Source of the DNA: Bacteroidales bacterium
GTDB lineage: Bacteria > Bacteroidota > Bacteroidia > Bacteroidales > UBA932
Reading direction: 5' to 3'
Length of the DNA: 64,000 nucleotides
Assembly: GCA_017415715.1 (NCBI GenBank)
Contig: JAFQFD010000046.1
Coordinates: forward strand, 62,001 to 126,000
In this document: piece by piece, positions 1 to 64,000 of the stretch
Layout: every line of letters begins with the position of its first letter
Numbering within the stretch: the stretch's first letter is position 1
The notes under the pieces: generated by a model
The model's input: only the letters and a program-made list of their open reading frames with translations
Databases searched by the model: none
What the model was told of the DNA's origin: nothing
Made by a program: the position numbers and the translations under genes

Positions 1-446
1 GCGGCTCTGAATGCTCCTTTGCCGAGAACCTGAAGCGAATGCATTGTCCTGTGCTTTCCCTCAGGGAACATGCAGAAGCGGACTCCGTTCTCGAGTGTCT
101 CTACGATCACTTCCTGAGTGTCCTTGTTCTTGAGCACATTACGAAGGCCGTCTCTCTGACGGACCATAGGCAATATCCTCAGGAAGTACATGATCTTGGC
201 AAGGAACGGATTGTTGAAGATGTCCGCCCTCGCTCCGAATACTGTCGATCCTTTGTATGCACGAAGCATGACCAAAGCATCCATCAGGGTGTTGCAGTGG
301 TTGGGAGTGAGCAGAAGCGCTCCGTCGGTCGGGAGATTCTCCTCTCCGTGCACTTCAACCTTCCTGTAACTGTGCTTTATGCTCCAGTCGACCAGATGTC
401 TGAGAGCGCTGTAAGCGGAATCCTTCTCGTATATCTTTCTAGCCAT
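1..446 (-). CDS. Lysophospholipid acyltransferase (PlsC-like), partial at left edge
   Basis: The reading frame begins at an ATG at 446 and runs off the left edge after about 148 residues. The translation shows an NHxxxxD acyltransferase motif (NHCNTLMD, about residue 50) and a later FPEGKHR block, the two hallmarks of the PlsC/1-acylglycerol-3-phosphate acyltransferase superfamily. Members transfer an acyl chain to a lysophospholipid or related acceptor at the inner membrane. The start codon overlaps the stop of the BASS transporter upstream (TAATG), so the two are probably translationally coupled. The acceptor is not predictable and the C-terminal part is outside the window. Confidence 0.85.
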   Translation of the reverse strand, partial: MARKIYEKDSAYSALRHLVDWSIKHSYRKVEVHGEENLPTDGALLLTPNHCNTLMDALVMLRAYKGSTVFGARADIFNNPFLAKIMYFLRILPMVRQRDGLRNVLKNKDTQEVIVETLENGVRFCMFPEGKHRTMHSLQVLGKGAFRA

Positions 447-1411
447 TATTCTTCGTTTGCTTCTTTTCTTCCTCTGATTTTCCATGCGTATGCAAGGGTG
501 AGACCTGAAATGATGTGCCATACGCCCCACCATGCTGTGATCACGAGCATGCCTCCGTTATTGGCCCATGCGCCTGAATCAGGGAAGATCGCAGGGTTGA
601 GAAGGAGGATCAGGCCGAGGCCTGAGTTCTGGATGCCGGTCTCTATGGTAATGGTCCTGCGGTCCTTGTATGGCAGCTTGAGCGCCGTACTTGTGCCGAA
701 GCCGATGCCGAGTGCGAGGAGGTTGTGGATGAGTACCACGAGGAAAATGTATTTGATGCACTTCATGAATGCGTCGAAGTTTCCGGCGAAGATCGCAATC
801 ACCATTACAATGAATACCGCGATGGAGAAGTACTGGAAAGGCTTCTTGATCTTGGCTGTAATCTTCGGCAGGTACTGTGCGCAGAGGATTCCGAGCACGA
901 GAGGAATGCCGAGGAGAATGACGATGCTCTTGAATATCTCCCAGAAAGGAATGTCAAGCTCAGGGAGCACCATTCTCTTTTCCGCGAACTTGAGGTAAAG
1001 GCCGCCCCAGAATGAGAAGTTCAGAGGGGTGGTGAACACGCAGGCTGCTGTGTTGAACGCTGTCAGCGATACCGAAAGTTCTGTGTTTCCCCTTGAGAGA
1101 GAGGTGATGAAGTTGGAGATGTTTCCTCCAGGGCATGATGCCACGAGGATCATTCCGAGGGCGATCATCGGTGAGATGAAGTTTCCAAGGCACATGATCA
1201 GCACGAGAGTGAGAGCCGGAAGAAGGACCAGCTGGCAGACGATGCCTGTGATGATCGACTTGGGATTTCTTATGATGTCTATGAAAGTGGCGGGCTTGAT
1301 TCCGAGAGCTACTCCGAACATTACCAGGGCCAGGACGACATTCAGGAGGTTTGAGCCTCCGCCCATCGTGACGTCTATTGCATCAAGATGCTGAATGATT
1401 TCTTCACTCAT
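446..1411 (-). CDS. Sodium-dependent BASS-family transporter
   Basis: A 321-residue polytopic membrane protein with the pattern of the bile acid:sodium symporter (BASS/ASBT-like) family: about nine or ten hydrophobic segments and the conserved SCPGGNISNFIT stretch near residue 92, which lines the crossover region in characterised bacterial homologues. The family imports organic anions, including bile acids, pantoate and keto acids, with sodium; the substrate here is unknown. It starts at an ATG behind a TAACTTTG box (1443-1450) and its stop overlaps the acyltransferase start. It is divergent from the gene at 1496. Confidence 0.85.
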   Translation of the reverse strand: MSEEIIQHLDAIDVTMGGGSNLLNVVLALVMFGVALGIKPATFIDIIRNPKSIITGIVCQLVLLPALTLVLIMCLGNFISPMIALGMILVASCPGGNISNFITSLSRGNTELSVSLTAFNTAACVFTTPLNFSFWGGLYLKFAEKRMVLPELDIPFWEIFKSIVILLGIPLVLGILCAQYLPKITAKIKKPFQYFSIAVFIVMVIAIFAGNFDAFMKCIKYIFLVVLIHNLLALGIGFGTSTALKLPYKDRRTITIETGIQNSGLGLILLLNPAIFPDSGAWANNGGMLVITAWWGVWHIISGLTLAYAWKIRGRKEANEE

Positions 1412-1442
1412 TTTGTTGTAGGTTTTATAACGTTATAAAGAA

Positions 1443-1450
1443 CAAAGTTA
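1443..1450 (-). promoter_or_regulatory. -7 promoter box for the BASS transporter
   Basis: On the minus strand this reads TAACTTTG, a full match to the Bacteroidetes -7 consensus TAnnTTTG, 31 bases upstream of the ATG. A convincing -33 TTTG was not found at the usual spacing. Confidence 0.55.
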
Positions 1451-1462
1451 GTAAACTTTTGC

Positions 1463-1470
1463 TATTTTTG
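1463..1470 (+). promoter_or_regulatory. -7 promoter box for the 1496 gene
   Basis: TATTTTTG matches TAnnTTTG and lies 25 bases before the ATG at 1496, back to back with the promoter for the BASS gene. Confidence 0.5.
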
Positions 1471-1495
1471 TAAAGATATCAAAAAAAACGGCTAA

Positions 1496-3331
1496 ATGGA
1501 CATTAGAAAGACTTGTTGCTCGGTGGATAAGAACCCACTGTCATATCCTTCATTCTCAGTTGTCTTTATCCATACCTTCATGGCGGATGCTGATGTCGTT
1601 GCTGAACATCTGCCCGAAGCGGAGCTTTCAATAGACAGATATCGGGAAATGATGACCCAGATGAAGCGAAGACTGAAGAAGGATCCGAAAGAAGGAGATG
1701 TACCGGTCTCCTCTCTTGCGGAATTTTCAGGAATGAACATAGTCAGGATGAATCCGGAAGTCGAAAGGCTTGTTTTCCCGGAGAGCTATATGAGGAAGGA
1801 GAATGAGCAGATCGCAAGATATTCATTGAGAGGATTTGATTTCCGTATTCCTGTACGCTCAGACGTTGAGATCAGCAAAGACGGTAAGGCGAAGCTGGAT
1901 TTTGATCCTATAGACCTGCAGGGACATGTCAATGTCGAAGTGTCCCAATTTTTTGGAAACATCTTTTCACTTACATATCGTTTCCTTTTCGACGGCTTCA
2001 CCTGTCGGATTCTTGAAGCAGACCTGGATGATGACGAGCATATGGGGCGTCCTGGAAGAAAGTCAGTGGAGGCCGAGACGAATCATATCATATCTTTGCT
2101 GTCTTCCTGTCTTGGAGCCGAATACTGGACAGGGGACGATGACGAAGATGATGCAAGCACGTCCGATGGTGGAGGAATTGACCTGCTCAACAGTCTGATT
2201 GTCGATGGCTTCTGGTTGAATGATGATGGAAATGCAGTGTGGCCGATGTCATGGCATGAAAAGAGTGAAGACCGCGTGTTTGACAAAGTGCTTCTCTGTT
2301 ACAAGAAGTTCCTTACCAGGAGGTTTGTAAAGGGGGTTGACTTGAGTAAAGTTTCTGTTTACGATGACTTGCGTTATGCAATGGTGGACATTTGGGAAAC
2401 TGTGCGGCACCCATATGGTGGGAATCGGGATCTGTTCTCCGATAATTATAGTCTCATGAAAGGGGAGTCGCAGTATGAATGTGCCAGGTTTTCAGAAGCA
2501 GATATAATCAATCATATAAGGGATTTTCATAAGCCGGAGATCGTCGGGCTTATGACAATGTATCCTGCAGAATGGCCATACAGGGATGCAGAAGCATATG
2601 ACGATGTGTGCGGTGAAAACATAGCCATCGATACTGATGACCTTGTCCTTGCCGGCTCTCATATGGCAGTAGTGATCGGCACATACGGGCGCCGTGGAGA
2701 TGGGGTTGATGGCGTCAACTGGAAAGAGGTGATGAGGGACCGCAGGTTCTATCACGTTTCCTGGGAGGAATATCTGCTGATCCTCCAGCTTGTGCTTGCC
2801 AAGAAATACACTTTCAATCATGCTGTCACAACCCTGCTGAGATTGACAGATGATATGTCAGATGTCACAAAGGCTAAGATCGGAGAGTGCTCTAAAGCGG
2901 CTTTGGTCGCTTCGCAGAAGGCTATACAGCTGGATGTCATCAAGCATATGAAGTTCCCGTCACATAAGGTTATGTATGACAGGACAGCTCGCAGACTTGA
3001 CCTGGAGACTGATTTCCAAAGCTTCAAGGATGTCCAGGAGGTGGTCAGCAGCAATCTTCAGAGCCTTGGAGAATATCAGGCGGCAAAGGCAGACTCCTTG
3101 ATGAACAAGGTCCTGATCGCCATTTCCGTACTGTCTTTGCTGGAACTTGCATTCCAGGACAGCAAGTGGCCTTTTGTGTCTGTGCTTATAGAAGAGAATG
3201 TTGTTTGGGAAAAGTTGGCTGCGGCCGTTTCATCCCTTGCGGCAGCTGCTGTTGCAGTCTTGGCTGTTGTAGGTCTTGTCATGGGAATTTCCAAACACAT
3301 AAAAAGGTTTAAAAAGAAGAAAAATGACTGA
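1496..3331 (+). CDS. Unknown 611-residue protein with two C-terminal membrane segments
   Basis: I do not recognise this family. The long N-terminal part is soluble and acidic, with an Asp/Glu-rich loop near residues 215-225. Near the C-terminus a helical stretch (DVQEVVSSNLQSLGEYQAAK) leads into two hydrophobic segments (about residues 535-560 and 575-600) and a lysine-rich tail. A long cytoplasmic domain, a helix and then two close membrane helices resembles the architecture of CorA and of RMD1-type relatives, but no GMN signature is visible, so transport is only a possibility. The ATG at 1496 follows a -7 box. Its 3' end overlaps the acetyltransferase start by 8 bases, implying an operon. 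Confidence 0.75.
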   Translation: MDIRKTCCSVDKNPLSYPSFSVVFIHTFMADADVVAEHLPEAELSIDRYREMMTQMKRRLKKDPKEGDVPVSSLAEFSGMNIVRMNPEVERLVFPESYMRKENEQIARYSLRGFDFRIPVRSDVEISKDGKAKLDFDPIDLQGHVNVEVSQFFGNIFSLTYRFLFDGFTCRILEADLDDDEHMGRPGRKSVEAETNHIISLLSSCLGAEYWTGDDDEDDASTSDGGGIDLLNSLIVDGFWLNDDGNAVWPMSWHEKSEDRVFDKVLLCYKKFLTRRFVKGVDLSKVSVYDDLRYAMVDIWETVRHPYGGNRDLFSDNYSLMKGESQYECARFSEADIINHIRDFHKPEIVGLMTMYPAEWPYRDAEAYDDVCGENIAIDTDDLVLAGSHMAVVIGTYGRRGDGVDGVNWKEVMRDRRFYHVSWEEYLLILQLVLAKKYTFNHAVTTLLRLTDDMSDVTKAKIGECSKAALVASQKAIQLDVIKHMKFPSHKVMYDRTARRLDLETDFQSFKDVQEVVSSNLQSLGEYQAAKADSLMNKVLIAISVLSLLELAFQDSKWPFVSVLIEENVVWEKLAAAVSSLAAAAVAVLAVVGLVMGISKHIKRFKKKKND

Positions 3332-3842
3332 ATTTGAGATATTGAACGCTTCTGTAGAAGATGAACCTGCACTGTGTGATATGTTTCTGGAGCATATCAC
3401 CGCTAACACAGAGTATATTTCGCATGGAGAAATCCAGATGGGAGTAGGCGAGGGCGATTTTGTGGAAGGAAAGCTTGTTGCCAGGCCTTCGTCGAACGCC
3501 CGTCATTTCTGGATGAAATACATACACGGAAACATCACAAGTCCGGAGGATTCGGGTGTTTTCAAGGCTGTCGGTCCTGATGGCGACATCCTTGGATTCT
3601 GTGTGGTGGAGATCCAGGAGGATGGAGCGGATCCATATGGAATGCTCTGCGATCTTCTTGTCAAGGGCGACTGCAGGAGCAAGGGAGTCGGAAGCGCTCT
3701 GCTCAAGACGGGGTTGGAATGGTTCGCGCAGAAGGGCATTTCTGACATATACCTTGAGTCCGGATTGAACAATCATTCCGCACACGAGTACTTCATCCAT
3801 AAGGGTTTTGTAAAAGTTTCGGAAATATATAAACTGGCATAA
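3324..3842 (+). CDS. GNAT-family N-acetyltransferase
   Basis: A 172-residue protein with the GNAT fold pattern. It has a central beta-strand pair (DILGFCVVEI, then MLCDLLVKGDCRSKGVGSAL) in which the R/Q-x-x-G-x-G/A acetyl-CoA loop appears as RSKGVGSA, and a C-terminal GLNNHSAHEYFIHKGF segment typical of the last strand and helix. It should transfer an acetyl group from acetyl-CoA to an amine, substrate unknown. The start overlaps the previous gene by 8 bases, so it is probably co-transcribed with the unknown membrane protein. Confidence 0.85.
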   Translation: MTEFEILNASVEDEPALCDMFLEHITANTEYISHGEIQMGVGEGDFVEGKLVARPSSNARHFWMKYIHGNITSPEDSGVFKAVGPDGDILGFCVVEIQEDGADPYGMLCDLLVKGDCRSKGVGSALLKTGLEWFAQKGISDIYLESGLNNHSAHEYFIHKGFVKVSEIYKLA

Positions 3843-3845
3843 CAC

Positions 3846-4595
3846 ATGGGAGGATTCCCTACATCATTCTTCGCTTTTCCTTTGAACCTGATTCTGCTTG
3901 CAGGATGGATTCTGGGATGCTCGCTTCTGTGGAGTCACTGTCGGAAGTCTCTGATTGTCAGATTCTTCCTCTCGATGACGGGAACGATATTTTCTATTTC
4001 TGCATTCCTTATAGCATGTCTGGTGATAGGATTCACAGGTAACAGGGACATTGCGTCTTCGTGGGTGTTCGTCTGCATCATGCTGCTTCTTCAGACAGTG
4101 CTGCTTTTCGTCATCATGCGAGGCTGGCGCGAGCAGACGGCTACCGGGGCCCGGCTTGGGGCCGTAAGGGGGCGTTTCCTGCTGCTGCATCTCGGCCTGC
4201 TTGTGGCCCTTGGCTCTCCTTTCTGGGGGGCTCCAGATGTGCAGACTCTCAGGATGAAGGCAGTGGCGGACATCCCGATACGTGAAGCTTACCAGATGGA
4301 CGGAAAGCAGGAGTGGCTGTCATATGACATAGTCCTCAAGGGCTTTGACCAGTCCTCATACGAGGCCTTGGTCGAAGTTGATGGAAAGGTTGCACAGATA
4401 AAGGTCAATCATCCGTATTCCAGGACTTTATGTGAAGATGTCTATCTTATGGGGTATGATGAGCGGGGGTGTGTGCTGGAGATAGTCAGGGAGCCTTGGA
4501 AGTATGGGACCATGGCAGGAATTGCAATGCTTCTGGCAGGAGCGTTGCTGCTATTCCTCAGGGGCCCGCAGAGACAAAGACGTGTTAATGATTAG
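3846..4595 (+). CDS. ResB-like cytochrome c biogenesis protein
   Basis: A 249-residue protein with about four N-terminal hydrophobic segments, a soluble loop (about residues 140-215) and a final membrane helix. The loop ending in NHPYSRTLCEDVYLMGYD followed by IVREPWKYGTMAGIAMLLAGA is the pattern of the short Bacteroidetes ResB/Ccs1 proteins of system II cytochrome c maturation. With CcsA these deliver haem across the membrane to apocytochromes. The next gene overlaps it and encodes CcsA, and the one after is a c-type cytochrome, which supports the assignment. It is much shorter than Gram-positive ResB. Confidence 0.75.
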   Translation: MGGFPTSFFAFPLNLILLAGWILGCSLLWSHCRKSLIVRFFLSMTGTIFSISAFLIACLVIGFTGNRDIASSWVFVCIMLLLQTVLLFVIMRGWREQTATGARLGAVRGRFLLLHLGLLVALGSPFWGAPDVQTLRMKAVADIPIREAYQMDGKQEWLSYDIVLKGFDQSSYEALVEVDGKVAQIKVNHPYSRTLCEDVYLMGYDERGCVLEIVREPWKYGTMAGIAMLLAGALLLFLRGPQRQRRVND

Positions 4596-5412
4596 TGCTA
4601 TGGTGACTTGGGATATATTCATATGGTTCGCGTCTGCGGCAATAGCATTTGCATTTGCTGCGGCTGTCGTGTCGCTGTGCGCGAATGACCACTGGTCTGC
4701 GTCATCACTGCGCTATCGTCGCTTCCGCAGAATTTCGATATTCCTGTCCGTGGTATCGGTGGCCGTTCTGGCCGCCTTCATCGCAGGACTGTGGGTGTCA
4801 TTGGAACGTCCGCCTCTCAGGACGATGGGTGAGACGCGTCTGTGGTACTCGTTCTTTGCTCTGGCTGCCGGTCTTCTGACCTATGTCAGATGGAGATACA
4901 GATGGATTCTGTCTTTTTCCGCTGTCCTGGCGAGCGTGTTCATGATACTGAACGTGCTTCGTCCGGAGATTCATGACCAGACGCTGATGCCTGCGCTTCA
5001 GAGCGGCTGGTTCATACCGCATGTAACAGTGTACATGTTCTCATATTCGCTTCTGGGATGTGCCTTCCTGCTGGCTCTGGCCGGCCTTTTCGGAAAAGGC
5101 AAGGACGTGATGAGCGCGGCCGACACGCTTGTGTATCTTGGAACGGCATTCCTGACATTCGGCATGCTCTCCGGAGCCTTGTGGGCGAAGGAAGCGTGGG
5201 GCCACTATTGGGCATGGGACCCGAAGGAGACATGGGCTCTTATAACATGGCTGTGCTATGTGCTTTATATACATTTGAGAGTCATGGGCAGAGGCTCAAA
5301 GGCAGCGCAGTGCCTGCTTCTGATCTTTGCCTTTGCTTGCCTGCAGATGTGCTGGTGGGGCATAAATTATCTGCCAGCGGCTCAGGACAGCATACATATA
5401 TACAATAGATGA
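4588..5412 (+). CDS. ccsA: CcsA/CcmC-family haem handling protein
   Basis: A polytopic protein of about 274 residues carrying the tryptophan-rich haem-handling motif WGHYWAWDPKETWALITW near residue 205 and histidines in flanking membrane segments, the signature of the CcsA/CcmC/CcmF superfamily. With the preceding ResB-like protein it would form the system II haem lyase that attaches haem to CXXCH sites on the periplasmic side. The ATG at 4588 overlaps the end of the previous gene; an ATG at 4600 is an alternative. Its stop overlaps the start of the cytochrome c peroxidase (ATGA), so the three genes form one coupled unit. Confidence 0.88.
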   Translation: MISAMVTWDIFIWFASAAIAFAFAAAVVSLCANDHWSASSLRYRRFRRISIFLSVVSVAVLAAFIAGLWVSLERPPLRTMGETRLWYSFFALAAGLLTYVRWRYRWILSFSAVLASVFMILNVLRPEIHDQTLMPALQSGWFIPHVTVYMFSYSLLGCAFLLALAGLFGKGKDVMSAADTLVYLGTAFLTFGMLSGALWAKEAWGHYWAWDPKETWALITWLCYVLYIHLRVMGRGSKAAQCLLLIFAFACLQMCWWGINYLPAAQDSIHIYNR

Positions 5413-6836
5413 TACAACAAACTAACGTTGGCTATATGAAAAGATTGTTTAAATGGGGCGCGGTTGTGCTGCTGGTGGCGGCTGCCGCGATGGTTGTGGT
5501 CTACAGGGCCGTCAACCAGGCGCCTTCTGCTGATCTTCCGCAGAATGAGCGCGTGTACGAGATCCTTGTCGAAGGCGGCTGTCTGAGCTGCCATTCTGCA
5601 GATCCGGAACTGCCTTTCTATGCAAAGCTTCCTGTTGCAGGCAAGGTGGTGATGAAGGATGTGGACTCGGGATATCGTGCATATGACATCACGAAGTTCA
5701 TGGAGGCTGTCAAGGTGGACGGCGAAGTGAATGCAGTGGATCTTGCAAAGGTCGAGAAGGTCGTTCTTGACGACCGCATGCCTATGCCGAAGTATTATCT
5801 TGTGCATTGGGGCAGCTCGCTTACATCCCAGAAGCGTGACATCGTGCTGGACTGGATCAAGGCGAAGCGTGCGGCTCTCTATGCCGACGGACTTCCTGAG
5901 CATCGCGCTAACGAGCCTGTAAGGCCGATTGATGCCTATGTGGAGTATGATGAGGCAAAGGCCGCTCTCGGCTTCCAGCTCTTCCATGACACTCGTCTGT
6001 CTGTGGATAATACTGTCTCTTGTGCGACATGTCACGCTCTGGAGACAGCAGGAGTCGACAATCACAGGTACTCTGACGGCGTCGGCGGCCAGGTAGGCGG
6101 TGTGAACGCTCCTACAGTATATAATGCGGTGTATAACTTCGTTCAGTTCTGGGACGGCCGCGCGGCTACTCTGGCTGACCAGGCAGCAGGTCCGCCTCTC
6201 AATCCGATCGAGATGGCTTCTCCGTCATTCGACCACATCGTTGCCAAACTTCAGGCTGACAAGCAGTTTGCAAAGGCGTTCACTGCAGTTTATCCTGACG
6301 GCCTCACACAGGCGAACATCACAGATGCGATCGAGCATTTCGAGCGCACTCTGATCACTCCTGACTCAAGATTTGACAAATGGCTCCGCGGCGACGACTC
6401 TGCAATCACTGCAGAGGAGCTTGAGGGATATGAACTCTTCAAGAAGTATGACTGCGCGACTTGTCATGCAGGGAAGAACCTCGGTGGACTCTCTTATGAA
6501 CTGATGGGCCTTCGCCGTCACTATTTTGCAGACAGGGGACTGGAACTCACAGTTGAGGATAACGGACGCTTCAAGGAGACTCAGCAGGAGCGCGACCGCC
6601 ATCGTTTCAAAGTGCCGGGACTCCGCAACATCGAGCACACATGGCCATATTACCATGACGGAACACGCGAGACTCTGGATGCTGCTGTCCGCGATATGGC
6701 TCTCTATCAGAGTGGAGTAGAGCTCACAGATGAAGAAGTCCACAAGATCGAGGCCTTCCTCCTCACACTCACAGGAGAGTACAAAGGCCAGTTGCTGACA
6801 AACAGCAACAGCCGCGACCTGATCGACGGCCACTAG
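5409..6836 (+). CDS. Membrane-anchored tri-haem cytochrome c peroxidase
   Basis: A 475-residue protein with an N-terminal signal anchor (about residues 11-32), an extra N-terminal haem domain (CLSCH, 58-62) and a classic di-haem peroxidase core with CATCH at 205-209 and 349-353. The WDGRAATLADQAAGP and PGLRNIEHTWPYYHDG stretches are typical of the CcpA/MauG family. It should reduce hydrogen peroxide in the periplasm with electrons from the quinol pool or a cytochrome; the extra haem recalls E. coli YhjA. It directly follows the ResB/CcsA maturation genes with an ATGA overlap. A second possible start is at 5436. Confidence 0.92.
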   Translation: MIQQTNVGYMKRLFKWGAVVLLVAAAAMVVVYRAVNQAPSADLPQNERVYEILVEGGCLSCHSADPELPFYAKLPVAGKVVMKDVDSGYRAYDITKFMEAVKVDGEVNAVDLAKVEKVVLDDRMPMPKYYLVHWGSSLTSQKRDIVLDWIKAKRAALYADGLPEHRANEPVRPIDAYVEYDEAKAALGFQLFHDTRLSVDNTVSCATCHALETAGVDNHRYSDGVGGQVGGVNAPTVYNAVYNFVQFWDGRAATLADQAAGPPLNPIEMASPSFDHIVAKLQADKQFAKAFTAVYPDGLTQANITDAIEHFERTLITPDSRFDKWLRGDDSAITAEELEGYELFKKYDCATCHAGKNLGGLSYELMGLRRHYFADRGLELTVEDNGRFKETQQERDRHRFKVPGLRNIEHTWPYYHDGTRETLDAAVRDMALYQSGVELTDEEVHKIEAFLLTLTGEYKGQLLTNSNSRDLIDGH

Positions 6837-6869
6837 TCGTCATCCACGGCCAAGTCCGTCCTATCATAC

Positions 6870-6910
6870 CGGACCAGGTCCGTACCGTCATCCCCGACCT
6901 GATCGGGGAT
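6870..6910 (+). terminator. Hairpins downstream of the cytochrome c peroxidase
   Basis: CGGACC-A-GGTCCG (6870-6882) is followed by ATCCCCGA/TCGGGGAT (6890-6897 with 6903-6910, 8 bp, 5-nt loop). They lie 34-74 bases after the stop. No strong T-run follows. The second hairpin resembles the GTCATCCCCG-type dispersed repeat also seen near 14200. Confidence 0.5.
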
Positions 6911-6919
6911 CTATAAACA

Positions 6920-7031
6920 ACCGGCGTGACATGAATTTGCGGTTTCATGTCACGCCGGTCTTCTTTTTGCCCATATTTTGCCAAATTCACCCACCGGCGT
7001 GACACAAAACATGGATTTCATGTTACGCCAC
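6920..7031. repeat. Paired-hairpin intergenic element, copy 1 (type A)
   Basis: The first hairpin has a perfect 16-bp stem, ACCGGCGTGACATGAA (6920-6935) with its complement at 6944-6959 and an 8-nt loop. A spacer of about 36 nt follows, then a second, weaker hairpin (GGCGTGACA at 6996-7004 with TGTTACGCC at 7021-7029, one mismatch). Compared with copies at 54417 and 57930 the asymmetric spacer is in the reverse orientation. Confidence 0.8.
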
Positions 7032-7063
7032 ATAAATGGATCGTTTATGGCGGAAAGAGAAAG

Positions 7064-7176
7064 CGTCCGGCAGAAAAAAGGCTGATTTTATGTCGGACGG
7101 TGCCTGTTTCAGGGAATTATACACCATTTTCGGGACCGTCCGACATGTTTTCAGGCGATCTGGTGATGGACGGTCC
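7064..7176. repeat. Paired-hairpin intergenic element, copy 2 (type B)
   Basis: CGTCCG (7064-7069) pairs with CGGACG (7094-7099). After the spacer, GGACCGTCC (7133-7141) pairs with GGACGGTCC (7168-7176). The whole stretch aligns by eye with 12831-12943 at roughly 85% identity. It sits 40 bases beyond the 3' end of the first DUF169 gene. Confidence 0.8.
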
Positions 7177-7216
7177 GGAAATGGGAGAGTATCTTGCAGA
7201 TAAATAGGAATTTAGC

Positions 7217-7927
7217 TTATTTGTTAATTCTTCTCTTCAGTGCAGACAATGCCTTCTGATATAAGGCGGAATCATTCATTGTGTCTAGCATTTCCTTGAA
7301 ACGACTCATCGGGATAGTGAATGTAAGTTCGTTTTCCGGTACAAGCGGGCGTGCAGAAGGATCGAGCATTCCGAGGAAACATCTGCGGCCGTAGTTCTGG
7401 TTTTCGTTAACAGCAAATGTTATTATCGAAGCGCATCCTGATGCAAATAGTGTCGTTACCGCATCGGGTGAGTTGTTGTCATAGAAAGACCATGTGCAGA
7501 GTCCTGACAGGATGTCCGGAGTAGCAAAGAAGATCATAGCCTCGGCATCATCCCAACTGCTTAGCTTATCAACTCTGACAAAGTTTAGATATGGTTTGTC
7601 GGTAAGAGTGATTGCAAGCGAATCCACATAATCCTTGACCATCTCTTTTGTCTTCTTGTAATGCTCGACTTCAGAAACAAATACCGGAACCCTTTCAGGC
7701 ATAGGTCTGAATGCAGTGTAGAGTCCGCCGCCTCCGCAAAGCACGTTGTCTGCACAGAGCGTCAATGAATCTCCATAGCGGACTTTGGAGACGGCACCTA
7801 TCATGCATTTCGGAACAGACTTTATATCTGTAGCCGGTGTGATGCTATATGCGAATGAGACAGGTAGGGGAGCAGCGTCACCGAATGCTTCTCTGAACTT
7901 TATGATGAATTCCTGTATTGTCATCAT
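7217..7927 (-). CDS. DUF169 family protein, copy 1
   Basis: A 236-residue soluble protein with the DUF169 pattern: an N-terminal PVSFAY strand, a central cysteine/glycine stretch (CADNVLCGGGGLYTAF), and conserved mid-protein segments (ATPDILSGLCTWSFYDN, FASGCASIITFAV). DUF169 proteins have no agreed function; their cysteines suggest metal or cofactor binding. It follows the HExxH membrane protein by 12 bases on the same strand and probably shares its promoter. A second DUF169 gene lies at 11982. They are diverged paralogues, but their promoter regions are alike. Confidence 0.8.
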   Translation of the reverse strand: MMTIQEFIIKFREAFGDAAPLPVSFAYSITPATDIKSVPKCMIGAVSKVRYGDSLTLCADNVLCGGGGLYTAFRPMPERVPVFVSEVEHYKKTKEMVKDYVDSLAITLTDKPYLNFVRVDKLSSWDDAEAMIFFATPDILSGLCTWSFYDNNSPDAVTTLFASGCASIITFAVNENQNYGRRCFLGMLDPSARPLVPENELTFTIPMSRFKEMLDTMNDSALYQKALSALKRRINK

Positions 7928-7939
7928 CCTCCTATTATT

Positions 7940-8455
7940 TTATATGTTTCTTTCACTTTCATCGCTGAACATCATCCTGTACTTTGGCAACACGATTTTC
8001 CAGAATACAAAAGCATTGACTATAAGCAGGATGCCATACGCTATGCGTGCATAGACCACGGGAATGAGATAACCTATTCCATTCATGTCTCCACCGCCGA
8101 AGAATCCGCATAGCACGCTCAGGTACAGCGGATCAAGAAGCAGCAAGGCGAGTGTGGTATAATATGCACATGTCTTCAAGACCTTGGAATGTGACCTGCT
8201 GATAATTCCGATCAGAGCTATAAGAATATATGCGGCAACGAATGTCGCTACAGAACCGACAAGGCAGAAAACGCCAAGTTGGCTCTGCGACATACTGTCA
8301 TGGAATATATCGATCTGGATGCCTAATCCCATGAAGTTGATCTGCTTGAAAGCACCGACGGACAGTGCATAAACCAAATGTGCTCCTTCGTGAATCAGAT
8401 AGTAGGCCAGGATAGCCGTAAACAATCCGATGTATTGTCTGACCCTTTTGCTCAT
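7940..8455 (-). CDS. Putative membrane metalloprotease with HExxH motif
   Basis: A 171-residue integral membrane protein with about four hydrophobic segments. HEGAH (residues 22-26) lies at the end of the first segment and an LLLDPLYLS stretch near residue 108 could supply a third zinc ligand. This is the layout of small M50-like (site-2-protease-like) membrane proteins, although the usual NPxxP-type motif is not clear. No substrate can be suggested. It leads a two-gene unit with DUF169 copy 1, behind a TAACTTTG box. Confidence 0.55.
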   Translation of the reverse strand: MSKRVRQYIGLFTAILAYYLIHEGAHLVYALSVGAFKQINFMGLGIQIDIFHDSMSQSQLGVFCLVGSVATFVAAYILIALIGIISRSHSKVLKTCAYYTTLALLLLDPLYLSVLCGFFGGGDMNGIGYLIPVVYARIAYGILLIVNAFVFWKIVLPKYRMMFSDESERNI

Positions 8456-8500
8456 TTCAATAATGATTATGGTTTTAAGATAAATCTTGTAGTCAAATCC

Positions 8501-8563
8501 CGATTAATCTGCCCAAAGTTAGATAAATTCGTTTGGATTATAAAGGATTACTGTTGTGAATCA
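8501..8563 (-). promoter_or_regulatory. Duplicated promoter region, copy 1
   Basis: Contains a -7 box reading TAACTTTG on the minus strand (8514-8521). The surrounding 63 bases align with 12724-12785 upstream of DUF169 copy 2, with about three quarters of positions shared, including GATAAA just upstream of the box. It would drive the HExxH-DUF169 pair. Confidence 0.6.
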
Positions 8564-8609
8564 GTGTGACATTCGCTACCCATGGGAAACTGGTTGCTAA
8601 TTGGGTATA

Positions 8610-8700
8610 GTGGACGTTTTGTCCACGAAAAGGGGAGGTTGGGTGGACAAGGTGTTGAATATTCTGGTTTTGTCCACGGGAATGGCGTTTCCGTGGACAA
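8610..8700. repeat. GTGGAC/GTCCAC hairpin cluster (type C paired-hairpin element)
   Basis: Alternating GTGGAC and GTCCAC words form nested or alternative hairpins: 8610-8615 with 8621-8626 (5-nt loop), 8643-8650 with 8670-8677 (8 bp), and 8672-8678 with 8692-8698 (7 bp). The second and third share an arm, so they are mutually exclusive. It lies just past the 3' end of the flavoprotein gene. The organisation is like copies of types A and B, with an unrelated stem sequence. Confidence 0.7.
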
Positions 8701-8718
8701 TAGGGTGGAAGGTAATTT

Positions 8719-9354
8719 TTACATTTCAGCCATCTTTCTGCCGGCATCGAATGCCTTCTGCAGGTCCTCTTCCCAATGTGCATCACGCCATTGACGTTTT
8801 GCCTCTTCTGAGAACCCTGCGAGTTCATAGCGGCTGTAGTCATTTACCTGATATGTGTTGTATGCTACGATCTTCTGAGGCTGGCCGAGTGCTCTTGTGA
8901 TGCAGTATTCCATGGAGCCGAAGCCGTTGCTGTTGTTCCTTTCAGGTGTTCCGTTCAAGGTCTCTATCAGGACAACAGGCATCTGTTTCGGTGCAGTCAT
9001 GCTGTAGTCATTATACGATAGCCAAGGGAAAGACAATCTCTCAAGAAAGGCACGCATCTGGCCGGTCACTTCGCCGAAGTAGATAGGGGAGCCAAGTACA
9101 AGGCCGTCCGCCATGGATATTTCCTCGAGAACAGGTGAGAGCCTGTCCTTGAATCTGCAGACGTTGGATGCTCTGTCTTTCAGTTTGCAGGCCATGCATG
9201 ACATGCATCCTTTATAGTCCATGTCGTACAGGCGAATTGTCTTGACCTCGATGTGTTCGCCGGCAGATTTTGCGCCTTCTGCGAATTTCTGCAGCATCTG
9301 CGCTGTGTTCATGTTGCGGCGTGGACCGCCGTCGATGATTATTATCTTTTTCAT
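8719..9354 (-). CDS. Iron-sulfur flavoprotein / NADPH-dependent FMN reductase family
   Basis: A 211-residue flavodoxin-fold protein. The N-terminal IIDGGPRRNMNTAQML is a phosphate-binding loop for FMN. CMSCMACKLKD (about 50-60), with another Cys near 66, is the compact cysteine cluster of iron-sulfur flavoproteins, and GLVLGSPIYFGEVTGQMRAF is the second flavin-binding region. Members move electrons from NAD(P)H or ferredoxin to quinones or other acceptors. The isoprenylcysteine-type methyltransferase lies 39 bases upstream on the same strand, so the two may be co-transcribed. Confidence 0.85.
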   Translation of the reverse strand: MKKIIIIDGGPRRNMNTAQMLQKFAEGAKSAGEHIEVKTIRLYDMDYKGCMSCMACKLKDRASNVCRFKDRLSPVLEEISMADGLVLGSPIYFGEVTGQMRAFLERLSFPWLSYNDYSMTAPKQMPVVLIETLNGTPERNNSNGFGSMEYCITRALGQPQKIVAYNTYQVNDYSRYELAGFSEEAKRQWRDAHWEEDLQKAFDAGRKMAEM

Positions 9355-9393
9355 ATCCTACTGTTTTTCTTCTTGCTTGATATATTCATGCCA

Positions 9394-10065
9394 TTACCAT
9401 ATAAATGGAATCACCTTATACTTTACCCGCTTCATGTACTCCTTGTAACCGTCCAGACCTTCTGAAAGGACTGTCTCCTCATTCCGGATCCTCTTGGCGA
9501 TCACGGGTATGTATCCGAGCATGATGATGAAGGATATCGGAGATCCGAGGACCAGCGGCATTGATAGAAACATGATGACTGTAGCCATATACATCGGATG
9601 ACGCACAATGCCATATAGTCCGGTATCAATGACTTTCTGTCCCTCCTGAACTTCGATGGTTCTGGAGAGGTACTCGTTTTCCCGCAATACTTCCGCATAT
9701 AATAAGTAGGAGAGAATAAAGAGGACAGCGGCCGTCCATACAGTCCAGTCCGGCAACAGCCACCAATCGAACTTCCAGTTCAGACCTGCGGTGACGAATG
9801 ATAGAGTGAAAAGCAGACCACTTAATGCCACAACTGCCTTCTGCTCTCCTTCTTTCTCTTTGGCATTCAGCCTTTTACGGAGCAGGTCCGGATTCTTGGC
9901 AAGCATGACAATTCCTGCGAAGAACATCGGTACAAACAGGACGCCCATCAAAAGCCATCCCTGCCAATAAGCAAATGATCCTGCAGGCAGAAACACCAGC
10001 AGTCCTATCAGTAAGATCCCGGCAAGAAATTTAATCAATGCTTGTGTCAATAATGTCTTGTTCAT
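9394..10065 (-). CDS. Isoprenylcysteine carboxyl methyltransferase-like membrane protein
   Basis: A 223-residue protein with four or five membrane helices and the family's C-terminal core: GLYGIVRHPMYMATVI (the RHPxY S-adenosylmethionine site) and a C-terminal RIRNEE..L..GLDGYKEYMKRV segment. This is the ICMT/PEMT-like methyltransferase fold, common in bacteria with unknown small lipophilic substrates. It precedes the flavoprotein gene on the same strand and has a TAACTTTG box about 115 bases upstream. Confidence 0.85.
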   Translation of the reverse strand: MNKTLLTQALIKFLAGILLIGLLVFLPAGSFAYWQGWLLMGVLFVPMFFAGIVMLAKNPDLLRKRLNAKEKEGEQKAVVALSGLLFTLSFVTAGLNWKFDWWLLPDWTVWTAAVLFILSYLLYAEVLRENEYLSRTIEVQEGQKVIDTGLYGIVRHPMYMATVIMFLSMPLVLGSPISFIIMLGYIPVIAKRIRNEETVLSEGLDGYKEYMKRVKYKVIPFIW

Positions 10066-10178
10066 ATTTGATTCGTGTTATTCTGCTCGCTACCTCTTCC
10101 GGATTGTCGATAAGACGTGGCCCTGTTCTTTGTATTACAAAAATGTTTTTGCGACATCTCAGTCACGATCTACGTTTG

Positions 10179-10186
10179 CAAAGTTA
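10179..10186 (-). promoter_or_regulatory. -7 promoter box for the methyltransferase/flavoprotein genes
   Basis: Reads TAACTTTG on the minus strand. It lies 113 bases before the ATG at 10065, which would leave a rather long leader. The 269-base gap between genes (10066-10334) otherwise holds only the two hairpins at 10241 and 10286. Confidence 0.45.
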
Positions 10187-10240
10187 TCAGTATCAGTGAA
10201 TATATACAATAGCTCACCTGGGTCTTCGTGAAAAGATGGA

Positions 10241-10266
10241 TTGGGCTTCAGCTTACTAAAGCCCAA
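10241..10266 (-). terminator. Hairpin beyond the HXXEE gene
   Basis: TTGGGCTT (10241-10248) pairs with AAGCCCAA (10259-10266), with a 10-nt loop. It is the second of two hairpins downstream of the gene ending at 10335. Confidence 0.5.
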
Positions 10267-10285
10267 TGCCGCTTTATATACAACG

Positions 10286-10311
10286 AATCCCCGACACGAA
10301 TGCCGAGGATT
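10286..10311 (-). terminator. Probable terminator of the HXXEE gene
   Basis: On the minus strand AATCCTCG pairs with CGGGGATT (8 bp with one G-T pair, 10-nt loop), 24 bases after the stop. Only a short T-rich tract follows. Confidence 0.5.
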
Positions 10312-10334
10312 GTAATTGTTAGATAAATTGGAAT

Positions 10335-10949
10335 TTATTTCCCAAGTCTCTGCTTAAGCTTGGCGAACATATCTTTGTATCTCAATCCTATCGTAGCCAT
10401 CAGCGAACGTTGCATAATTGCGAAGCAGGCAAGGAACACAAAGGGGCCGAAAGTGTAGTCGTACCACGCTCCAAGATGGTTTACAGCCAGATAGACGATC
10501 AGGAAGATTCCGCTCACTAATTCGAACTCTGCTGTCACCAATCCCGGTGTATAGGGCTTTTCCAGTTTGAAAATCTTGATGCCTGCTACGTGGATGCACC
10601 CTTCGAAGATGCAGAAGGTGGCCATCGCTACCGGAAACATCGGAATCCGGTCTCCGAAAAAGAACGGGATGATGGTGATAACGAAGATAAAAACAGCTGT
10701 GATCAGGCGGCTGCCAAGCTTTGTATCTGTATCAAGTTCCATCTGCAGGACATTCTTTTGCATAAGGTCAAGGAATCCTCCGGGATACCGGCCCTCTTCC
10801 CATTCGTGCAGGATGCAAAGGAACGCAACCCACACGGCTGCCTGCTGGATAACGGTCAGGTTATCCATAAACATGGCGACCAAGGTGATCAGCAACATGG
10901 AGATCACGGTATAGATTTCCAGTGCATAGTGTTTTAAGAACTTTCCCAT
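10335..10949 (-). CDS. HXXEE domain membrane protein
   Basis: About 204 residues with five or so hydrophobic segments. HEWEEGRYPGGF near residue 53 matches the HXXEE motif that names this uncharacterised membrane family, and a later CIFEGCIHVAG segment may complete a metal-binding site in the membrane. Function is unknown. The ATG at 10949 is preferred. A longer frame can open at a TTG at 10973, but that codon is part of the -7 box TATCTTTG. Confidence 0.75.
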   Translation of the reverse strand: MGKFLKHYALEIYTVISMLLITLVAMFMDNLTVIQQAAVWVAFLCILHEWEEGRYPGGFLDLMQKNVLQMELDTDTKLGSRLITAVFIFVITIIPFFFGDRIPMFPVAMATFCIFEGCIHVAGIKIFKLEKPYTPGLVTAEFELVSGIFLIVYLAVNHLGAWYDYTFGPFVFLACFAIMQRSLMATIGLRYKDMFAKLKQRLGK

Positions 10950-10970
10950 AATTAAATTGCTTTTCTGTTG

Positions 10971-10978
10971 CAAAGATA
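10971..10978 (-). promoter_or_regulatory. -7 promoter box for the HXXEE gene
   Basis: Reads TATCTTTG on the minus strand, with TTTG further upstream (10996-10999) at a 17-base spacing. It decides the start of the downstream gene in favour of the ATG at 10949. Confidence 0.6.
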
Positions 10979-11075
10979 CGTCAGATAGGGGCTTTCAAAG
11001 TTATCTTTTTCAATGAACAAATGTACGATTCCTACGATTCCCACCCAAAACGGCTGCTTTGATTGTATTTAAACG

Positions 11076-11083
11076 TATATTTG
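11076..11083 (+). promoter_or_regulatory. -7 promoter box for the AraC regulator
   Basis: TATATTTG, 20 bases before the ATG at 11104. The upstream TTG at 11059 lies before this box, so the longer frame is unlikely to be the real start. Confidence 0.6.
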
Positions 11084-11103
11084 CACGGAGAATCCATCAA
11101 TCA

Positions 11104-11973
11104 ATGCGTACAAAGCCTGACTCCCTTCATCCATCTGACCTGCTCAATCTTCCCGGCAGCGGGAAAGATTTTGTCGTATCGGATGACATCACAATTTTCC
11201 GCACGCTTGAGCCGCTGAAGGCAGCTTCTGCTGCCGAACACCTTCACATTCCGCAGTATGTAGAATTAGGCCGGATAGTGCTGGTCACAAGTGGGAAAGG
11301 TATTCACAACATTAATCTGGTGCCTTTTGAGACAGAGGCAGGAGACGTTCTTGTCATCCCGCAGCATACCTATATCAGCATTTCGACGCTATCCGATGAT
11401 TATGACGGGCAGATGGTCTCGTTCAGCCACTTGCCAATAGACTTTGAGAAGTGCGCCCGGCTTCGGCTTCAACAAGAAGATCTCCACCGCATCGGGCATT
11501 ATGTGGACCTCCTCTGGGAGGTTGTTCAGCGACCCTATGACAGACAGACGGTAGAGCACATGCAGGCGGCTCTCCTGTATGACCTAAAGCTCTTGCACGC
11601 CCATCAGTCCATTGAAAGCACCGCAAAACTCAGCCGGGGGCAACGCATTCTCCAGCAGTTTCTGGATGCTCTTGGCAGGAAAGACCCTCTCCCTCGGAAT
11701 GTAAAAGCCTACGCAGACCATCTCTGCATAACTCCCAATCATTTGTCTGCTGTTATCCGAGAGCAAAGTGGCCGCAGCGTAATGGACTGGCTCAACGCCC
11801 ACTGTATCCTTCGGGCACAGGTGCTACTGCGTCACACCGACCTTTCCATCTATCAGATAGCCGACACGCTGGGATTTCAAAGCGCGACCTTCTTCTCACG
11901 CTTCTTTCATAGAGAAACCGGGATTACACCGAAAGAATATCGGGCTGGAATTGAAGGGAAAACGGAGCGATAA
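11104..11973 (+). CDS. AraC-family transcriptional regulator
   Basis: About 289 residues. The N-terminal half is a cupin-like sensor (GIHNINLVPFETEAGDVLVIP). The C-terminal hundred residues hold two helix-turn-helix motifs, ending in the AraC signature (IADTLGFQSATFFSRFFHRETGITPKEYR). It should bind DNA and respond to a small ligand. It is divergent from the HXXEE membrane protein and convergent with DUF169 copy 2, so either neighbour could be a target; this is inference from position only. Confidence 0.9.
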   Translation: MRTKPDSLHPSDLLNLPGSGKDFVVSDDITIFRTLEPLKAASAAEHLHIPQYVELGRIVLVTSGKGIHNINLVPFETEAGDVLVIPQHTYISISTLSDDYDGQMVSFSHLPIDFEKCARLRLQQEDLHRIGHYVDLLWEVVQRPYDRQTVEHMQAALLYDLKLLHAHQSIESTAKLSRGQRILQQFLDALGRKDPLPRNVKAYADHLCITPNHLSAVIREQSGRSVMDWLNAHCILRAQVLLRHTDLSIYQIADTLGFQSATFFSRFFHRETGITPKEYRAGIEGKTER

Positions 11974-11981
11974 ATTGCGAT

Positions 11982-12713
11982 TTATCGATTCATCAATGGT
12001 TTCCAGATGTATGTCGTCAGGAATGATTTGTCCATGTTTGCTACCATTCGCTCGAACATCGCTGCGGCGAATGAGAAGGTCAGGAGGTCGGATTTGACGC
12101 AGGTTCTCATTGCTGTGTCCATGCCTCCGAGGATTGCACGAGGATTCTCCTTTCGAGCCTCGTCGAATGCAAATGTCAGCATCTGCTCGCAGCCCGAGCC
12201 GAACGGAACTATTACATTGTCGATCCTGGTGTTGTCGAAACTTGACAATGTATGAAGTGCCGAGATGACATCCGGTTTTGCAAAGACACAGTAGATGACA
12301 GGATTGTCGTTTTCTGTAAGCAGGTCTAGCGGTTTGAATATCACATATCTTCCAGTCGGATGAGCGACGGGGTTGATCTGGTGGAGAAGGTTGGTCTGCT
12401 CTCTGTCGATCTTGAACTTCTCGATGTTTACAAGAAGATCTACAGTGATGTCTTCCTGATATGGTCCGCCGAACAGGTTACGGAGTGCTCCCCAGCAGCC
12501 TATGTTTTCGGCATCGAATGCGAGTGCTGTTCCATGATGTACCTTTGAAAGCTGTGCAAACAGGCATACATATCCTCGCTTGCTTTGGGGTGGTGCAGGT
12601 GCATATTCCGCTCCGCAGAGTTCATCTGAATAGAAAACTGCAACAGGCATTTCAGCCTGTGGGAAATACTCGCGCCATTTTGCGACTGCTGTATCTCTGA
12701 AATTTATATTCAT
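11982..12713 (-). CDS. DUF169 family protein, copy 2
   Basis: A 243-residue paralogue of the protein at 7217. It shares the N-terminal PVAVFYSDELCGAEYAP strand, a FDAENIGCWGALRNLFGG stretch, the middle FAKPDVISALHTLSSFDN (compare ATPDILSGLCTWSFYDN in copy 1) and FGSGCEQMLTFAFDEA (compare FASGCASIITFAVNEN). The cysteine of the glycine-rich block is kept but its context differs. Function unknown. It is transcribed alone, from a promoter region that resembles that of the copy 1 operon. Confidence 0.8.
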   Translation of the reverse strand: MNINFRDTAVAKWREYFPQAEMPVAVFYSDELCGAEYAPAPPQSKRGYVCLFAQLSKVHHGTALAFDAENIGCWGALRNLFGGPYQEDITVDLLVNIEKFKIDREQTNLLHQINPVAHPTGRYVIFKPLDLLTENDNPVIYCVFAKPDVISALHTLSSFDNTRIDNVIVPFGSGCEQMLTFAFDEARKENPRAILGGMDTAMRTCVKSDLLTFSFAAAMFERMVANMDKSFLTTYIWKPLMNR

Positions 12714-12723
12714 AGCTCACTTC

Positions 12724-12785
12724 CGATTTATCTGTTCAAAGGTAGATAAAATCGTGTTGATTACAATGGCTGTCATTATGAATCA
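12724..12785 (-). promoter_or_regulatory. Duplicated promoter region, copy 2
   Basis: The -7 box reads TACCTTTG on the minus strand (12737-12744). The surrounding bases align with 8501-8563. It would drive DUF169 copy 2. Confidence 0.6.
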
Positions 12786-12830
12786 TGGAGACTGTTTGCG
12801 CCTCGTCGGTCATTGGTGACAAGAGGGGAA

Positions 12831-12943
12831 TGTCCGGCAGGAAAATGGCTGATTTTATGATGGACGGTGTCTGTTTTAAAGGATTATGCACCTTTTTCGG
12901 GACCGTCCGACAGGTTTTCGTACGATTTAGTGATGGATGGTCC
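12831..12943. repeat. Paired-hairpin intergenic element, copy 4 (type B)
   Basis: A short first hairpin (TGTCC at 12831 with GGAC near 12862) is followed by the spacer and a second hairpin (GGACCGTCC at 12900-12908 with GGATGGTCC at 12935-12943). One G-C pair of the copy at 7133 is replaced by a G-T pair here, so the stem is kept. It lies 21 bases beyond the 3' end of the CDF transporter gene. Confidence 0.8.
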
Positions 12944-12964
12944 AGAAAAGGGAAAGTGCAGGAG

Positions 12965-13861
12965 TTACAGTGAGTCCTGATCCGGTTCTATATGGATGTT
13001 GATCTGGGTTTCATTGCCATATTTCTCTTTCAGGGCATTTTCTACATCTGTGGCAATGTTGTGCGCTTCGGTAACTGAAATATGGGGGTCAACTACTATA
13101 TGAGCATCTATTATATATGAAATGCCATTCCGACGGGTCTTCAGTTCATGAATGTTTTCGACACCCTGAACAGAATTGGCGATGCTGATGATGTCCTTTT
13201 CGATTTCCTCCGGCAACGATGTTTCAAGGAGTTCTGCAAGGCTTGGAAGGGACATTTTGACCGCAACGACTATGATTGCAATGCTGATGCAGCATGATGC
13301 TATCGGGTCAAGTATTGTCCACTTTTCTCCGAGAATCATAGCGCCGGCAATGCCTGTCAAGGCTCCGATTGAGGAAAGCGCGTCACTTCTATGATGCCAT
13401 GCATTGGCCAATACGACCGGACTGTTTGTTCTTCTGGCTGTGCGGATTGTGGCATGATATAGAATTTCCTTGATGATGATGGATCCGATTGCCGCCCATA
13501 ATGCAATACTCCCAGGAAGCGGAATACTGTTTCCGTTCATTACACCGATGATGCTTGCAACCCCATCTGCCATCAATTTTGCTCCAACGGCAACCAATAT
13601 CACACTGACAATGAGGGTAGCCATGGTCTCGAATTTGCCATGCCCAAACGAATGATTCTTGTCTTTTCCTTTGGACGATATGTGAGTAAAGACCAGAACG
13701 ACAATATCGCTGAGCAAGTCAGAGAGAGAGTGGATTCCATCTGCAACCATAGCTGCACTACGTCCCAATACACCTGCAATTATCTTGAATATTGTCAAGA
13801 TAATATTTACTATGGCTCCGACGACTGTTATTCGTCTGATTTCCTGTCCTCTATCATGCAT
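12965..13861 (-). CDS. Cation diffusion facilitator (CDF) metal exporter
   Basis: A 298-residue protein with six membrane helices and a cytoplasmic C-terminal domain. The metal-site motifs are plain: DGIHSLSDLLSD in helix 2 and WHHRSDALSS in helix 5 (H/D-xxx-D pairs typical of zinc-selective members). The C-terminal domain carries SVQGVENIHELKTRRNG and ends in an acidic histidine-containing stretch (INIHIEPD). It should export Zn2+ or a similar divalent cation with proton antiport. It stands alone; no metal-responsive regulator is adjacent. Confidence 0.93.
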   Translation of the reverse strand: MHDRGQEIRRITVVGAIVNIILTIFKIIAGVLGRSAAMVADGIHSLSDLLSDIVVLVFTHISSKGKDKNHSFGHGKFETMATLIVSVILVAVGAKLMADGVASIIGVMNGNSIPLPGSIALWAAIGSIIIKEILYHATIRTARRTNSPVVLANAWHHRSDALSSIGALTGIAGAMILGEKWTILDPIASCCISIAIIVVAVKMSLPSLAELLETSLPEEIEKDIISIANSVQGVENIHELKTRRNGISYIIDAHIVVDPHISVTEAHNIATDVENALKEKYGNETQINIHIEPDQDSL

Positions 13862-13954
13862 AAATAGTCAAATCCTGTTCATCGATGTAAACTTACATAA
13901 AAAGAATATGCGGTGTTGCTTGTCATGCCCGAATTGATCGCTCATATCTATGTG

Positions 13955-14068
13955 CAGCGGCGTTACATGAAATGGCAAATATATGTCACGCTGATGGCTG
14001 AAATGGTCATTTTCACCCTGAAAAGTGTAGCGGCGCTACATGAATCAACGTTTTTGTGCAACGCCGCT
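13955..14068. repeat. Paired-hairpin intergenic element, copy 5 (type A variant)
   Basis: The first hairpin is CAGCG (13955-13959) with CGCTG (13989-13993), extended inside by ACAT/ATGT around a small bulge. After a spacer of about 35 nt, the second is AGCGGCG (14029-14035) with CGCCGCT (14062-14068). ACATGAA occurs in both hairpins, as in type A copies, while the outer stem has changed. Confidence 0.7.
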
Positions 14069-14079
14069 ATTGTTGCCCG

Positions 14080-14275
14080 TCATGCTTGCCCGTCATGCTT
14101 GCCAGTTCGTCCTGCCTGTTCGTTATGTCAGTCCGCCTTGCCCGTCCCTGTTCGTTGTCCTTGACGCTTTTAGTCATGCCCGACCCGATCGGGCATCCGG
14201 ATCCCCGGTCGAGCCGGGGATGACGACCAATAGCCGGGGATGACGACAAAAGGTCGGGATGTCATTGTGAGCCCG
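14080..14275. repeat. Short-repeat cluster between CDF and esterase genes
   Basis: The remaining part of a 423-base gene-free stretch. It holds a repeated CGTCATGCTTGCC unit (14088 and 14096 region), a hairpin GCCCGA/TCGGGC (about 14177-14193), ATCCCCGG/CCGGGGAT (about 14200-14221), and two tandem AGCCGGGGATGACGAC units. The GTCATCCCCG theme also occurs at 6887. These look like dispersed repeats; no coding frame is evident. Confidence 0.6.
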
Positions 14276-14284
14276 GGTTGGCGG

Positions 14285-16631
<2,347 letters not shown>

Positions 16632-16709
16632 GTGGTTATTTAGCGGTTAACAATTTTGTTATAGGTAAAAACAAATATGTTTTAAATATTTAATATCAAA
16701 TAGTTAGTT

Positions 16710-17387
16710 TTAGTGTTTGCTGTCCCAGCAAATAGCAGCAGAATTCAGCGTCTTGTCCAGATATTCGTCATAAGAAATGAATCTGGCACCCATTGATTCG
16801 AGGTGATTTGTCTTCAACTGGCAGTCGATGAAGATGCCTCCGTTCTTCTGCATGTGTCGGGCAAGGTGTATGAGCGCAAGCTTGGAAGCGCTCGGCTCAA
16901 GGGAGAACATACTCTCTCCGATGAACACTCCGCCGCTTACAAATCCGTATAGTCCTCCGACCAGTTCGTCGGCTTCGTTCCATACTTCCACGCTCTTGGC
17001 ATATCCTCTTTTGTTCAGCTCGCACCATACATCCATAAGCTCCGGTCCGAGCCATGCGAACTCTTCTCCCATGCGTCCGTCGGCAAGTGCGCATCCTTCT
17101 ATGGCGCCCTCGAAATCCTCGTTGACCGTACATTCGTACGTCCCCTTGTTGAGTAGATTCCTCATGGAATGCGAGACGTGGATTTCGTCGGCATATATGA
17201 CATATCTTTCCTGAGGCGCCCACCATATTATCGGCTTTTGCCTGAAGGCGAAATAGGGGAATATGCCCATCGGATATGCCTTTATGAGCCTTTCCGGCGA
17301 AAGGTCGCCCCCGACGGCATAGAATCCGCTCGGATCGCCATAACGCGGGTCCGGGAAATCCAGTGTGTTATTCAGGTCGAATATCAT
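16710..17387 (-). CDS. aat: Leucyl/phenylalanyl-tRNA-protein transferase
   Basis: A 225-residue protein of the usual Aat length and pattern: FPDPRYGDPSGFYAVGGDLS at the N-terminus, then AYPMGIFPYF, IIWWAPQERYV and the GGLYGFVSGGVFIGESMFS core, ending with FIDCQLKTNHLESMGA. It attaches Leu or Phe from charged tRNA to proteins with N-terminal Arg or Lys, creating the primary degron read by ClpS. It overlaps the end of clpA by 20 bases and is last in a yhhQ-clpS-clpA-aat operon, so writer, reader and unfoldase of the N-degron pathway sit together. Confidence 0.95.
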   Translation of the reverse strand: MIFDLNNTLDFPDPRYGDPSGFYAVGGDLSPERLIKAYPMGIFPYFAFRQKPIIWWAPQERYVIYADEIHVSHSMRNLLNKGTYECTVNEDFEGAIEGCALADGRMGEEFAWLGPELMDVWCELNKRGYAKSVEVWNEADELVGGLYGFVSGGVFIGESMFSLEPSASKLALIHLARHMQKNGGIFIDCQLKTNHLESMGARFISYDEYLDKTLNSAAICWDSKH

Positions 17388-19539
17388 ATCCGTCTTCAGT
17401 TGCTGTTATGACTGCTGTGAATCCCTCCTTGTGATCCCCGAATAGTATCTCGCGCATGAGCATAGGCGTCAGGCGTGAGTTTAGTACGCGCTCGATCTCT
17501 CGCGCTCCGTATTCCGGCGAGAATCCTTCTGCAAGGAGCTTCTTGTATGCCTCCGGCTCTATCGCAAGCTTCACCTTCCTGCCTTCGAGCCTCTCCTGAA
17601 GCTTCGCTATCTTGTCGTCCAGGATCATTCCGGCCATCTTCTCGTCCATGTCGTTGAAGACGACCACTGACGATAGCCTGTTGAGGAATTCCGGCGCGAA
17701 TACCTTCTTCACTTCCTTGGCCATGGCGCTTCCGGCGCTCACCTTCCTTTCGTATCCTACAGATGCTGTGTGGGCATATCTTGCTCCGGCATTCGAGGTC
17801 ATGATCAGGACCACATTGCGGAAATCGACCTTTCTTCCCTTGTTGTCGGATATGACAGCATAGTCCATGACCTGGAGGAGAAGGTTGTATATGTCTTCGT
17901 GTGCCTTCTCGATCTCGTCAAGGAGCAGCACGCAGTATGGATTCTTTCTTATGGTTTCCGTCAGGATGCCTCCGTCGTCATATCCGACATAGCCGGCAGG
18001 GGAACCGATCAGCTTTGCCACAGAGTGCTTCTCGGAGTATTCACTCATGTCGAAACGGTGGAGCGGCACATGCAGCTGCTGGGCTAGAACCTTTGACAGC
18101 TCAGTCTTTCCGACTCCAGTAGGTCCCACGAAGAGGAAGCTTCCAATGGTCTTGCCAGCGTCCATCAGGCCGGCCTTGGACATCAGGATGGTCTCCGTTA
18201 TGGTCCTTATGGCCTCGTCCTGGCCATATATCCTGCCTTTGAGGCGCTCTTCCATGTGATAGAGGTCATCTTTCACATCCTCGTCTGATGCTTGCACATC
18301 GGTCTTGCATATGTCTGCGAGCGCCTTGTCGATGATCCTTTTGGTGACCTTGCCTTCCTTTGCGGTCATGGCGTATGCTCCGGCCTCGTCAAGGAGGTCT
18401 ATCGCCTTGTCCGGCAAGCATCTGTCAAGGATATACCTGCGACTCATGCTGACGGCGTATGCGGCAGTGCCATCCTCATAGCTGATGCTGTAATGGTTTG
18501 AAAAAGAAGCGATTGTCTTTTCAAGAATCTTTCCGGTTTCTTCTTCCGAAGGCTCTTCCAACTCAATCTTACGGAACAGGTCCAACGCAGTGCTGTCATT
18601 GGCCTGTAATCTCTTGACATCTTCGTATGTCGCTCCTATGATGAGCTTCACGCTGCTGTCCTTGAGGTAGGGCGTGAGAAGGCCTATGATGTCCTTCATG
18701 CCGTCGTCGGTCTTGCTGTAGCCTCCCAGGCTCCTGAGCTCGTCGACATACATGATGGTCTTGCCGTCTTCGGCGAGTCCCTTGACTATGTCCTCGATCC
18801 TGCCTTCAAGGTCTCCGCGGTACTGAGCGTCGCTGAGGACCATGTTCGGCATGAGTTCCTTGATGGTGTAGTCCTTGAGCTTAGACGGAACGTCACCATT
18901 CTGGAATGTCTTGGCCAGACCATGCACGAAGGCGGTCTTGCCGACGCCTCGTCCGCCGACTATGAGGATATTGTTCTTGCGTTTCCTGCAAAGTATGCGC
19001 AGGGCCTCCCTTGTCTCGTTTTCCCTGCCTACAATGTCTTCAGCCACGCATTCGCGGAAAAAGCGTGTCCATTTTATTTCTGCCGGCAGTCCTTCGTCGA
19101 CGCCTTCCTCACTTTCGATCTTGACCAGCTCGTTAAGGAAAGCCGGGACGGTCACTTCCAGTCCTTCTTCAAGTGCGTAGCGCGCATGAGAGTCCTCAAG
19201 CTGGAAGTATGCATACATCACATGATGAGTCTTCAGGACAGGAGATCCGGAACCTCTTGCAGCGTTTTCCGCAATTGCTATCAGCTCCTGCAGCTGGCTG
19301 GATGCATTGAGCTCGAAGTTGCCGTCCGGCATCTGCTCCAGCTGGTCAAGATATTGGTTCAGAATGGATTCCATATCCTCTACAACACCACAGGCGCTGA
19401 CTGCCGCCCTGATGTCGTCGTCTTTGAGGAATGCTGCGAGAAGGTGCTCGGGAGTGAGGAACTCGTTCCTCCTGGAGAGCGCCAGGCTTGAGGCGAGGGA
19501 TACCGCCACCGTTATCTTTTCTGTATCGTGTATTGCCAT
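17368..19539 (-). CDS. clpA: ATP-dependent Clp protease ATP-binding subunit ClpA
   Basis: A 723-residue AAA+ unfoldase with a ClpA N-domain (1-145), a first ATPase ring (Walker A GGRGVGKT near 197) and a second (GPTGVGKTELSK near 475, Walker B VLLLDEIEKAH). It unfolds substrates handed over by ClpS and feeds them to ClpP, which is not in this window. It starts 3 bases after clpS ends and overlaps aat. It lacks the long middle domain of ClpB, consistent with ClpA rather than a disaggregase. Confidence 0.95.
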   Translation of the reverse strand: MAIHDTEKITVAVSLASSLALSRRNEFLTPEHLLAAFLKDDDIRAAVSACGVVEDMESILNQYLDQLEQMPDGNFELNASSQLQELIAIAENAARGSGSPVLKTHHVMYAYFQLEDSHARYALEEGLEVTVPAFLNELVKIESEEGVDEGLPAEIKWTRFFRECVAEDIVGRENETREALRILCRKRKNNILIVGGRGVGKTAFVHGLAKTFQNGDVPSKLKDYTIKELMPNMVLSDAQYRGDLEGRIEDIVKGLAEDGKTIMYVDELRSLGGYSKTDDGMKDIIGLLTPYLKDSSVKLIIGATYEDVKRLQANDSTALDLFRKIELEEPSEEETGKILEKTIASFSNHYSISYEDGTAAYAVSMSRRYILDRCLPDKAIDLLDEAGAYAMTAKEGKVTKRIIDKALADICKTDVQASDEDVKDDLYHMEERLKGRIYGQDEAIRTITETILMSKAGLMDAGKTIGSFLFVGPTGVGKTELSKVLAQQLHVPLHRFDMSEYSEKHSVAKLIGSPAGYVGYDDGGILTETIRKNPYCVLLLDEIEKAHEDIYNLLLQVMDYAVISDNKGRKVDFRNVVLIMTSNAGARYAHTASVGYERKVSAGSAMAKEVKKVFAPEFLNRLSSVVVFNDMDEKMAGMILDDKIAKLQERLEGRKVKLAIEPEAYKKLLAEGFSPEYGAREIERVLNSRLTPMLMREILFGDHKEGFTAVITATEDGYDIRPE

Positions 19540-19542
19540 TTT

Positions 19543-19851
19543 CTATTCGGGTTCTATTTCAAAAGTGAGTGGGAAGTTCTCTGAGCGGGCCATTTCTGTC
19601 GCCTTTGCCACCTTGCTGCGGGCTATGTCAAGCGTGTATGTGCCGACTTTAGCCTTCTGGTGGAAGTGCGTCGTGGTAGCTATCTCCTCGGCCTGCTGTG
19701 AGGTCTTCTGGAACACGGTCATCATGACAGTTATCACAAACTCGAATGTCGTGAAATCGTCATTGAGGACTATCACGTTGTATTTCCGAGGCTCCTGCGG
19801 GCGCTCCTTGAGCGTCGTGCTGCGCTGTTTCTGAAGTTCAGTCTGTGACAT
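19543..19851 (-). CDS. clpS: ClpS adaptor of the N-end rule pathway
   Basis: A 102-residue protein with a flexible N-terminal tail and the ClpS core: YNVIVLNDDFTTFEFVI (the NDD substrate-gate residues), then HFHQKAKVGTYTLDIA with the conserved histidine and KVG. It binds N-terminal Leu, Phe, Tyr or Trp and delivers substrates to ClpA. Its start lies inside the end of yhhQ (14-base overlap), and clpA begins 3 bases after it. Confidence 0.95.
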   Translation of the reverse strand: MSQTELQKQRSTTLKERPQEPRKYNVIVLNDDFTTFEFVITVMMTVFQKTSQQAEEIATTTHFHQKAKVGTYTLDIARSKVAKATEMARSENFPLTFEIEPE

Positions 19852-20551
19852 CGTTGTCTTCGTGTTTGTCGTGGATTATTCTGCACCAGTATACGAACGG
19901 CGTATCAAGCAGACTTGTCACGAAGAAGATGGCGTAGCTGCTGATGAATATCGACACAAGCGTACTTATCGGATATGTGCTGTAGAATGCGAATGTAGTG
20001 TATAGCAGGGTGTTGAGCAGCTGCGAGATGAGGGTAGAGCCGTTGTTTCGGATCCACAGGCCCCGCCTGCTGTCGCCGAAGCGCTTCTTGCACCAGTCCC
20101 ACCATTTGTGGTAAAGCCATACGTCCACAAGCTGTGAGATACAGTATACGCCGAGCGAAGCACAGATGATTCTTGGCGTACTGCTGAAGATCGTGCGGAA
20201 CGAGCCGCTGGCCCAGTCGTTTTCGCTTGGAGTATAGAGGAGCCACATCTGTGACACCAATATGAACACTATCGAGCATATCGTGCTGATGACGACAGCC
20301 CTGTTGGCGTATTGCTTTCCGTGGTTTTCGCTGAGGATGTCTGTGATGAGGAATGTGCTGGCAAACAGCACGTTACCCAATGTCATCTCAATCCCGAATG
20401 CTCTTACAAGAAGCAGAACTTCGATGTTTGCGAGGATCGTCGCAAGAACATTGAAGGCCAGAAGTCCTCCTTTTCCGAACAGCCTGTAGAAGAGCACGAT
20501 GCTGCCGTAAATGAGGATGAATGAAAATATGATAAGAAGTTCGTTAGGCAT
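19838..20551 (-). CDS. yhhQ: Queuosine precursor transporter (YhhQ family)
   Basis: About 237 residues with six membrane helices and the VUT/YhhQ pattern: ATILANIEVLLLVRAFG, TFLITDILSENHGKQYANRAV, and a C-terminal IRNNGSTLISQLLNTLLYTTFAF segment. The family imports preQ0, preQ1 or queuine for tRNA modification. The ATG at 20551 is used; a TTG at 20572 is part of the -7 box TATATTTG. It heads the operon that continues into clpS, clpA and aat. Another radical SAM gene lies just upstream on the same strand. Confidence 0.88.
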   Translation of the reverse strand: MPNELLIIFSFILIYGSIVLFYRLFGKGGLLAFNVLATILANIEVLLLVRAFGIEMTLGNVLFASTFLITDILSENHGKQYANRAVVISTICSIVFILVSQMWLLYTPSENDWASGSFRTIFSSTPRIICASLGVYCISQLVDVWLYHKWWDWCKKRFGDSRRGLWIRNNGSTLISQLLNTLLYTTFAFYSTYPISTLVSIFISSYAIFFVTSLLDTPFVYWCRIIHDKHEDNDVTD

Positions 20552-20569
20552 ATATCTGCATTTGACCTG

Positions 20570-20577
20570 CAAATATA
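20570..20577 (-). promoter_or_regulatory. -7 promoter box for yhhQ-clpS-clpA-aat
   Basis: Reads TATATTTG on the minus strand, 18 bases before the ATG at 20551. It falls in the 37-base gap after the radical SAM gene and marks a new transcription unit. Confidence 0.6.
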
Positions 20578-20588
20578 ACTAAAAGTTA

Positions 20589-21293
20589 TTATTTGCCTAC
20601 GCCGAAATCGGTGTTGTGCAGTAATATGTCCACCCGCTGGTTCTCCTTGTATTCGGGATAGATATCTCTGACGAAGGCCTGTCTGACTTCGTCGCATGGC
20701 TGAAGGGGAGCGGAATTTTCTATCATTATGTTGACACATACCCTCTCGAAGTGCCTGAGGCCGGTTTCTATGTCTGTACGCATGCTTTCAGCTGTCTGGC
20801 CCGGCAGACCGAAAAGCAGGCAGCATTCGTTGAATCCCGCATCTGCAATCTTCGCCGGATCCGTCTCGTTTATGCCCTTGAGCATGGTCTGCTCCCTGTA
20901 TTGATGATCGAATGTCTCCACTCCGATCTTCATCTTGACCGCGATTCCGAATCTGGCGAAAGCCTCGCGAAGCGCAGGAATGTGCCTTCTGTATAGCCAG
21001 TGACATTCGAAGTGTACGATCCTGATGCCCTTGGCCACGCATACTCCGATTATGGTCTTCATCGTGCTTTCCTCCAGCTCGCAGAATGAGCCGGAGTTGA
21101 CGATTTCCAACGTTCCGTATTGGCCAGTGACGTTTTCGAGGGCTTCGGTGTTGATGGCAAGATTGGCAGCTTCATCGCATGATGCGTCTTCGTGATAGTC
21201 GCAGAAGGCGCATCTGCGGTATCTGCATCCTCGTCCACGCAGGAGCACGATCTCGCGGGGATTCTTCTCGGTGATTGTAGAATATCTCTGCAT
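20589..21293 (-). CDS. Radical SAM protein with CX4CX2C cluster motif
   Basis: A 234-residue protein. The N-terminal RGRGCRYRRCAFCDYHED has three cysteines spaced CX4CX2C, near the standard CX3CX2C that binds the 4Fe-4S cluster. A TLEIVNSGSF strand, KMKIGVETFD and FGLPGQTAESM complete a small radical SAM barrel of the Elp3/HemN-like sort. The reaction is unknown. Its ATG directly abuts the stop of the NdpA-like gene (TAGATG), and a queuosine-precursor transporter follows on the same strand, so a link to 7-deazaguanine salvage is possible but not shown. Confidence 0.8.
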   Translation of the reverse strand: MQRYSTITEKNPREIVLLRGRGCRYRRCAFCDYHEDASCDEAANLAINTEALENVTGQYGTLEIVNSGSFCELEESTMKTIIGVCVAKGIRIVHFECHWLYRRHIPALREAFARFGIAVKMKIGVETFDHQYREQTMLKGINETDPAKIADAGFNECCLLFGLPGQTAESMRTDIETGLRHFERVCVNIMIENSAPLQPCDEVRQAFVRDIYPEYKENQRVDILLHNTDFGVGK

Positions 21294-22352
21294 CTATGAC
21301 TCCTCGTTGAAGAATATCTGGTAGTAGTTCATTCCCGATACTTCGTCGTATCCTCGTTGGATGAATTCCTGGCTGCCGTGGACATAGATATGGAAGTTCC
21401 TGTCCAGCTTTATGACGCTCTTGAAGCTGCGGGACTTCTGCTTGACGGCGGCGTCGGAGATGCCGAAAGAGCCGTCAAGATGAAGGTCGTGCTCTTCCTG
21501 ATAGTCCTTGCAGAACGAGTTGAAGGACTCGATTACTTCAGGCTGTGCAATCACCTCATTAGTAAACTCTTCCATGTCGAACTCGTCTTTCTCCTTGAAG
21601 AACTGCACAGACTTGTTCAGAAGGTCTGCCTGGTCTGCTTTCGTCACCTCGAATTCTTTCGGAAGCTCCCTTGTGATGAAGCTCTTGGCCATGGTCAGCA
21701 CGTTCTGGGTCTTGAAATACTCGTCCTGCCTCTGTCTTACATGGAGGAAATCGTCGATCCAGTACCTTGCCTCGGACTTGTTGGTGTTGTCGACTACAGA
21801 CACGACCAGACCGTCTCCTCTCTCTATGTCATAGATGATGCATCCCTTGTCCAGACGGTTGATGTTTATACCCTGTCTGCTGATGATTTCAAAGTTTCCA
21901 TCTTCTTGGTAGACATTGAGATATGTGTCTCTATTTTCAGTTTTGAATAAACCTAGTGCCTTATGGTTTGCACCGTCTATTACACAGTTGTCAAAGAGCA
22001 CTGCATAGAACTCTCCCGGCTTGATTTTAGGGTGCATGCTCTGGTCGTAGAGATAGCCTGCCAGCTCGCGGGAGATTTCCAGAAGGTTGTCTGGCTCACC
22101 GAAGGCTCTGCAGGTCAGGTCATATACGACATTGTATTTAAGTCCGCTGTCGTGATAGAACTGATAATATTCGCAGTTGGCTGCCTTCTCGCCGCAGAAC
22201 GGTGTGGTGAACATCTGCATGAGTGCAGCCTTCACCTCGTCGTCAGCGTCGGCGGCGCCGGCGGAGAGGACCAAAGGGTCCTCGTTTGCCTTGTTGCCGA
22301 CTCTGTGCACGTGAAAATCGGCAATCTTTATATCTGTAAAGTCTATTGTCAT
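21294..22352 (-). CDS. Nucleoid-associated protein, NdpA/YejK family
   Basis: A 352-residue protein matching the 37-kDa nucleoid-associated family: an N-terminal DFHVHRVGNKANEDPLVLS stretch, FYAVLFDNCVIDGANHKALGLFK in the middle, and ARYWIDDFLHVRQRQDEY. The C-terminal part has the SFNSFCKDYQEEHDL and VIKLDRNFHIYVHG segments. Members bind DNA or occur near recombination and defence genes, and their role is poorly known. It is the first gene of a pair with the radical SAM protein. Confidence 0.85.
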   Translation of the reverse strand: MTIDFTDIKIADFHVHRVGNKANEDPLVLSAGAADADDEVKAALMQMFTTPFCGEKAANCEYYQFYHDSGLKYNVVYDLTCRAFGEPDNLLEISRELAGYLYDQSMHPKIKPGEFYAVLFDNCVIDGANHKALGLFKTENRDTYLNVYQEDGNFEIISRQGININRLDKGCIIYDIERGDGLVVSVVDNTNKSEARYWIDDFLHVRQRQDEYFKTQNVLTMAKSFITRELPKEFEVTKADQADLLNKSVQFFKEKDEFDMEEFTNEVIAQPEVIESFNSFCKDYQEEHDLHLDGSFGISDAAVKQKSRSFKSVIKLDRNFHIYVHGSQEFIQRGYDEVSGMNYYQIFFNEES

Positions 22353-22399
22353 ATATCATGAAAAATATTATGCGAAGATATGAAAATTGCCGGATTTAT

Positions 22400-24208
22400 C
22401 TAGAAAATTATAGCAATACCTCCGGAGAATGACCTGCCCGGCATGGGGTAGCCCCGGGAGAGTTCATACTTTGTGTCAGTTATGTTCCTTGCCCTTGCGA
22501 ACGCCTTCAGCGATATGTCGTGTCTGGCGCTGAGGACGAATTTCTTGTCCAGTCCTGCGTCAAGAGTGTTCCATGCAGGCATTTCTCCTGTGCTGTCATT
22601 TCTTCCGTCACGACAGTTCCATATAATGTTCAATCTCCATCCGCAATATGACGCCTCAGCGTCGATGACTGCCGTATGCTTCGCTACATACGGGATCTGC
22701 TGACCATAAGTGTATGAGTCCGGAGTCTTGTCCACTGCATTCTGATATGAATATCTTACAGATCCTCCTGCTTTCCATTTGCTGTCTGTGTAATATGCTG
22801 ATGCACAAACGTCTGCGCCTGAAGAGAATACCTTACCTATGTTGTATGGCAGCCATATGTTCGGGTCTTCGGCGCTTGGTGCGGATGTGATCTTGTCCTT
22901 GAGGATATTGATGAATCCGTCTGCTTTCGCTGTCAATGTCCAGCCAGCCATATTCTTGTACCATTGGACACCGATGTCGCTCAGCCATGCGTCTTCGCAT
23001 TCAAGGTCTGGATTTCCATAACCCACATAATATAATTCATTGAAAGTCGGGATCCTGTATGCCCTGCGTGCAAATCCGTTGATGTGGAATCCTTCGAAAA
23101 CATTGAACCTGACACTTGCTGCAGGGGACAGCGCATGCCTGGTCTTCCCGTTGTCAGAAACCATGATGTATTCTGCAGCCAGCTCTGCCGAAAATCTATC
23201 CAAAGAGAAACGTGTGGACGCAGCCCCGTTCGCGCTGAATCTGCTCATTCCATTGCCCGCATAGCTCTCGGACAGCAGTCTGTCCCAAGCTCCACCGACA
23301 GCTGCCGAGACTTTCCACCAGTCCGTGATGGTGAACAGGTGCGACGTGTTGACCTGCAATTCAGTCTGCCTGTATCTGCTGTCGCCCCAGGCGCTGCTGT
23401 AGAAGATATCATCGTAAGCGCCTTTAGCACTTGCCTTCAATGAATATATCTCACTGAACATCTTCGAGAATGTTCCCTGTACGAAGGCATTCATGTCCTT
23501 CTGCCTGTCTTCGGACGGCCACGAAACGCTGCCTGGCGTGCCTCTTTCTGCGGAATTGAAGAAGGCTTTGCCATGCCATTCACCTCCGTTCATCTTTCCG
23601 AATATGTCCAGCCCTCCGCGGTATTGCTCTATGTCGTTGTTTGCCCTTCTTGAAACCGTTCCGTCCTCCAAGGCATATTTGTAGTCGCCTTTGCTGAAAT
23701 TCCCTGAGGCGTATGCGCTTAAGGCTACTTTCCCGGAAGCATTCCAGTCGATTCTGGCGTATGGCAGATATGTGCCGAAGGAGCCTGCCTCCATTGATGC
23801 CCGTCCGCTGACGACCTTGTCAGAAGACGGTCTTGCGGTGTTGAACGAAATGCTGTTCTGGGCATAGTCCACAATGACCTCCGAGGCATTCTCCAGGCTT
23901 ATCATTCCCAGGTCTCCCTGTCCGCTCTGGATGTTTCCGACTTTCACACCGTCAATGTAGATGCTGGTGTTGGCTGTTCCCATTCCGCGAAGGCCAGCGG
24001 TCTTCAGACCGGCAGATCCGCCGAGATCGGACATCTGCATTCCCGGTATCTTCATAAGCGCGTCCGTGACGCTTTCTCCCTGAACAGTCTTCACTGTGTC
24101 AGTCCTGGACACAATAACTCCCTTCTCGGCCGTTACAGTTGCTGTGGCCAAGGTGTCAGGCGTGCCTGCAGTCAGCAGACAAGCCGCAATCAAAATGATG
24201 TCATGCAT
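22400..24208 (-). CDS. btuB: TonB-dependent outer-membrane cobalamin receptor (BtuB-like)
   Basis: A 602-residue outer-membrane protein: N-terminal export signal, a plug domain (about 30-135, with VTDALMKIPGMQM and LRGMGTANTSIYIDG), and a 22-strand barrel ending in a C-terminal aromatic residue (Phe in GGIAIIF). The late RAYRIPTFNELYYVGYGNPDLECE and ARNITDTKYELSRGYPMPGRSF motifs are typical of BtuB. An upstream cobalamin riboswitch makes a corrinoid the likely ligand. No BtuFCD or surface lipoprotein gene is nearby. Confidence 0.92.
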   Translation of the reverse strand: MHDIILIAACLLTAGTPDTLATATVTAEKGVIVSRTDTVKTVQGESVTDALMKIPGMQMSDLGGSAGLKTAGLRGMGTANTSIYIDGVKVGNIQSGQGDLGMISLENASEVIVDYAQNSISFNTARPSSDKVVSGRASMEAGSFGTYLPYARIDWNASGKVALSAYASGNFSKGDYKYALEDGTVSRRANNDIEQYRGGLDIFGKMNGGEWHGKAFFNSAERGTPGSVSWPSEDRQKDMNAFVQGTFSKMFSEIYSLKASAKGAYDDIFYSSAWGDSRYRQTELQVNTSHLFTITDWWKVSAAVGGAWDRLLSESYAGNGMSRFSANGAASTRFSLDRFSAELAAEYIMVSDNGKTRHALSPAASVRFNVFEGFHINGFARRAYRIPTFNELYYVGYGNPDLECEDAWLSDIGVQWYKNMAGWTLTAKADGFINILKDKITSAPSAEDPNIWLPYNIGKVFSSGADVCASAYYTDSKWKAGGSVRYSYQNAVDKTPDSYTYGQQIPYVAKHTAVIDAEASYCGWRLNIIWNCRDGRNDSTGEMPAWNTLDAGLDKKFVLSARHDISLKAFARARNITDTKYELSRGYPMPGRSFSGGIAIIF

Positions 24209-24247
24209 TAAAATTTGTCTTTACAGATGCCTGACCCCGGGCATCCT

Positions 24248-24430
24248 TGGTTCGACTTTGACTGCGGCAGGTCTTCTGACTTGTCCGTCTGCAGCGCCTT
24301 CCCGCCCGAAGGGCAGTGGCGTAGAATGCCGCAGACGAGGCATGGCCTCAAAGGACTCACAGCTACGGGCATAGTTCCGGATCTGCACCGGATTCCCTTT
24401 TCAAGAACGCCCGGGAAGCTTCCCGCCGTT
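24248..24430 (-). ncRNA. Cobalamin (AdoCbl-type) riboswitch
   Basis: On the minus strand, the conserved core elements appear in order: GGGAATCCGGTGCAG (24397-24383), TCCGGAACTATGCCCGTAGCTGT, the B12-box-like GCCACTG (24320-24314), GGGAAGGC, and AGTCAGAAGACCTGCC (near 24283-24267). It sits in the leader of the TonB receptor, about 40 bases before the ATG, as expected for translational or transcriptional repression by cobalamin. No separate terminator was identified. Confidence 0.93.
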
Positions 24431-24447
24431 CTCACCACAATCCGACG

Positions 24448-24455
24448 CAAATTTA
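24448..24455 (-). promoter_or_regulatory. -7 promoter box for the riboswitch-btuB transcript
   Basis: Reads TAAATTTG on the minus strand, just upstream of the riboswitch core and within 20 bases of the stop of the next gene. Confidence 0.6.
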
Positions 24456-24467
24456 TGCATTCGATCC

Positions 24468-25034
24468 CTATAATGCAAGTTCGTCCCTGTTTCCGTATTT
24501 GCTCTCAAGTCCTAGTTTGTCTATTCTGGCTTCGATCGCTCCGATATTCCTTCCGAACACTTCAGCGAGCTTTTTCATCGAAACGCGCTCGCTCCAGAGC
24601 TTCTCCAGCCTGACGTCGTCCTCGTGTGTCCAAGGCTTTAGATAGTTCGGATACTTCGCACGCGTAGCTTCGAAAGACAGTGAGCGTACCTTCAGGAACT
24701 CCATGAGATAGGTCACCTTTCCTTCCGCTCCGGCTTCCTCGAAATTACAGCCCTTCTCCTTGAGCCTGACAATCTCATGCAGAGTCTTTGAAGAAAGTCC
24801 GTTGACCGACCTCCTTGACATGAGATACAGATACTCCCTTGTGTTGTGGACCGCCTCCTCGGAATCCGGATCCGCCCATTGCGCCTTCCCGCACTTGAGT
24901 ATGCATTCTCCGATCTCTTCGAATGCGCTCCACATCATCTCCTCCACGAAGGCAAAAGCCTCCTTTCTGTACTGCTCGACGATGGCGCCTACCTGCGCCT
25001 CCAGGTCGATTGTTGTTGTGATTGTTGTTTCCAT
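24468..25034 (-). CDS. Unknown protein with C-terminal helix-turn-helix-like module
   Basis: About 188 residues from the ATG at 25034 (the frame stays open a little further, but no better start is seen). The N-terminal two thirds are helical and unfamiliar. The C-terminal 45 residues (PWTHEDDVRLEKLWSERVSM, then KKLAEVFGRNIGAIEARIDK) look like a small SANT/HTH-type helical module with W-x-x-x-x-D and F-G-R-x-x-x-A-I. The same module ends the HD protein at 58039. DNA or RNA binding is plausible. It stands alone, downstream of the NYN gene. Confidence 0.7.
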   Translation of the reverse strand: METTITTTIDLEAQVGAIVEQYRKEAFAFVEEMMWSAFEEIGECILKCGKAQWADPDSEEAVHNTREYLYLMSRRSVNGLSSKTLHEIVRLKEKGCNFEEAGAEGKVTYLMEFLKVRSLSFEATRAKYPNYLKPWTHEDDVRLEKLWSERVSMKKLAEVFGRNIGAIEARIDKLGLESKYGNRDELAL

Positions 25035-25174
25035 GGAGGCAAAGCTATGAAAAGAAAAACGCGGAGCAATGAACTGAATCACTGCTCCACGTCATGTTTT
25101 TCTGAATCTTATATTTTTTTCTTTTTCTTTATGCCTTTTTCCGAATTTTACAGGCATAAAAATTAATTTTCAGC

Positions 25175-25792
25175 CTATTTCTCGGTGTATGTCAAGCGCT
25201 TGAGAAGAGTCTGGTCATTCGCGATCAGCCTGTCCATGTCGGCGTGTGTGCATGCTTCCTCGCTGAGGAAATGAGATGTCGAGCCGGTTGCAGCAGGATC
25301 CCATGTGAGGAGGATAGTGTGCGTCTTTATGGCCTTGAGCTTTCTTGCAAGCATCTCATGGTCTGCGTCTCCGCTTATCAGAACTACGAAGTCGAACTCT
25401 CTGAAGAGTGTCATCTCATATGTGTCAAGCGCGAACCATGTGTCTACTCCCTTCTCGATAACCCCTCCGTTAGGGGCTGTGCGCAGATGCTTGTAGTGGA
25501 ATATCACGTCGTTCTCTATGAGCGAGTCCTCGAACTTCCTTTCGCTCAGCAGCAGATTCTTGCTTGCTGCCTCCTGTGCGCGGTAGCGTCCTCTGTAATA
25601 ATGCGATTCGGTAACGTAAAGTCGCTTCCTGTCAATTCCGAACTTCGTTGCGATGAATTCCGGAATGTATGCCAGAAGCTTCTTGAGGTTTACTCCTGTT
25701 GCCAGCTTCTTCTGCTGAAGTCCTTCGTTGATCTTAGCATAATATCCGCCGTCAATGAAGACGCCGATTGAAAGATTGTCTATCTGTCCCAT
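25175..25792 (-). CDS. NYN domain ribonuclease-like protein (LabA/DUF88 type)
   Basis: A 205-residue PIN-like nuclease fold with the acidic residues that define NYN proteins: IGVFIDGGYYAKI at the N-terminus, a middle KGVDTWFALDTYEM (conserved KxVD), and VVLISGDADHEMLARKL (SGDxD). Family members cleave RNA or bind it in a metal-dependent way; the target is unknown. It is divergent from the M48 peptidase gene and has its own -7 box. Confidence 0.88.
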   Translation of the reverse strand: MGQIDNLSIGVFIDGGYYAKINEGLQQKKLATGVNLKKLLAYIPEFIATKFGIDRKRLYVTESHYYRGRYRAQEAASKNLLLSERKFEDSLIENDVIFHYKHLRTAPNGGVIEKGVDTWFALDTYEMTLFREFDFVVLISGDADHEMLARKLKAIKTHTILLTWDPAATGSTSHFLSEEACTHADMDRLIANDQTLLKRLTYTEK

Positions 25793-25812
25793 ATGTTGTA
25801 TGATTTGGTCTT

Positions 25813-25820
25813 CAAAGATA
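25813..25820 (-). promoter_or_regulatory. -7 promoter box for the NYN gene
   Basis: Reads TATCTTTG on the minus strand, 21 bases from the ATG at 25792. Confidence 0.6.
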
Positions 25821-25840
25821 CGATTTTTAATTTAGTTTAT

Positions 25841-25848
25841 TAAATTTG
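25841..25848 (+). promoter_or_regulatory. -7 promoter box for the M48 peptidase gene
   Basis: TAAATTTG, 29 bases before the ATG at 25878, divergent from the NYN promoter. Confidence 0.6.
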
Positions 25849-25877
25849 TGAATCATAATTTATAACACAACATAATC

Positions 25878-27083
25878 ATGCTAAATCCTGCTATTGAACT
25901 TGAACAGCATCTGAGCCAGCAGATCTATGCGGCTCTGCATGGAGAACTTGTCGAGAAGATTCTTTCGCAATCTTCTTATAATCAGGGAGGCGAGAGCCTT
26001 CGCAGCGCTATGGAAGGCCATAGCTTCAAAGTGGAGAAGAGGCTCATGGGACATCTCTATGACCTTCTCTATGGAGTGAAGGAGAAGCTTGGCTTCAAGG
26101 ATGACGTTGATTTCTACATTACCGGAGATTCAACTGTAAATGCCTGGACTATCGCCGCGGCGAGAGAAGGGGAGCCGCATATCGTGAACATCAACTCCGC
26201 TCTTGTCAACCTCATGTCTGACGACGAACTCCGCTTCGTTGTAGGTCATGAACTGGGACATCTGATGAACAAGAATACCGAGATGCTCAGGCTTATCAGC
26301 TTTGTGTTCCCTCGCGGAACTGTACCTCCGCTTGTGCTTCAGTACAAGATCCGCCTCTGGGAACAGCTTTCAGAGCTTATCGCAGACCGCTTCGGCTATA
26401 TGGCAGTGGAAAGCCTTCCGGCATGCCTTTCTGCATTCTTCAAGATGACTTCCGGCCTTGATATCAACAAGATAGACATGCAGGTGGATGCATATCTCGA
26501 GGAAAATCTCAAGCATCTGGAATACTTCATCAACGACAAGGGACTCAGCCGTGACACACATCCGGTAAATCCTATCCGTGTGCAGTCTCTCAACCTCTAT
26601 GCTACATGTCAGAATGAGGAGGAGCTGGAGAAGAAGATGGAGGGCATCATCAGCGCTCTCTTCAAGCTCAGCAATGACGAGACTGATTACTTCCTCGGCT
26701 TCTTTGTCGCTACGGCAGGTCTGATTGCGATAAACATTGACGGAGAGGTGACAGAAAAGGAAATCGAAGCTGTGCTTAACAACCTGTCTTCATTCCATAT
26801 CTTCCCTCGTCATTTCCTCGACAATGTATGCAAGCAGAATGTAGAAGAAATCTTCTTCTCATCTATCCAGGAGGTCCTCAAGCGCGACCCGGGTCTGCGC
26901 GAGGGTATGTTCAACTACATCATTTCGCTCATTCTCTCTGACAGTTCGTTCAATCAGAAGGAACTGGATTTCATATATCAGATCGGAGGCGAATGCTTCG
27001 GATTCTCAGAAAAAGAAATCGCCGACAGGATGGCTGTGGCGATTCAGAAGAATTTCGTACCAAGCTACGAGGCTATCTGCTAA
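25878..27083 (+). CDS. M48-family metallopeptidase with C-terminal TerB-like domain
   Basis: A 401-residue protein without a signal peptide. The zinc site HELGH is at 124-128, the third ligand region (LSELIADRFGYMAVES) near 167. The C-terminal part (about 255-400) is helical and acidic (FVATAGLIAINIDGEVTEKEIEAVL, then ILSDSSFNQKELDFI), resembling TerB-type domains. Cytoplasmic M48 proteins of this build are uncharacterised, and substrates cannot be named. It converges on the S46 peptidase gene with a 13-base gap. Confidence 0.85.
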   Translation: MLNPAIELEQHLSQQIYAALHGELVEKILSQSSYNQGGESLRSAMEGHSFKVEKRLMGHLYDLLYGVKEKLGFKDDVDFYITGDSTVNAWTIAAAREGEPHIVNINSALVNLMSDDELRFVVGHELGHLMNKNTEMLRLISFVFPRGTVPPLVLQYKIRLWEQLSELIADRFGYMAVESLPACLSAFFKMTSGLDINKIDMQVDAYLEENLKHLEYFINDKGLSRDTHPVNPIRVQSLNLYATCQNEEELEKKMEGIISALFKLSNDETDYFLGFFVATAGLIAINIDGEVTEKEIEAVLNNLSSFHIFPRHFLDNVCKQNVEEIFFSSIQEVLKRDPGLREGMFNYIISLILSDSSFNQKELDFIYQIGGECFGFSEKEIADRMAVAIQKNFVPSYEAIC

Positions 27084-27096
27084 CGCTGTGTCGCGG

Positions 27097-29202
27097 TCAT
27101 CTGCCGACGAAAGTCATTTCGTCGAGCAGATGGCCCGCTCCAGCGAGCTTGTCGATTATGAACATCACATAGCGGATGTCCAGGGATATGTTTCTGCAGA
27201 TCTCCGGATCGAACACTATGTCGCTCATCGTGCCTTCCCATACTCTGTCGAAGTTGATGCCGATGAGGTTTCCGTCAGCATTTATCACCGGGCTTCCTGA
27301 GTTTCCTCCGGTCGTGTGGTTGGTGGCTATGAAGCATACCGGCACTTCTCCTGTGGCGTCTGTCCACTCTCCGAAATCCTTGGCTGCATATATCTCTCTG
27401 TAGCGCTGAGGAATGTTGTAGTCGAAGATTTCAGGATTGTCTTTTTCCATTATTCCCTTCATTGTAGACGAAGGCAGATAGTATGTGCCGTCGGCAGGGG
27501 AGTATCCCTTGATATGTCCGTATGCCACACGGAGTGTAAGGTTTGCGTCCGGATAGAATGCCTTAGGAACACGCTGTGTGCGGCAATAAACCATCTGTCC
27601 GCGCATATAGTCTCTGTAGGCCAGCTGCAGGTCCTGATTCAGCTGTCTTGTTATAGGGAGTATATCTTCGTTATACCATTTTGCATATTCATGGTAGAAT
27701 CGGTATGCCGGGTCACTTGTAACAGCCTCAAGGTCAGCCTCCACAGCCTTTGCAGGATCGGCAAACAAAGAAGATGTAAAAAGTTCTTCCGCCCATGCAT
27801 CTATGCTTCCATATGACGCGAGGCTTTCCTTGTAGTATTCCGGCTTAAACTCTGCAGGGACATTCTTCTCATATTCATTCATCACGGCGATGAAGCATTC
27901 CTTGTCAATAGGAAGGTAATAGTCTTTGTAGAATGCGTCCAGAGCCTCTTTTGCCAGTTTTTTGCCGTCCTCTTTCTCCAGAAGTCCGGCAACCTTGTAT
28001 GCTATGCCGGCAAGCTCCACAGTCCTTGCAGTTTCCGAATAATAGTCGGTCGCAAACTGATATGGCTCGAGGTCATGGTAAATCTGTGCTATCCTTTCGG
28101 TCACGCCGTCGAATTCTCCGTTTGCAGCCCACAAGGCGAAAGCCTTTTCGAACTCCTGCTTGTTCTGCACAGTCTTCATCTTCCTGATACCCTTCATCTC
28201 GCCCTGCCACTTCTTCCATGCATTCGCTACGTTTGCATTCTTTGACGAATACTGGATGCGTACCTTCTGACTCTGCTCCTGATGCTTGTTCATGACGTCC
28301 AGACGGAGAGTGCGGAGGCGGATCTTGTGAGGGTCTCCGACCTGTTCAATGTAGCGTATTCCCTCAGAATGAATGTATTCCTGAGTTCGGCCCGGGAAGC
28401 CGTATATGAATGTGAAATCGCCCTCCTGTACGCCTTCAAGGGATATCTTGAAGTATTTCTTCGGCTTATATGGGACATTGTCCTTTGAATATTCTGCAGG
28501 ATTGTTGTCCTTGTCGGCATAGATGCGGAACATCGAGAAGTCGCCTGTGTGACGAGGCCACATCCAGTTGTCTGTGTCGCCGCCGAACTTTCCGATTGAT
28601 GAAGGTGGAGCGCCTACGAGGCGCACGTCGTCATACTGCCTGTAGAGGAACAGGAAATACTGGTTTCCATAATACAATGCCTCTACTGTTGCCCTGAGGC
28701 CCTTGCCTTCCTTGGTCACCTCATCTATGAGTGCCTTTGAGTTATTCTTTACGATGCTGACTCTTTCGTCCTCGCTCATTCCCGGTTCATAACCCTTGAG
28801 GATAAGACCGGTCACATCCTCCATTCTCTCCAGGAAACTGACAGAGAGTCCGGGATTAGGGAGTTCCTCCTCACGGCTCATTGCCCAGAAGCCGTCTTTG
28901 AGGTAGTCATGCTCGACACTGCTGTGCTTCTGGATCTGTCCATATCCGCAGTGGTGGTTGGTCAGCAGCAGGCCTTCAGGAGAGATAAGTTCGCCTGTGC
29001 AGCCGCGTCCGAAAAGCACTACGGCATCTTTCAGCGAAGCCTGATTGACACTGTAGATGTCTTCTGCGCTGAGCTTGAAGCCCTTTTCCTGCATGTCACC
29101 GATGCGTTGCGCAATCAATGACGGCAGCCACATTCCTTCGTCAGCATACGCTGTCATACCTGCAAGAATGCTCAGCAGGATGATAGTGATTGTTTTCTTC
29201 AT
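27097..29202 (-). CDS. Dipeptidyl-peptidase, family S46 (DPP7/DPP11 type)
   Basis: A 701-residue exported peptidase (signal peptide about 1-20). The catalytic triad regions are evident: TNHHCGYGQ (His), GDTDNWMWPRHTGDFSMF (Asp) and TGGNSGSPV (Ser). The S1-specificity segment reads GINFDRVWEG. In studied S46 enzymes an Arg at this point goes with Asp/Glu preference (DPP11) and a Gly with hydrophobic preference (DPP7), so this copy is probably the acidic type. It releases dipeptides from peptide N-termini in the periplasm. Its start overlaps the glycosylase stop by 4 bases (ATGA). Confidence 0.93.
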   Translation of the reverse strand: MKKTITIILLSILAGMTAYADEGMWLPSLIAQRIGDMQEKGFKLSAEDIYSVNQASLKDAVVLFGRGCTGELISPEGLLLTNHHCGYGQIQKHSSVEHDYLKDGFWAMSREEELPNPGLSVSFLERMEDVTGLILKGYEPGMSEDERVSIVKNNSKALIDEVTKEGKGLRATVEALYYGNQYFLFLYRQYDDVRLVGAPPSSIGKFGGDTDNWMWPRHTGDFSMFRIYADKDNNPAEYSKDNVPYKPKKYFKISLEGVQEGDFTFIYGFPGRTQEYIHSEGIRYIEQVGDPHKIRLRTLRLDVMNKHQEQSQKVRIQYSSKNANVANAWKKWQGEMKGIRKMKTVQNKQEFEKAFALWAANGEFDGVTERIAQIYHDLEPYQFATDYYSETARTVELAGIAYKVAGLLEKEDGKKLAKEALDAFYKDYYLPIDKECFIAVMNEYEKNVPAEFKPEYYKESLASYGSIDAWAEELFTSSLFADPAKAVEADLEAVTSDPAYRFYHEYAKWYNEDILPITRQLNQDLQLAYRDYMRGQMVYCRTQRVPKAFYPDANLTLRVAYGHIKGYSPADGTYYLPSSTMKGIMEKDNPEIFDYNIPQRYREIYAAKDFGEWTDATGEVPVCFIATNHTTGGNSGSPVINADGNLIGINFDRVWEGTMSDIVFDPEICRNISLDIRYVMFIIDKLAGAGHLLDEMTFVGR

Positions 29203-29807
29203 AATATGTTTTCCTTTTCGTACATTTTTCGGTAGAACTCCGCCTTCTTCTCCAAGGCGAGCGGATACGCTCTTGATGATGAGGGCATCCTCCAGAATCT
29301 TAAAGTCCTTTCTCCTGCCTTCAGCTCAGTGCATTCTCCGACAGCTGGAATTGCACATCCGAAAGTCTCTGCTATTACTTCCGTGGCCTTCTGGCCTGTG
29401 GTAACCAGGGCCTGGCATTCCGGAATCTGTGTCAGCAGACCATGAAGGTCGGTCGGAGTCACGACTTCAAGGAACTTGTCTGATGCATTGTCCTTCAGTC
29501 TGCGGACCTGGCTTGCGGTGTCGAACATGGCGATTCCTTTCATGGCGGCAAAGCCGGCACAGCGGTCCCGGTCAAACTTCTTGATCTTCACTCCATTGGC
29601 GTCTACGGCCACGAAATGCTCCTTGTCATTGAAGAATATGAATCCGAAGATCCTCCACATGTCGTTTATCCAGTTGGGGTAGAAGAAATTCATGGACCAA
29701 CGCTCCTGTTTCGGAGGAAAGCTGCCGAGCATGAGTATGCGCGCCCCTTCCGGAAGGAAAGGGGAGAGCGGATGGCTCTCTATCGGAGGTAGGACATCTT
29801 TTGGCAT
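29199..29807 (-). CDS. Uracil-DNA glycosylase superfamily protein
   Basis: About 202 residues from the ATG at 29807. ILMLGSFPPKQERWSMNFFYPNW resembles the GxxPG/S-type active-site loop of the MUG/TDG-like branch of uracil-DNA glycosylases. The C-terminal FWRMPSSSRAYPLALEKKAEFY matches the distal loop (P-S-x-S). It would remove uracil or a damaged base from DNA. The 3' end overlaps the S46 peptidase start by 4 bases, an operon of unrelated functions. Confidence 0.8.
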   Translation of the reverse strand: MPKDVLPPIESHPLSPFLPEGARILMLGSFPPKQERWSMNFFYPNWINDMWRIFGFIFFNDKEHFVAVDANGVKIKKFDRDRCAGFAAMKGIAMFDTASQVRRLKDNASDKFLEVVTPTDLHGLLTQIPECQALVTTGQKATEVIAETFGCAIPAVGECTELKAGERTLRFWRMPSSSRAYPLALEKKAEFYRKMYEKENIL

Positions 29808-29814
29808 ATCATTA

Positions 29815-29822
29815 CAAAGATA
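29815..29822 (-). promoter_or_regulatory. -7 promoter box for the glycosylase-S46 operon
   Basis: Reads TATCTTTG on the minus strand, 8 bases upstream of the ATG at 29807, so the leader would be very short. Confidence 0.6.
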
Positions 29823-29844
29823 GTCAAAATGTCCACAAATGCAA

Positions 29845-29874
29845 TCCGCCTGTCGAATCACTTCGACAGGCGGA
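29845..29874 (-). terminator. Strong hairpin after the PspC operon
   Basis: TCCGCCTGTCGAA (29845-29857) pairs perfectly with 29862-29874 (13 bp) around a 4-nt TCAC loop. It lies 96 bases after the stop of the last PspC-operon gene, and just upstream of the glycosylase promoter, so it insulates the two units. Its CCGCCTGT/ACAGGCGG base is shared with the stem at 39122. Confidence 0.65.
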
Positions 29875-29969
29875 CACAGTGTAAGTTCAATATTTATGTC
29901 TAACTAACTAAGAAGTCACTTCTTTAGACGCATAATGTGTGCCAAATGCTACAATTTATTTGAAAATAT

Positions 29970-30986
29970 TTAAATTGTTATCGTCGGCAGGAAGTCTGCG
30001 GTCATTTTGAGGGCCCATGCTGCGATTGCAAGAAGGCAGAATATCCATGCTATGAAAAGTACGAGTCCCGGTTTCCATCTCGGAGCCTTCAGGTCGAAGG
30101 TCAGCATGATGCCGTTGTATACGAACCATACTCCCATGATTATCATCATCGATATTGTCAGCCACCAGAACGTGGAGTCTGTGAGTATGTCTGCTGCCAG
30201 CTGGTCTTCGAAATCGGGAAGTCCCCACTCGAGCATATGGGATTCGTACAGATTCTCCATCAATGTCGGAACAGACGGGGTGATTATGCTGCCAAGAAGG
30301 ATTCCAGAACCGATGACGAGCATCAGCAAGCCGAGGAACACGCCTCCTGCACGCTTGAATGTCTGTCCTGCAGGAGATGCAGCCGCTTCGCTCACTTCTC
30401 TTCCCAGGTCGAAGTCCTTGTCCTTCCAGCCTGACAGGTTCATAGGCTTGCCTTTCATCTCGCATTTCTGCTCCACTGTCCTTGCTGCAGGCATGGCTAT
30501 CCATAGACAGATGTATGCAATTATCGAAATGCAGAATAATCCGTCATCGGCAAATCCTATGAAGAAAAGGATCAGGAAGATTATCCTGAAGAGTACTTTG
30601 TCCAGACCAAAATAACTTCCCAGTCCGGAGCAGACTCCTCCAAGGACTCTCTCGTCGATGTTTCTATATAATTTCTTCTTCCTTGCCACGGTTCTTCCCG
30701 GCTGCGTCGGCTGTGCGTCAGCCTCTTCCTGTGCGAGGGTTGCCGGATCTCCGATCTGCTGCTTCACCGCATCTATCATGTCGAGACTCACTACAATGCC
30801 GCCCTTGCACTTCTCGCTCAGAAGCTCCGCAATGCGTTCCTCTATGTCTGAAGCGATCTCCTCTGCGTTGTCATCTTCGGCAAAGATGCCCCTGATGTCC
30901 TTCAGATATCTGTCAAGGACTGCATATGCATCTTCTTCAATAGTGAATGAATATCCGGCCAGGCTTATGTTTTCAGTTTTTTTCAT
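29970..30986 (-). CDS. PspC domain protein, long form
   Basis: A 338-residue membrane protein. An N-terminal cytoplasmic part (1-100) begins with SLAGYSFTIEEDAYAVLDRYL, followed by a PspC domain (about 105-165: RNIDERVLGGVCSGLGSYFG then paired helices). Three more hydrophobic segments lie at about 210-230, 270-290 and 310-330. PspC domains sense membrane stress in the phage-shock response. The N-terminal module is also present in the partner at 31347. It is third in a PspC-PadR-PspC operon. Confidence 0.88.
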   Translation of the reverse strand: MKKTENISLAGYSFTIEEDAYAVLDRYLKDIRGIFAEDDNAEEIASDIEERIAELLSEKCKGGIVVSLDMIDAVKQQIGDPATLAQEEADAQPTQPGRTVARKKKLYRNIDERVLGGVCSGLGSYFGLDKVLFRIIFLILFFIGFADDGLFCISIIAYICLWIAMPAARTVEQKCEMKGKPMNLSGWKDKDFDLGREVSEAAASPAGQTFKRAGGVFLGLLMLVIGSGILLGSIITPSVPTLMENLYESHMLEWGLPDFEDQLAADILTDSTFWWLTISMMIIMGVWFVYNGIMLTFDLKAPRWKPGLVLFIAWIFCLLAIAAWALKMTADFLPTITI

Positions 30987-30996
30987 ATGGCGATAT

Positions 30997-31344
30997 CTAT
31001 CTGTAAGTTACCTTTCTTATGCTCTCGATGGCCGATGACAGTTCTTCCCAGGCTGCGTCGAGTCCGGCCAGCTGCTGCCTGCCCAACTCTGTGATCATGT
31101 AGTATTTCCTTGGCGGGCCCTGGGTCGATTCTTCCCATCTGTAGTTGAGAAGTCCGAGCTTCTTCAGGCGGATGAGCAGGGGATATGTAGTGCCTTCCGC
31201 CACTATTATGTTGACATCCTTCAGCTTCTGGATGATTGACGAAGCGTATTCGTCGCCGGAAGCGAGGATCAGCAGAATGCTGTATTCAAGCACTCCGCGA
31301 CGCATCTGCGTCTTGTTGTTCTCAATGATTCCGGTATTATCCAT
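30997..31344 (-). CDS. PadR-family transcriptional regulator
   Basis: A 115-residue winged-helix protein with the PadR pattern: MRRGVLEYSILLILASGDEY, AEGTTYPLLIRLKKLGLLNY (recognition helix and wing) and GPPRKYYMITELGRQQL. It probably represses its own operon. It sits between two PspC genes with gaps of 2 and 10 bases. Confidence 0.93.
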   Translation of the reverse strand: MDNTGIIENNKTQMRRGVLEYSILLILASGDEYASSIIQKLKDVNIIVAEGTTYPLLIRLKKLGLLNYRWEESTQGPPRKYYMITELGRQQLAGLDAAWEELSSAIESIRKVTYR

Positions 31345-31346
31345 GA

Positions 31347-31898
31347 TTACTGGTTTGTTGTGAATCTTCTTATGTTCTCTGCTGTCGGAGGAAGGCCTCT
31401 GAGCTCACATTTCTCGACTGCTGTCCTTGTTTCAGGGGCAACAACCCAGAAGATGATGTAAGCCCAGAATCCTGCTGTGCCGCAGATCAGAGCCACAAGG
31501 AATATTATCCTCACGAACACTACGTCGATTCCGAGGTAAAGTGCCAGCCCGGAGCATACTCCGGCAATTTTCTTGTCTTCCGAGTCGCGGAAGAATTTTC
31601 TTGGTGCGTTCATGTTATCTTCGTTATTTGTTTCACTTCCATCATTATATCCTTCCGGATATCCTATCTGCGCGATGATCTCTTCGACAATCTTCAGGTT
31701 CACCACTTCACGTGAGACGAGCTTCTGCTTCATAAGGTCCGCTATGCGACTCTCGAGTTCTTCCATGACGTCGTCGCCTCCGGCGCTGTCATTCATGGCT
31801 GTCCTGAACCTGTCAAGATAGTTGTCAAGCGCGATATATGCATCCTCATCTATGATGAAGCTGCATCCTCCAATGGCTACATTTACTGTTTTCTTCAT
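31347..31898 (-). CDS. PspC domain protein, short form
   Basis: A 183-residue protein with the same N-terminal module as the protein at 29970 (GGCSFIIDEDAYIALDNYLD) and a PspC domain (about 105-160: DSEDKKIAGVCSGLALYLGI, then two membrane helices). It ends in a soluble tail without the extra helices of the long form. First gene of the PspC-PadR-PspC unit, behind a TATCTTTG box. The proteins may be membrane-bound partners of the PadR regulator. Confidence 0.88.
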   Translation of the reverse strand: MKKTVNVAIGGCSFIIDEDAYIALDNYLDRFRTAMNDSAGGDDVMEELESRIADLMKQKLVSREVVNLKIVEEIIAQIGYPEGYNDGSETNNEDNMNAPRKFFRDSEDKKIAGVCSGLALYLGIDVVFVRIIFLVALICGTAGFWAYIIFWVVAPETRTAVEKCELRGLPPTAENIRRFTTNQ

Positions 31899-31941
31899 AT
31901 CTTAAATCCGTTTTAGAGTGTCTTCTGCATGAATTGTACCG

Positions 31942-31949
31942 CAAAGATA
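31942..31949 (-). promoter_or_regulatory. -7 promoter box for the PspC-PadR-PspC operon
   Basis: Reads TATCTTTG on the minus strand, 43 bases before the ATG at 31898. Confidence 0.6.
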
Positions 31950-31992
31950 TATAAATTTTTAAATACCTTGCAACACAAAGTACTGAAAATTT

Positions 31993-32023
31993 AAAAAAAC
32001 ATGCACCTTCACGACCCTGAAGG
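31993..32023 (-). terminator. Rho-independent terminator of the TauE gene
   Basis: On the minus strand CCTTCA pairs with TGAAGG around a 6-nt loop (32006-32023), then TGCATG and seven Ts (31999-31993). It starts 13 bases after the stop at 32036. Confidence 0.7.
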
Positions 32024-32035
32024 GGAGTGTGGGGG

Positions 32036-32767
32036 CTAAAGTGCTGTAATGAAGATGATCACGCCGCTGATGCAGATGTATGTATATACAAGGTATGGGA
32101 AGATCTTGCCCGGTATCCTTTTGAATGTCCATTCGCCGAGCAGCAGTCCGAGGGCCAGGCCGCCGAGGCCGATGGCGTATCCCTTGCCGACATCGGCGGT
32201 GACAAAGCCGTTGCAGGCGCGTACTATGGTCATCATCGCGTTCCCGATGCAGAAATACATCTGTGTCATTGCCATATAGCATTCCTTTGTTGGCTCTGAC
32301 GATATGAAATACAGCACCGCGGGCGGTCCTTGCATGCCGAAGAAACCTCCCATGATGCCGCTCAATGTGCCGGCTGCCGCCTGCCAGGGAACTGTAGTGC
32401 CGATCTTGATCTTCTTGTTGAAGAAGGCGAAGTAGAGGCCTGTGATTATCAGTACGATTCCCAGAATCCTTCGCAGTGAGTTGTCGTGGATTCTCGCAAG
32501 GAAGCATATGGAAACAGCCGATATGATTATGAATGTCACAAGAATAGGTAAGAGTCTGTTCCAGGTGACTTGCTTGCGTAGTCTGAATGCAATGACTGAG
32601 GATGTCGTCAGGGCCAGAAGGCCTGAAAGGGCGGTCGCCTCTGCGTACGACGGCATTATGAACGGAAGTAATGTCATTATGAATATGCCGAATCCGAATC
32701 CGGTCGTTCTCTGAACGAAACTCGCTCCTGTAGCCAGCAGAAATATGTATAAAGTGGTAATTTCCAT
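32036..32767 (-). CDS. TauE/SafE-family membrane exporter
   Basis: A 243-residue protein with about eight hydrophobic segments and the repeated glycine-rich motif of the family (TGFGFGIFIM near 23; GGFFGMQGPPAVLYF near 145). Members export sulfite, sulfonates or other small anions; the substrate here is unknown. It is divergent from the GH3 lipoprotein gene. Confidence 0.85.
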   Translation of the reverse strand: MEITTLYIFLLATGASFVQRTTGFGFGIFIMTLLPFIMPSYAEATALSGLLALTTSSVIAFRLRKQVTWNRLLPILVTFIIISAVSICFLARIHDNSLRRILGIVLIITGLYFAFFNKKIKIGTTVPWQAAAGTLSGIMGGFFGMQGPPAVLYFISSEPTKECYMAMTQMYFCIGNAMMTIVRACNGFVTADVGKGYAIGLGGLALGLLLGEWTFKRIPGKIFPYLVYTYICISGVIIFITAL

Positions 32768-32809
32768 CCTTCTTTTGCAATCGGGCAGCGAATTTAATGA
32801 ATTTTATGC

Positions 32810-32817
32810 TAACTTTG
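32810..32817 (+). promoter_or_regulatory. -7 promoter box for the GH3 gene
   Basis: TAACTTTG, 16 bases before the ATG at 32834. Confidence 0.6.
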
Positions 32818-32833
32818 GAAAAAATGACCACAT

Positions 32834-35047
32834 ATGAAAAAACTCCTCTTCGCCACAACGGCACTCGTTCTGTGCCTGTCAGCTGTATCTTGCGCTGACA
32901 AGCATCCTTACCAGGACTCGTCTCTTGATGCTCAGACCAGAGCGGAAGACCTTATCGGCAGACTCTCTCTCGAGCAGAAGGTGTCCCTGATCAACTATGA
33001 AAGCCCTGCAATCCCTGAACTTGGAATCGAGCAGTATAACTGGTGGAATGAAGCTCTTCATGGCTCTGCCCGCAATGGACTTGCTACGGTATTTCCGCAG
33101 GCCATAGGCATGGCGGCCAGCTGGAACGATGCCCTTCTCCAGGAAGTGTTCGACGTGGCTTCCACAGAGCAGCGCATCAAGTATAACATCGCACGTGCCG
33201 GTGACGGAGTAACAAGATATAACGGTCTGACCGTATGGACACCTAATATCAATATATTCAGAGACCCGAGATGGGGACGCGGCCAGGAGACATATGGTGA
33301 AGATCCATATCTGACCACTGTCATGGGCCGTGCCGTGGTGAACGGACTTCAGGGTCCTGAGGCGGATTACTATAAGCTTCATGCATGCCTGAAGCACTTT
33401 GCAATCCATAGCGGTCCTGAGTATGAACGCCATGTCTTTGATGTGGCGGAAATGTCATGGAGAGACCTTTCGGAGACTTATCTCTATGCTTTCGAAAGAC
33501 TTGTGAAAACCACTGATGTAAAGGAGGTCATGTGTGCGTACAATGCCTATGAAGGCAAGCCTTGCTGCGGCAGTGACAAGCTTCTGATCCAGATCCTTCG
33601 CAACCAGTGGGGATATGACGGACTTGTAGTGACCGACTGCTGGGCTGTGCGCGATTTCCATACAGAAGGCTGCCATAACCTTTATCCGAACGATCCTGCC
33701 TCCGCTTCTGCGCTTTCAGTCCGCAGTGGCGCCGATCTCGAGTGCGGAAACTCATTCCCGGCCCTTGTCGAGGCGGTTCAGAACGGCATACTCCCGGAAG
33801 AGGAGATCGACCGCGCGCTCCTGCGCGTCCTCAAGGCAAGATTCGAGCTTGGCGAGATGGATCCGCAGAGGAAGGTTTCATGGTCAAGGATTCCTGAGAA
33901 GCTTCTTGCATGCGACAAGCATCACGAGCTGGCGCTCAAGATGGCTCGTGAGACCATGACCCTGCTTCAGAACAATGGTTCTGTGCTTCCGCTTGCCAAG
34001 AATGCACGTTATGCCGTTGTCGGCCCTAATGCGGCTGATTCACTCGTGATGTGGGGTAATTATAACGGCACTCCACGCAAGACGACTACTGTCCTTGAAG
34101 GTGTCATTGCCAAGGTGGGAGCGGAAAATGTCGTATATGCGAAGGGGTGCGAGATTGCATCAATGATGACGGATGATGGCAAATACAGCGAAACCGAAGG
34201 CAATTATCATGACGAGTCAGTGAAGGCTGCGGCCGAAGGCGCAGCAGCGGGCGGGTTCGATGCCGGAATGTTTGCCGATGTCGATGCCATCATATATGTA
34301 GGAGGCCTTTCTCCAAAGCTCGAGGGTGAGGAGATGAAGGTGGACTATAAGGGATTCAAAGGTGGAGACAGGACATCTATCGAGCTCCCTGAGACTCAGC
34401 GCGAATATATTTCACGTCTTGCATCCCTCGGCAAGCCGGTGATCTTCGTTCACCTTTCCGGATCGGCTGTGGCCATTGCTCCAGAAGTCCTTAACTGTGA
34501 TGCCATCCTCCAGGGATGGTATGGCGGACAGGCTGGCGGCGAGGCTGTGGCAGATGTTCTCTTCGGTGACTATAATCCTGCAGGAAGGCTTCCTGTGACA
34601 TTCTATGCATCAGACGCTGATCTTCCTGATTTCGGTGATTATGACATGCCGGGACATACATATCGTTACTTCGAAGGCACTCCGCTCTTCCCGTTCGGAC
34701 ACGGTCTGAGCTACAGTACGTTCGAATATGGAGAGGCTGTCCTCGAAGACGGAATCCTCAGGATACCGGTTTCAAATGTCAGTGCTGTTGACGGTGACGA
34801 GGTCGTGCAGGTGTATGTCAAGGCTGTCGCTGATACTGAAGGCCCTGCAAAGAGCCTCAGAGGCTTCCGCAGAGTCCACATCAAGGCAGGCGAGTCTGTA
34901 GTGGTGGAGATACCTATGGGTGCGGAAGACATCGACCTCTTCAACCCTGAGACCGGAAAGATGGAAGGTGCTCCGGGCGAGTATGTTGCATATTATGGAG
35001 GTACTTCTGCTGAAGATGGCCTTAATGTTCTGAAATTTAATATTTAA
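32834..35047 (+). CDS. Glycoside hydrolase family 3 lipoprotein (beta-xylosidase/glucosidase-like)
   Basis: A 737-residue lipoprotein (lipobox ending at Cys20, SAVSC). The N-terminal barrel has the GH3 motifs RWGRGQETYGEDPYL, CLKHFAIHSG (the KHF-x(5) catalytic-pocket segment) and VVTDCWAV with the probable nucleophile Asp268. The second domain (about 370-580) and a C-terminal fibronectin III-like domain (about 635-735) complete the standard three-part layout. NWWNEALHG near residue 69 is typical of the beta-xylosidase/alpha-arabinofuranosidase branch. It trims plant oligosaccharides in the periplasm or on the cell surface. Confidence 0.93.
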   Translation: MKKLLFATTALVLCLSAVSCADKHPYQDSSLDAQTRAEDLIGRLSLEQKVSLINYESPAIPELGIEQYNWWNEALHGSARNGLATVFPQAIGMAASWNDALLQEVFDVASTEQRIKYNIARAGDGVTRYNGLTVWTPNINIFRDPRWGRGQETYGEDPYLTTVMGRAVVNGLQGPEADYYKLHACLKHFAIHSGPEYERHVFDVAEMSWRDLSETYLYAFERLVKTTDVKEVMCAYNAYEGKPCCGSDKLLIQILRNQWGYDGLVVTDCWAVRDFHTEGCHNLYPNDPASASALSVRSGADLECGNSFPALVEAVQNGILPEEEIDRALLRVLKARFELGEMDPQRKVSWSRIPEKLLACDKHHELALKMARETMTLLQNNGSVLPLAKNARYAVVGPNAADSLVMWGNYNGTPRKTTTVLEGVIAKVGAENVVYAKGCEIASMMTDDGKYSETEGNYHDESVKAAAEGAAAGGFDAGMFADVDAIIYVGGLSPKLEGEEMKVDYKGFKGGDRTSIELPETQREYISRLASLGKPVIFVHLSGSAVAIAPEVLNCDAILQGWYGGQAGGEAVADVLFGDYNPAGRLPVTFYASDADLPDFGDYDMPGHTYRYFEGTPLFPFGHGLSYSTFEYGEAVLEDGILRIPVSNVSAVDGDEVVQVYVKAVADTEGPAKSLRGFRRVHIKAGESVVVEIPMGAEDIDLFNPETGKMEGAPGEYVAYYGGTSAEDGLNVLKFNI

Positions 35048-35070
35048 AATTGATACTAAAATCCTGACCG

Positions 35071-36741
35071 ATGGTAAAGATATTCTGCGTCAACACCCAG
35101 ACAAGCAAGACCTTTGTTGAAGGTACTACACTCATGGACATGCTTCCTGAGTTCGCTCCCGAATTCGAGACACCTTATCCGATTCTCGCGGCAAAGGTCA
35201 ACAATGTATGCCAGGGACTGAAATATCGTGCGTTCAACAGCAGACAGGTCGAGTTCATAGACTATACATCATATGCCGGCCGCAGCGTATACTGCAGTTC
35301 GCTGTGCTTCCTGCTCTGCAAGGCGGCGCGTGACCTGTTTCCGGAGTCGTCCATAACACTTCGCAGACCTATATCCAAGGGATATTTCTGTGCGTTGGAG
35401 AAGCATGACGGGACTCCGGTTTCGCAGGAGGACGTCGACAGGATCACAGCGCGTATGCGCGAAATTGTCGAGGCCGATATCCCGTTCCGCAGACATGAGG
35501 TCAGGACCGAAGAGGCCATAGAACTTTTCAGCTCAATGGGTTATGAAGACAAGGTCCGTCTTCTGGAAACATCGGGAGATGTATATGTGAACTATTATAC
35601 CCTCGAGGATACCGCAGACTATTATTATGAGGCTCTGCTGGCAAGCACCGGATATCTCAAGGTGTGGAACCTGTCCCTTTACCGTGACGGACTTCTGCTG
35701 CGCGTGCCGGACAGGCACAAGCCGGAAGACCTGGCTCCGTTCTATGAGCAGCCGAAGACTTTCGAGGTGTTCAGCGAGAATCTCAAGTGGAACAAGATCA
35801 TGGGTCTTGATAATGTCGGTGACGTGAATCTTGCGTGCCAGAGGGGAGAGGCGGGAGATCTCATCAAGATCGCTGAGGCTCTCCAGGAGAAGAAGATTGT
35901 GCAGATAGCAGAAGAGATCGAGAGACGCGTCGAGTCTGATGATCCTGTGAAACTGGTCCTGATCACAGGCCCGTCAAGCAGTGGAAAGTCCACATTCTGC
36001 AAGCGTCTGAGCATCCAGCTCAAGGCATGCGGACTTCATCCGATATCATTCTCGACAGATGACTATTTCGTGAACAGGCTTGATACGCCGCTCCTTCCGG
36101 ACGGCTCGTTCGACTTTGACAATTTCGATACCGTAGACCACGAATATCTCCAGAGCGACGTGTTGAAGCTTCTTGCGGGAGAGACTGTGGAAGTGCCTGA
36201 ATACAACTTTGTTACAGGCCTTCGTGAGTTCAATGGGAAGAAACTGAAACTGGAACCGGGAATGGTCCTTCTCATCGAGGGAATCCATGCCCTCAATCCT
36301 CGTCTGACAGACAAGGTTCCTGAAGCAGCGAAATACAGGATATTCATCAACACCATAACGAGCATCTCGCTGGACAATCACAACTGCATTCCGACAAGCG
36401 ACAACCGTCTGATCAGACGCATAGTCCGCGACTTCAACAAGGGAGCATTCTCGGCTCGTGATTCCATCATGCACTGGCACAATGTGAGACGCTCGGAGGT
36501 GCAGTGGATCTATCCGTACCAGGAAAATGCGGATGTCCTGTTCAACTCGTCTTATATAGTGGAATTCCCTGTGATCAGGGCTCATGCAGAACGCATTCTG
36601 ATGACTGTTCCAAAGAATTGTCCTGAATATGGAGAGGTGCACAGGCTCATGAAGTTCCTGAGCTATTTCACTCCGGTTTCAGACAAGGATGTGCCTGCGA
36701 CCTCTCTCCTCAGAAGCTTTATCGGAGGCAGCAGCCTGTAG
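35071..36741 (+). CDS. Nucleoside kinase (uridine kinase-like) with TGS/ThrRS-like N-terminus
   Basis: A 556-residue protein. Residues 1-65 form a TGS-like domain. Residues 70-200 resemble the second additional domain of threonyl-tRNA synthetase. The C-terminal half is a P-loop kinase (GPSSSGKST near 305) followed by DDYFVNR and FDNFDTVDHEYL, as in uridine kinase and phosphoribulokinase. This fusion is known from Bacteroidetes and Firmicutes and annotated as a nucleoside kinase. Its exact substrate is unknown. It lies 23 bases after the GH3 gene. Confidence 0.9.
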   Translation: MVKIFCVNTQTSKTFVEGTTLMDMLPEFAPEFETPYPILAAKVNNVCQGLKYRAFNSRQVEFIDYTSYAGRSVYCSSLCFLLCKAARDLFPESSITLRRPISKGYFCALEKHDGTPVSQEDVDRITARMREIVEADIPFRRHEVRTEEAIELFSSMGYEDKVRLLETSGDVYVNYYTLEDTADYYYEALLASTGYLKVWNLSLYRDGLLLRVPDRHKPEDLAPFYEQPKTFEVFSENLKWNKIMGLDNVGDVNLACQRGEAGDLIKIAEALQEKKIVQIAEEIERRVESDDPVKLVLITGPSSSGKSTFCKRLSIQLKACGLHPISFSTDDYFVNRLDTPLLPDGSFDFDNFDTVDHEYLQSDVLKLLAGETVEVPEYNFVTGLREFNGKKLKLEPGMVLLIEGIHALNPRLTDKVPEAAKYRIFINTITSISLDNHNCIPTSDNRLIRRIVRDFNKGAFSARDSIMHWHNVRRSEVQWIYPYQENADVLFNSSYIVEFPVIRAHAERILMTVPKNCPEYGEVHRLMKFLSYFTPVSDKDVPATSLLRSFIGGSSL

Positions 36742-36742
36742 G

Positions 36743-37393
36743 CTATTTGAGAGCCTTCAGGATGATCTCCTCCATGATCTTGTAGCAGTCAAGATTAGGA
36801 TGTACACCGTCCTTGGCGTGTTTTGCAGGAAGACCATTGTTCTCGTCCTTGAGGACTGAATGGTAGTCCACATACTTTATGTGTGCTGATGCAGCATATT
36901 CCTTGAGCATCTCGTTAAGCTTTACGATGTCCTGGGCAGGAGTCATGCCGGGACGCCAGCCGTATCTGTCTGCAGGGAGGACCGAGCAGATGACCGGCTT
37001 GATCTTGTTTGCCTTGGCAAGCTCGCACATTGACACGATGTTTCCCACGATGTTTTCGAGGCTGATCTCTCCATTGTTCTTTGCAATGTCGTTCGTGCCG
37101 GCAAGTATGACCACATATTTAGGATCATGGTCAATGACGTCTCTTCTGAATCTCACGAGCATGTGAGAAGTAGTCTGGCCAGATATGCCTCTGCCGAGGA
37201 AATTGTTCGATGTGAAGAAGTCCTGATCCTGCGCAGCCCAGCCGTCAGTGATCGAGTCTCCCATGAAAACTGCCTTTGGGGTTGTCGTTACTTCTGCATT
37301 GGCGTTCTCGTATCTTGAGAACTTCGCCCAGTCCTGGGCATTGGCGATGTTGAAGCAGAGAATGCTGCAAATGATGATGATTGTCTTTTTCAT
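36743..37393 (-). CDS. Secreted SGNH/GDSL-family hydrolase
   Basis: A 216-residue exported protein (signal peptide about 1-19, ANA-QD). It has the four SGNH blocks: FMGDSITDGW (Ser), GRGISGQT (Gly), LAGTNDI (Asn) and DGVHPNLDCY (Asp and His). It is probably an acyl-esterase acting on carbohydrates or lipids. It follows the DUF4250 gene by 4 bases and converges on the nucleoside kinase gene with a single base between stops. Confidence 0.93.
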   Translation of the reverse strand: MKKTIIIICSILCFNIANAQDWAKFSRYENANAEVTTTPKAVFMGDSITDGWAAQDQDFFTSNNFLGRGISGQTTSHMLVRFRRDVIDHDPKYVVILAGTNDIAKNNGEISLENIVGNIVSMCELAKANKIKPVICSVLPADRYGWRPGMTPAQDIVKLNEMLKEYAASAHIKYVDYHSVLKDENNGLPAKHAKDGVHPNLDCYKIMEEIILKALK

Positions 37394-37397
37394 ATTA

Positions 37398-37580
37398 CTA
37401 TCTGAATTGATTTATTTCCGGCATGTATTCGGCTCCGACAGCCTTGAGGGCATCTGTGAGCTCTTCCTGATTGATGTCCATGTCATCACATAATGCTTCC
37501 AAGGTAGGGTAGAAGTCTCTGAGTTTCATGTTGATGACGCTCAACAACATAATCGGGTCCTTTGGTAGTCCTGTAATCAT
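37398..37580 (-). CDS. DUF4250 domain protein
   Basis: A 60-residue protein that fills the DUF4250 family: LPKDPIMLLSVINMKLRDFY, then a helical region and a NQF C-terminus. Function is unknown. It lies first in a two-gene unit with the SGNH hydrolase. Its leader carries an 18-bp inverted repeat that overlaps the promoter. Confidence 0.85.
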   Translation of the reverse strand: MITGLPKDPIMLLSVINMKLRDFYPTLEALCDDMDINQEELTDALKAVGAEYMPEINQFR

Positions 37581-37587
37581 AATCTGT

Positions 37588-37629
37588 AATTTGTAGTGAT
37601 AAAACCCACGCGTTTTATCACTACAAATT
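37588..37629. promoter_or_regulatory. 18-bp perfect inverted repeat over the DUF4250 promoter
   Basis: AATTTGTAGTGATAAAAC (37588-37605) is repeated in inverse at 37612-37629, with a 6-nt centre (CCACGC). The right arm overlaps the minus-strand -7 box TAAATTTG (37624-37631). It can be an operator for a dimeric regulator or a leader hairpin. Confidence 0.8.
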
Positions 37630-37651
37630 TAGAGATTTTAAATATATTTCC

Positions 37652-37659
37652 TAAATTTG
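37652..37659 (+). promoter_or_regulatory. -7 promoter box for aspA
   Basis: TAAATTTG, 41 bases before the ATG at 37701. Confidence 0.6.
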
Positions 37660-37700
37660 AAGAATATTGTAAGAATATTACTAACTAACTTATTTCCGAT

Positions 37701-39119
37701 ATGAAAAGAATCGAAAGCGATCTGATAGGATCGATGGAGGTCCCAGCTGAGGCCCTCTATGGAGTCCAGACTCTTCGAGGAATCGAGAATTTCCCGATCA
37801 GCCGTTTCCGTCTCTCTGAGCATCCGCTGTTCATCAACGGTCTTGCTCTCACAAAACTTGGTGCCGCAATGGCAAACCATGAGCTTGGTCTTCTCACTGA
37901 CGAGCAGTATGAGGCCATTGCACAGGCTTGCAGAGAGATTCTCGCAGGGCAGCATCACGACCAGTTCCCGGTGGACATGATCCAGGGTGGAGCAGGTACG
38001 ACAACCAACATGAATGCGAATGAGGTTATCGCAAACCGTGCGCTTCAGATCATGGGACATGAACTCGGAGACTACAAGCACTGCTCGCCTAACGACCATG
38101 TAAACTGCTCACAGTCAACAAATGACGCATATCCTACAGCGATTCATCTCGGCCTTTATGCAACTCATCAGGAGTTCCTGAAGCATTATGTTCTTCTCAT
38201 CGAGGCGTTCGAGAAGAAGGCTGTCGAGTTCGCTGACATTCTCAAGATGGGACGTACACAGCTCGAGGATGCAGTGCCTATGACTCTCGGTCAGACATTC
38301 GGTGCGTTTGCGTCTATTCTCAAGGATGAGATCCGCAACATCAATTTCGCTGCAGAGGAATTCCTTACAGTAAATATGGGAGCTACAGCAATCGGTACAG
38401 GTATCTGCTCAGAGCCAGAGTATGCGCAGAAGTGCATCGCTGCTCTTCGTGAGATCACTGGCTGGGACATCAAGCTTGCCGACAATCTCGTTGCTGCAAC
38501 ATCTGACACATCCTGCATGGTAGGATACTCTTCGGCAATGCGCCGCATCGCCACCAAGATGAACAAGATCTGCAACGATCTTCGTCTCCTTGCTTCAGGT
38601 CCTCGTTGCGGTCTCCACGAGTTTGACCTTCCAGCACGTCAGCCGGGTTCTTCAATCATGCCGGGCAAGGTAAATCCAGTGATTCCTGAGGTGATGAACC
38701 AGATATCATATAAGGTGATAGGAAACGATCTCTGTGTTGCAATGTCATCAGAGGAGGCTCAGATGGAGCTCAATGCAATGGAACCTGTAATGGCGCAGTG
38801 CTGCTTCGAGTCTGCAGAGATCATGATGAACGGCTTTGACACCCTCCGCGTAAACTGTGTGGAAGGAATCACGGCAAATCCTGAACAGTGCCGCAAGTAT
38901 ATCCACGACAGCTTCGGAGTGGTTACAGCCCTCAATCCTGTGATCGGCTATAAGAATTCTACTAAGATAGCTAAAGAGGCAATGGCGACAGGCAAGAGTG
39001 TTTACGATCTTGTCCTTGAGCATGGCATTCTCTCAAAGGAGGACCTTGACACGATTCTTGCTCCTGAGAACATGATCAAGCCTGTCAAGCTGGACATCAA
39101 GCCGCTGAAGCAGCTTTAA
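37701..39119 (+). CDS. aspA: Aspartate ammonia-lyase
   Basis: A 472-residue fumarase/aspartase-superfamily enzyme of the usual length. It carries the GSSIMPGKVNP signature loop (near 320) and the NDAYPTAIHLG region. YGVQTLRGIENFPIS at the N-terminus and HDQFPVDMIQGGAGTTTNMN are those of aspartase rather than class II fumarase. It releases fumarate and ammonia from aspartate, feeding the fumarate-respiration branch typical of Bacteroidales. It has its own promoter; a large inverted repeat follows the stop. Confidence 0.93.
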   Translation: MKRIESDLIGSMEVPAEALYGVQTLRGIENFPISRFRLSEHPLFINGLALTKLGAAMANHELGLLTDEQYEAIAQACREILAGQHHDQFPVDMIQGGAGTTTNMNANEVIANRALQIMGHELGDYKHCSPNDHVNCSQSTNDAYPTAIHLGLYATHQEFLKHYVLLIEAFEKKAVEFADILKMGRTQLEDAVPMTLGQTFGAFASILKDEIRNINFAAEEFLTVNMGATAIGTGICSEPEYAQKCIAALREITGWDIKLADNLVAATSDTSCMVGYSSAMRRIATKMNKICNDLRLLASGPRCGLHEFDLPARQPGSSIMPGKVNPVIPEVMNQISYKVIGNDLCVAMSSEEAQMELNAMEPVMAQCCFESAEIMMNGFDTLRVNCVEGITANPEQCRKYIHDSFGVVTALNPVIGYKNSTKIAKEAMATGKSVYDLVLEHGILSKEDLDTILAPENMIKPVKLDIKPLKQL

Positions 39120-39121
39120 TA

Positions 39122-39214
39122 AATTATGGCTTACAGCCACAGGCGGTCCTTCCCACTTCGTGGGCCCCTTCCCTTTTCGGGAGCCAATGCCGCCTGTGGC
39201 TGTAAGCCATAATT
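39122..39214. repeat. 25-bp perfect inverted repeat with structured core
   Basis: The arms are 39122-39146 and 39190-39214, perfect complements that contain GGCTTACAGCCACAGGCGG. The 43-nt core has its own hairpins, CCCACTTCGTGGG (39152-39164) and CCC-TTTTC-GGG (39170-39180). It fills the gap between the convergent aspartase and pectinesterase genes, so a bidirectional terminator is the simplest role. A small non-autonomous mobile element is an alternative. Confidence 0.8.
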
Positions 39215-39227
39215 ATATCTATATAAT

Positions 39228-40805
39228 CTATTTCAGCCAGTCGGTTCCGACTGAAGTGCCTTCGAATATTTTCACTCTGTCTTTATATCCTGCCTCATAC
39301 TCAGCTTCTGTGAGCTGGTATGATGCGGCAAGGCGTCCTGTGAGTGAGAGAGGGGAGCCTGCGGCGTCCATGCTGCCGTATTCTTTCCATCCTGATACTG
39401 CAGTTGCCTTTGCAGGATTTGGCGCCGGGTCGCCATGCCATCCCTTGGCTGGAATCACTGATGACATCTTGCAGTTGATGTATGCTACATTGTCATAATA
39501 GTCCTTGGAGCCTCCGGAGCGGGCAAGTGTCATGGAACCGTCAGCAACTCCGGACGCTTTAGTGATGTTGCAGTTCAGGAAGACGAATCCTTTGTCTTCA
39601 GCAGAAGGACAGCGTGCCTGAACGATATATCCGTCACCTGCAGCCCTGATTTCGCATTCTTCGAAGAGGCAGACCTTTGCCGATCCCCATATGAAGTCGC
39701 AGTCGCCTTCGATAAGACATTTGTACATCCAGCAGTGTCCCTTTGTGTTGAACGTGTCCTGAAGACTGATAAGCGCGCAGTTTACAAATGTCAGGTTGTA
39801 CTGTCCGTTATTGTCGTTGTTATAGATCACTTCCGCCTGTCCAGGCTTGCCGTATGTGTTCTTTAAAGTCATGTTCTCGAAGCGTATGTCGTCGCAGTTC
39901 TCGAAGAGAATCACTGCGCGGCCTCCACTCTTGCCGACGCCTTCTCCGGCAACTGCCGCTTTGGCGGTTGAGCCTCCGACACCGTTTGCAAATTCTTCAG
40001 AATTAGCATATTGCAGAATCACTCCGTCACGGCTTTCACCTATAAATGTAATCTTGTTGTTCTGACGGGCAAACAGTTGCTCCTCGTATGTTCCGTTCTT
40101 GATGTTCACTGTCATAGGACTGTTCGGACCGCATTTGTATGACCAGTCGATGGCTCCCTGGATGGTGCGGAAATCCGCTTCGCCTGTCTTGGCTACGGTC
40201 ACGGACTCCTTGGAGGTCGGCTCCGCCTTGGTCTTGAAGTACCATTCCTTTTCTCCTATTCCCTTGAATCCTTCTGCAGTTATTGCAGTCGCATCTATCG
40301 TTACATAATATGCTGAAGAATAGTCAAGCTTGTTGCTGTGCGGACGGATTATCACCTTGTTGCCGTCGACGGTTACAGGCTTGTAGTTCACGACTCTCCA
40401 TCTTTTGAGTGAAGCTGGGCCAAGGAAGTCATGTGTGGTATTGTATGGAGTGTCGTCCATAAGTTTTACTGCCGGCATGGCAACATCTGCAAGGTCGATC
40501 ATGTCGGCCAGAGTGCCGTCTTCCTTGAAGATCTGTATCTTGCCTTCTGTTCCCAGAGTCGGTGCTGACTTGAACTCAAGAGTCAGTTCTCCATCGATAA
40601 AGGCTCCTGTTCCGGTCGGGGTGACATCATATCCAAGAGTAGGGGTGACCGGAGTCTCTTCCTCCTTCGGGTCTTCCTTTTCTTCCTCCTGCTCCTCCTT
40701 GTCTGGCTTGCCGTGAATGTGCTCGTATGACGGGAACTGTCTTTCGCATGCTGAGAATACGACAGCCGCTGCTGCCATGATGCATAGGTTTCTGATGATT
40801 TTCAT
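39228..40805 (-). CDS. Pectinesterase-like lipoprotein (carbohydrate esterase family 8)
   Basis: A 525-residue lipoprotein (VVFSAC lipobox, Cys20) with an acidic Lys/Glu-rich linker (about 32-50) and an Ig-like domain (about 55-195). A right-handed beta-helix CE8 domain follows from 200. Catalytic segments are visible: TFVNCALISLQDTF (Gln/Asp) and GDCDFIWGSAK (second Asp). It removes methyl esters from homogalacturonan, probably at the outer membrane surface. It is divergent from the FKBP gene over a symmetrical promoter region. Confidence 0.92.
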   Translation of the reverse strand: MKIIRNLCIMAAAAVVFSACERQFPSYEHIHGKPDKEEQEEEKEDPKEEETPVTPTLGYDVTPTGTGAFIDGELTLEFKSAPTLGTEGKIQIFKEDGTLADMIDLADVAMPAVKLMDDTPYNTTHDFLGPASLKRWRVVNYKPVTVDGNKVIIRPHSNKLDYSSAYYVTIDATAITAEGFKGIGEKEWYFKTKAEPTSKESVTVAKTGEADFRTIQGAIDWSYKCGPNSPMTVNIKNGTYEEQLFARQNNKITFIGESRDGVILQYANSEEFANGVGGSTAKAAVAGEGVGKSGGRAVILFENCDDIRFENMTLKNTYGKPGQAEVIYNNDNNGQYNLTFVNCALISLQDTFNTKGHCWMYKCLIEGDCDFIWGSAKVCLFEECEIRAAGDGYIVQARCPSAEDKGFVFLNCNITKASGVADGSMTLARSGGSKDYYDNVAYINCKMSSVIPAKGWHGDPAPNPAKATAVSGWKEYGSMDAAGSPLSLTGRLAASYQLTEAEYEAGYKDRVKIFEGTSVGTDWLK

Positions 40806-40813
40806 ATCTATGG

Positions 40814-40846
40814 AATTTTGTCAAAGATAATTATATTTGTCAAAAT
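40814..40846. promoter_or_regulatory. Overlapping divergent promoters in a near-palindrome
   Basis: The minus-strand -7 box TATCTTTG (plus 40822-40829) serves the pectinesterase gene and the plus-strand TATATTTG (40832-40839) the FKBP gene. They lie 2 bases apart, inside a region that reads almost the same on both strands (ATTTTGTCAAA and its inverse at the ends). The two promoters cannot be occupied at once. Confidence 0.65.
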
Positions 40847-40856
40847 TTTCCAAATT

Positions 40857-41255
40857 ATGCCACCGGTAGATAACGCCTATAAATTAAGAAACCAGGAGTT
40901 CCTTCAGGAATATGCACAGAAGCCTGGCGTGAAGATCATGTTCAACGGAGTGATGTATCGTGAGATCTCGAAAGGGAATGGCCAGAAACCCTCTCCAAAG
41001 AGTTTCGTGACAGTACATTATGTCGGTAAACTCATCAATGGAAAGGTTTTCGACCAGACGCAGAAAGGCCGTCCGGCGACATTCCGTCTGAACGAACTCA
41101 TAACCGGATGGATCACTGCATTGAGGGAAATGCCTTGCGGCTCCCGTTGGGAAATCGTCATTCCATATAACCTTGGATATGGATCACGTCCCGCAGGGGC
41201 TATCAAGGCATTCTCGACTTTGATTTTTGATATTACGCTTCTGGATGTCAGATGA
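40857..41255 (+). CDS. FKBP-type peptidyl-prolyl cis-trans isomerase
   Basis: About 132 residues from the ATG at 40857. It has the FKBP core: VTVHYVGKLINGKVFDQTQKG, then WITALREMPCGSRWEIVIPY and LGYGSRPAGAIKAFSTLIFDI. The usual A-x-I-P-x-N-(S/A) active-site loop is here PAGAIKAFS, with the family's proline shifted. No signal peptide is seen, so it should be cytoplasmic, unlike the periplasmic FkpA types. It converges on the sigma-factor gene with a 10-base gap. Confidence 0.88.
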   Translation: MPPVDNAYKLRNQEFLQEYAQKPGVKIMFNGVMYREISKGNGQKPSPKSFVTVHYVGKLINGKVFDQTQKGRPATFRLNELITGWITALREMPCGSRWEIVIPYNLGYGSRPAGAIKAFSTLIFDITLLDVR

Positions 41256-41265
41256 TTGTCACCCC

Positions 41266-41892
41266 CTATGCTGCAGCAGCATAGCCGAGGTCGTGAACTC
41301 TTGCCCTGATGTACTTGTTTTTCAGGAGCTTCTTTTTGATTTCAAACCACCTCCTGCGTGCATTGACCTCTGTGATCCCGCAGAATTCGGCTATTTTCTT
41401 GTGAGGGATCTTGTCTGTATTCATCTCGAAGATGATCCTGTCTGTCTCCGAGAACTTCTCGACTTCGGCCATGATGATCTCATACCCCTCGTCTGAAGTG
41501 ATGTCGAACCCCCTGTCGGTCAGGACTCCCTGCTGGGTATACTTGCGGCCGGTCTCTATGTCTGAGGTGTTGCATACACCTTTATCGGCATTGATAACCT
41601 CAAGTGGGAGACGTCTGCCGATGAATCTGGACTCGCTCTTTATCTTGTTGAGCATGGCCCTGCGAGCGGTTGTATAAACCAGACCGCATACGCTTCTGTC
41701 TTTGTCTACATAACTGTCTTTCATTCCGTAGGCCTTAAGGATTGCATCCCACACCATGCTGCTGAGATCCGATTTTGACAGGTAGACTGCACCTTCGCTG
41801 TTGTAGGTCTTGCAGAGACAGTCAAGTACTGAATTGTGGATCTGTGTGAATGTTTCTCCGTTGATGGTCTCCTCGAAATGTCTGATACTCAT
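41266..41892 (-). CDS. ECF-like RNA polymerase sigma factor
   Basis: About 208 residues from the ATG at 41892. A sigma region 2-like stretch (SSMVWDAILKAY, then VYTTARRAMLNKIKSE) and a region 4 helix-turn-helix (IPHKKIAEFCGITEVNARRRWFEIKKKL) are recognisable. The linker between them (about 95-135) is longer than in most ECF factors. No anti-sigma or receptor gene is adjacent, which is unusual for Bacteroidetes ECF factors. Its -7 box TAAATTTG is at 41945-41952. Confidence 0.75.
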   Translation of the reverse strand: MSIRHFEETINGETFTQIHNSVLDCLCKTYNSEGAVYLSKSDLSSMVWDAILKAYGMKDSYVDKDRSVCGLVYTTARRAMLNKIKSESRFIGRRLPLEVINADKGVCNTSDIETGRKYTQQGVLTDRGFDITSDEGYEIIMAEVEKFSETDRIIFEMNTDKIPHKKIAEFCGITEVNARRRWFEIKKKLLKNKYIRARVHDLGYAAAA

Positions 41893-41944
41893 AAGCAAAT
41901 TGGTTTAATGTTACTAATATCGGGTACTGTTCCTAATTTCGTTG

Positions 41945-41952
41945 CAAATTTA
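41945..41952 (-). promoter_or_regulatory. -7 promoter box for the sigma-factor gene
   Basis: Reads TAAATTTG on the minus strand, 52 bases before the ATG at 41892. Confidence 0.55.
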
Positions 41953-41999
41953 ATGGTAGCTTGGGCCAAACTACGGCACAAGTAGAGATTTTTGCAAGA

Positions 42000-42034
42000 A
42001 AAAATTAATTCCGGCAGTACATTCTACCGGAATT
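42000..42034 (-). terminator. Rho-independent terminator of sbcDC
   Basis: On the minus strand AATTCCGGTAG pairs with CTGCCGGAATT (11 bp, one G-T), 6-nt loop, then AATTTTTTC. It lies 28 bases after the sbcC stop. Confidence 0.8.
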
Positions 42035-42061
42035 TGAAAAATAAGTTTCAAAAAAGTGAAA

Positions 42062-45000
42062 TTATTTGTCAGTTACCTCGATTGTACTGGATGATTTTCC
42101 CTCTGCCAGATTGACTTTTATCTGAACAGGGATGCTTGCACGAATTTCTTCGCGGTGAGAGATTATACCTACTTGTCTGCCTGCTTTGCCATGCAGCGAC
42201 TTCAAGGTGTTGATTGCATTCTGGAGCGGCTTGCCGCTGAGGGTTCCAAAACCCTCGTCAATGAAAAGAGTAGAGACTCCGAGGTGCTGGCCGAAATCTG
42301 CCAGGGCCAAAGCCAGTGCCAGCGATACTAGGAATGATTCTCCTCCTGAGATAGAGTTAGTGCCACGTGTGGAATATCCATTATACTTGTCTTCAAGCTT
42401 CAGATTCAGACTTCCCGGATTGACGAGCAGGCGATAGCGAGGGTCCATGTTGTGCAGGTGATGATTTGCTGCGTCGAGCAGGCTGCTGAGTACGAAGCTC
42501 TGTGCGATCTTGCTGAGTGTCTTTCCTTCTGAATCTCCAAAATATTTGCAAAATCCATGCCACTTCTGGTAGATCTCTGCGAGCTCGTCAAGTTTCTTCG
42601 TGTCATGCTTGAGAACCCGTGTCTCGTCATCAGCCTTCATCTTTAAATGCAGTTCTCCCATGCGCTGATTACAGTCATTTCTTCTCTTTTCCTGCTCCTC
42701 TTTGTCAGCTGTCAGGGTGTCAACTGTCATGTTGTCATCAAGGAGTTCAGGTCTGTCTTCAAGATGCTTCTCTGATTCCTCAACTGCAATTTCATACTCT
42801 CTCTTTGATGACAGCATCTGCGAAGACACATTATTTATATATAAGGTCTCACTTTGGCAGGTTGCCTGAGTGATATGATTCAGAGACTCCAGAATCTCCA
42901 TTGTATAGGCGGGGTTTGATTTGAGGAAAGCTTCCACCTCAGCCTTTGCTGTGTCATATTCGCTCTCTGCTGGATTCAGAGCGTGTTTTTGTGCCTTGAT
43001 GTCGGCAGCGAGCCTGACGCATGATTTCTGAAGGTCGTTCATGTGACATACTGTAATTGCAGGCTCCTCCCAATCCGGCATAAGCACATATATGTCATGC
43101 AATGCGGAATCCATGATCTCCATTCCGGAAGAAATCCTGTCAATGTCGGCTTTCGCATTTGCCAGAGCCATCTTGTCAGCATCGTATGCTTTTGCTTTCT
43201 CTTCCAACTCAGTTGCGAATGCCTTTGGCTCAACCATCCAGTCATTATCCCACGATGTTGCACCTGACAGCATGGTGCCTATACTTTCTGTGATATGCTT
43301 TATTTTGCCTTCAATCTCCACGATCTCACCAGAAAGACGCAGGATCTCGGCTTTTACATTCTCTACTGCAAGTCGCTTCCTTTCGCTGTCCTTTTCCGCC
43401 TCATGCTTCTTCATGAGAAGGTCGTCATGTTTCTTTCGGATTTCCTTCTGCTCATCTTCTGTCTTTTCACCTTCAGTTATCCTGGCGGAAATGCCTTCAA
43501 TCCTCTCTGCCAGTTCTTCCGGGCTGCACTGCAGGAGCTCATCTGCGTCTGCACGTGAAGACGTTGCTTCAGTCAGCTTGAGACTATATCTCTCATGCTC
43601 CTTTCTAAGCTCTCCGAGTCTGTTTTTCTCAACCTTGATGAGGGCGGCTGTCTTGTTTACTTCGTCAGTTGCATCAGCAACCTTCCTTTCCTGCTCCTCA
43701 TACTCTTCCTTGATCTTCCTGTATTCGTCATCTATCAATGCGTCGTTGACCGGAGCTGATACCAGATGTCCGCATACAGGGCAGAAGTTGTCTTCAGCAC
43801 CGATATGTAAATTAAGAAGAGAACGCATTTCCTTGGCGAATCTGTCAACAGTCTGCTTCCTTCTTTCATGCTCTGCCTTCAGTCGTACCAGTTCCTTCTT
43901 CTCTCTTTCTTCCTCATCCTTGCACGTCTTCAAGTCTGCTTCATATTGCGCAATGCTCTCTGCTGTCGAAGTTATCTTTGATGTGACATTGACTATAGAG
44001 GTCTTGATGCTCTCAAGCTCCTTGAGGAATTCCTTTTCTTCCCTTGATTCAGGAAGTTTCAAATCTGCAATCTTCCGGTTGACTTCATTCAACAGCTTTT
44101 TCACAGCAGTATATTCCGCAGAAGCCTCTGTTTCCGCCGCATGCGAAAGTTCCAGGAGCTTTTCAGCTTCCGGCAGCTTCTTCTCTTTTGCTTCCTGCAA
44201 CTTCAGTCTCTTGTCTGCGGCCTTTTCTTTCTCGTCTGTCATATTGTTTATGGCAGCAATGATGCTCTGGTGAGAGCCGTAGGCATCGGCATAAGCGCTT
44301 TGACCGTTGATTCGTTCCTCCAGCTCGTCCTTTATACGCATCAGCGCCTGCAGTTCTTCCTTTTGGGCTTCACATCCGGAAAGGACTCTGCCGAACTCCT
44401 TTCTCAAGACTGCCAGGGCCACGGCGGCCTTTTCTGCCTTCCGCTTGCCCTCGGCAGCTGCATTCATCTGCATCCGGACATCTATGGTTTCATTCCATTG
44501 CTTGATCCTGAGACTCCTGGACTGGAAATCTTCCGAAGAGGTTATCGCTGCGGCATTGTCAAACTGAGCCTTGGCTGTCTGTACTTTCTCCTCAAGCCTG
44601 GCTCTCTCATTGAGCCAGTTGATGCAGTCATTCAATTCATTCACTCTATTCTGACAGGACTCGGATTCTTTGGCAGCCTCTTGGGCTTCAGTCTCGACCA
44701 TCTGCCTGTCTTCGTCGCTCATAGTCACGATCTGAGCATGTTTTGCTGCTTCTGCATCAAAAAGTTTCTTCGCTTCTGCAGTCTTGTTGTAAATCGCGAT
44801 TCCTATGCGTCTGTATATTTCTGAACCGGAAATCTTTTCCAGGATTTCCGCTTTCTCCGCTTCGTCGCTTTTCAGAAATTCCGTGAACTCTCCCTGCGCG
44901 AGCATGGTTGTCCTGCCGAACTGTTCAAAGTCTAGTCCGACAGCATTCTGGATGACTTCCCTGACCTCTTTGTAAGTCTCGGTCTTGTCTCCTGTAACAC

Positions 45001-45412
45001 TGATTCCCGTAGTTCGGTCAGTTATGGTCCATACAGCCCTTGAAAGGCTGCTTTGCACTTTTCGTTTTGTACCTCTCTCCACACTCCATTCTGCGTAGTA
45101 TTCATGATTGTTGTTGCCTGTGAAATGCAGTCTCGAGTATCCATAACCGGTATCTTGTCTGAGGATGTTGCGCGGGTCCTTTTCTGTAAGTCCGTCGCGA
45201 TTGACGTCGAAATTCTCTTTCTTGCCTTTGGATATGCGTGGCGTCGTATTGTACAGGGCAAGGCATATTGCGTCCAGCAGGGTGGTCTTTCCAGATCCTG
45301 TGGTGCCGGTGATCAGGAACAGGTCTGTGCCAGACAAAGGTTCCTTGTCAAAATCGATCACTGCATCTTCTATTGATGCTATATTCTTGATTTCCAATCT
45401 GTTAATCTTCAT
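42062..45412 (-). CDS. sbcC: Exonuclease SbcC (Rad50-like ATPase)
   Basis: A 1116-residue SMC-like protein. The Walker A motif is GTTGSGKTTLLDAI (near 38), flanked by two long coiled coils with a zinc hook CPVC (about residue 545) at the apex. The C-terminal ABC signature TNSISGGESFLVSLALALAL precedes Walker B (LFIDEGFGTL). With SbcD it forms the DNA hairpin-cleaving and end-processing nuclease. It overlaps sbcD by 11 bases and is followed by a strong terminator. Confidence 0.95.
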   Translation of the reverse strand: MKINRLEIKNIASIEDAVIDFDKEPLSGTDLFLITGTTGSGKTTLLDAICLALYNTTPRISKGKKENFDVNRDGLTEKDPRNILRQDTGYGYSRLHFTGNNNHEYYAEWSVERGTKRKVQSSLSRAVWTITDRTTGISVTGDKTETYKEVREVIQNAVGLDFEQFGRTTMLAQGEFTEFLKSDEAEKAEILEKISGSEIYRRIGIAIYNKTAEAKKLFDAEAAKHAQIVTMSDEDRQMVETEAQEAAKESESCQNRVNELNDCINWLNERARLEEKVQTAKAQFDNAAAITSSEDFQSRSLRIKQWNETIDVRMQMNAAAEGKRKAEKAAVALAVLRKEFGRVLSGCEAQKEELQALMRIKDELEERINGQSAYADAYGSHQSIIAAINNMTDEKEKAADKRLKLQEAKEKKLPEAEKLLELSHAAETEASAEYTAVKKLLNEVNRKIADLKLPESREEKEFLKELESIKTSIVNVTSKITSTAESIAQYEADLKTCKDEEEREKKELVRLKAEHERRKQTVDRFAKEMRSLLNLHIGAEDNFCPVCGHLVSAPVNDALIDDEYRKIKEEYEEQERKVADATDEVNKTAALIKVEKNRLGELRKEHERYSLKLTEATSSRADADELLQCSPEELAERIEGISARITEGEKTEDEQKEIRKKHDDLLMKKHEAEKDSERKRLAVENVKAEILRLSGEIVEIEGKIKHITESIGTMLSGATSWDNDWMVEPKAFATELEEKAKAYDADKMALANAKADIDRISSGMEIMDSALHDIYVLMPDWEEPAITVCHMNDLQKSCVRLAADIKAQKHALNPAESEYDTAKAEVEAFLKSNPAYTMEILESLNHITQATCQSETLYINNVSSQMLSSKREYEIAVEESEKHLEDRPELLDDNMTVDTLTADKEEQEKRRNDCNQRMGELHLKMKADDETRVLKHDTKKLDELAEIYQKWHGFCKYFGDSEGKTLSKIAQSFVLSSLLDAANHHLHNMDPRYRLLVNPGSLNLKLEDKYNGYSTRGTNSISGGESFLVSLALALALADFGQHLGVSTLFIDEGFGTLSGKPLQNAINTLKSLHGKAGRQVGIISHREEIRASIPVQIKVNLAEGKSSSTIEVTDK

Positions 45413-46592
45413 CTTCCGCCTTGTTTACTGATTCGAGAATTTCTTTGAACATTTCCTCATAGCTTTCCGTGAAGGTGAATCCTTCCATCTGAGCATATGA
45501 TTTCATCACGGTAACAGGATCGGCCTTCAGAAGCTCTTCCATGGACATAGCCTTCACGGCTCCGGTCTGTCCCGTAGCCTGTATGGTCTGCTCTCTTGTC
45601 GGATTGAGCAGGGCGTATTGCCCTCTCTTGCCCTGCAATGCCGTCATGATCTGGTTTTCCTTGTCATATGGCAGCATCTGGTCGTCCTTCAGAAGAACAT
45701 TGAGGCGGATATATGCCGCTATGTCTGACGGGAAATTCCTGAGTTCCTCAATGACGGCCGACCATTCCGCATGGCCTTCCGTCGGAATGTTCACCAGAGG
45801 ATGACCGCACTTGAATTCCTCGGTCCTGATCTTTGGAATGTCTCCATGTCCCTCAATCTCCACAATCGTAAATCCATGCTCATATCCGCTTCGGACCTCG
45901 TCGAATCCGACCGGAAGGGGAGAGCCGCAGTATCTTGCACGGCCGTTCTTGAATGTCTGAGCCTTGTGTATATGTCCCAATGCGATGTAGTCGTATGTGT
46001 CGCCCAGCTCCTCTATGTCGGTGCATTCGATTCCGCCGATAAACCTGTCATTGAGGATGTCATGACCTGCGAAATCGCAATCTTTCATCGCCGCATGTCC
46101 GACATAGATCACGGGCTTCACGCCATCTGTCATCTCATTTACCATTTCCTGCAGATTCAGGTAGAATTCCTCGTCAAGGAACCTCTCGTTGGTATATGGC
46201 ACGGCGACGATCCATCCCTTGTCTTCCACCTCTATGATATTTGCAGACAGATTTTCAGAATCAATCTTTCCCAGCATATGTACATTCAGTGACGTCCACG
46301 GAGCCTGATGGATCTCATGCCTCGAGGCGTTGTCATGGTTGCCTGAGATGCATACAATTGTCATAGCCGGGTGCGCCTTGTGCAGGGCCACCATATTCTC
46401 GACAAACATCTTCTGGATTCCGGAGCCAGGGGTCTGTGAGTCGTATATGTCGCCTGCAACAATAAGTGCATCCGGCTTTTCTGCAATTATCAGATCGGCC
46501 AGTTCGCCGATCATCTTTTCGTGGTCCGGCCTTCTGTCGAAACCGAAGAAATTCTGACCAATATGCCAGTCTGAGGTGTGTATTATCTTCAT
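45402..46592 (-). CDS. sbcD: Exonuclease SbcD (Mre11-like nuclease)
   Basis: About 396 residues from the ATG at 46592 (MKIIHTSDWHIGQ). The phosphoesterase motifs are complete: SDWHIG, GDIYDS, SGNHDNASR and LGHIHKAQ. It is the metal-dependent nuclease partner of SbcC. The longer frame opening at a TTG (46610) is rejected, since the -7 box TAAATTTG lies between this TTG and the ATG. Confidence 0.95.
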   Translation of the reverse strand: MKIIHTSDWHIGQNFFGFDRRPDHEKMIGELADLIIAEKPDALIVAGDIYDSQTPGSGIQKMFVENMVALHKAHPAMTIVCISGNHDNASRHEIHQAPWTSLNVHMLGKIDSENLSANIIEVEDKGWIVAVPYTNERFLDEEFYLNLQEMVNEMTDGVKPVIYVGHAAMKDCDFAGHDILNDRFIGGIECTDIEELGDTYDYIALGHIHKAQTFKNGRARYCGSPLPVGFDEVRSGYEHGFTIVEIEGHGDIPKIRTEEFKCGHPLVNIPTEGHAEWSAVIEELRNFPSDIAAYIRLNVLLKDDQMLPYDKENQIMTALQGKRGQYALLNPTREQTIQATGQTGAVKAMSMEELLKADPVTVMKSYAQMEGFTFTESYEEMFKEILESVNKAEDED

Positions 46593-46597
46593 ACTGG

Positions 46598-46605
46598 CAA
46601 ATTTA
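46598..46605 (-). promoter_or_regulatory. -7 promoter box immediately before sbcD
   Basis: Reads TAAATTTG on the minus strand and ends 5 bases before the sbcD ATG, so transcription would begin at or within a few bases of the start codon (a leaderless or near-leaderless mRNA). Confidence 0.5.
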
Positions 46606-46613
46606 ATCAATTG

Positions 46614-48077
46614 TCACTTCTTTTCCCAATGGAAAGGAGCGAATTCCGAAGAAGGATCACGCCATGACGGCTTGCGGAGGGCATAGATGATGAAAGGAAT
46701 GACCACCATTATCATGCAGCCCGCAATCAGGACTGTGTACCATACGGCATTGCTGCCGGTGTTTATCTGTCCCGGAGGTATGAAACTCAGTACGAATGCG
46801 AGAAGCGATCCGCTGAATCCTGTAACGCCCAGAATCCACATGAGGGCGTTTCCTTTGCCTAATCTGAACGGACGCTCTGCATCCTTCATTTTATATCTCA
46901 GTACAATCGCTGCAGCGAACATGAGCATATACATGATCAGATATAACAGTATTGTAAGCTGCGAAAGGATCTGGTAGAAGGACTGCACCGAAGGCATCAC
47001 CACGAACAGCAGTGACAGAAGTGTCACAATGCCACCCTGCACAAGGAGGATGTTGCGCTGCACTCCGTGGCTGTTGCTCTTCTGGAAGAAAGGCGGGAGG
47101 TAGCCTGCCTTTCCGACGGTGAAGATACCCTTGGAAGGTCCTGCGACCCATGTAAGCACGCTTGCCAGTACTCCAAGCATAAGGGCGACGGCTATGACAG
47201 AGCCGGCCCACGGGATGTGGAAGTACCTGAAGAAATTGTCAAATCCGATGAGCAGAGACTGTGTGAGGTTTATGTCCTTGGCCGGAATTATGACCCCGAG
47301 CGCGAATGTACCTAGCACGAATATGCATACTGTCGCAAGCGAGCCGATGATGATTGCCTTCGGATAGTTCCTGGACGGATTGTTTATATCCATCACATGC
47401 ACGCCCATCATCTCCATACCGGCATAGAAGAGGAATATGCTGCTGGCCAGGACAAGATTGTCAAGCTTGGTCAGGTCTGGAATGAAGCTCTGCTGCATGT
47501 CCATGTAGTTATGACCACCTGTGGCTATATATATGATTCCCAGCACTATGAGCAGGCCTGCGGGGATAATCGTTCCTATGAGACCGCCCCATTTGCTGAT
47601 CTTTCCGACCCATCCGATGCCTTTCATGGCTATGAATGTAGCGATCCAATAGATTGCCAATACCGTCACCAGTGTGAATATCTTGTTGGAAGCCAGGGCA
47701 GCATCTGATGCTCCGTTGAGTCCTATATATGCAAATGATACAGCTCCGAAAGTCAATACGGTCGGATACCAGATTGTCGATTCTATCCACTGAAGCCATA
47801 TGGCGAGGAATCCGGCACGAGGTCCGAAGGCTTCTCCGACCCAGCGGAACACTCCGCCCTGCTTGTCGGAGAACATCGCCGCAAGCTCGGCCGCAACCAT
47901 TGCGGTCGGGATGAGGAAGACGATCGCTGCAAACAGGTAGTAGAATGCTGACGAGAGTCCGTAGGTGGCCTCCGACGGAAGTCCTCGGAGGCTGACTACG
48001 GCTGTTATGTTCATGATTGCGAGCGTCGCGACGCTTATCTTGGCCACTGTGCCCGCAGTTCCTTTCTGTGTCTTCAT
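46614..48077 (-). CDS. gadC: Glutamate/GABA antiporter
   Basis: A 487-residue APC-family transporter with twelve or so membrane helices. The N-terminal SVATLAIMNITAVVSLRGLP and the helix 6 to 7 VLASSIFLFYAGMEMMGVHV match GadC-type antiporters, which exchange external glutamate for internal GABA and so export a proton equivalent. It follows the decarboxylase gene by 12 bases, which confirms the substrate pair. The long autoinhibitory C-plug of E. coli GadC seems to be shortened here (ends EFAPFHWEKK). Confidence 0.93.
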   Translation of the reverse strand: MKTQKGTAGTVAKISVATLAIMNITAVVSLRGLPSEATYGLSSAFYYLFAAIVFLIPTAMVAAELAAMFSDKQGGVFRWVGEAFGPRAGFLAIWLQWIESTIWYPTVLTFGAVSFAYIGLNGASDAALASNKIFTLVTVLAIYWIATFIAMKGIGWVGKISKWGGLIGTIIPAGLLIVLGIIYIATGGHNYMDMQQSFIPDLTKLDNLVLASSIFLFYAGMEMMGVHVMDINNPSRNYPKAIIIGSLATVCIFVLGTFALGVIIPAKDINLTQSLLIGFDNFFRYFHIPWAGSVIAVALMLGVLASVLTWVAGPSKGIFTVGKAGYLPPFFQKSNSHGVQRNILLVQGGIVTLLSLLFVVMPSVQSFYQILSQLTILLYLIMYMLMFAAAIVLRYKMKDAERPFRLGKGNALMWILGVTGFSGSLLAFVLSFIPPGQINTGSNAVWYTVLIAGCMIMVVIPFIIYALRKPSWRDPSSEFAPFHWEKK

Positions 48078-48089
48078 GACATTGTGATT

Positions 48090-49490
48090 TTAATGTGTGT
48101 AAACGTGTCCTTTATGCTTCTTTCCGTTCCGGATGGCAATTCTTGACGGAGTAGGGTATTCGAGCTTCTCAAGTTCGGCAACAGCGTCGGAGATGTCCTG
48201 GATGAGCATGTCCGCCATGTCTCGTGACATTCCCTGACGGACTACGATCCTCATCACCACCATGTCCTCGATATCCTTTGGCATTGTATAGGCCGGCACC
48301 ATCCATCCTCTCTGCATGAGCTTGTCCTGGAGATCATAGAGAGTCCACTTTGCTTTCTTGTCATATTCTTCGTTCAAGGTCCATATGAACAGAGGATTGT
48401 CCAGATGCTCCGAATAGTTTCTGAAGCAGTCCATCTTTCCGATGGTGTCATGGCAGTATTTTGCAATCGCCATCGAGTTTGAATGTATTTCCCTGTATCC
48501 TTCCATGCCCAGATGTATGAAATTGTAGTATTGCGCAAGTATCTGAGCAGCAGGGCGTGAGAAGTTCAGGCCGACTTGAGTGATGCTTGCTCCAAGGTAA
48601 TTCACGCTGAATGCCATCTCTTCCGGAAGATACTTCTTGTCCTTCCATATGACCCAGCCGAGGCCAGGATATACGAGTCCATATTTGTGACCTGAAGTCG
48701 ATATCGAATATACCCATTTGAGCCTGAAGTCCCATTTCTTGTCAGGGTCGAGGAACGGCAGGATGAAGCCTCCTGAAGCCGCATCAACATGAATAGGGAT
48801 GTCGAATCCGGTTATCCTGTTGTACTGCTCGAGAGCATCATTGAGCGCCTCGATGTCGTCGTTCATTCCTGTCCAGGTCACGCCTGCGACCGGTACTATG
48901 CATATTGTATTTTCATCACACATTTCTATTGCAGACTCTATGTCAAGAGTCGGATGCTTGTGCGTGATAGGGACAGTACGCATTTCTATCTGCCACAGCT
49001 GGCAGAATTTCTCCCATACCACCTGATATGCCGTGCTCATCACCAGGTTCGGCTTGTCATACGGCTTTCCCTGCGCCTTCCTGCGGGCGCGCCATCGCAG
49101 CCATGCTGCGACGCCGCCCAGCATGCAGGCCTCGGAAGAGCCGATGCCCACGGCTCCCGTCTTCCATTCCGCCTCTTCCGGTGAGTTCCACATGTTCGCT
49201 ACCATGTTGATGCACCTTCCGCACATCACAGCCACTCTCGGGTATTCTGTCTCGTCGATGTAGTTGATGCCTACAGCCTCGTTCATCAGCTTTGTGCCGT
49301 AGTCATCCATATATGTCGTTACGAATGTAGCGAGATTAAGACGCGGCTGCGTCTGAGGGAAAGTCTCATCCTTGACCATCTGGTAGGCGATGTCTGCGGG
49401 AGTCTTGTGTTCGGGAATGAATTCCGACGGTGCAGGCTCTCTCATTTCCTGTGATCCGAAGATTTCGGTTTCATTGTATTTCGTATCCAT
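48090..49490 (-). CDS. gadB: Glutamate decarboxylase
   Basis: A 466-residue PLP enzyme, the same length as E. coli GadA/B. The PLP lysine is in SISTSGHKYGLVYPG (near 275), with HVDAASGGF upstream. The C-terminus ends GHVYTH; in E. coli a C-terminal histidine closes the active site at neutral pH, so acid activation is plausible. It converts glutamate to GABA, consuming a proton. With gadC it forms an acid-resistance unit common in gut Bacteroidetes. Confidence 0.95.
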   Translation of the reverse strand: MDTKYNETEIFGSQEMREPAPSEFIPEHKTPADIAYQMVKDETFPQTQPRLNLATFVTTYMDDYGTKLMNEAVGINYIDETEYPRVAVMCGRCINMVANMWNSPEEAEWKTGAVGIGSSEACMLGGVAAWLRWRARRKAQGKPYDKPNLVMSTAYQVVWEKFCQLWQIEMRTVPITHKHPTLDIESAIEMCDENTICIVPVAGVTWTGMNDDIEALNDALEQYNRITGFDIPIHVDAASGGFILPFLDPDKKWDFRLKWVYSISTSGHKYGLVYPGLGWVIWKDKKYLPEEMAFSVNYLGASITQVGLNFSRPAAQILAQYYNFIHLGMEGYREIHSNSMAIAKYCHDTIGKMDCFRNYSEHLDNPLFIWTLNEEYDKKAKWTLYDLQDKLMQRGWMVPAYTMPKDIEDMVVMRIVVRQGMSRDMADMLIQDISDAVAELEKLEYPTPSRIAIRNGKKHKGHVYTH

Positions 49491-49517
49491 AATTTATAAT
49501 TGTTAAAAATCAATAAA

Positions 49518-49548
49518 GCCCGTATGTCACAAAATGTGCCATACGGGC
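49518..49548 (-). terminator. Terminator of the metallophosphoesterase gene
   Basis: GCCCGTATG pairs with CATACGGGC, extended by an inner CAC/GTG, in 31 bases. On the minus strand it is followed by TTTATTGATTTTT. It lies about 28 bases after the stop at 49577 and just upstream of gadB. Confidence 0.75.
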
Positions 49549-49576
49549 CTGTAGAATGCAGTGTTGTCAGGGAATG

Positions 49577-50572
49577 TTATTGAGCTTTAAGAGTGATGAC
49601 GGTTATCTCCGGCCTTGCTCCGATCCTGAAAGGAACAGTGCATCCGAGACCTATGTTGATGTATAGAGTCTGGCCATCACGGTCATATCTTCCGTCGGTT
49701 TCGACGAATGATACTGTTGCGGGAGTCCATCCGAATATTCTTATCTGAGCTGCATGAGTATGGCCAGAAAGCGTGAGCTGAATGTCAGTGTCGGGGACGA
49801 CTTCACCGGTCCAGTGGCTCGGGTCATGCGAGAGCAGGACGCGGAAGCCGTCGGCGCCTTCCATCGCCTTCTTCAGGTCACCCCTGATGATGGTCTTGAA
49901 GCCTTGGCTGCTGCAGTTCGTGTTGTCTACGCCTATGAATGTGATCCTGCTGCTGTCGTTCGACTCGATCGTGATTTTCTCATTTCTCAGCAATGTCCAT
50001 CCCAATGTGTCTGTCTGGAACCGGACCAGTTCTTCCAATGCATTCTCCCTGTCCTCTCCATGTGGGAATCCATATATCAGAAAATCATGGTTTCCCAGGA
50101 CTGACAGGACGCCATGCCTCGCTTTCAGGCCCCTGAGGCTTTCTGCATACGGCTCCGCCTCTTCCTTTCCAATTGTGACCATGTCCCCAGTGACGCATAC
50201 TATGTCAGGATCCTGGCTGTTGATTTCAGCCACGACTTTCTCCAGTTTCTGAGGAGAGTCGTCGAAGCTTCCAAGATGCAGGTCGGAGATGTGCACGATC
50301 CTGAATCCGTCGAACTCCTTCGGGATATCCTTGTGGACATATTCTATATGTTTTGTCTGGAAATGCCATCTTCCGATGAAGTATCCGTACGCCATTGTGC
50401 CCCAGAACAGCATTAAAAGAGCCAGAGCGGTCATGCCAAAGGGCCTGTAAGGCAGACGGAAATGTCCGATCCTGCTTATGATCCAGACGGCCAGCCATAT
50501 GATATGAGGGAGAAGGGCGAGCGCAATGCCGCCAGCCATGCAGAAGAATAACATCATTTTTGAAGCCGTCAT
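49577..50572 (-). CDS. Membrane-anchored metallophosphoesterase (YkuE/LpxG-like)
   Basis: A 331-residue protein with two N-terminal membrane helices (about 5-32 and 45-65) and a calcineurin-like domain. Metal-ligand motifs are visible: DLHLGSFDD, GDMVTIGKEEAE, LGNHDFLIYG, LLSHDP and SGHTHAAQI. Members hydrolyse phosphodiesters such as UDP-2,3-diacylglucosamine, but the substrate here is not known. Confidence 0.9.
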   Translation of the reverse strand: MTASKMMLFFCMAGGIALALLPHIIWLAVWIISRIGHFRLPYRPFGMTALALLMLFWGTMAYGYFIGRWHFQTKHIEYVHKDIPKEFDGFRIVHISDLHLGSFDDSPQKLEKVVAEINSQDPDIVCVTGDMVTIGKEEAEPYAESLRGLKARHGVLSVLGNHDFLIYGFPHGEDRENALEELVRFQTDTLGWTLLRNEKITIESNDSSRITFIGVDNTNCSSQGFKTIIRGDLKKAMEGADGFRVLLSHDPSHWTGEVVPDTDIQLTLSGHTHAAQIRIFGWTPATVSFVETDGRYDRDGQTLYINIGLGCTVPFRIGARPEITVITLKAQ

Positions 50573-50575
50573 GTC

Positions 50576-50606
50576 TTTGTTTAGTTTACGATGCTTAGTA
50601 TCTTTG
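50576..50606 (+). promoter_or_regulatory. Complete Bacteroidetes-type promoter (-33 and -7)
   Basis: TTTG (50576-50579), a 19-base gap and TATCTTTG (50599-50606). It is the best consensus match in the window and drives a pseudogene. Confidence 0.75.
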
Positions 50607-50636
50607 CAAATCTAATGAAATTAACTTTTATCTGAT

Positions 50637-50937
50637 ATGAAAAATACATTTATTGCAGCATTGTTCATACTTGTCTCGATGTCTGTGTCCGCTCAGACAC
50701 TGGACAGGATGCAGTGGTTCAACGAATGATGATGCTCCTTTTCTCTATACATTGAGAGGAGGGGAGTTCGAGGTGAAGGTAAAGATCTCCGGCGAATAAA
50801 AGGTGCGTTTCGACCAGGCCGGCCTCATGCTCAGGATCGATGCGGAAAACTATATCAAGACCGGTATCGAGCACTTCCAGATCAAGCATCTTCCAGACGC
50901 CCGCAGAGTCGAGTGGCTCAAGAAGAATCAGGAGTAG
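50637..50937 (+). pseudogene. Decayed DUF1349-type secreted protein gene
   Basis: An intact ATG and signal peptide (MKNTFIAALFILVSMSVSAQ) run into a stop after WFNE. Shifted frames then show fragments such as APFLYTLRGGEFEVKVKISGE, a stop, and VRFDQAGLMLRIDAENYIKT followed by GIEHF. These match, in order, the conserved pieces of DUF1349 (concanavalin-like) proteins, with sections missing between them. The gene is therefore broken by deletions and at least two frame changes. It keeps a good promoter. Confidence 0.75.
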
Positions 50938-50940
50938 GGG

Positions 50941-51507
50941 CTAACCTCTCAAGTGATTTTCGATATCCCTCATGATGCGTTCTCTGTCTTCAGAGACCGT
51001 TCTTCGTGAGGGTTCTTTTTTCTTCTTTGCAGGCTTGTGCCTGATGTATTCCACCTCCACTATCCATCTTTCATCAATAGAGTCGTAATATTTTTCTACT
51101 CTCAGGTATGTCTCATCATCATAGTGATAGTATGTGCCCTCCTTACCCCTGACTCTTGTCAGACCTGCAGTCGCAGCTCTTATGATTTCGTCAGCGAAGT
51201 TTTCGTCTTCATCGATGTATCTCTTGCCTGCACGGTGGATGAGCTCGTCTTCCTCGTGGAACCCTATCGTGTTTATGATCTTGACCGTCAGCCATATGCA
51301 GCTCTTGACATTGGAATCTTCTTCGTCATGTCGCGAATACTCAAGTCCTCCGTCGACCTCACCGGGTTCGTAGCGGGAGCTGTATACCTTGTCTCTTACC
51401 TTATAATAGTTCTTGCCCAGCAGCGTGAGGGGCTTGTCAAGGTCGGTCCTTCTGTCTTTGAAGAAGGCTATTATTGATTCGATGATTCCCATAATAAGAT
51501 TGGCCAT
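50941..51507 (-). CDS. Unknown protein, partner of the 19-residue repeat protein
   Basis: A 188-residue soluble protein that I do not recognise. It starts with a hydrophobic helix (MANLIMGIIESIIAFFKD) and ends with a charged, lysine-rich tail. The middle has a YYHYDDETYLRVEKYYDS stretch. Its ATG overlaps the stop of the upstream repeat gene by one base (TAATG), so the two are coupled. No signal peptide is clear. Confidence 0.65.
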   Translation of the reverse strand: MANLIMGIIESIIAFFKDRRTDLDKPLTLLGKNYYKVRDKVYSSRYEPGEVDGGLEYSRHDEEDSNVKSCIWLTVKIINTIGFHEEDELIHRAGKRYIDEDENFADEIIRAATAGLTRVRGKEGTYYHYDDETYLRVEKYYDSIDERWIVEVEYIRHKPAKKKKEPSRRTVSEDRERIMRDIENHLRG

Positions 51508-51797
51508 TAATGCAGTGAGTAAAGAATCGCCCCATATGGATCCTGGCCCTTTCGGATCCAGTTGCCGTCAATGTTATATAGAATCTCGCCAAATGGGTCC
51601 TGACCTTTTCTGATCCATTTGCCGTCTATTGTATAGACAATTTCTCCGTAGGGATCTCCGCCTCGTCTGATCCACTTTCCGTCGATGGTATATACGATTC
51701 TGTTGTAGCGGGCGATACCTTCACGGATCCACTTTCCGTCAATGTTGTAGATTGTTCTGCCCATGGATGTCTGGCCTTCAATTACAAGATTCAGCAT
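51507..51797 (-). CDS. Protein of 19-residue tandem repeats
   Basis: About 96 residues from the ATG at 51797. It is built almost wholly of four copies of a 19-residue unit with the consensus YxIDGKWIRxGxDPYGEIV, matched by 57-bp DNA repeats. The repeat forms a likely beta-hairpin ladder. The longer frame opens at a TTG (51824) that is part of the -7 box, so it was not used. Function unknown; it is coupled to the gene at 50941. Confidence 0.7.
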   Translation of the reverse strand: MLNLVIEGQTSMGRTIYNIDGKWIREGIARYNRIVYTIDGKWIRRGGDPYGEIVYTIDGKWIRKGQDPFGEILYNIDGNWIRKGQDPYGAILYSLH

Positions 51798-51821
51798 ATT
51801 CGGTTGTGTTGATGTTTTCTG

Positions 51822-51829
51822 CAAATGTA
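51822..51829 (-). promoter_or_regulatory. -7 promoter box for the repeat-protein pair
   Basis: Reads TACATTTG on the minus strand, 24 bases before the ATG at 51797. Confidence 0.55.
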
Positions 51830-51889
51830 CATGAACGAAAATACTTAATCAAATAAATTTTTTCCGTAACGATTCACGTCATAATTATG

Positions 51890-51897
51890 TAATTTTG
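51890..51897 (+). promoter_or_regulatory. -7 promoter box for the 51920 gene
   Basis: TAATTTTG, 22 bases before the ATG at 51920. Confidence 0.5.
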
Positions 51898-51919
51898 TCG
51901 TACACTTCAATGATATTTT

Positions 51920-52456
51920 ATGATTATAGTTTATGTAAACAGCCAGACGGATACCGATACCTTCTCTCGACTTTATGAGGGTATGGAAGGTAGTACACTG
52001 CTGTATAATCCTACTCGACAGGAAGTAGAGAAGGTCCTGTCCGAAAGACCTGAGGAAAGAGTCATGCTTTTCGGGCATGGAACCGCCTTTGGACTGATGA
52101 ATGAAGACCTCAGTGGATATCTTATTGACAAAGATACCGTTCCTTTGTTGAAAACGAGGGAAGTGATAGGCATATGGTGCTATGCGAGTGACTTTGCCCA
52201 GCGTAATGAACTGACCGGCTTTTTTACATATATGTTCATAAGCAATCCCATGGAGGCCTATACATTGGGATTTGCTCCCTATGAAGAAGAAGTCGTGTTT
52301 GACGAGAACAGAAAGTTCGCAGCCGGTGTGCGTGGCCTTATAGAGGAAGGTGTTTCATTGGACCAATGGCCTTACATGTTGCTTGACGGTTGTAATGAAG
52401 AACTGGATTTTGTGTTATTCAATTATGCCAACCTTGTGTATCTGGAAGGAGAATAA
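51920..52456 (+). CDS. Possible caspase-fold (CHAT-like) small protein
   Basis: A 178-residue protein without close recognised relatives. RVMLFGHGTAFGLM puts a His-Gly (His53) after a hydrophobic strand, and REVIGIWCYASDFAQ puts a Cys (Cys87) after the next hydrophobic strand. A His-Gly then a strand-terminal Cys is the catalytic layout of caspase/gingipain/CHAT peptidases. The domain is small for that clan and the idea is unproven. A gene for an HD-related protein follows after 6 bases. Confidence 0.5.
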   Translation: MIIVYVNSQTDTDTFSRLYEGMEGSTLLYNPTRQEVEKVLSERPEERVMLFGHGTAFGLMNEDLSGYLIDKDTVPLLKTREVIGIWCYASDFAQRNELTGFFTYMFISNPMEAYTLGFAPYEEEVVFDENRKFAAGVRGLIEEGVSLDQWPYMLLDGCNEELDFVLFNYANLVYLEGE

Positions 52457-52462
52457 TGACTT

Positions 52463-52837
52463 ATGGAAGAATTAAAGATTAAATTTCAGGAAAAGCTTCT
52501 CTCTGCTCAGAGAGAGGGGATGGAAAATGTGATCAGGCATCTTGAACGCCTGGGATTTTTCGATGCTCCGGCATCTACAAGGTTTCATTTGAATGTCAAG
52601 GGTGGATTGATGTTGCATTCGTGGAACGTATGCAACACAGCCCTCATGCTTCTTGCGCTCGGCCTTAAGCTTACAAAGGATGAAATGCTGGCGATAAGGT
52701 GGCATATGACAGCCTGGGACCTTCCGTTCCATAGTTCTGAGCAGAAAGCCAATCTGCAGATGGCCAGGGAACAGGCGCCGCTCTGCACTGTCATCCAGTG
52801 CGCCGACAGCCTGTCGACATCGCTTCTTGAAGATTAG
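52463..52837 (+). CDS. HD-related protein with the catalytic middle deleted
   Basis: A 124-residue protein. Its start (HLERLGFFDAPASTRFHLN, then GGLMLHSWNV) and end (LTKDEMLAIRWHM, then TVIQCADSLSTSLLED) match the two ends of a family of about 200-residue HD hydrolases. The section between, which holds the HD metal-binding pair (typically LLHDLCK) and the following loop, is absent. The two parts are joined in frame after LMLLALGLK. It is either a decayed gene or a reduced non-catalytic form. It converges on the oxidoreductase gene with no gap. Confidence 0.6.
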   Translation: MEELKIKFQEKLLSAQREGMENVIRHLERLGFFDAPASTRFHLNVKGGLMLHSWNVCNTALMLLALGLKLTKDEMLAIRWHMTAWDLPFHSSEQKANLQMAREQAPLCTVIQCADSLSTSLLED

Positions 52838-53812
52838 TTATTCATCATATGGATATCTCACGCCCCATTCTTTTCTGAGATCATCCATCTGCTTCATAAT
52901 GCTTATGGTTTCCTCGTGAGGCATCATCGGGGATTCCATAAGCTTTTCTTTTATGCACCTTCGGCATTCGATCACCTGGTATTCATATCCGTTTACCATG
53001 TCGTCATCCTTGGTGTATCTTTCCACAAGTTCATAGTTCCTGTATACTTCGACGACCTCCGGACAGTTGATGTTGTCGACTTTAATGTAGCCTTCCGTGC
53101 CGCTGATTATGCCTTGCCTGTCATTCAGGCAAAGAGCTCCCGACTGGAGATTTGCCATCTTCCCGTCAGCGAATGAAAGTGATATGCTTTCGTGCATGTC
53201 CATTCCTGATGGCCCCAGGTGGCAGTTTGTAACGGTTTTGACAATGTCTGTTCCGAAATACATTCTGGCGAAGTTCAGGGTGTAAACTCCGAGGTCCAGA
53301 AGCGCTCCTCCGCACAGGTCGTCGCGGACGATCCTCTCCTTGTTCTCCATCATATAGCATAATGTCGCAGTGAGGACCCTCGGCTCTCCTATGATACCGC
53401 TCTCCATGATTTCCCTGACCTTGTGGGAGAGTGGCATATATCTGGTCCAGATCGCCTCTGTTATGAACAGACCTTTGCTCTTTGCGGTCTCAATGAGTTC
53501 CTTCGCCTGTCTGGCATTGGCGGTGAAAGCCTTTTCCACAAGGACAGGCTTTCCGTGTTCCAAGGCAAGCATTGCGTGGTCATAGTGATGCGAGTGCGGA
53601 GTTGCTATATATACAAGATCAATATCCGGGTCGCATACCATCTCCTCATAGCTCCCGTAAGCCTTTCTGATATCATGCTCTGCTGCAAATGCTTCTGCTT
53701 TCTCCGTTGTGCGTGAAGCGACTGCGTATATTTCTATATCTGTAAACGGGGCGATTGCATCGCACATTTTCTCTGCAATCCATCCAGCACCTATGATACC
53801 GATTCTGAACAT
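52838..53812 (-). CDS. Gfo/Idh/MocA-family oxidoreductase
   Basis: A 324-residue NAD(P)-dependent oxidoreductase. The N-terminal Rossmann motif is IGIIGAGWIAEKM, then YIATPHSHHYDHAMLALEHG and VEKAFTANARQA (conserved EK). The C-terminal half is the usual mixed-sheet domain. Sequence resembles the trans-1,2-dihydrobenzene-1,2-diol dehydrogenase-like branch. Substrate unknown, probably a sugar or cyclitol. It precedes the GAF protein by 4 bases only in map order; on the minus strand the GAF gene comes first, so the two are probably co-transcribed. Confidence 0.9.
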   Translation of the reverse strand: MFRIGIIGAGWIAEKMCDAIAPFTDIEIYAVASRTTEKAEAFAAEHDIRKAYGSYEEMVCDPDIDLVYIATPHSHHYDHAMLALEHGKPVLVEKAFTANARQAKELIETAKSKGLFITEAIWTRYMPLSHKVREIMESGIIGEPRVLTATLCYMMENKERIVRDDLCGGALLDLGVYTLNFARMYFGTDIVKTVTNCHLGPSGMDMHESISLSFADGKMANLQSGALCLNDRQGIISGTEGYIKVDNINCPEVVEVYRNYELVERYTKDDDMVNGYEYQVIECRRCIKEKLMESPMMPHEETISIMKQMDDLRKEWGVRYPYDE

Positions 53813-53816
53813 ATTC

Positions 53817-54284
53817 TTAACCTATTAATGAGACGATTTTCTCAAGCCATTCTTTGTCTGTCTGGTCAAAAGTATTGAATTCCGTGCTGTCGATGTCCAG
53901 CACTGCGATCACCTTCTTTCCTTGAAATACCGGGACCACAATCTCACTGTTTGAAGCGCTGCTGCATGCTATATGGCCGGGAAACTTGTGTATGTCCGGC
54001 ACTATGACGCTTTCAGCCCTTTCCCATGCCGTTCCGCAGACGCCCTTGCCAAACGGAATCCTGGTGCACGCGACGGGACCTTGGAAAGGTCCAAGAACCA
54101 GCTGGTCTGATTCCTGTTCCACGCGGTAGAAACCTGTCCACCAGAATCCGAACTCCTCATGCAGCAGAGCGGACATGTTGGCCATATTGGCAATAATGTC
54201 GCTCTCACCCTCGACGAGGGCCTGTATTGTCTGGAATATAGTCGTGTATTTGTCAGCCTTGTTCATCTCTTCGTGATTTTTCAT
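53817..54284 (-). CDS. Free methionine-(R)-sulfoxide reductase (GAF type)
   Basis: About 155 residues from an ATG at 54284. The GAF domain carries the fRMsr blocks GPFQGPVACTRIPFGKGVCG and FPGHIACSSASNSEIVVP, which hold the three conserved cysteines. It reduces free Met-R-sulfoxide with thioredoxin. A second methionine-repair enzyme (MsrA) is encoded at 55892. Confidence 0.92.
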   Translation of the reverse strand: MKNHEEMNKADKYTTIFQTIQALVEGESDIIANMANMSALLHEEFGFWWTGFYRVEQESDQLVLGPFQGPVACTRIPFGKGVCGTAWERAESVIVPDIHKFPGHIACSSASNSEIVVPVFQGKKVIAVLDIDSTEFNTFDQTDKEWLEKIVSLIG

Positions 54285-54416
54285 GTCATAAATATAAGCA
54301 CAATGTTTCAATCAGGTATGATACTTTTGTATTTTTGTGTTCACGAAATCCTTTGATATCGTTCTGATATTTCTGTTGTCATCTACATCTGCGGCGATCT
54401 GAAATCAATTTACAGG

Positions 54417-54527
54417 CTGGTGTGATAAGAAAGTGATGGATTGTGTCACGCCGGTGCCCGATTCTCCCCAAATCTGCATGAAAACGAGACCGGTGTGACA
54501 TGAATATGTACTTTCATGTCACACCGG
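54417..54527. repeat. Paired-hairpin intergenic element, copy 6 (type A)
   Basis: The first hairpin is CTGGTGTGA (54417-54425) with TCACGCCGG (54446-54454), using G-T pairs. After the spacer ending AAAACGAGA, the second is perfect, CCGGTGTGACATGAA (54490-54504) with 54513-54527 (15 bp, 8-nt loop). It lies between genes at 53817 and 54550, 23 bases after the 3' end of the latter. The rest of this gap (54285-54416) holds nothing I recognise. Confidence 0.8.
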
Positions 54528-54549
54528 CCTTCATTCCCGTCCATGCCTG

Positions 54550-55083
54550 TTACCAAACGGCATCGACTGCAGGTATGTACTTCAGTCTGGTGTTCTTGTA
54601 CGAGAATCCTTTTGTGTCAATGGCCCACATGGCCCCAGAATTGATGTTTATCAGAAGGATATTGTCAGCCCCGTCAGCATATCGAATAAGCTGATAATTG
54701 ACTGTGTCGTGGTCCCAGATCCAATCTTCAGGTGTATTGTCTCTGAGTATGTTCCATCGTACATGCTCACCTTTGTGGTAAGTCACCAATGATACCTGTC
54801 CTGTGTATTTGTCAAGGAAATACTTGCCGAGATTCTCTATACGGGAACCTCCGAGGGATGTCTCCGACTTCATGCCGAAAGCTTTCTTCAATTCCTGCTC
54901 AAGCGTCGGTCCGGACTTCACCACCTCCTTCTCCACTATCTTCTCTTTAGGCTCTTCCTTTTTCTCCTTCTTTTCTTCTGATCCGATCTTTATGGAAACG
55001 TTCTGAGCTGAGACTTCGTGTGATGAAAGTAATGCAGGCATGACCAGCAGCATGATTGCTGCAGATAAAAGAATCTTCTTCAT
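54550..55083 (-). CDS. Unknown secreted protein
   Basis: A 177-residue protein with a signal peptide (about 1-26), a Lys/Glu-rich linker (EEKKEKKEEPKEKIVEKEVV, about 36-55) and a folded C-terminal part with a GEHVRWNILRD strand and SGAMWAIDTKG. No family was recognised. It is followed by a paired-hairpin element. Upstream, 55084-55228 has no clear gene, though one frame reads protein-like for about 50 codons. Confidence 0.7.
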   Translation of the reverse strand: MKKILLSAAIMLLVMPALLSSHEVSAQNVSIKIGSEEKKEKKEEPKEKIVEKEVVKSGPTLEQELKKAFGMKSETSLGGSRIENLGKYFLDKYTGQVSLVTYHKGEHVRWNILRDNTPEDWIWDHDTVNYQLIRYADGADNILLININSGAMWAIDTKGFSYKNTRLKYIPAVDAVW

Positions 55084-55228
55084 AGCTGTTGATTTAAGGG
55101 TTGGACATGCAATGCAATAATCAAATTATATGCCATATATCCGTCTGCTACTTCGTCCCATGGCACATGTTCATTCGGATGTTTCTGTTGTGGAACATGT
55201 ATGTCAATGTAGAAGGGAGAATATTGCG

Positions 55229-55879
55229 TCAGTTGGACTTGGATTCTGCTAATCTGGATATATCCCGGCACTCGATTCCTGCCTTGTGGTATCCTTTTTT
55301 TGATACTGCAATCATTGCGTCGGCGACTTCGCTCATTCTGTTCCACATGCCGATGAGTTTGAAGAATGGATACATTGCCCAAAAGGCATACTGCATTTTC
55401 TGGATGCGTTTCTGGCCTTTGTACCGCCACATGATGGCAGGACGGAAGTTATATGCCCCCTTGAATGGCATGGCAACCAGCGCATCTTCTGTGCTTTTCT
55501 TTATGCGCACCCACATCTGCTTGGTGTTCTTGTAGTTACCTGCACCGCTCAGATATACGAATGTCATATTCTCCTTCGGACCGACAATGTCGGCAAAATG
55601 AAGAGGGATGTCATGGCTTATGCCGACATACTGTTCTTCCTTGAGCCCGACGCTGCTGATGCCTGCGATGAAGAACACCGCGTCATATCCCTGAAGTTTC
55701 GGATCCCCGGCTTCAAGTTTCATGAAGTCCGGCACTATATACTCTTCAAGTTTCGGATGAACATGACCGCATGGCCTTCTGCTGACGCTGAGGACCTTTT
55801 CTACCTCCGGATTGTCAAGGCATGAAAGCATGACGCCTTCGCCCACATAACCGGTTGTTCCTGTGATGATGATTTTCAT
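55229..55879 (-). CDS. NAD(P)-binding atypical SDR (epimerase-like)
   Basis: A 216-residue Rossmann protein: KIIITGTTGYVGEGVM (TGxxGxxG) at the N-terminus, VFFIAGISSVG and FVYLSGAGNY in the middle. The YxxxK of classical SDRs is not obvious, as in the atypical class. Function unknown. It follows the MsrA-AlkD gene by 12 bases and is probably in the same transcript. Confidence 0.82.
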   Translation of the reverse strand: MKIIITGTTGYVGEGVMLSCLDNPEVEKVLSVSRRPCGHVHPKLEEYIVPDFMKLEAGDPKLQGYDAVFFIAGISSVGLKEEQYVGISHDIPLHFADIVGPKENMTFVYLSGAGNYKNTKQMWVRIKKSTEDALVAMPFKGAYNFRPAIMWRYKGQKRIQKMQYAFWAMYPFFKLIGMWNRMSEVADAMIAVSKKGYHKAGIECRDISRLAESKSN

Positions 55880-55891
55880 AGTTGCTGTTAA

Positions 55892-57067
55892 TTAAATCTG
55901 CATGAATATCTTCCTTTCCTCTGCGCTGAATTTCTCGATGGCGTAGCGGAGGGTGGTGCGTGGCATTTTGCCTTTATAGGTGTTCAGGAATGATACGAGG
56001 AGACTCTTGTCGCGTTTGCCGACCTCGCGGAGCATCCAGCCTACGGCCTTCTGCATCAGGTCGTGCTTTGTTCCGAGGAAGATTTTCGCAAGTTCGATGG
56101 TGTCTGCGAATTGGCCATGGCGAATGAGCATCAGTGTGGAGACGACTGCAATGCGTTGTTCCCACATGACCGGGGATTGTGCGAGAGTGTATAGCACGCT
56201 ATGATCTTTATGCTTGACCAGATAGTCTCCTAAAATGTATGGTGCAGAAAGGTCCACCAGGTCCCAGTTGTTGATGCCTTTGAGGTGCTTAAGGTAGAAT
56301 TGTACGGCCTCTTCCGGTGCCTTTTTGTATTTCTCGATGAGAATGAGCAGTGCGCAGAGCCTGCATTCGTGCCATTCGCTTTCCAGTAGAGCTTCTATAA
56401 GTTCGTATGAGGCTTCTTTGTGGGTCTTTGCCACCTTGCGGGTCTCTGGTACGACTACTCCGAGGAACTTGTCGCCTTCTCCGTATTGGCCTTTGCCGGT
56501 CTTGAAGAAGCGTGGCAGCACGATCTTCTTCTCTTCGTCCGATGCTGCTATGAGATTGCGCATGATCTCTCCATATTCCTTTGCCAGTCTGAGGGTGGAC
56601 AGTGAAAGATGACAATATCCCTCGGGATTCTTGACCAGGTAGTCTTGATGATATTCTTCTGCCGGATAAAAGAACTTCAGCGGCCCTTTTTCTACGGCCA
56701 ATGGCTCTCCATAGGCCAGTTGCACCTCTTCATATACCTTCTCGACGTCGGCCCGGTCGGCCTCGTCGGTCCAATATATTCCGGTCCTGTACCTTGTGCC
56801 GCAGTCATTGCCCTGACGGTTTATCGAAAGGGGATTGATGGACCTGAAGAAGAGGCGGCAAAGCGTCGCAAGGGATATGATCCGGTCGTCATATGAAACC
56901 CTCACGCACTCCACATGTCCTGTCTTGTCTGTGTATACCTGCTGATACGTCGGTTCCGCGAGGTCCCCGTTGGCATATCCGGTCTCAGTCTCGAGCACGC
57001 CTTCAAATATTCTCATATAATGCTCTGTGCCCCAGAAGCATCCGCCTGCGAAATAGATATGTTTCAT
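55892..57067 (-). CDS. Fusion of peptide-methionine (S)-sulfoxide reductase and AlkD-like DNA glycosylase
   Basis: One uninterrupted 391-residue frame. Residues 1-155 are a full MsrA: catalytic Cys in GGCFWGTEHY (Cys10), NRQGNDCGTRYRTGIYW, HQDYL, and a possible resolving Cys152. Residues 165-391 are an AlkD-type HEAT-repeat glycosylase, with NNWDLVD (Trp268, Asp272), WEQRIAVVS (Arg305) and KAVGWMLREVGK (Trp344), the residues that hold and excise alkylated bases in AlkD. Both halves look active. It would repair oxidised protein and alkylated DNA. The two proteins are normally separate. Confidence 0.88.
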   Translation of the reverse strand: MKHIYFAGGCFWGTEHYMRIFEGVLETETGYANGDLAEPTYQQVYTDKTGHVECVRVSYDDRIISLATLCRLFFRSINPLSINRQGNDCGTRYRTGIYWTDEADRADVEKVYEEVQLAYGEPLAVEKGPLKFFYPAEEYHQDYLVKNPEGYCHLSLSTLRLAKEYGEIMRNLIAASDEEKKIVLPRFFKTGKGQYGEGDKFLGVVVPETRKVAKTHKEASYELIEALLESEWHECRLCALLILIEKYKKAPEEAVQFYLKHLKGINNWDLVDLSAPYILGDYLVKHKDHSVLYTLAQSPVMWEQRIAVVSTLMLIRHGQFADTIELAKIFLGTKHDLMQKAVGWMLREVGKRDKSLLVSFLNTYKGKMPRTTLRYAIEKFSAEERKIFMQI

Positions 57068-57070
57068 GTG

Positions 57071-57277
57071 TTATTGTCTTTTGAATGGGCGTCGGATCCT
57101 GATGGTGTTCCGGTCGTAGTTGTATATATGAGCGAACAGGCTTATTGCGTCGCGCAGCGTCCATCCGGACGCGATTTCGCCTTCGGCATCTGCGTATACT
57201 GTATATGCAGTATGGAGGTCGAATGTGACAGGCTCGAATGTCTGTACGGTCTTGACGTTTAGAAACAGTGTATCCAT
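57071..57277 (-). CDS. Small unknown protein upstream of MsrA-AlkD
   Basis: About 68 residues from the ATG at 57277 (the frame stays open to 57361, but that region is the divergent promoter area). It contains FDLHTAYTVYADAEGEIAS and ends in a basic RNTIRIRRPFKRQ. No family recognised. It lies 3 bases before the fusion gene and likely begins that operon. Confidence 0.55.
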   Translation of the reverse strand: MDTLFLNVKTVQTFEPVTFDLHTAYTVYADAEGEIASGWTLRDAISLFAHIYNYDRNTIRIRRPFKRQ

Positions 57278-57493
57278 AATCAAATGCTTTGTGTTTAGTC
57301 GTTTACGTGCCATTTGATCGTGGATGGCGAACCAGAACAGTTCAATCGGCATTTCCGACACGACAAAGTTATGTTTTCTTTGGTTTTATTCAAACATTTT
57401 GCTTTCTTTGTGATGAATTCTTCAGGTTCGCAGTCCTCGATCAAATTGCAGTTATCAATGTTTAATTGTCGAAAGACGCAAAATGACTGTATT

Positions 57494-57916
57494 ATGAGAC
57501 AGAACCATTTCCTGGTGTCCATCAAGACTGTAGATGACACCCCGTTATTCCCCAAGTCTTTTAATGGGGAAATGTACCTTTTCCATACGGTAATCAGCAC
57601 CGCGTCACGCTTTGGAGTCATCTCCAAGGGATTCGCATCATTCCCGACAGGAGTTGAAGCTGTGATATGCTGCAATGACGTAAAGGAAGCCAAGAAGTTC
57701 GCAGATGGAGTCAGCAACCAGCTATACGCGAAGACCAATAGTCTCGGACATATCATCGAAAGCTTTGGTATACACATCGGAGAACTGACTGATGACGAAA
57801 GGACATTGGAAGCCGTGATGATGGACATGATGATGCGAAGCATGGCATCGCGTGGTGTCAGCCTGGACGATGTGCCGACTATTAAAATGGATATGGACGG
57901 AAAGATCGTGAGCTGA
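57494..57916 (+). CDS. Unknown 140-residue protein
   Basis: From the ATG at 57494 the protein begins RQNHFLVSIKTVDDTPLFPK and continues with FHTVISTASRFGVISKGFAS; a long acidic/methionine-rich helix (TLEAVMMDMMMRSMASRG) follows. The frame is open back to 57314, but the earlier part does not look like the same protein. No family recognised. A paired-hairpin element follows the stop. The 216 bases between this and 57277 should hold two divergent promoters, though no clear TAnnTTTG box was found. Confidence 0.55.
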   Translation: MRQNHFLVSIKTVDDTPLFPKSFNGEMYLFHTVISTASRFGVISKGFASFPTGVEAVICCNDVKEAKKFADGVSNQLYAKTNSLGHIIESFGIHIGELTDDERTLEAVMMDMMMRSMASRGVSLDDVPTIKMDMDGKIVS

Positions 57917-57929
57917 TTGCTGTTGTTGA

Positions 57930-58039
57930 CCGGTGTGACATGATTCTTGTGATTTTGTGTCACGCCCGTGCCAAATTTGTCCTAAATCAGCCTTAAAACG
58001 AGACTGGTGTGACATGAAAGTGCTTAATCGTGTCACACC
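57930..58039. repeat. Paired-hairpin intergenic element, copy 7 (type A)
   Basis: The first hairpin is CGGTGTGACA (57931-57940) with TGTCACGCC (57958-57966). After a spacer ending AAAACGAGAC, the second is GGTGTGACA (58006-58014) with TGTCACACC (58031-58039). It fills the gap between two convergent genes and touches the stop of the HD gene. Confidence 0.8.
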
Positions 58040-58644
58040 TATAGCCCCAATTTCTTCATTCTTGTAATTATTGCGCTTGGCTTTCTGCCGAAATGGTCAG
58101 CAATCTCTTGCACCGATTTTCCTTCTGACCACATCTGCTTCAGTTGTTCATCAGCCACTTCGGTCCAAGGTTCATATGCATTCGGGTGTTCCTGTCGAGC
58201 CGCGTATACTGAATATACCGGCTCTCCTGTCAGTTTCTTATAGGCCTTGAGATACTTCTTCAGACGCTTGACGTCCTTGTCGCTGAGATAGGGGAGGCGA
58301 CGGATGTCCATGTTGTCCGTAAGGTCATTGATCTTCACCGCAACTGCCAGAGGATTCTTTTTCACCCTTTCAATGAACTCGTCGTAATTTTCGTTCTCAG
58401 AAGTCTTTGTTACGCACCTGAGTGCAGAAATGACCTCCTTGGAAAATCCTTCCGCTTCCAGTGCCTCAAAAGTCCAATCTCCGTCCTCAACTACGTCGTG
58501 CAGAACCCCGACGATCTTCTCCTCCTCGGTCCTTCCCATTTCCATCACACGAAGAGGGTGACCTATATAATCCTTGCCGGCTTTATCAAGCTGGCCCTTA
58601 TGTGCCTCTGTGGCAATCTGTATGGCTCTTTCAAGTGTACTCAT
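58039..58644 (-). CDS. HD-domain protein (small alarmone-hydrolase-like) with C-terminal helical module
   Basis: About 201 residues. Residues 1-155 match the HD hydrolase part of RelA/SpoT and MESH1 proteins: AHKGQLDKAGKDYIGHPLRV, VGVLHDVVEDGDWTFEAL (HD plus ED) and VAVKINDLTDNM. It could hydrolyse (p)ppGpp or a related nucleotide; no synthetase domain is present. The last 45 residues (PWTEVADEQLKQMWSEGKSV, then QEIADHFGRKPSAIITRMKK) are the same module as at the end of the protein at 24468. It follows the YdeI-like gene by 10 bases. Confidence 0.82.
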   Translation of the reverse strand: MSTLERAIQIATEAHKGQLDKAGKDYIGHPLRVMEMGRTEEEKIVGVLHDVVEDGDWTFEALEAEGFSKEVISALRCVTKTSENENYDEFIERVKKNPLAVAVKINDLTDNMDIRRLPYLSDKDVKRLKKYLKAYKKLTGEPVYSVYAARQEHPNAYEPWTEVADEQLKQMWSEGKSVQEIADHFGRKPSAIITRMKKLGL

Positions 58645-58654
58645 ATATATAACT

Positions 58655-59023
58655 CTAGCGCTTTTGCTGTTCAAATCCCTGAAGGGAGATTCTCTCATAT
58701 GCACGCCTTCCGGCAGGTGTCATGAGGCCACGATCCTCGAGGTCAATGCATCTTTCCATATTGAGCTTGGTCCAATGACTATTCTTTCTTCTTGGAGACA
58801 GCCTCTGTGCCAAGCGGCCGTCTGGGAGTTTCTTCAATGTGCTGTCAATCCATCCGAAGCACAAGGCTTCTTCCACGACATCAACGTATGGAAGAACTCC
58901 CGCCGGTGGAGCCTTGCTCCGACTCACGACAACCCAGCACTCCTTCTCCCTGGAATGATTCTCCTCCAGCCAAGCCCTGAGCTGCGAACGGTCTGAGTAT
59001 TCTAACAGTGTGGTGATTTCCAT
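58655..59023 (-). CDS. YdeI/OmpD-associated family protein, short form
   Basis: A 122-residue protein with the family blocks WLEENHSREKECWVVVSRSK, VEEALCFGWIDSTLKKLPDG and RLSPRRKNSHWTKLNMERC. Relatives usually run on for another 60-80 residues after the GLMTPAGR block; here the frame stops shortly after it. It is probably truncated. Function of the family is unclear. It lies at the boundary of the AT-rich island. Confidence 0.75.
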   Translation of the reverse strand: MEITTLLEYSDRSQLRAWLEENHSREKECWVVVSRSKAPPAGVLPYVDVVEEALCFGWIDSTLKKLPDGRLAQRLSPRRKNSHWTKLNMERCIDLEDRGLMTPAGRRAYERISLQGFEQQKR

Positions 59024-59092
59024 TTTTTTTCTCCCTGCCTTTTTCGTTGAACAGATGATTTTCTCCCTACTTTTTTGAGTTTTCTTCCTACC

Positions 59093-60064
59093 TTATTTGA
59101 ATCCATAGTATTCGATCGTCATACCACCATCGTCTATCAGATCTCCGTTTTTCATCCTTTTCCTAGCGCCATCTTCTGTGCTGCTTAACGCCTTGAATAC
59201 AATGTCAATTATACGGAGCTCAGGTGGGAATTCGAAGTCTTCGTAGCGGCTCCGGCCGCGTAAATTTATAGATATGTAACCATCTTTTTTCTGGCTTCTA
59301 TACAATAGCAAGTCTGATTTAAAACCCCGAAATCTCTTGTTAATTTCACAAACATCATATCCCAATTGTCGCAAATCAAATGACGTGTAAGGACCATGCG
59401 GATGAATGATGATAGTGCCGTTATCAAATATATCTTTTATGATGTCTCTAGTTTTCTCATACATTGGGTCCCTTTTTGAACTATTGGAAGAACTCTTTGA
59501 TTTAAGAGAATGTGGAGTTGCTTGTATCCATTTTCGACCTTTGTCTGTGTTGGTCAAGAATTTCTTCAATTCAACTTTGTTGGGAGCTTGATATTTAATA
59601 TCGATCTCAATACACTTGAGATTGTTGTCAACTATGATTTGACGTTTCTTCTGATCTACTTTATGGCTGACATAGAATTCAATGAGAATACGTTCTCCAT
59701 TGTCCATAATACCTTCTGCATCAGGTTTAATCCCGTAGCGCTCATCAAATTTCTCAATCTCAATATTGTGAATACGGGCTGAACCAGATGGAAAGTGACT
59801 ATCATCAGATTTAGGCAGCATTATTCTGCCTGTTTCCTGGAGGATTTCTTTGGCCAACAGGTGTAGAACTGACTCGTAGGCTCCTTCGCATTCTTTACCG
59901 TGTGCATGCGCAAAATGATGCTCTCTTTGATGTCCACCATTCTTAGCATGTAATGGTGCATTGCAGTACGGACAATGGCACTCACACTTTGCACCATTGG
60001 CGACATCATCAACGTGGACAAGCGCTCCATTTTCATTAGGAGCATATGTTAGGAATACCCCCAT
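59093..60064 (-). CDS. CoiA-like nuclease with zinc-finger N-terminus
   Basis: A 323-residue protein. A Cys/His block (CECHCPYCNAPL at 27-38, QREHHFAHAHGKEC at 46-59) and AYESVLHLLAKEIL resemble the CoiA competence-protein family. A following PD-(D/E)xK-like core has PDAEGIMDNG, then RILIEFYVSH. The C-terminal half (180-323) is unfamiliar. CoiA promotes recombination during transformation, and related proteins occur in mobile and defence regions. It sits 3 bases after hipT, so it may share the transcript. Confidence 0.75.
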   Translation of the reverse strand: MGVFLTYAPNENGALVHVDDVANGAKCECHCPYCNAPLHAKNGGHQREHHFAHAHGKECEGAYESVLHLLAKEILQETGRIMLPKSDDSHFPSGSARIHNIEIEKFDERYGIKPDAEGIMDNGERILIEFYVSHKVDQKKRQIIVDNNLKCIEIDIKYQAPNKVELKKFLTNTDKGRKWIQATPHSLKSKSSSNSSKRDPMYEKTRDIIKDIFDNGTIIIHPHGPYTSFDLRQLGYDVCEINKRFRGFKSDLLLYRSQKKDGYISINLRGRSRYEDFEFPPELRIIDIVFKALSSTEDGARKRMKNGDLIDDGGMTIEYYGFK

Positions 60065-60067
60065 AAT

Positions 60068-61018
60068 TTAAGCGTCCTTTCTCTCTGCAATGAACCTCCT
60101 CAGTCTTGACGCGACGCTCTGCTTGTACATCTCTTTGTCTTCGTCATCAAGAAAGGACATATCTATAACTTCGTTGAACTTTGGAAGGAGTTTCTGGTAT
60201 TTTGCAACCATGTTCTCGAAGACCTTTGGCGCAATGCCCGATGTTTCCATTGCCTTTACGAAGTCTGCTTTCTTGATGCGATTCTTTTTTGCGTTGAGAG
60301 TTAGAGCCAGCTCTTCATCATCCTTAGGATTAACCAAAGTTACATTCAACAGGTCATATGCTGGTGTGAGACCCCATTTGCCTTTAGGTGCGTAGAGTGA
60401 GAAGTTCTTTAGATGCATGTCGTTGTTTCCCACTAGCCAGCTGAAGAATACCTGTTCATAGAAGTCTGTAAGATCGAGAAGTGGTACGTACGAGTATTTC
60501 GCTATGACCTTTGCAATCTGCTCGTATGAACTCTTGTATTTATACTCAGTCTGTCTTTCGGTGAGCTGACACATATCCTCCATCGGAATTTTATCACCAT
60601 CTGTAGAACGGTCGATTCTTTTGGTCAGATATCCGAGTGTGCCATCCTTGAGACGGATCAATGTATGAGGAACAACTTTGATCTTAGCGATTTCTGCCAA
60701 GTGCATTGTCAGGTCTTCATTCTCGGGCAGAGTCTTGTATGATTGTGTCTGCGGTTTGAAGATGTAGTCTCCCCAGAGACCTACAATTGTAAGTCTCTTT
60801 GAACCATCGTGTCTATCCAGGTGAAGAGAGAGCTTAGCCTGAACACCAGTCAGTGTCGTCTGTGATTGGATAACCTGGGCAGCCAATGTGTCAAGCTCAT
60901 CAAGAGAGTAGGGTACTTCGGGAACTTCAGGTATCCCGAAAAACTTTTTGCAGCATCCTTTGTGGAAGTCCATTTCGCCGTCTGCAAGCTCTTTATAACA
61001 GTATAGGCATTTACTCAT
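60068..61018 (-). CDS. hipT: HipT-type toxin kinase (HipA C-terminal)
   Basis: About 316 residues from an ATG at 61018. CLYCYKELADGEMDFHKGCC at the N-terminus is a small Cys-rich motif. The kinase part has a Gly-rich loop TLTGVQAKLSL (Thr55-Leu56-Thr57), a catalytic GNNDMHLKNFSL (Asp about 200) and APAYDLL-like TPAYDLLN (Asp about 222). In HipBST systems the corresponding loop carries two serines that are autophosphorylated; here both are Thr. It should phosphorylate a tRNA synthetase or other target. Third in hipB-hipS-hipT. Confidence 0.88.
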   Translation of the reverse strand: MSKCLYCYKELADGEMDFHKGCCKKFFGIPEVPEVPYSLDELDTLAAQVIQSQTTLTGVQAKLSLHLDRHDGSKRLTIVGLWGDYIFKPQTQSYKTLPENEDLTMHLAEIAKIKVVPHTLIRLKDGTLGYLTKRIDRSTDGDKIPMEDMCQLTERQTEYKYKSSYEQIAKVIAKYSYVPLLDLTDFYEQVFFSWLVGNNDMHLKNFSLYAPKGKWGLTPAYDLLNVTLVNPKDDEELALTLNAKKNRIKKADFVKAMETSGIAPKVFENMVAKYQKLLPKFNEVIDMSFLDDEDKEMYKQSVASRLRRFIAERKDA

Positions 61019-61023
61019 GGCTT

Positions 61024-61344
61024 CTATTCTTTTACAGGTACAACACTCACTGCGCCGATACAATCCTTGCAGCAGAGCAGGAGCAAAGACATTCGGTCAA
61101 GGTAACTGATGTCGGTATTCTTTAGTGCAACATCAAGAAGCCATCCTTCTGGAATGAGTCCGTCGAAGAATGGAAACAGGACATTTGAATGATATGGCTT
61201 ATCAGTCAGTGGGAGCGTAAGGCTCACCGGTTCAGCATTCTTGCTTTCAAGATAATCCTTGATGTAGCAGAACTCGTAGCCTGCATCGGTTTCTGTCAAG
61301 ATTCCGGCCAGGCTATTCTTGTAAAATACTTCAGCTCTTTTCAT
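61024..61344 (-). CDS. hipS: HipS-type small antitoxin (HipA N-subdomain)
   Basis: A 106-residue protein that equals the N-terminal subdomain 1 of HipA: VFYKNSLAGILTETDAGYEF, then PLTDKPYHSNVLFPFFDGLI and PEGWLL. In characterised HipBST systems this detached subdomain neutralises the kinase. It overlaps hipB by 14 bases and ends 5 bases before hipT. Confidence 0.85.
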   Translation of the reverse strand: MKRAEVFYKNSLAGILTETDAGYEFCYIKDYLESKNAEPVSLTLPLTDKPYHSNVLFPFFDGLIPEGWLLDVALKNTDISYLDRMSLLLLCCKDCIGAVSVVPVKE

Positions 61345-61549
61345 GGAGTTCCTCTGTTCTTACAGGTGCCAGTTCGTAGCCGAACATAGCAAGCACTTGA
61401 TTTACTTTATCCATTCTCAGGGTTGGCTTCCCCTGTTCGAGTTGTCGTACAAAGTTAAGACCTACACCGCTTTTCAAGGCCAGGTCTTCCTGTGTCAGTC
61501 CATACTCTTTCCTGAGAGTCTTGAGAGTTGCAGATAGTAACGATTTCAT
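61331..61549 (-). CDS. hipB: HipB-type helix-turn-helix antitoxin/repressor
   Basis: About 72 residues from the ATG at 61549. The XRE-type helix-turn-helix is TLRKEYGLTQEDLALKSGVG, then LNFVRQLEQGKPTLRMDKVNQ. It should repress the operon through the two TATCGGATA sites upstream. The longer frame opens at a TTG (61582) upstream of the -7 box and was rejected. Confidence 0.88.
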   Translation of the reverse strand: MKSLLSATLKTLRKEYGLTQEDLALKSGVGLNFVRQLEQGKPTLRMDKVNQVLAMFGYELAPVRTEELHEKS

Positions 61550-61561
61550 AAAACTACATCT

Positions 61562-61610
61562 TATCGGATACAAATTTAACAATTTTTATGAAATTATATC
61601 ATATCGGATA
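61562..61610 (-). promoter_or_regulatory. hipBST promoter with two operator sites
   Basis: TATCGGATA occurs at 61562-61570 and again at 61602-61610, exactly 40 bases apart. The minus-strand -7 box TAAATTTG (61571-61578) lies directly beside the first site. One site would block the start region, the other the upstream promoter region; 40 bp is about four helical turns. Confidence 0.7.
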
Positions 61611-61688
61611 TAAAAATGTGTTGTGGAATTCAAATTATATTAGAACGGATGTAATCCTGATTGTCAAACAGAGGTTTCACTACCATAA

Positions 61689-61730
61689 ATGCTCCACATA
61701 TGATGGTTTCCTGCTATCATAGTGGAGCAT
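61689..61730 (-). terminator. Hairpin after the Fic gene
   Basis: ATGCTCCAC plus TATGAT (with one bulge) pairs with ATCATAGTGGAGCAT, giving a stem of about 15-16 bp around a loop of about 8 nt. It lies 42 bases after the Fic stop. No T-run follows on the minus strand. The rest of the gap to hipB is AT-rich and shows no gene. Confidence 0.55.
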
Positions 61731-61771
61731 ATTGTAAAGGCAATTTAATGTTAACCTATTGGAGTAGTATG

Positions 61772-62896
61772 TTATCTTGAAAGTTCCTTATATACCGCTA
61801 ACCCCTTAATAGTTAATAAATACTTTTGGCGTGGGTGACGCGGAGAATCAGGGTAAAGCATACGAACATATCCTTCCCGCATAGCAGGAGAAAGAGAATA
61901 TTCAATAAAATTTGGTCTATCCTTTAATCCTACGGCAGCCATCATCTCCTTTACTGATAGCTGTTTCTCCGCAACAACACTAATTAAACGCTTAACATTT
62001 TCGCTCTCTGGGAGGACACTTATTGGGGTACTTGTTAGGGTGCTTGTTGGGGTGCTTGTTGGGGTAATCCCATCAAGTAACTCTTTTGCCTTGATATGAA
62101 GATGTCTGTTCATAAGAACATTCTCTTCGCCCATCAAAAGGTTGCGGAAAAAGCGTTCAAGATGAATAGTTTCCTTATATATCCCTTTCTGAAGATTCTG
62201 GTAGTTGGCTCGGACAAGAGCATTGCGGAAGTACCATGAATTCTTCTCAAAAGTGGTATTATTTACATCGAACCCGAGTGAGCGTAGATACTTGATGATG
62301 AATACCGCTGTTGTTCTTGTATTACCTTCACAGAATGGATGAATCTGCCAGATATCTGAAGTAAATTGAGCTATATGCTTAACGATCTCTGACATATCCA
62401 TACCTGTATACTTGAAATCTCGCTCTCTCTGAATGTCGTGCGACAAAGCATCTTTTAGTTCAAAGGCAAATCCATATGAAACAGATGCTCCGTCCAATAC
62501 CCATTCTTTCTTTGATATTTCGTAGTCACGCAAGATACCGGCATGTTTGAATATCCCTGTAAAAATTCTTTTGTGAATAGATGTCAATCCATGAAGTGAG
62601 AATGTGAATGATGGCTCATTTATAATTTTGGTAATGTTTGCAGCAGCCTTGTCTGCTTCCTCTTTTTCATCATCTTCTGGTGTTCTTGCAGTCTTTGATT
62701 GGTAATAAGTATCGATGAGTCCCTTTACCTGTTCAATGGTAATGTCCCCCTCAATATGCTTTGCGGCAGTTTCGTTCAAGTACTCAGATGTTTTTAGACC
62801 ATCAACAGCCTGCAAACCAATCGCAGTTTTCCACGCCTCTGCTCTCTCTTTACCACCAGGCTCACCCATTTTTATGTATGTATCAAAGTCAATCAT
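61772..62896 (-). CDS. Fic-family protein with a variant core motif
   Basis: A 374-residue protein. The Fic core reads HPFCEGNTRT (186-195), where most active members have HPF-x-(D/E)-GN-(G/K)-R, so Thr replaces the usual Gly. An N-terminal AAKHIEGD (44-51) resembles the inhibitory (S/T)xxxE(G/N) helix with Ala in the first place. A Thr/Ser/Pro linker (about 279-297) precedes a winged-helix C-terminus (LSVKEMMAAVGLKDRPNFIE). Fic enzymes transfer AMP or other groups to proteins. Confidence 0.88.
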   Translation of the reverse strand: MIDFDTYIKMGEPGGKERAEAWKTAIGLQAVDGLKTSEYLNETAAKHIEGDITIEQVKGLIDTYYQSKTARTPEDDEKEEADKAAANITKIINEPSFTFSLHGLTSIHKRIFTGIFKHAGILRDYEISKKEWVLDGASVSYGFAFELKDALSHDIQRERDFKYTGMDMSEIVKHIAQFTSDIWQIHPFCEGNTRTTAVFIIKYLRSLGFDVNNTTFEKNSWYFRNALVRANYQNLQKGIYKETIHLERFFRNLLMGEENVLMNRHLHIKAKELLDGITPTSTPTSTLTSTPISVLPESENVKRLISVVAEKQLSVKEMMAAVGLKDRPNFIEYSLSPAMREGYVRMLYPDSPRHPRQKYLLTIKGLAVYKELSR

Positions 62897-63002
62897 ATTG
62901 CAATGTTAATTATATTAATCCGCTTTATTTCCAAACAGCCGCATCTCACTGTCATTGTAGAATCAAATGGATATTTTACTCATAAATCACAATTCTAAAA
63001 TA

Positions 63003-63575
63003 CTAATCTAATGATTCAGGCTCATCATCTTCTAATGTGGAAGAGTTAGTATCAAAAGTAAGAAATATCTCCAAGAAAGCTGTTTCTTTATAGAAATAGT
63101 TAGGATTATCAATTAATTTGTCTTCTATAAAATGAAAACCCCAATTAGCATATTCTTCCATTGTTTGCATAAGAGCATCTACCGCTTTCCTTGCTGTAAC
63201 TAAATTCTTGTCAAGAGCGATGAAGTCAAACTCTGTTTTTGCAATTAATGCAGTGAATATGAACTCTCTTAATTTAGGATAAGCTTTTCTTCCTTTCACA
63301 GAATCAATATTACCCCAATACTGAATGGGTTGTCCAAACGATTTAATTTTTGTACTATCATCTATAAGTTTTCTTCTTTGATTATAGTATAGACCTATAA
63401 AAAATGCAATGATAAAAATCTCGTAACCAGCACCAAAGAGTTTACCTTTGGCATCTCCCAATCTGGTTACACCTTTTCCATAATCACTGAAGTTCTTAAT
63501 AACAGAGTCTTCATAGCGTTTTTCCCAATTAGGATTACGCTTTGCCCATATATCATATAATTTTTCAGCAGCCAT
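63003..63575 (-). CDS. Unknown protein next to an SMC-like ATPase
   Basis: A 190-residue protein with a lysine- and aromatic-rich N-terminus (LYDIWAKRNPNWEKRYED), a hydrophobic GYEIFIIAFFIGLYYNQRRK segment near 50-70, and an acidic C-terminal tail. It starts 2 bases after the ATPase gene ends. Its AT-rich codon use and position point to an accessory or defence module. I do not recognise the family. Confidence 0.65.
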   Translation of the reverse strand: MAAEKLYDIWAKRNPNWEKRYEDSVIKNFSDYGKGVTRLGDAKGKLFGAGYEIFIIAFFIGLYYNQRRKLIDDSTKIKSFGQPIQYWGNIDSVKGRKAYPKLREFIFTALIAKTEFDFIALDKNLVTARKAVDALMQTMEEYANWGFHFIEDKLIDNPNYFYKETAFLEIFLTFDTNSSTLEDDEPESLD

Positions 63576-63577
63576 AT

Positions 63578-64000
63578 TTACTTAATTTTTGTAGTCAATG
63601 TTCGTATTGTAGATAAATCTTCCTCATCATAGCCTGCCTGCTTCTGAATACGATAAACAGAACAAGATAGCTGATTAATTTTTTCATAATCAAGCTTCCT
63701 CTCCCCAGTTTCTCGATCAAATTTAAGAAGGTCTTTAGTAAATATGATGCACTGTTTGTCAATGTTGTCTATTATATTATAGAAAACATCCTCCTTAAAT
63801 TCTCCAAAAGAAGATGTCGGCGCATCAAAAATTAATGGGTAATCTTCGTCGCGTTTCAGCGTGGTAATATTTGATATAGCAAATAATACCGACATATACA
63901 TAGTCGTTTTTTGTGCTCCTCCGGGATTTGTAATAGGAGTATTGTTTGAACTATATAAGTTTATTCTTGCAGATCCATCTGCAGTCTTTATAATGCGTAT
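63578..64000 (-). CDS. SMC/RecF-like ATPase, C-terminal end (partial at right edge)
   Basis: An open frame of 141 codons that continues beyond the window. It shows an ABC-signature-like NPGGAQKTTMYMSVLFAIS, a Walker B strand DYPLIFDAPTSSF, and QCIIFTKDLL (H-loop region). These are the last parts of an SMC/RecF-type ABC ATPase head, as in defence-associated ATPases. A short ORF starting at an internal Met (63901) would be only a fragment of it. The rest lies to the right. Confidence 0.8.
   Translation of the reverse strand: MRIIKTADGSARINLYSSNNTPITNPGGAQKTTMYMSVLFAISNITTLKRDEDYPLIFDAPTSSFGEFKEDVFYNIIDNIDKQCIIFTKDLLKFDRETGERKLDYEKINQLSCSVYRIQKQAGYDEEDLSTIRTLTTKIK

Follow-up and report, generated by a model that had tools for sequence, protein, structure and literature searches.

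Two-hairpin elements recur in the intergenic gaps of this Bacteroidales genome, and they raise the question of what they are and what holds their two halves at a fixed distance. The window, i.e. the whole stretch of 64,000 nucleotides analysed here, covers positions 62001-126000 of contig C44 in a 2.58-Mb genome of 56 contigs that is 86% complete (G000). The initial annotation had named seven places, and hairpin-forming elements are present at all of them; it treated types A, B and C as variants of one family, either REPIN-like and mobile or serving RNA processing or termination. We consider it probable that the elements are REP doublets, partners of RAYT-type Y1/HUH enzymes that would recognise both palindromes jointly as a helically phased duplex; families A, B and C each have a RAYT of their own. 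How REPs spread and why RAYTs persist is an open question, on which the geometry of these doublets may bear.

Paired palindromes of the window and their copies

Types A and B share one layout: two 40-bp palindromes separated by 33 bp, with starts 73 bp apart. Type A doublets, each supported by alignment, model search and the scanner described below, lie at 6920-7032 (palindromes 6920-6959 and 6993-7032), 13956-14068, 54416-54528 and 57929-58042; in the last of these, one extra base in the first palindrome gives a period of 74 bp. The type A palindromes, about 40 bp long, are imperfect in the aligned copies. Type B doublets lie at 7062-7174 (palindromes 7062-7101 and 7135-7174) and 12829-12941; both were found by the scanner and among the extracted copies, and a palindrome pattern also matched the former and the second palindrome of the latter. 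The element at 8610-8699 departs from the layout claimed for all three types. It is a degenerate piece of a type C array with GTGGACA/TGTCCAC arms and a 50-51-bp period, matching arrays beside a RAYT gene on contig C33. None of the seven is assigned a strand.

A motif-free, sequence-blind scanner for paired similar palindromes, with spacing left free between 60 and 89 bp and a maximum score of 72, recovered six of the seven elements at scores of 51-63 and a spacing of 73 bp (74 bp once). Three shuffles of the window reached 50 at most, and type C was missed in the scanned range of spacings. Seeking paired similar palindromes with the spacing left free offers a way of discovering such families without a motif.

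Other palindromic sequences were also seen. A short palindromic stretch with GATCGGGG at about 6880-6923, directly before the 6920 element, has numerous matches in genomes G074 and G034, so that another small repeat family borders this element. A perfect 18-bp inverted repeat at 37588-37629, with 6 nt between its arms, is unlike types A, B and C. On the same contig, outside the window, a palindrome pair with TTTGTCCGA arms (L141:13395-13518) has a score of 61 and a period of 79 bp.

A covariance-model search, as proposed in the initial annotation, found further copies beyond the window. The model of 11 type A copies identified at least 13 distinct doublets in the source genome, four of them in the window and five on its contig; the number is a minimum, since the scoring covered 60 of the 300 candidates from the first look. 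It matched 10 of 61 genomes of the genus, three of them weakly (G007, G035 and G050), and no doublet was apparent in the weak matches of G007 and G050. A strict type A palindrome pattern occurred in six of 400 genomes of the genus, with one-strand counts of 22 in G000, 20 in G074, 4 in G146, 3 in G034 and one each in G038 and G350; the matches in G146, G038 and G350 differ in loop or stem. For type B, the palindrome pattern gave 33 matches in the source genome against one for a control pattern. Twenty-eight of these pair into 14 doublets, 13 at 73 bp and one at 74 bp, and including the second window copy brings the total to 15, of which 14 have a 33-bp spacer. Types A and B are therefore present as the many dispersed intergenic palindromes expected of a REP/RAYT system. 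The same doublet layout occurs with other stems in other genomes, e.g. ACCTCCGTGACAT, ACCACCGTGACA, ACAGCTGTGACA and CGGGTGCTACAT. At least four window copies (6920, 12829, 13956 and 57929) have counterparts at the matching place in the sister genome G074. The GT[AG]G tetranucleotide that defines canonical GTAG-type REPs was found within 6 nt of the hairpin foot at none of 52 type A feet and at one of 60 type B feet.

Gene context was taken from simple ATG-based ORF calls and not from curated genes. Among 16 copies in the source genome (13 A, two B and one C), ten lie between codirectional genes, five between convergent and none between divergent genes, and one is at a contig end; for comparison, gaps longer than 100 bp in the same stretches are codirectional in 39 cases, convergent in nine and divergent in 14. 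Placement near gene 3' ends had been described initially; by our own count on these ORFs 11 of the 16 copies lie at most 30 bp from a stop codon. The search for empty sites in relatives, another proposed check, gave no clean case. A type A copy on contig C23 is absent at the matching place of G074 and G034, where the local sequence differs otherwise too, and for the 5 kb around the type A RAYT gene there are no matching flanks in either genome, only a related RAYT and short repeat matches.

RAYT genes of the three families

As the initial annotation suggested, the genome encodes RAYT-type proteins, and for all three types such a gene lies between or beside matching elements. The Pfam model PF01797 was rejected as a route to these partners. 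Its three RAYT-like ORFs in the source genome (on C13, C34 and C24) partner none of A, B and C; no doublets were found at the first two, and the one on C24 is accompanied by a doublet whose stem sequence is its own, with a period of 73. A profile of 13 RAYTs of the genus was therefore needed, and it gave 11 matches at 10 places in this genome.

The type A gene at C10:55919-56836 (minus strand) is an intact RAYT-like frame of 306 aa with HTH at 50-52 and YILRNA at 107. It is flanked by type A doublets at C10:55822-55934 and 56846-56958, and the gene end overlaps the first. A reading of this gene as broken by internal stops was rejected: in most cases the profile match had run past a gene's proper stop codon, and one stop precedes the gene. 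Its product is 71% identical to that of a RAYT gene at G029:C34, which itself lies between doublets of the G029 dialect. The type B gene on C28 is cut by the contig start, with a type B doublet lying 64 bp downstream; the intact sister gene at G074:C165 (93% identical over 137 aa) has type B doublets on both sides. On C33, arrays of type C-like GTGGACA/TGTCCAC arms with a 50-52-bp period lie on both sides of the RAYT gene. A Y1/HUH gene flanked by its own repeat is thus found for type A on C10, for type B on C28 and in G074:C165, and for type C on C33. The three types are separate families, each with a RAYT, and not variants of one; the idea of a REPIN-like, putatively mobile family stands in substance. 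The case for REPs, as far as sequence comparison carries it, is borne by shared layout, subfamily sequences and RAYT linkage, despite the absence of covariation reported below.

All 22 proteins compared, from the A/B clade and the relatives closest to it, have HxH and Y..RN motifs, corresponding to the HUH pair and the predicted catalytic tyrosine. The type A versions are ATHTH and YILRNA, with threonine and not a hydrophobic residue in the middle of HxH. Neither the type A nor the G029 protein had a Pfam match at E values up to 1; of the two, the G029 protein alone matched an NCBIfam RAYT model (E 0.0085). Other RAYT-like loci in the source genome are on C6, C9, C12 and C34:21061. Loci related to the RAYTs of this genome come nearly all from metagenome-assembled genomes of gut and rumen Bacteroidales, including Candidatus Cryptobacteroides and Coprenecus. 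Ten genomes of the genus had 4 to 14 RAYT-like profile matches each (some places match twice), and a wider RAYT profile matched in 62 of 118 sampled Bacteroidota genomes. Long tandem palindrome arrays with periods of 73 and 72 bp lie on both sides of the RAYT genes at L119 (G047:C14) and L129 (G032:C3), respectively.

Spacing in helical turns and phased A/T tracts

We scanned 146 RAYT loci, two of which occur in both sets (L243 = G074:C20 and L251 = G350:C27), giving 144 distinct loci. Doublets were accepted at a score of at least 54 within about 1 kb of the RAYT gene; those above 95 bp and those with AT-rich arms were excluded by rule. Doublets were found at 97 of the 144 distinct loci of this gut Bacteroidales set, and 47 of the 146 scanned loci had none of this score. 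The distances between palindrome centres were 42 bp (3 doublets), 51 (23), 52 (27), 53 (5), 62 (2), 66 (2), 68 (1), 71 (2), 72 (7), 73 (17), 74 (2), 82 (1) and 85 bp (5). Ninety-four of the 97 fall at 42, 51-53, 62, 71-74 or 82-85 bp, i.e. about 4, 5, 6, 7 and 8 helical turns, and 94 deviate by no more than 2 bp from a multiple of 10.4 bp, where 38% would be expected if distances were uniform. The 85-bp class (5 of 97) is off whole turns by 1.8 bp. Both doublets at 66 bp belong to loci that closely resemble each other, and there the palindromes fall within open frames and possibly represent coding repeats; the one at 68 bp is on a Gemmatimonadaceae contig. Shuffled DNA contained no doublet scoring 54 or more, and its 15 weaker hits had a Rayleigh R of 0.27.

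Clustering the proteins at 40, 50 and 60% identity (11, 17 and 64 clusters) gave R of 0.756, 0.767 and 0.85, respectively, at a period of 10.4 bp, and the best period across cluster levels was 10.5 to 10.7. Spacing class clusters on the RAYT phylogeny: a quickly built tree of 143 RAYTs, without bootstrap and with some long branches, requires 8 changes for the 97 of 99 rows placed on it, where shuffling gives 38.5 on average, and a tree of 65 RAYTs requires 6 changes, compared with 16.9 after shuffling. The Rayleigh values, the RAYT tree and the p value given below still include the two duplicate loci. A spacing rule for the whole phylum was also considered and found unsupported. At 29 RAYT loci from other Bacteroidota, five had any paired palindromes, at 40, 42, 57, 60, 63, 72 and 86 bp, and no doublets were seen at 12 RAYTs from a different clade of the genus, so as far as seen the rule belongs to one RAYT branch.

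The spacers carry a second periodic signal. Mean pairwise spacer identity between copies is 37% in type A and 42% in type B. Among 33-bp spacers, the only ones taken for this test, the A/T share at positions 6-8, 16-18 and 26-28 is 0.99 in type A (n=11) and 0.96 in type B (n=14), compared with 0.44 and 0.38 at the remaining positions; none of 5000 shuffles and none of 5000 shifts matched the observed share. The three tracts are 10 bp apart, and AAA, TTT and mixed tracts interchange, accounting for 7, 15 and 10 of 33 in type A. Three further dialects (n=6, 6 and 4) have tract A/T shares of 0.98, 0.98 and 0.94. The motif AAAA-G-GAC, initially taken to orient the element, is present in only two of the four type A copies of the window (54416 and 57929); being one of three tracts that recur as A or T, it gives no general orientation.

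Similar tracts are seen in RAYT-flanking doublets of both major classes. The 7-turn doublets have tract peaks near -41, -31, -10, 0, +10, +31 and +41 from the midpoint, and the 5-turn doublets near -26, -5.5, +5.5 and +26. Doublets of 5 and 7 turns showed A/T autocorrelation at lags 10-12; spacer-tract autocorrelation was absent from the 8-turn set (n=7). The A/T spectrum averaged over dialects peaks at 10.4 bp (5-turn), 10.2 bp (7-turn) and 10.6 bp (8-turn), and in each of the dialects A, B and G029 taken singly a stronger peak near 14.5 bp comes from the arms. Helical-turn spacing together with in-phase A/T in the absence of conserved spacer sequence points to double-stranded DNA shape as the probable object of selection. 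Whole-turn phasing is hard to explain by single-strand recognition alone, and the phased tracts suggest that elements known for processing as single strands also pass through a stage of curved duplex DNA.

Alternative readings and known systems

Under the reading that we prefer, the doublet would form a helically phased, probably curved duplex with both palindromes on one face of the helix, and a RAYT multimer, perhaps aided by a DNA-bending protein, would hold the two together. Hairpins or cruciforms would then form at the palindromes, with cleavage by the tyrosine of the active site, and rare copying events would spread doublets, mostly to gene 3' ends. We are evenly divided on a broader statement for the long-RAYT clade, whose type A branch is invisible to the Pfam Y1 model. 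Here the doublet would serve as a double-stranded synaptic platform with a whole-turn spacer and an A/T tract every turn, selection would target the shape of the DNA rather than the sequence of the spacer, and size would change mainly by whole turns (4 to 8).

It is unlikely, if still worth weighing, that these are host-used chromosome elements, i.e. REPs whose phasing is kept by a nucleoid protein or gyrase binding the duplex, with the RAYT only as their source. Phased A/T tracts without sequence conservation would fit a DNA-bending protein, and the BIMEs of E. coli are reported to be gyrase targets. Yet spacing class follows RAYT clade, and a single host protein would not obviously maintain several spacings. 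The phasing may serve the RAYT, a host bending protein or both; families of about 51, 62 and 73 bp lie side by side in the source genome with different RAYTs, which favours the RAYT. Several families with different turn numbers in one genome are natural replicates.

Somewhat less probable again is that whole-turn spacing is a relic of a few ancestral lengths combined with chance, no selection on phase being involved. The loci are related and independent origins are therefore few: with only 8 class changes on the tree, a conservative test that takes ten values as independent origins and keeps off-phase ones gives p 0.006, the choice of the ten being our own. Against this, the phasing of A/T in the spacers is a second signal, seen in five dialects and in the autocorrelation of the 5- and 7-turn classes. 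Small length changes do occur within classes (51-53 and 71-74 bp), yet the ranges between classes are almost empty.

We regard it as quite improbable that the elements serve mainly as RNA terminators or processing signals at gene 3' ends, the function that had been offered as an alternative to mobility. Their position near 3' ends, their absence between divergent genes and a T-rich stretch after the first hairpin of the 6920 element would suit such a role. As to terminator-like matches in the 5400-15500 part of the window, where five of the seven elements lie, only that of the first 6920 hairpin is strong; a 5-pair match at 7130 also lies inside an element. At Rfam gathering thresholds the only match in the window is a cobalamin riboswitch outside the elements (24249-24454, minus strand, 100.6 bits). 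Stems that fail to covary had been named in advance as evidence against the family, and within type A this is the case, as 11 copies show no excess of covarying pairs. Stem positions pair in 81.3% of cells versus 80.3% after shuffling, a value reached by 108 of 500 shuffles, and pairs changed on both sides number 11 versus 8.0, reached by 37 of 500. Moreover, the period and the phased tracts are features of duplex DNA, and the RAYT linkage also argues against an RNA role.

The orientation of the two halves bears on one further reading. Among 5-turn doublets, 33 are direct, 15 inverted and 7 ties, and among 7-turn doublets 10, 17 and 2. In an orientation test from which L085, L095, L097 and L098 (frame slips or near-duplicates) and the G040 set (39-bp palindromes) were left out, type A leans direct (sum +22 over 13 copies, p 0.023), type B gave p 0.096, and G029 leans inverted (p 0.09); the inner arm ends are the better conserved ones in types B and G029. 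Hairpin ends of IS200/IS605 elements are in direct orientation, and two similar hairpins at a fixed distance with the direct lean of type A would agree with miniature elements of this kind moved by an ordinary TnpA, which we nevertheless consider very improbable given that orientation is not significant in type B and that the linked genes are single-copy RAYT-like frames of about 306 aa with a whole doublet on each side, not one hairpin per end.

REP doublets with RAYT partners thus remain the preferred reading, and they can be compared with three described systems. In Pseudomonas fluorescens SBW25 (Bertels and Rainey 2011, PMC3116915), REPINs are described as doublet units with a specific RAYT for each family; GI doublets have a fixed distance of 71 bp, and length is said to outweigh spacer sequence. 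Inverted doublets make up 93% there, and further distances, among them 110 bp, are also described. The elements reported here likewise are doublet units with a fixed distance and one RAYT per family, so that fixed length alone is not new. They differ in that each half is a long palindrome and in their whole-turn spacings and phased A/T tracts; helical phase is not mentioned in the parts of that paper at hand. Palindrome dimers with GTAG or CGTC ends (Di Nocera et al. 2013, PMC3733652) are, in the portion of the article consulted, also intergenic, most 20-100 bp apart, mostly head-to-head and variable in distance, whereas GT[AG]G is absent here.

A further relation is to TnpA-REP subclass 2.6, or RAYT group 5, of Bacteroidetes (Quentin et al. 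2018, PMC6006769), which according to the text available is flanked by atypical secondary structures free of GT[AG]G, with copies elsewhere in the genome. Host phylum, flanking structures without GT[AG]G and dispersed copies are the same. The proteins fall outside that subclass: its members have a median of 179 aa with NH[LIV]H and YIH[QN]NP motifs, whereas ours have about 306 aa with (A/S)TH.H or SNH.H and Y..RN(A/P), and doublet layout and spacing are not described for subclass 2.6 in the same text. As far as their accessible text goes, RAYT chemistry in the cited papers is on single strands, and in the open-access literature searched, itself seen in part, we found no paper on helical phasing of REP doublets. 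While GTAG-free hairpins with RAYTs were already known from Bacteroidetes, what is new is the geometry, namely whole-turn spacing combined with phased tracts.
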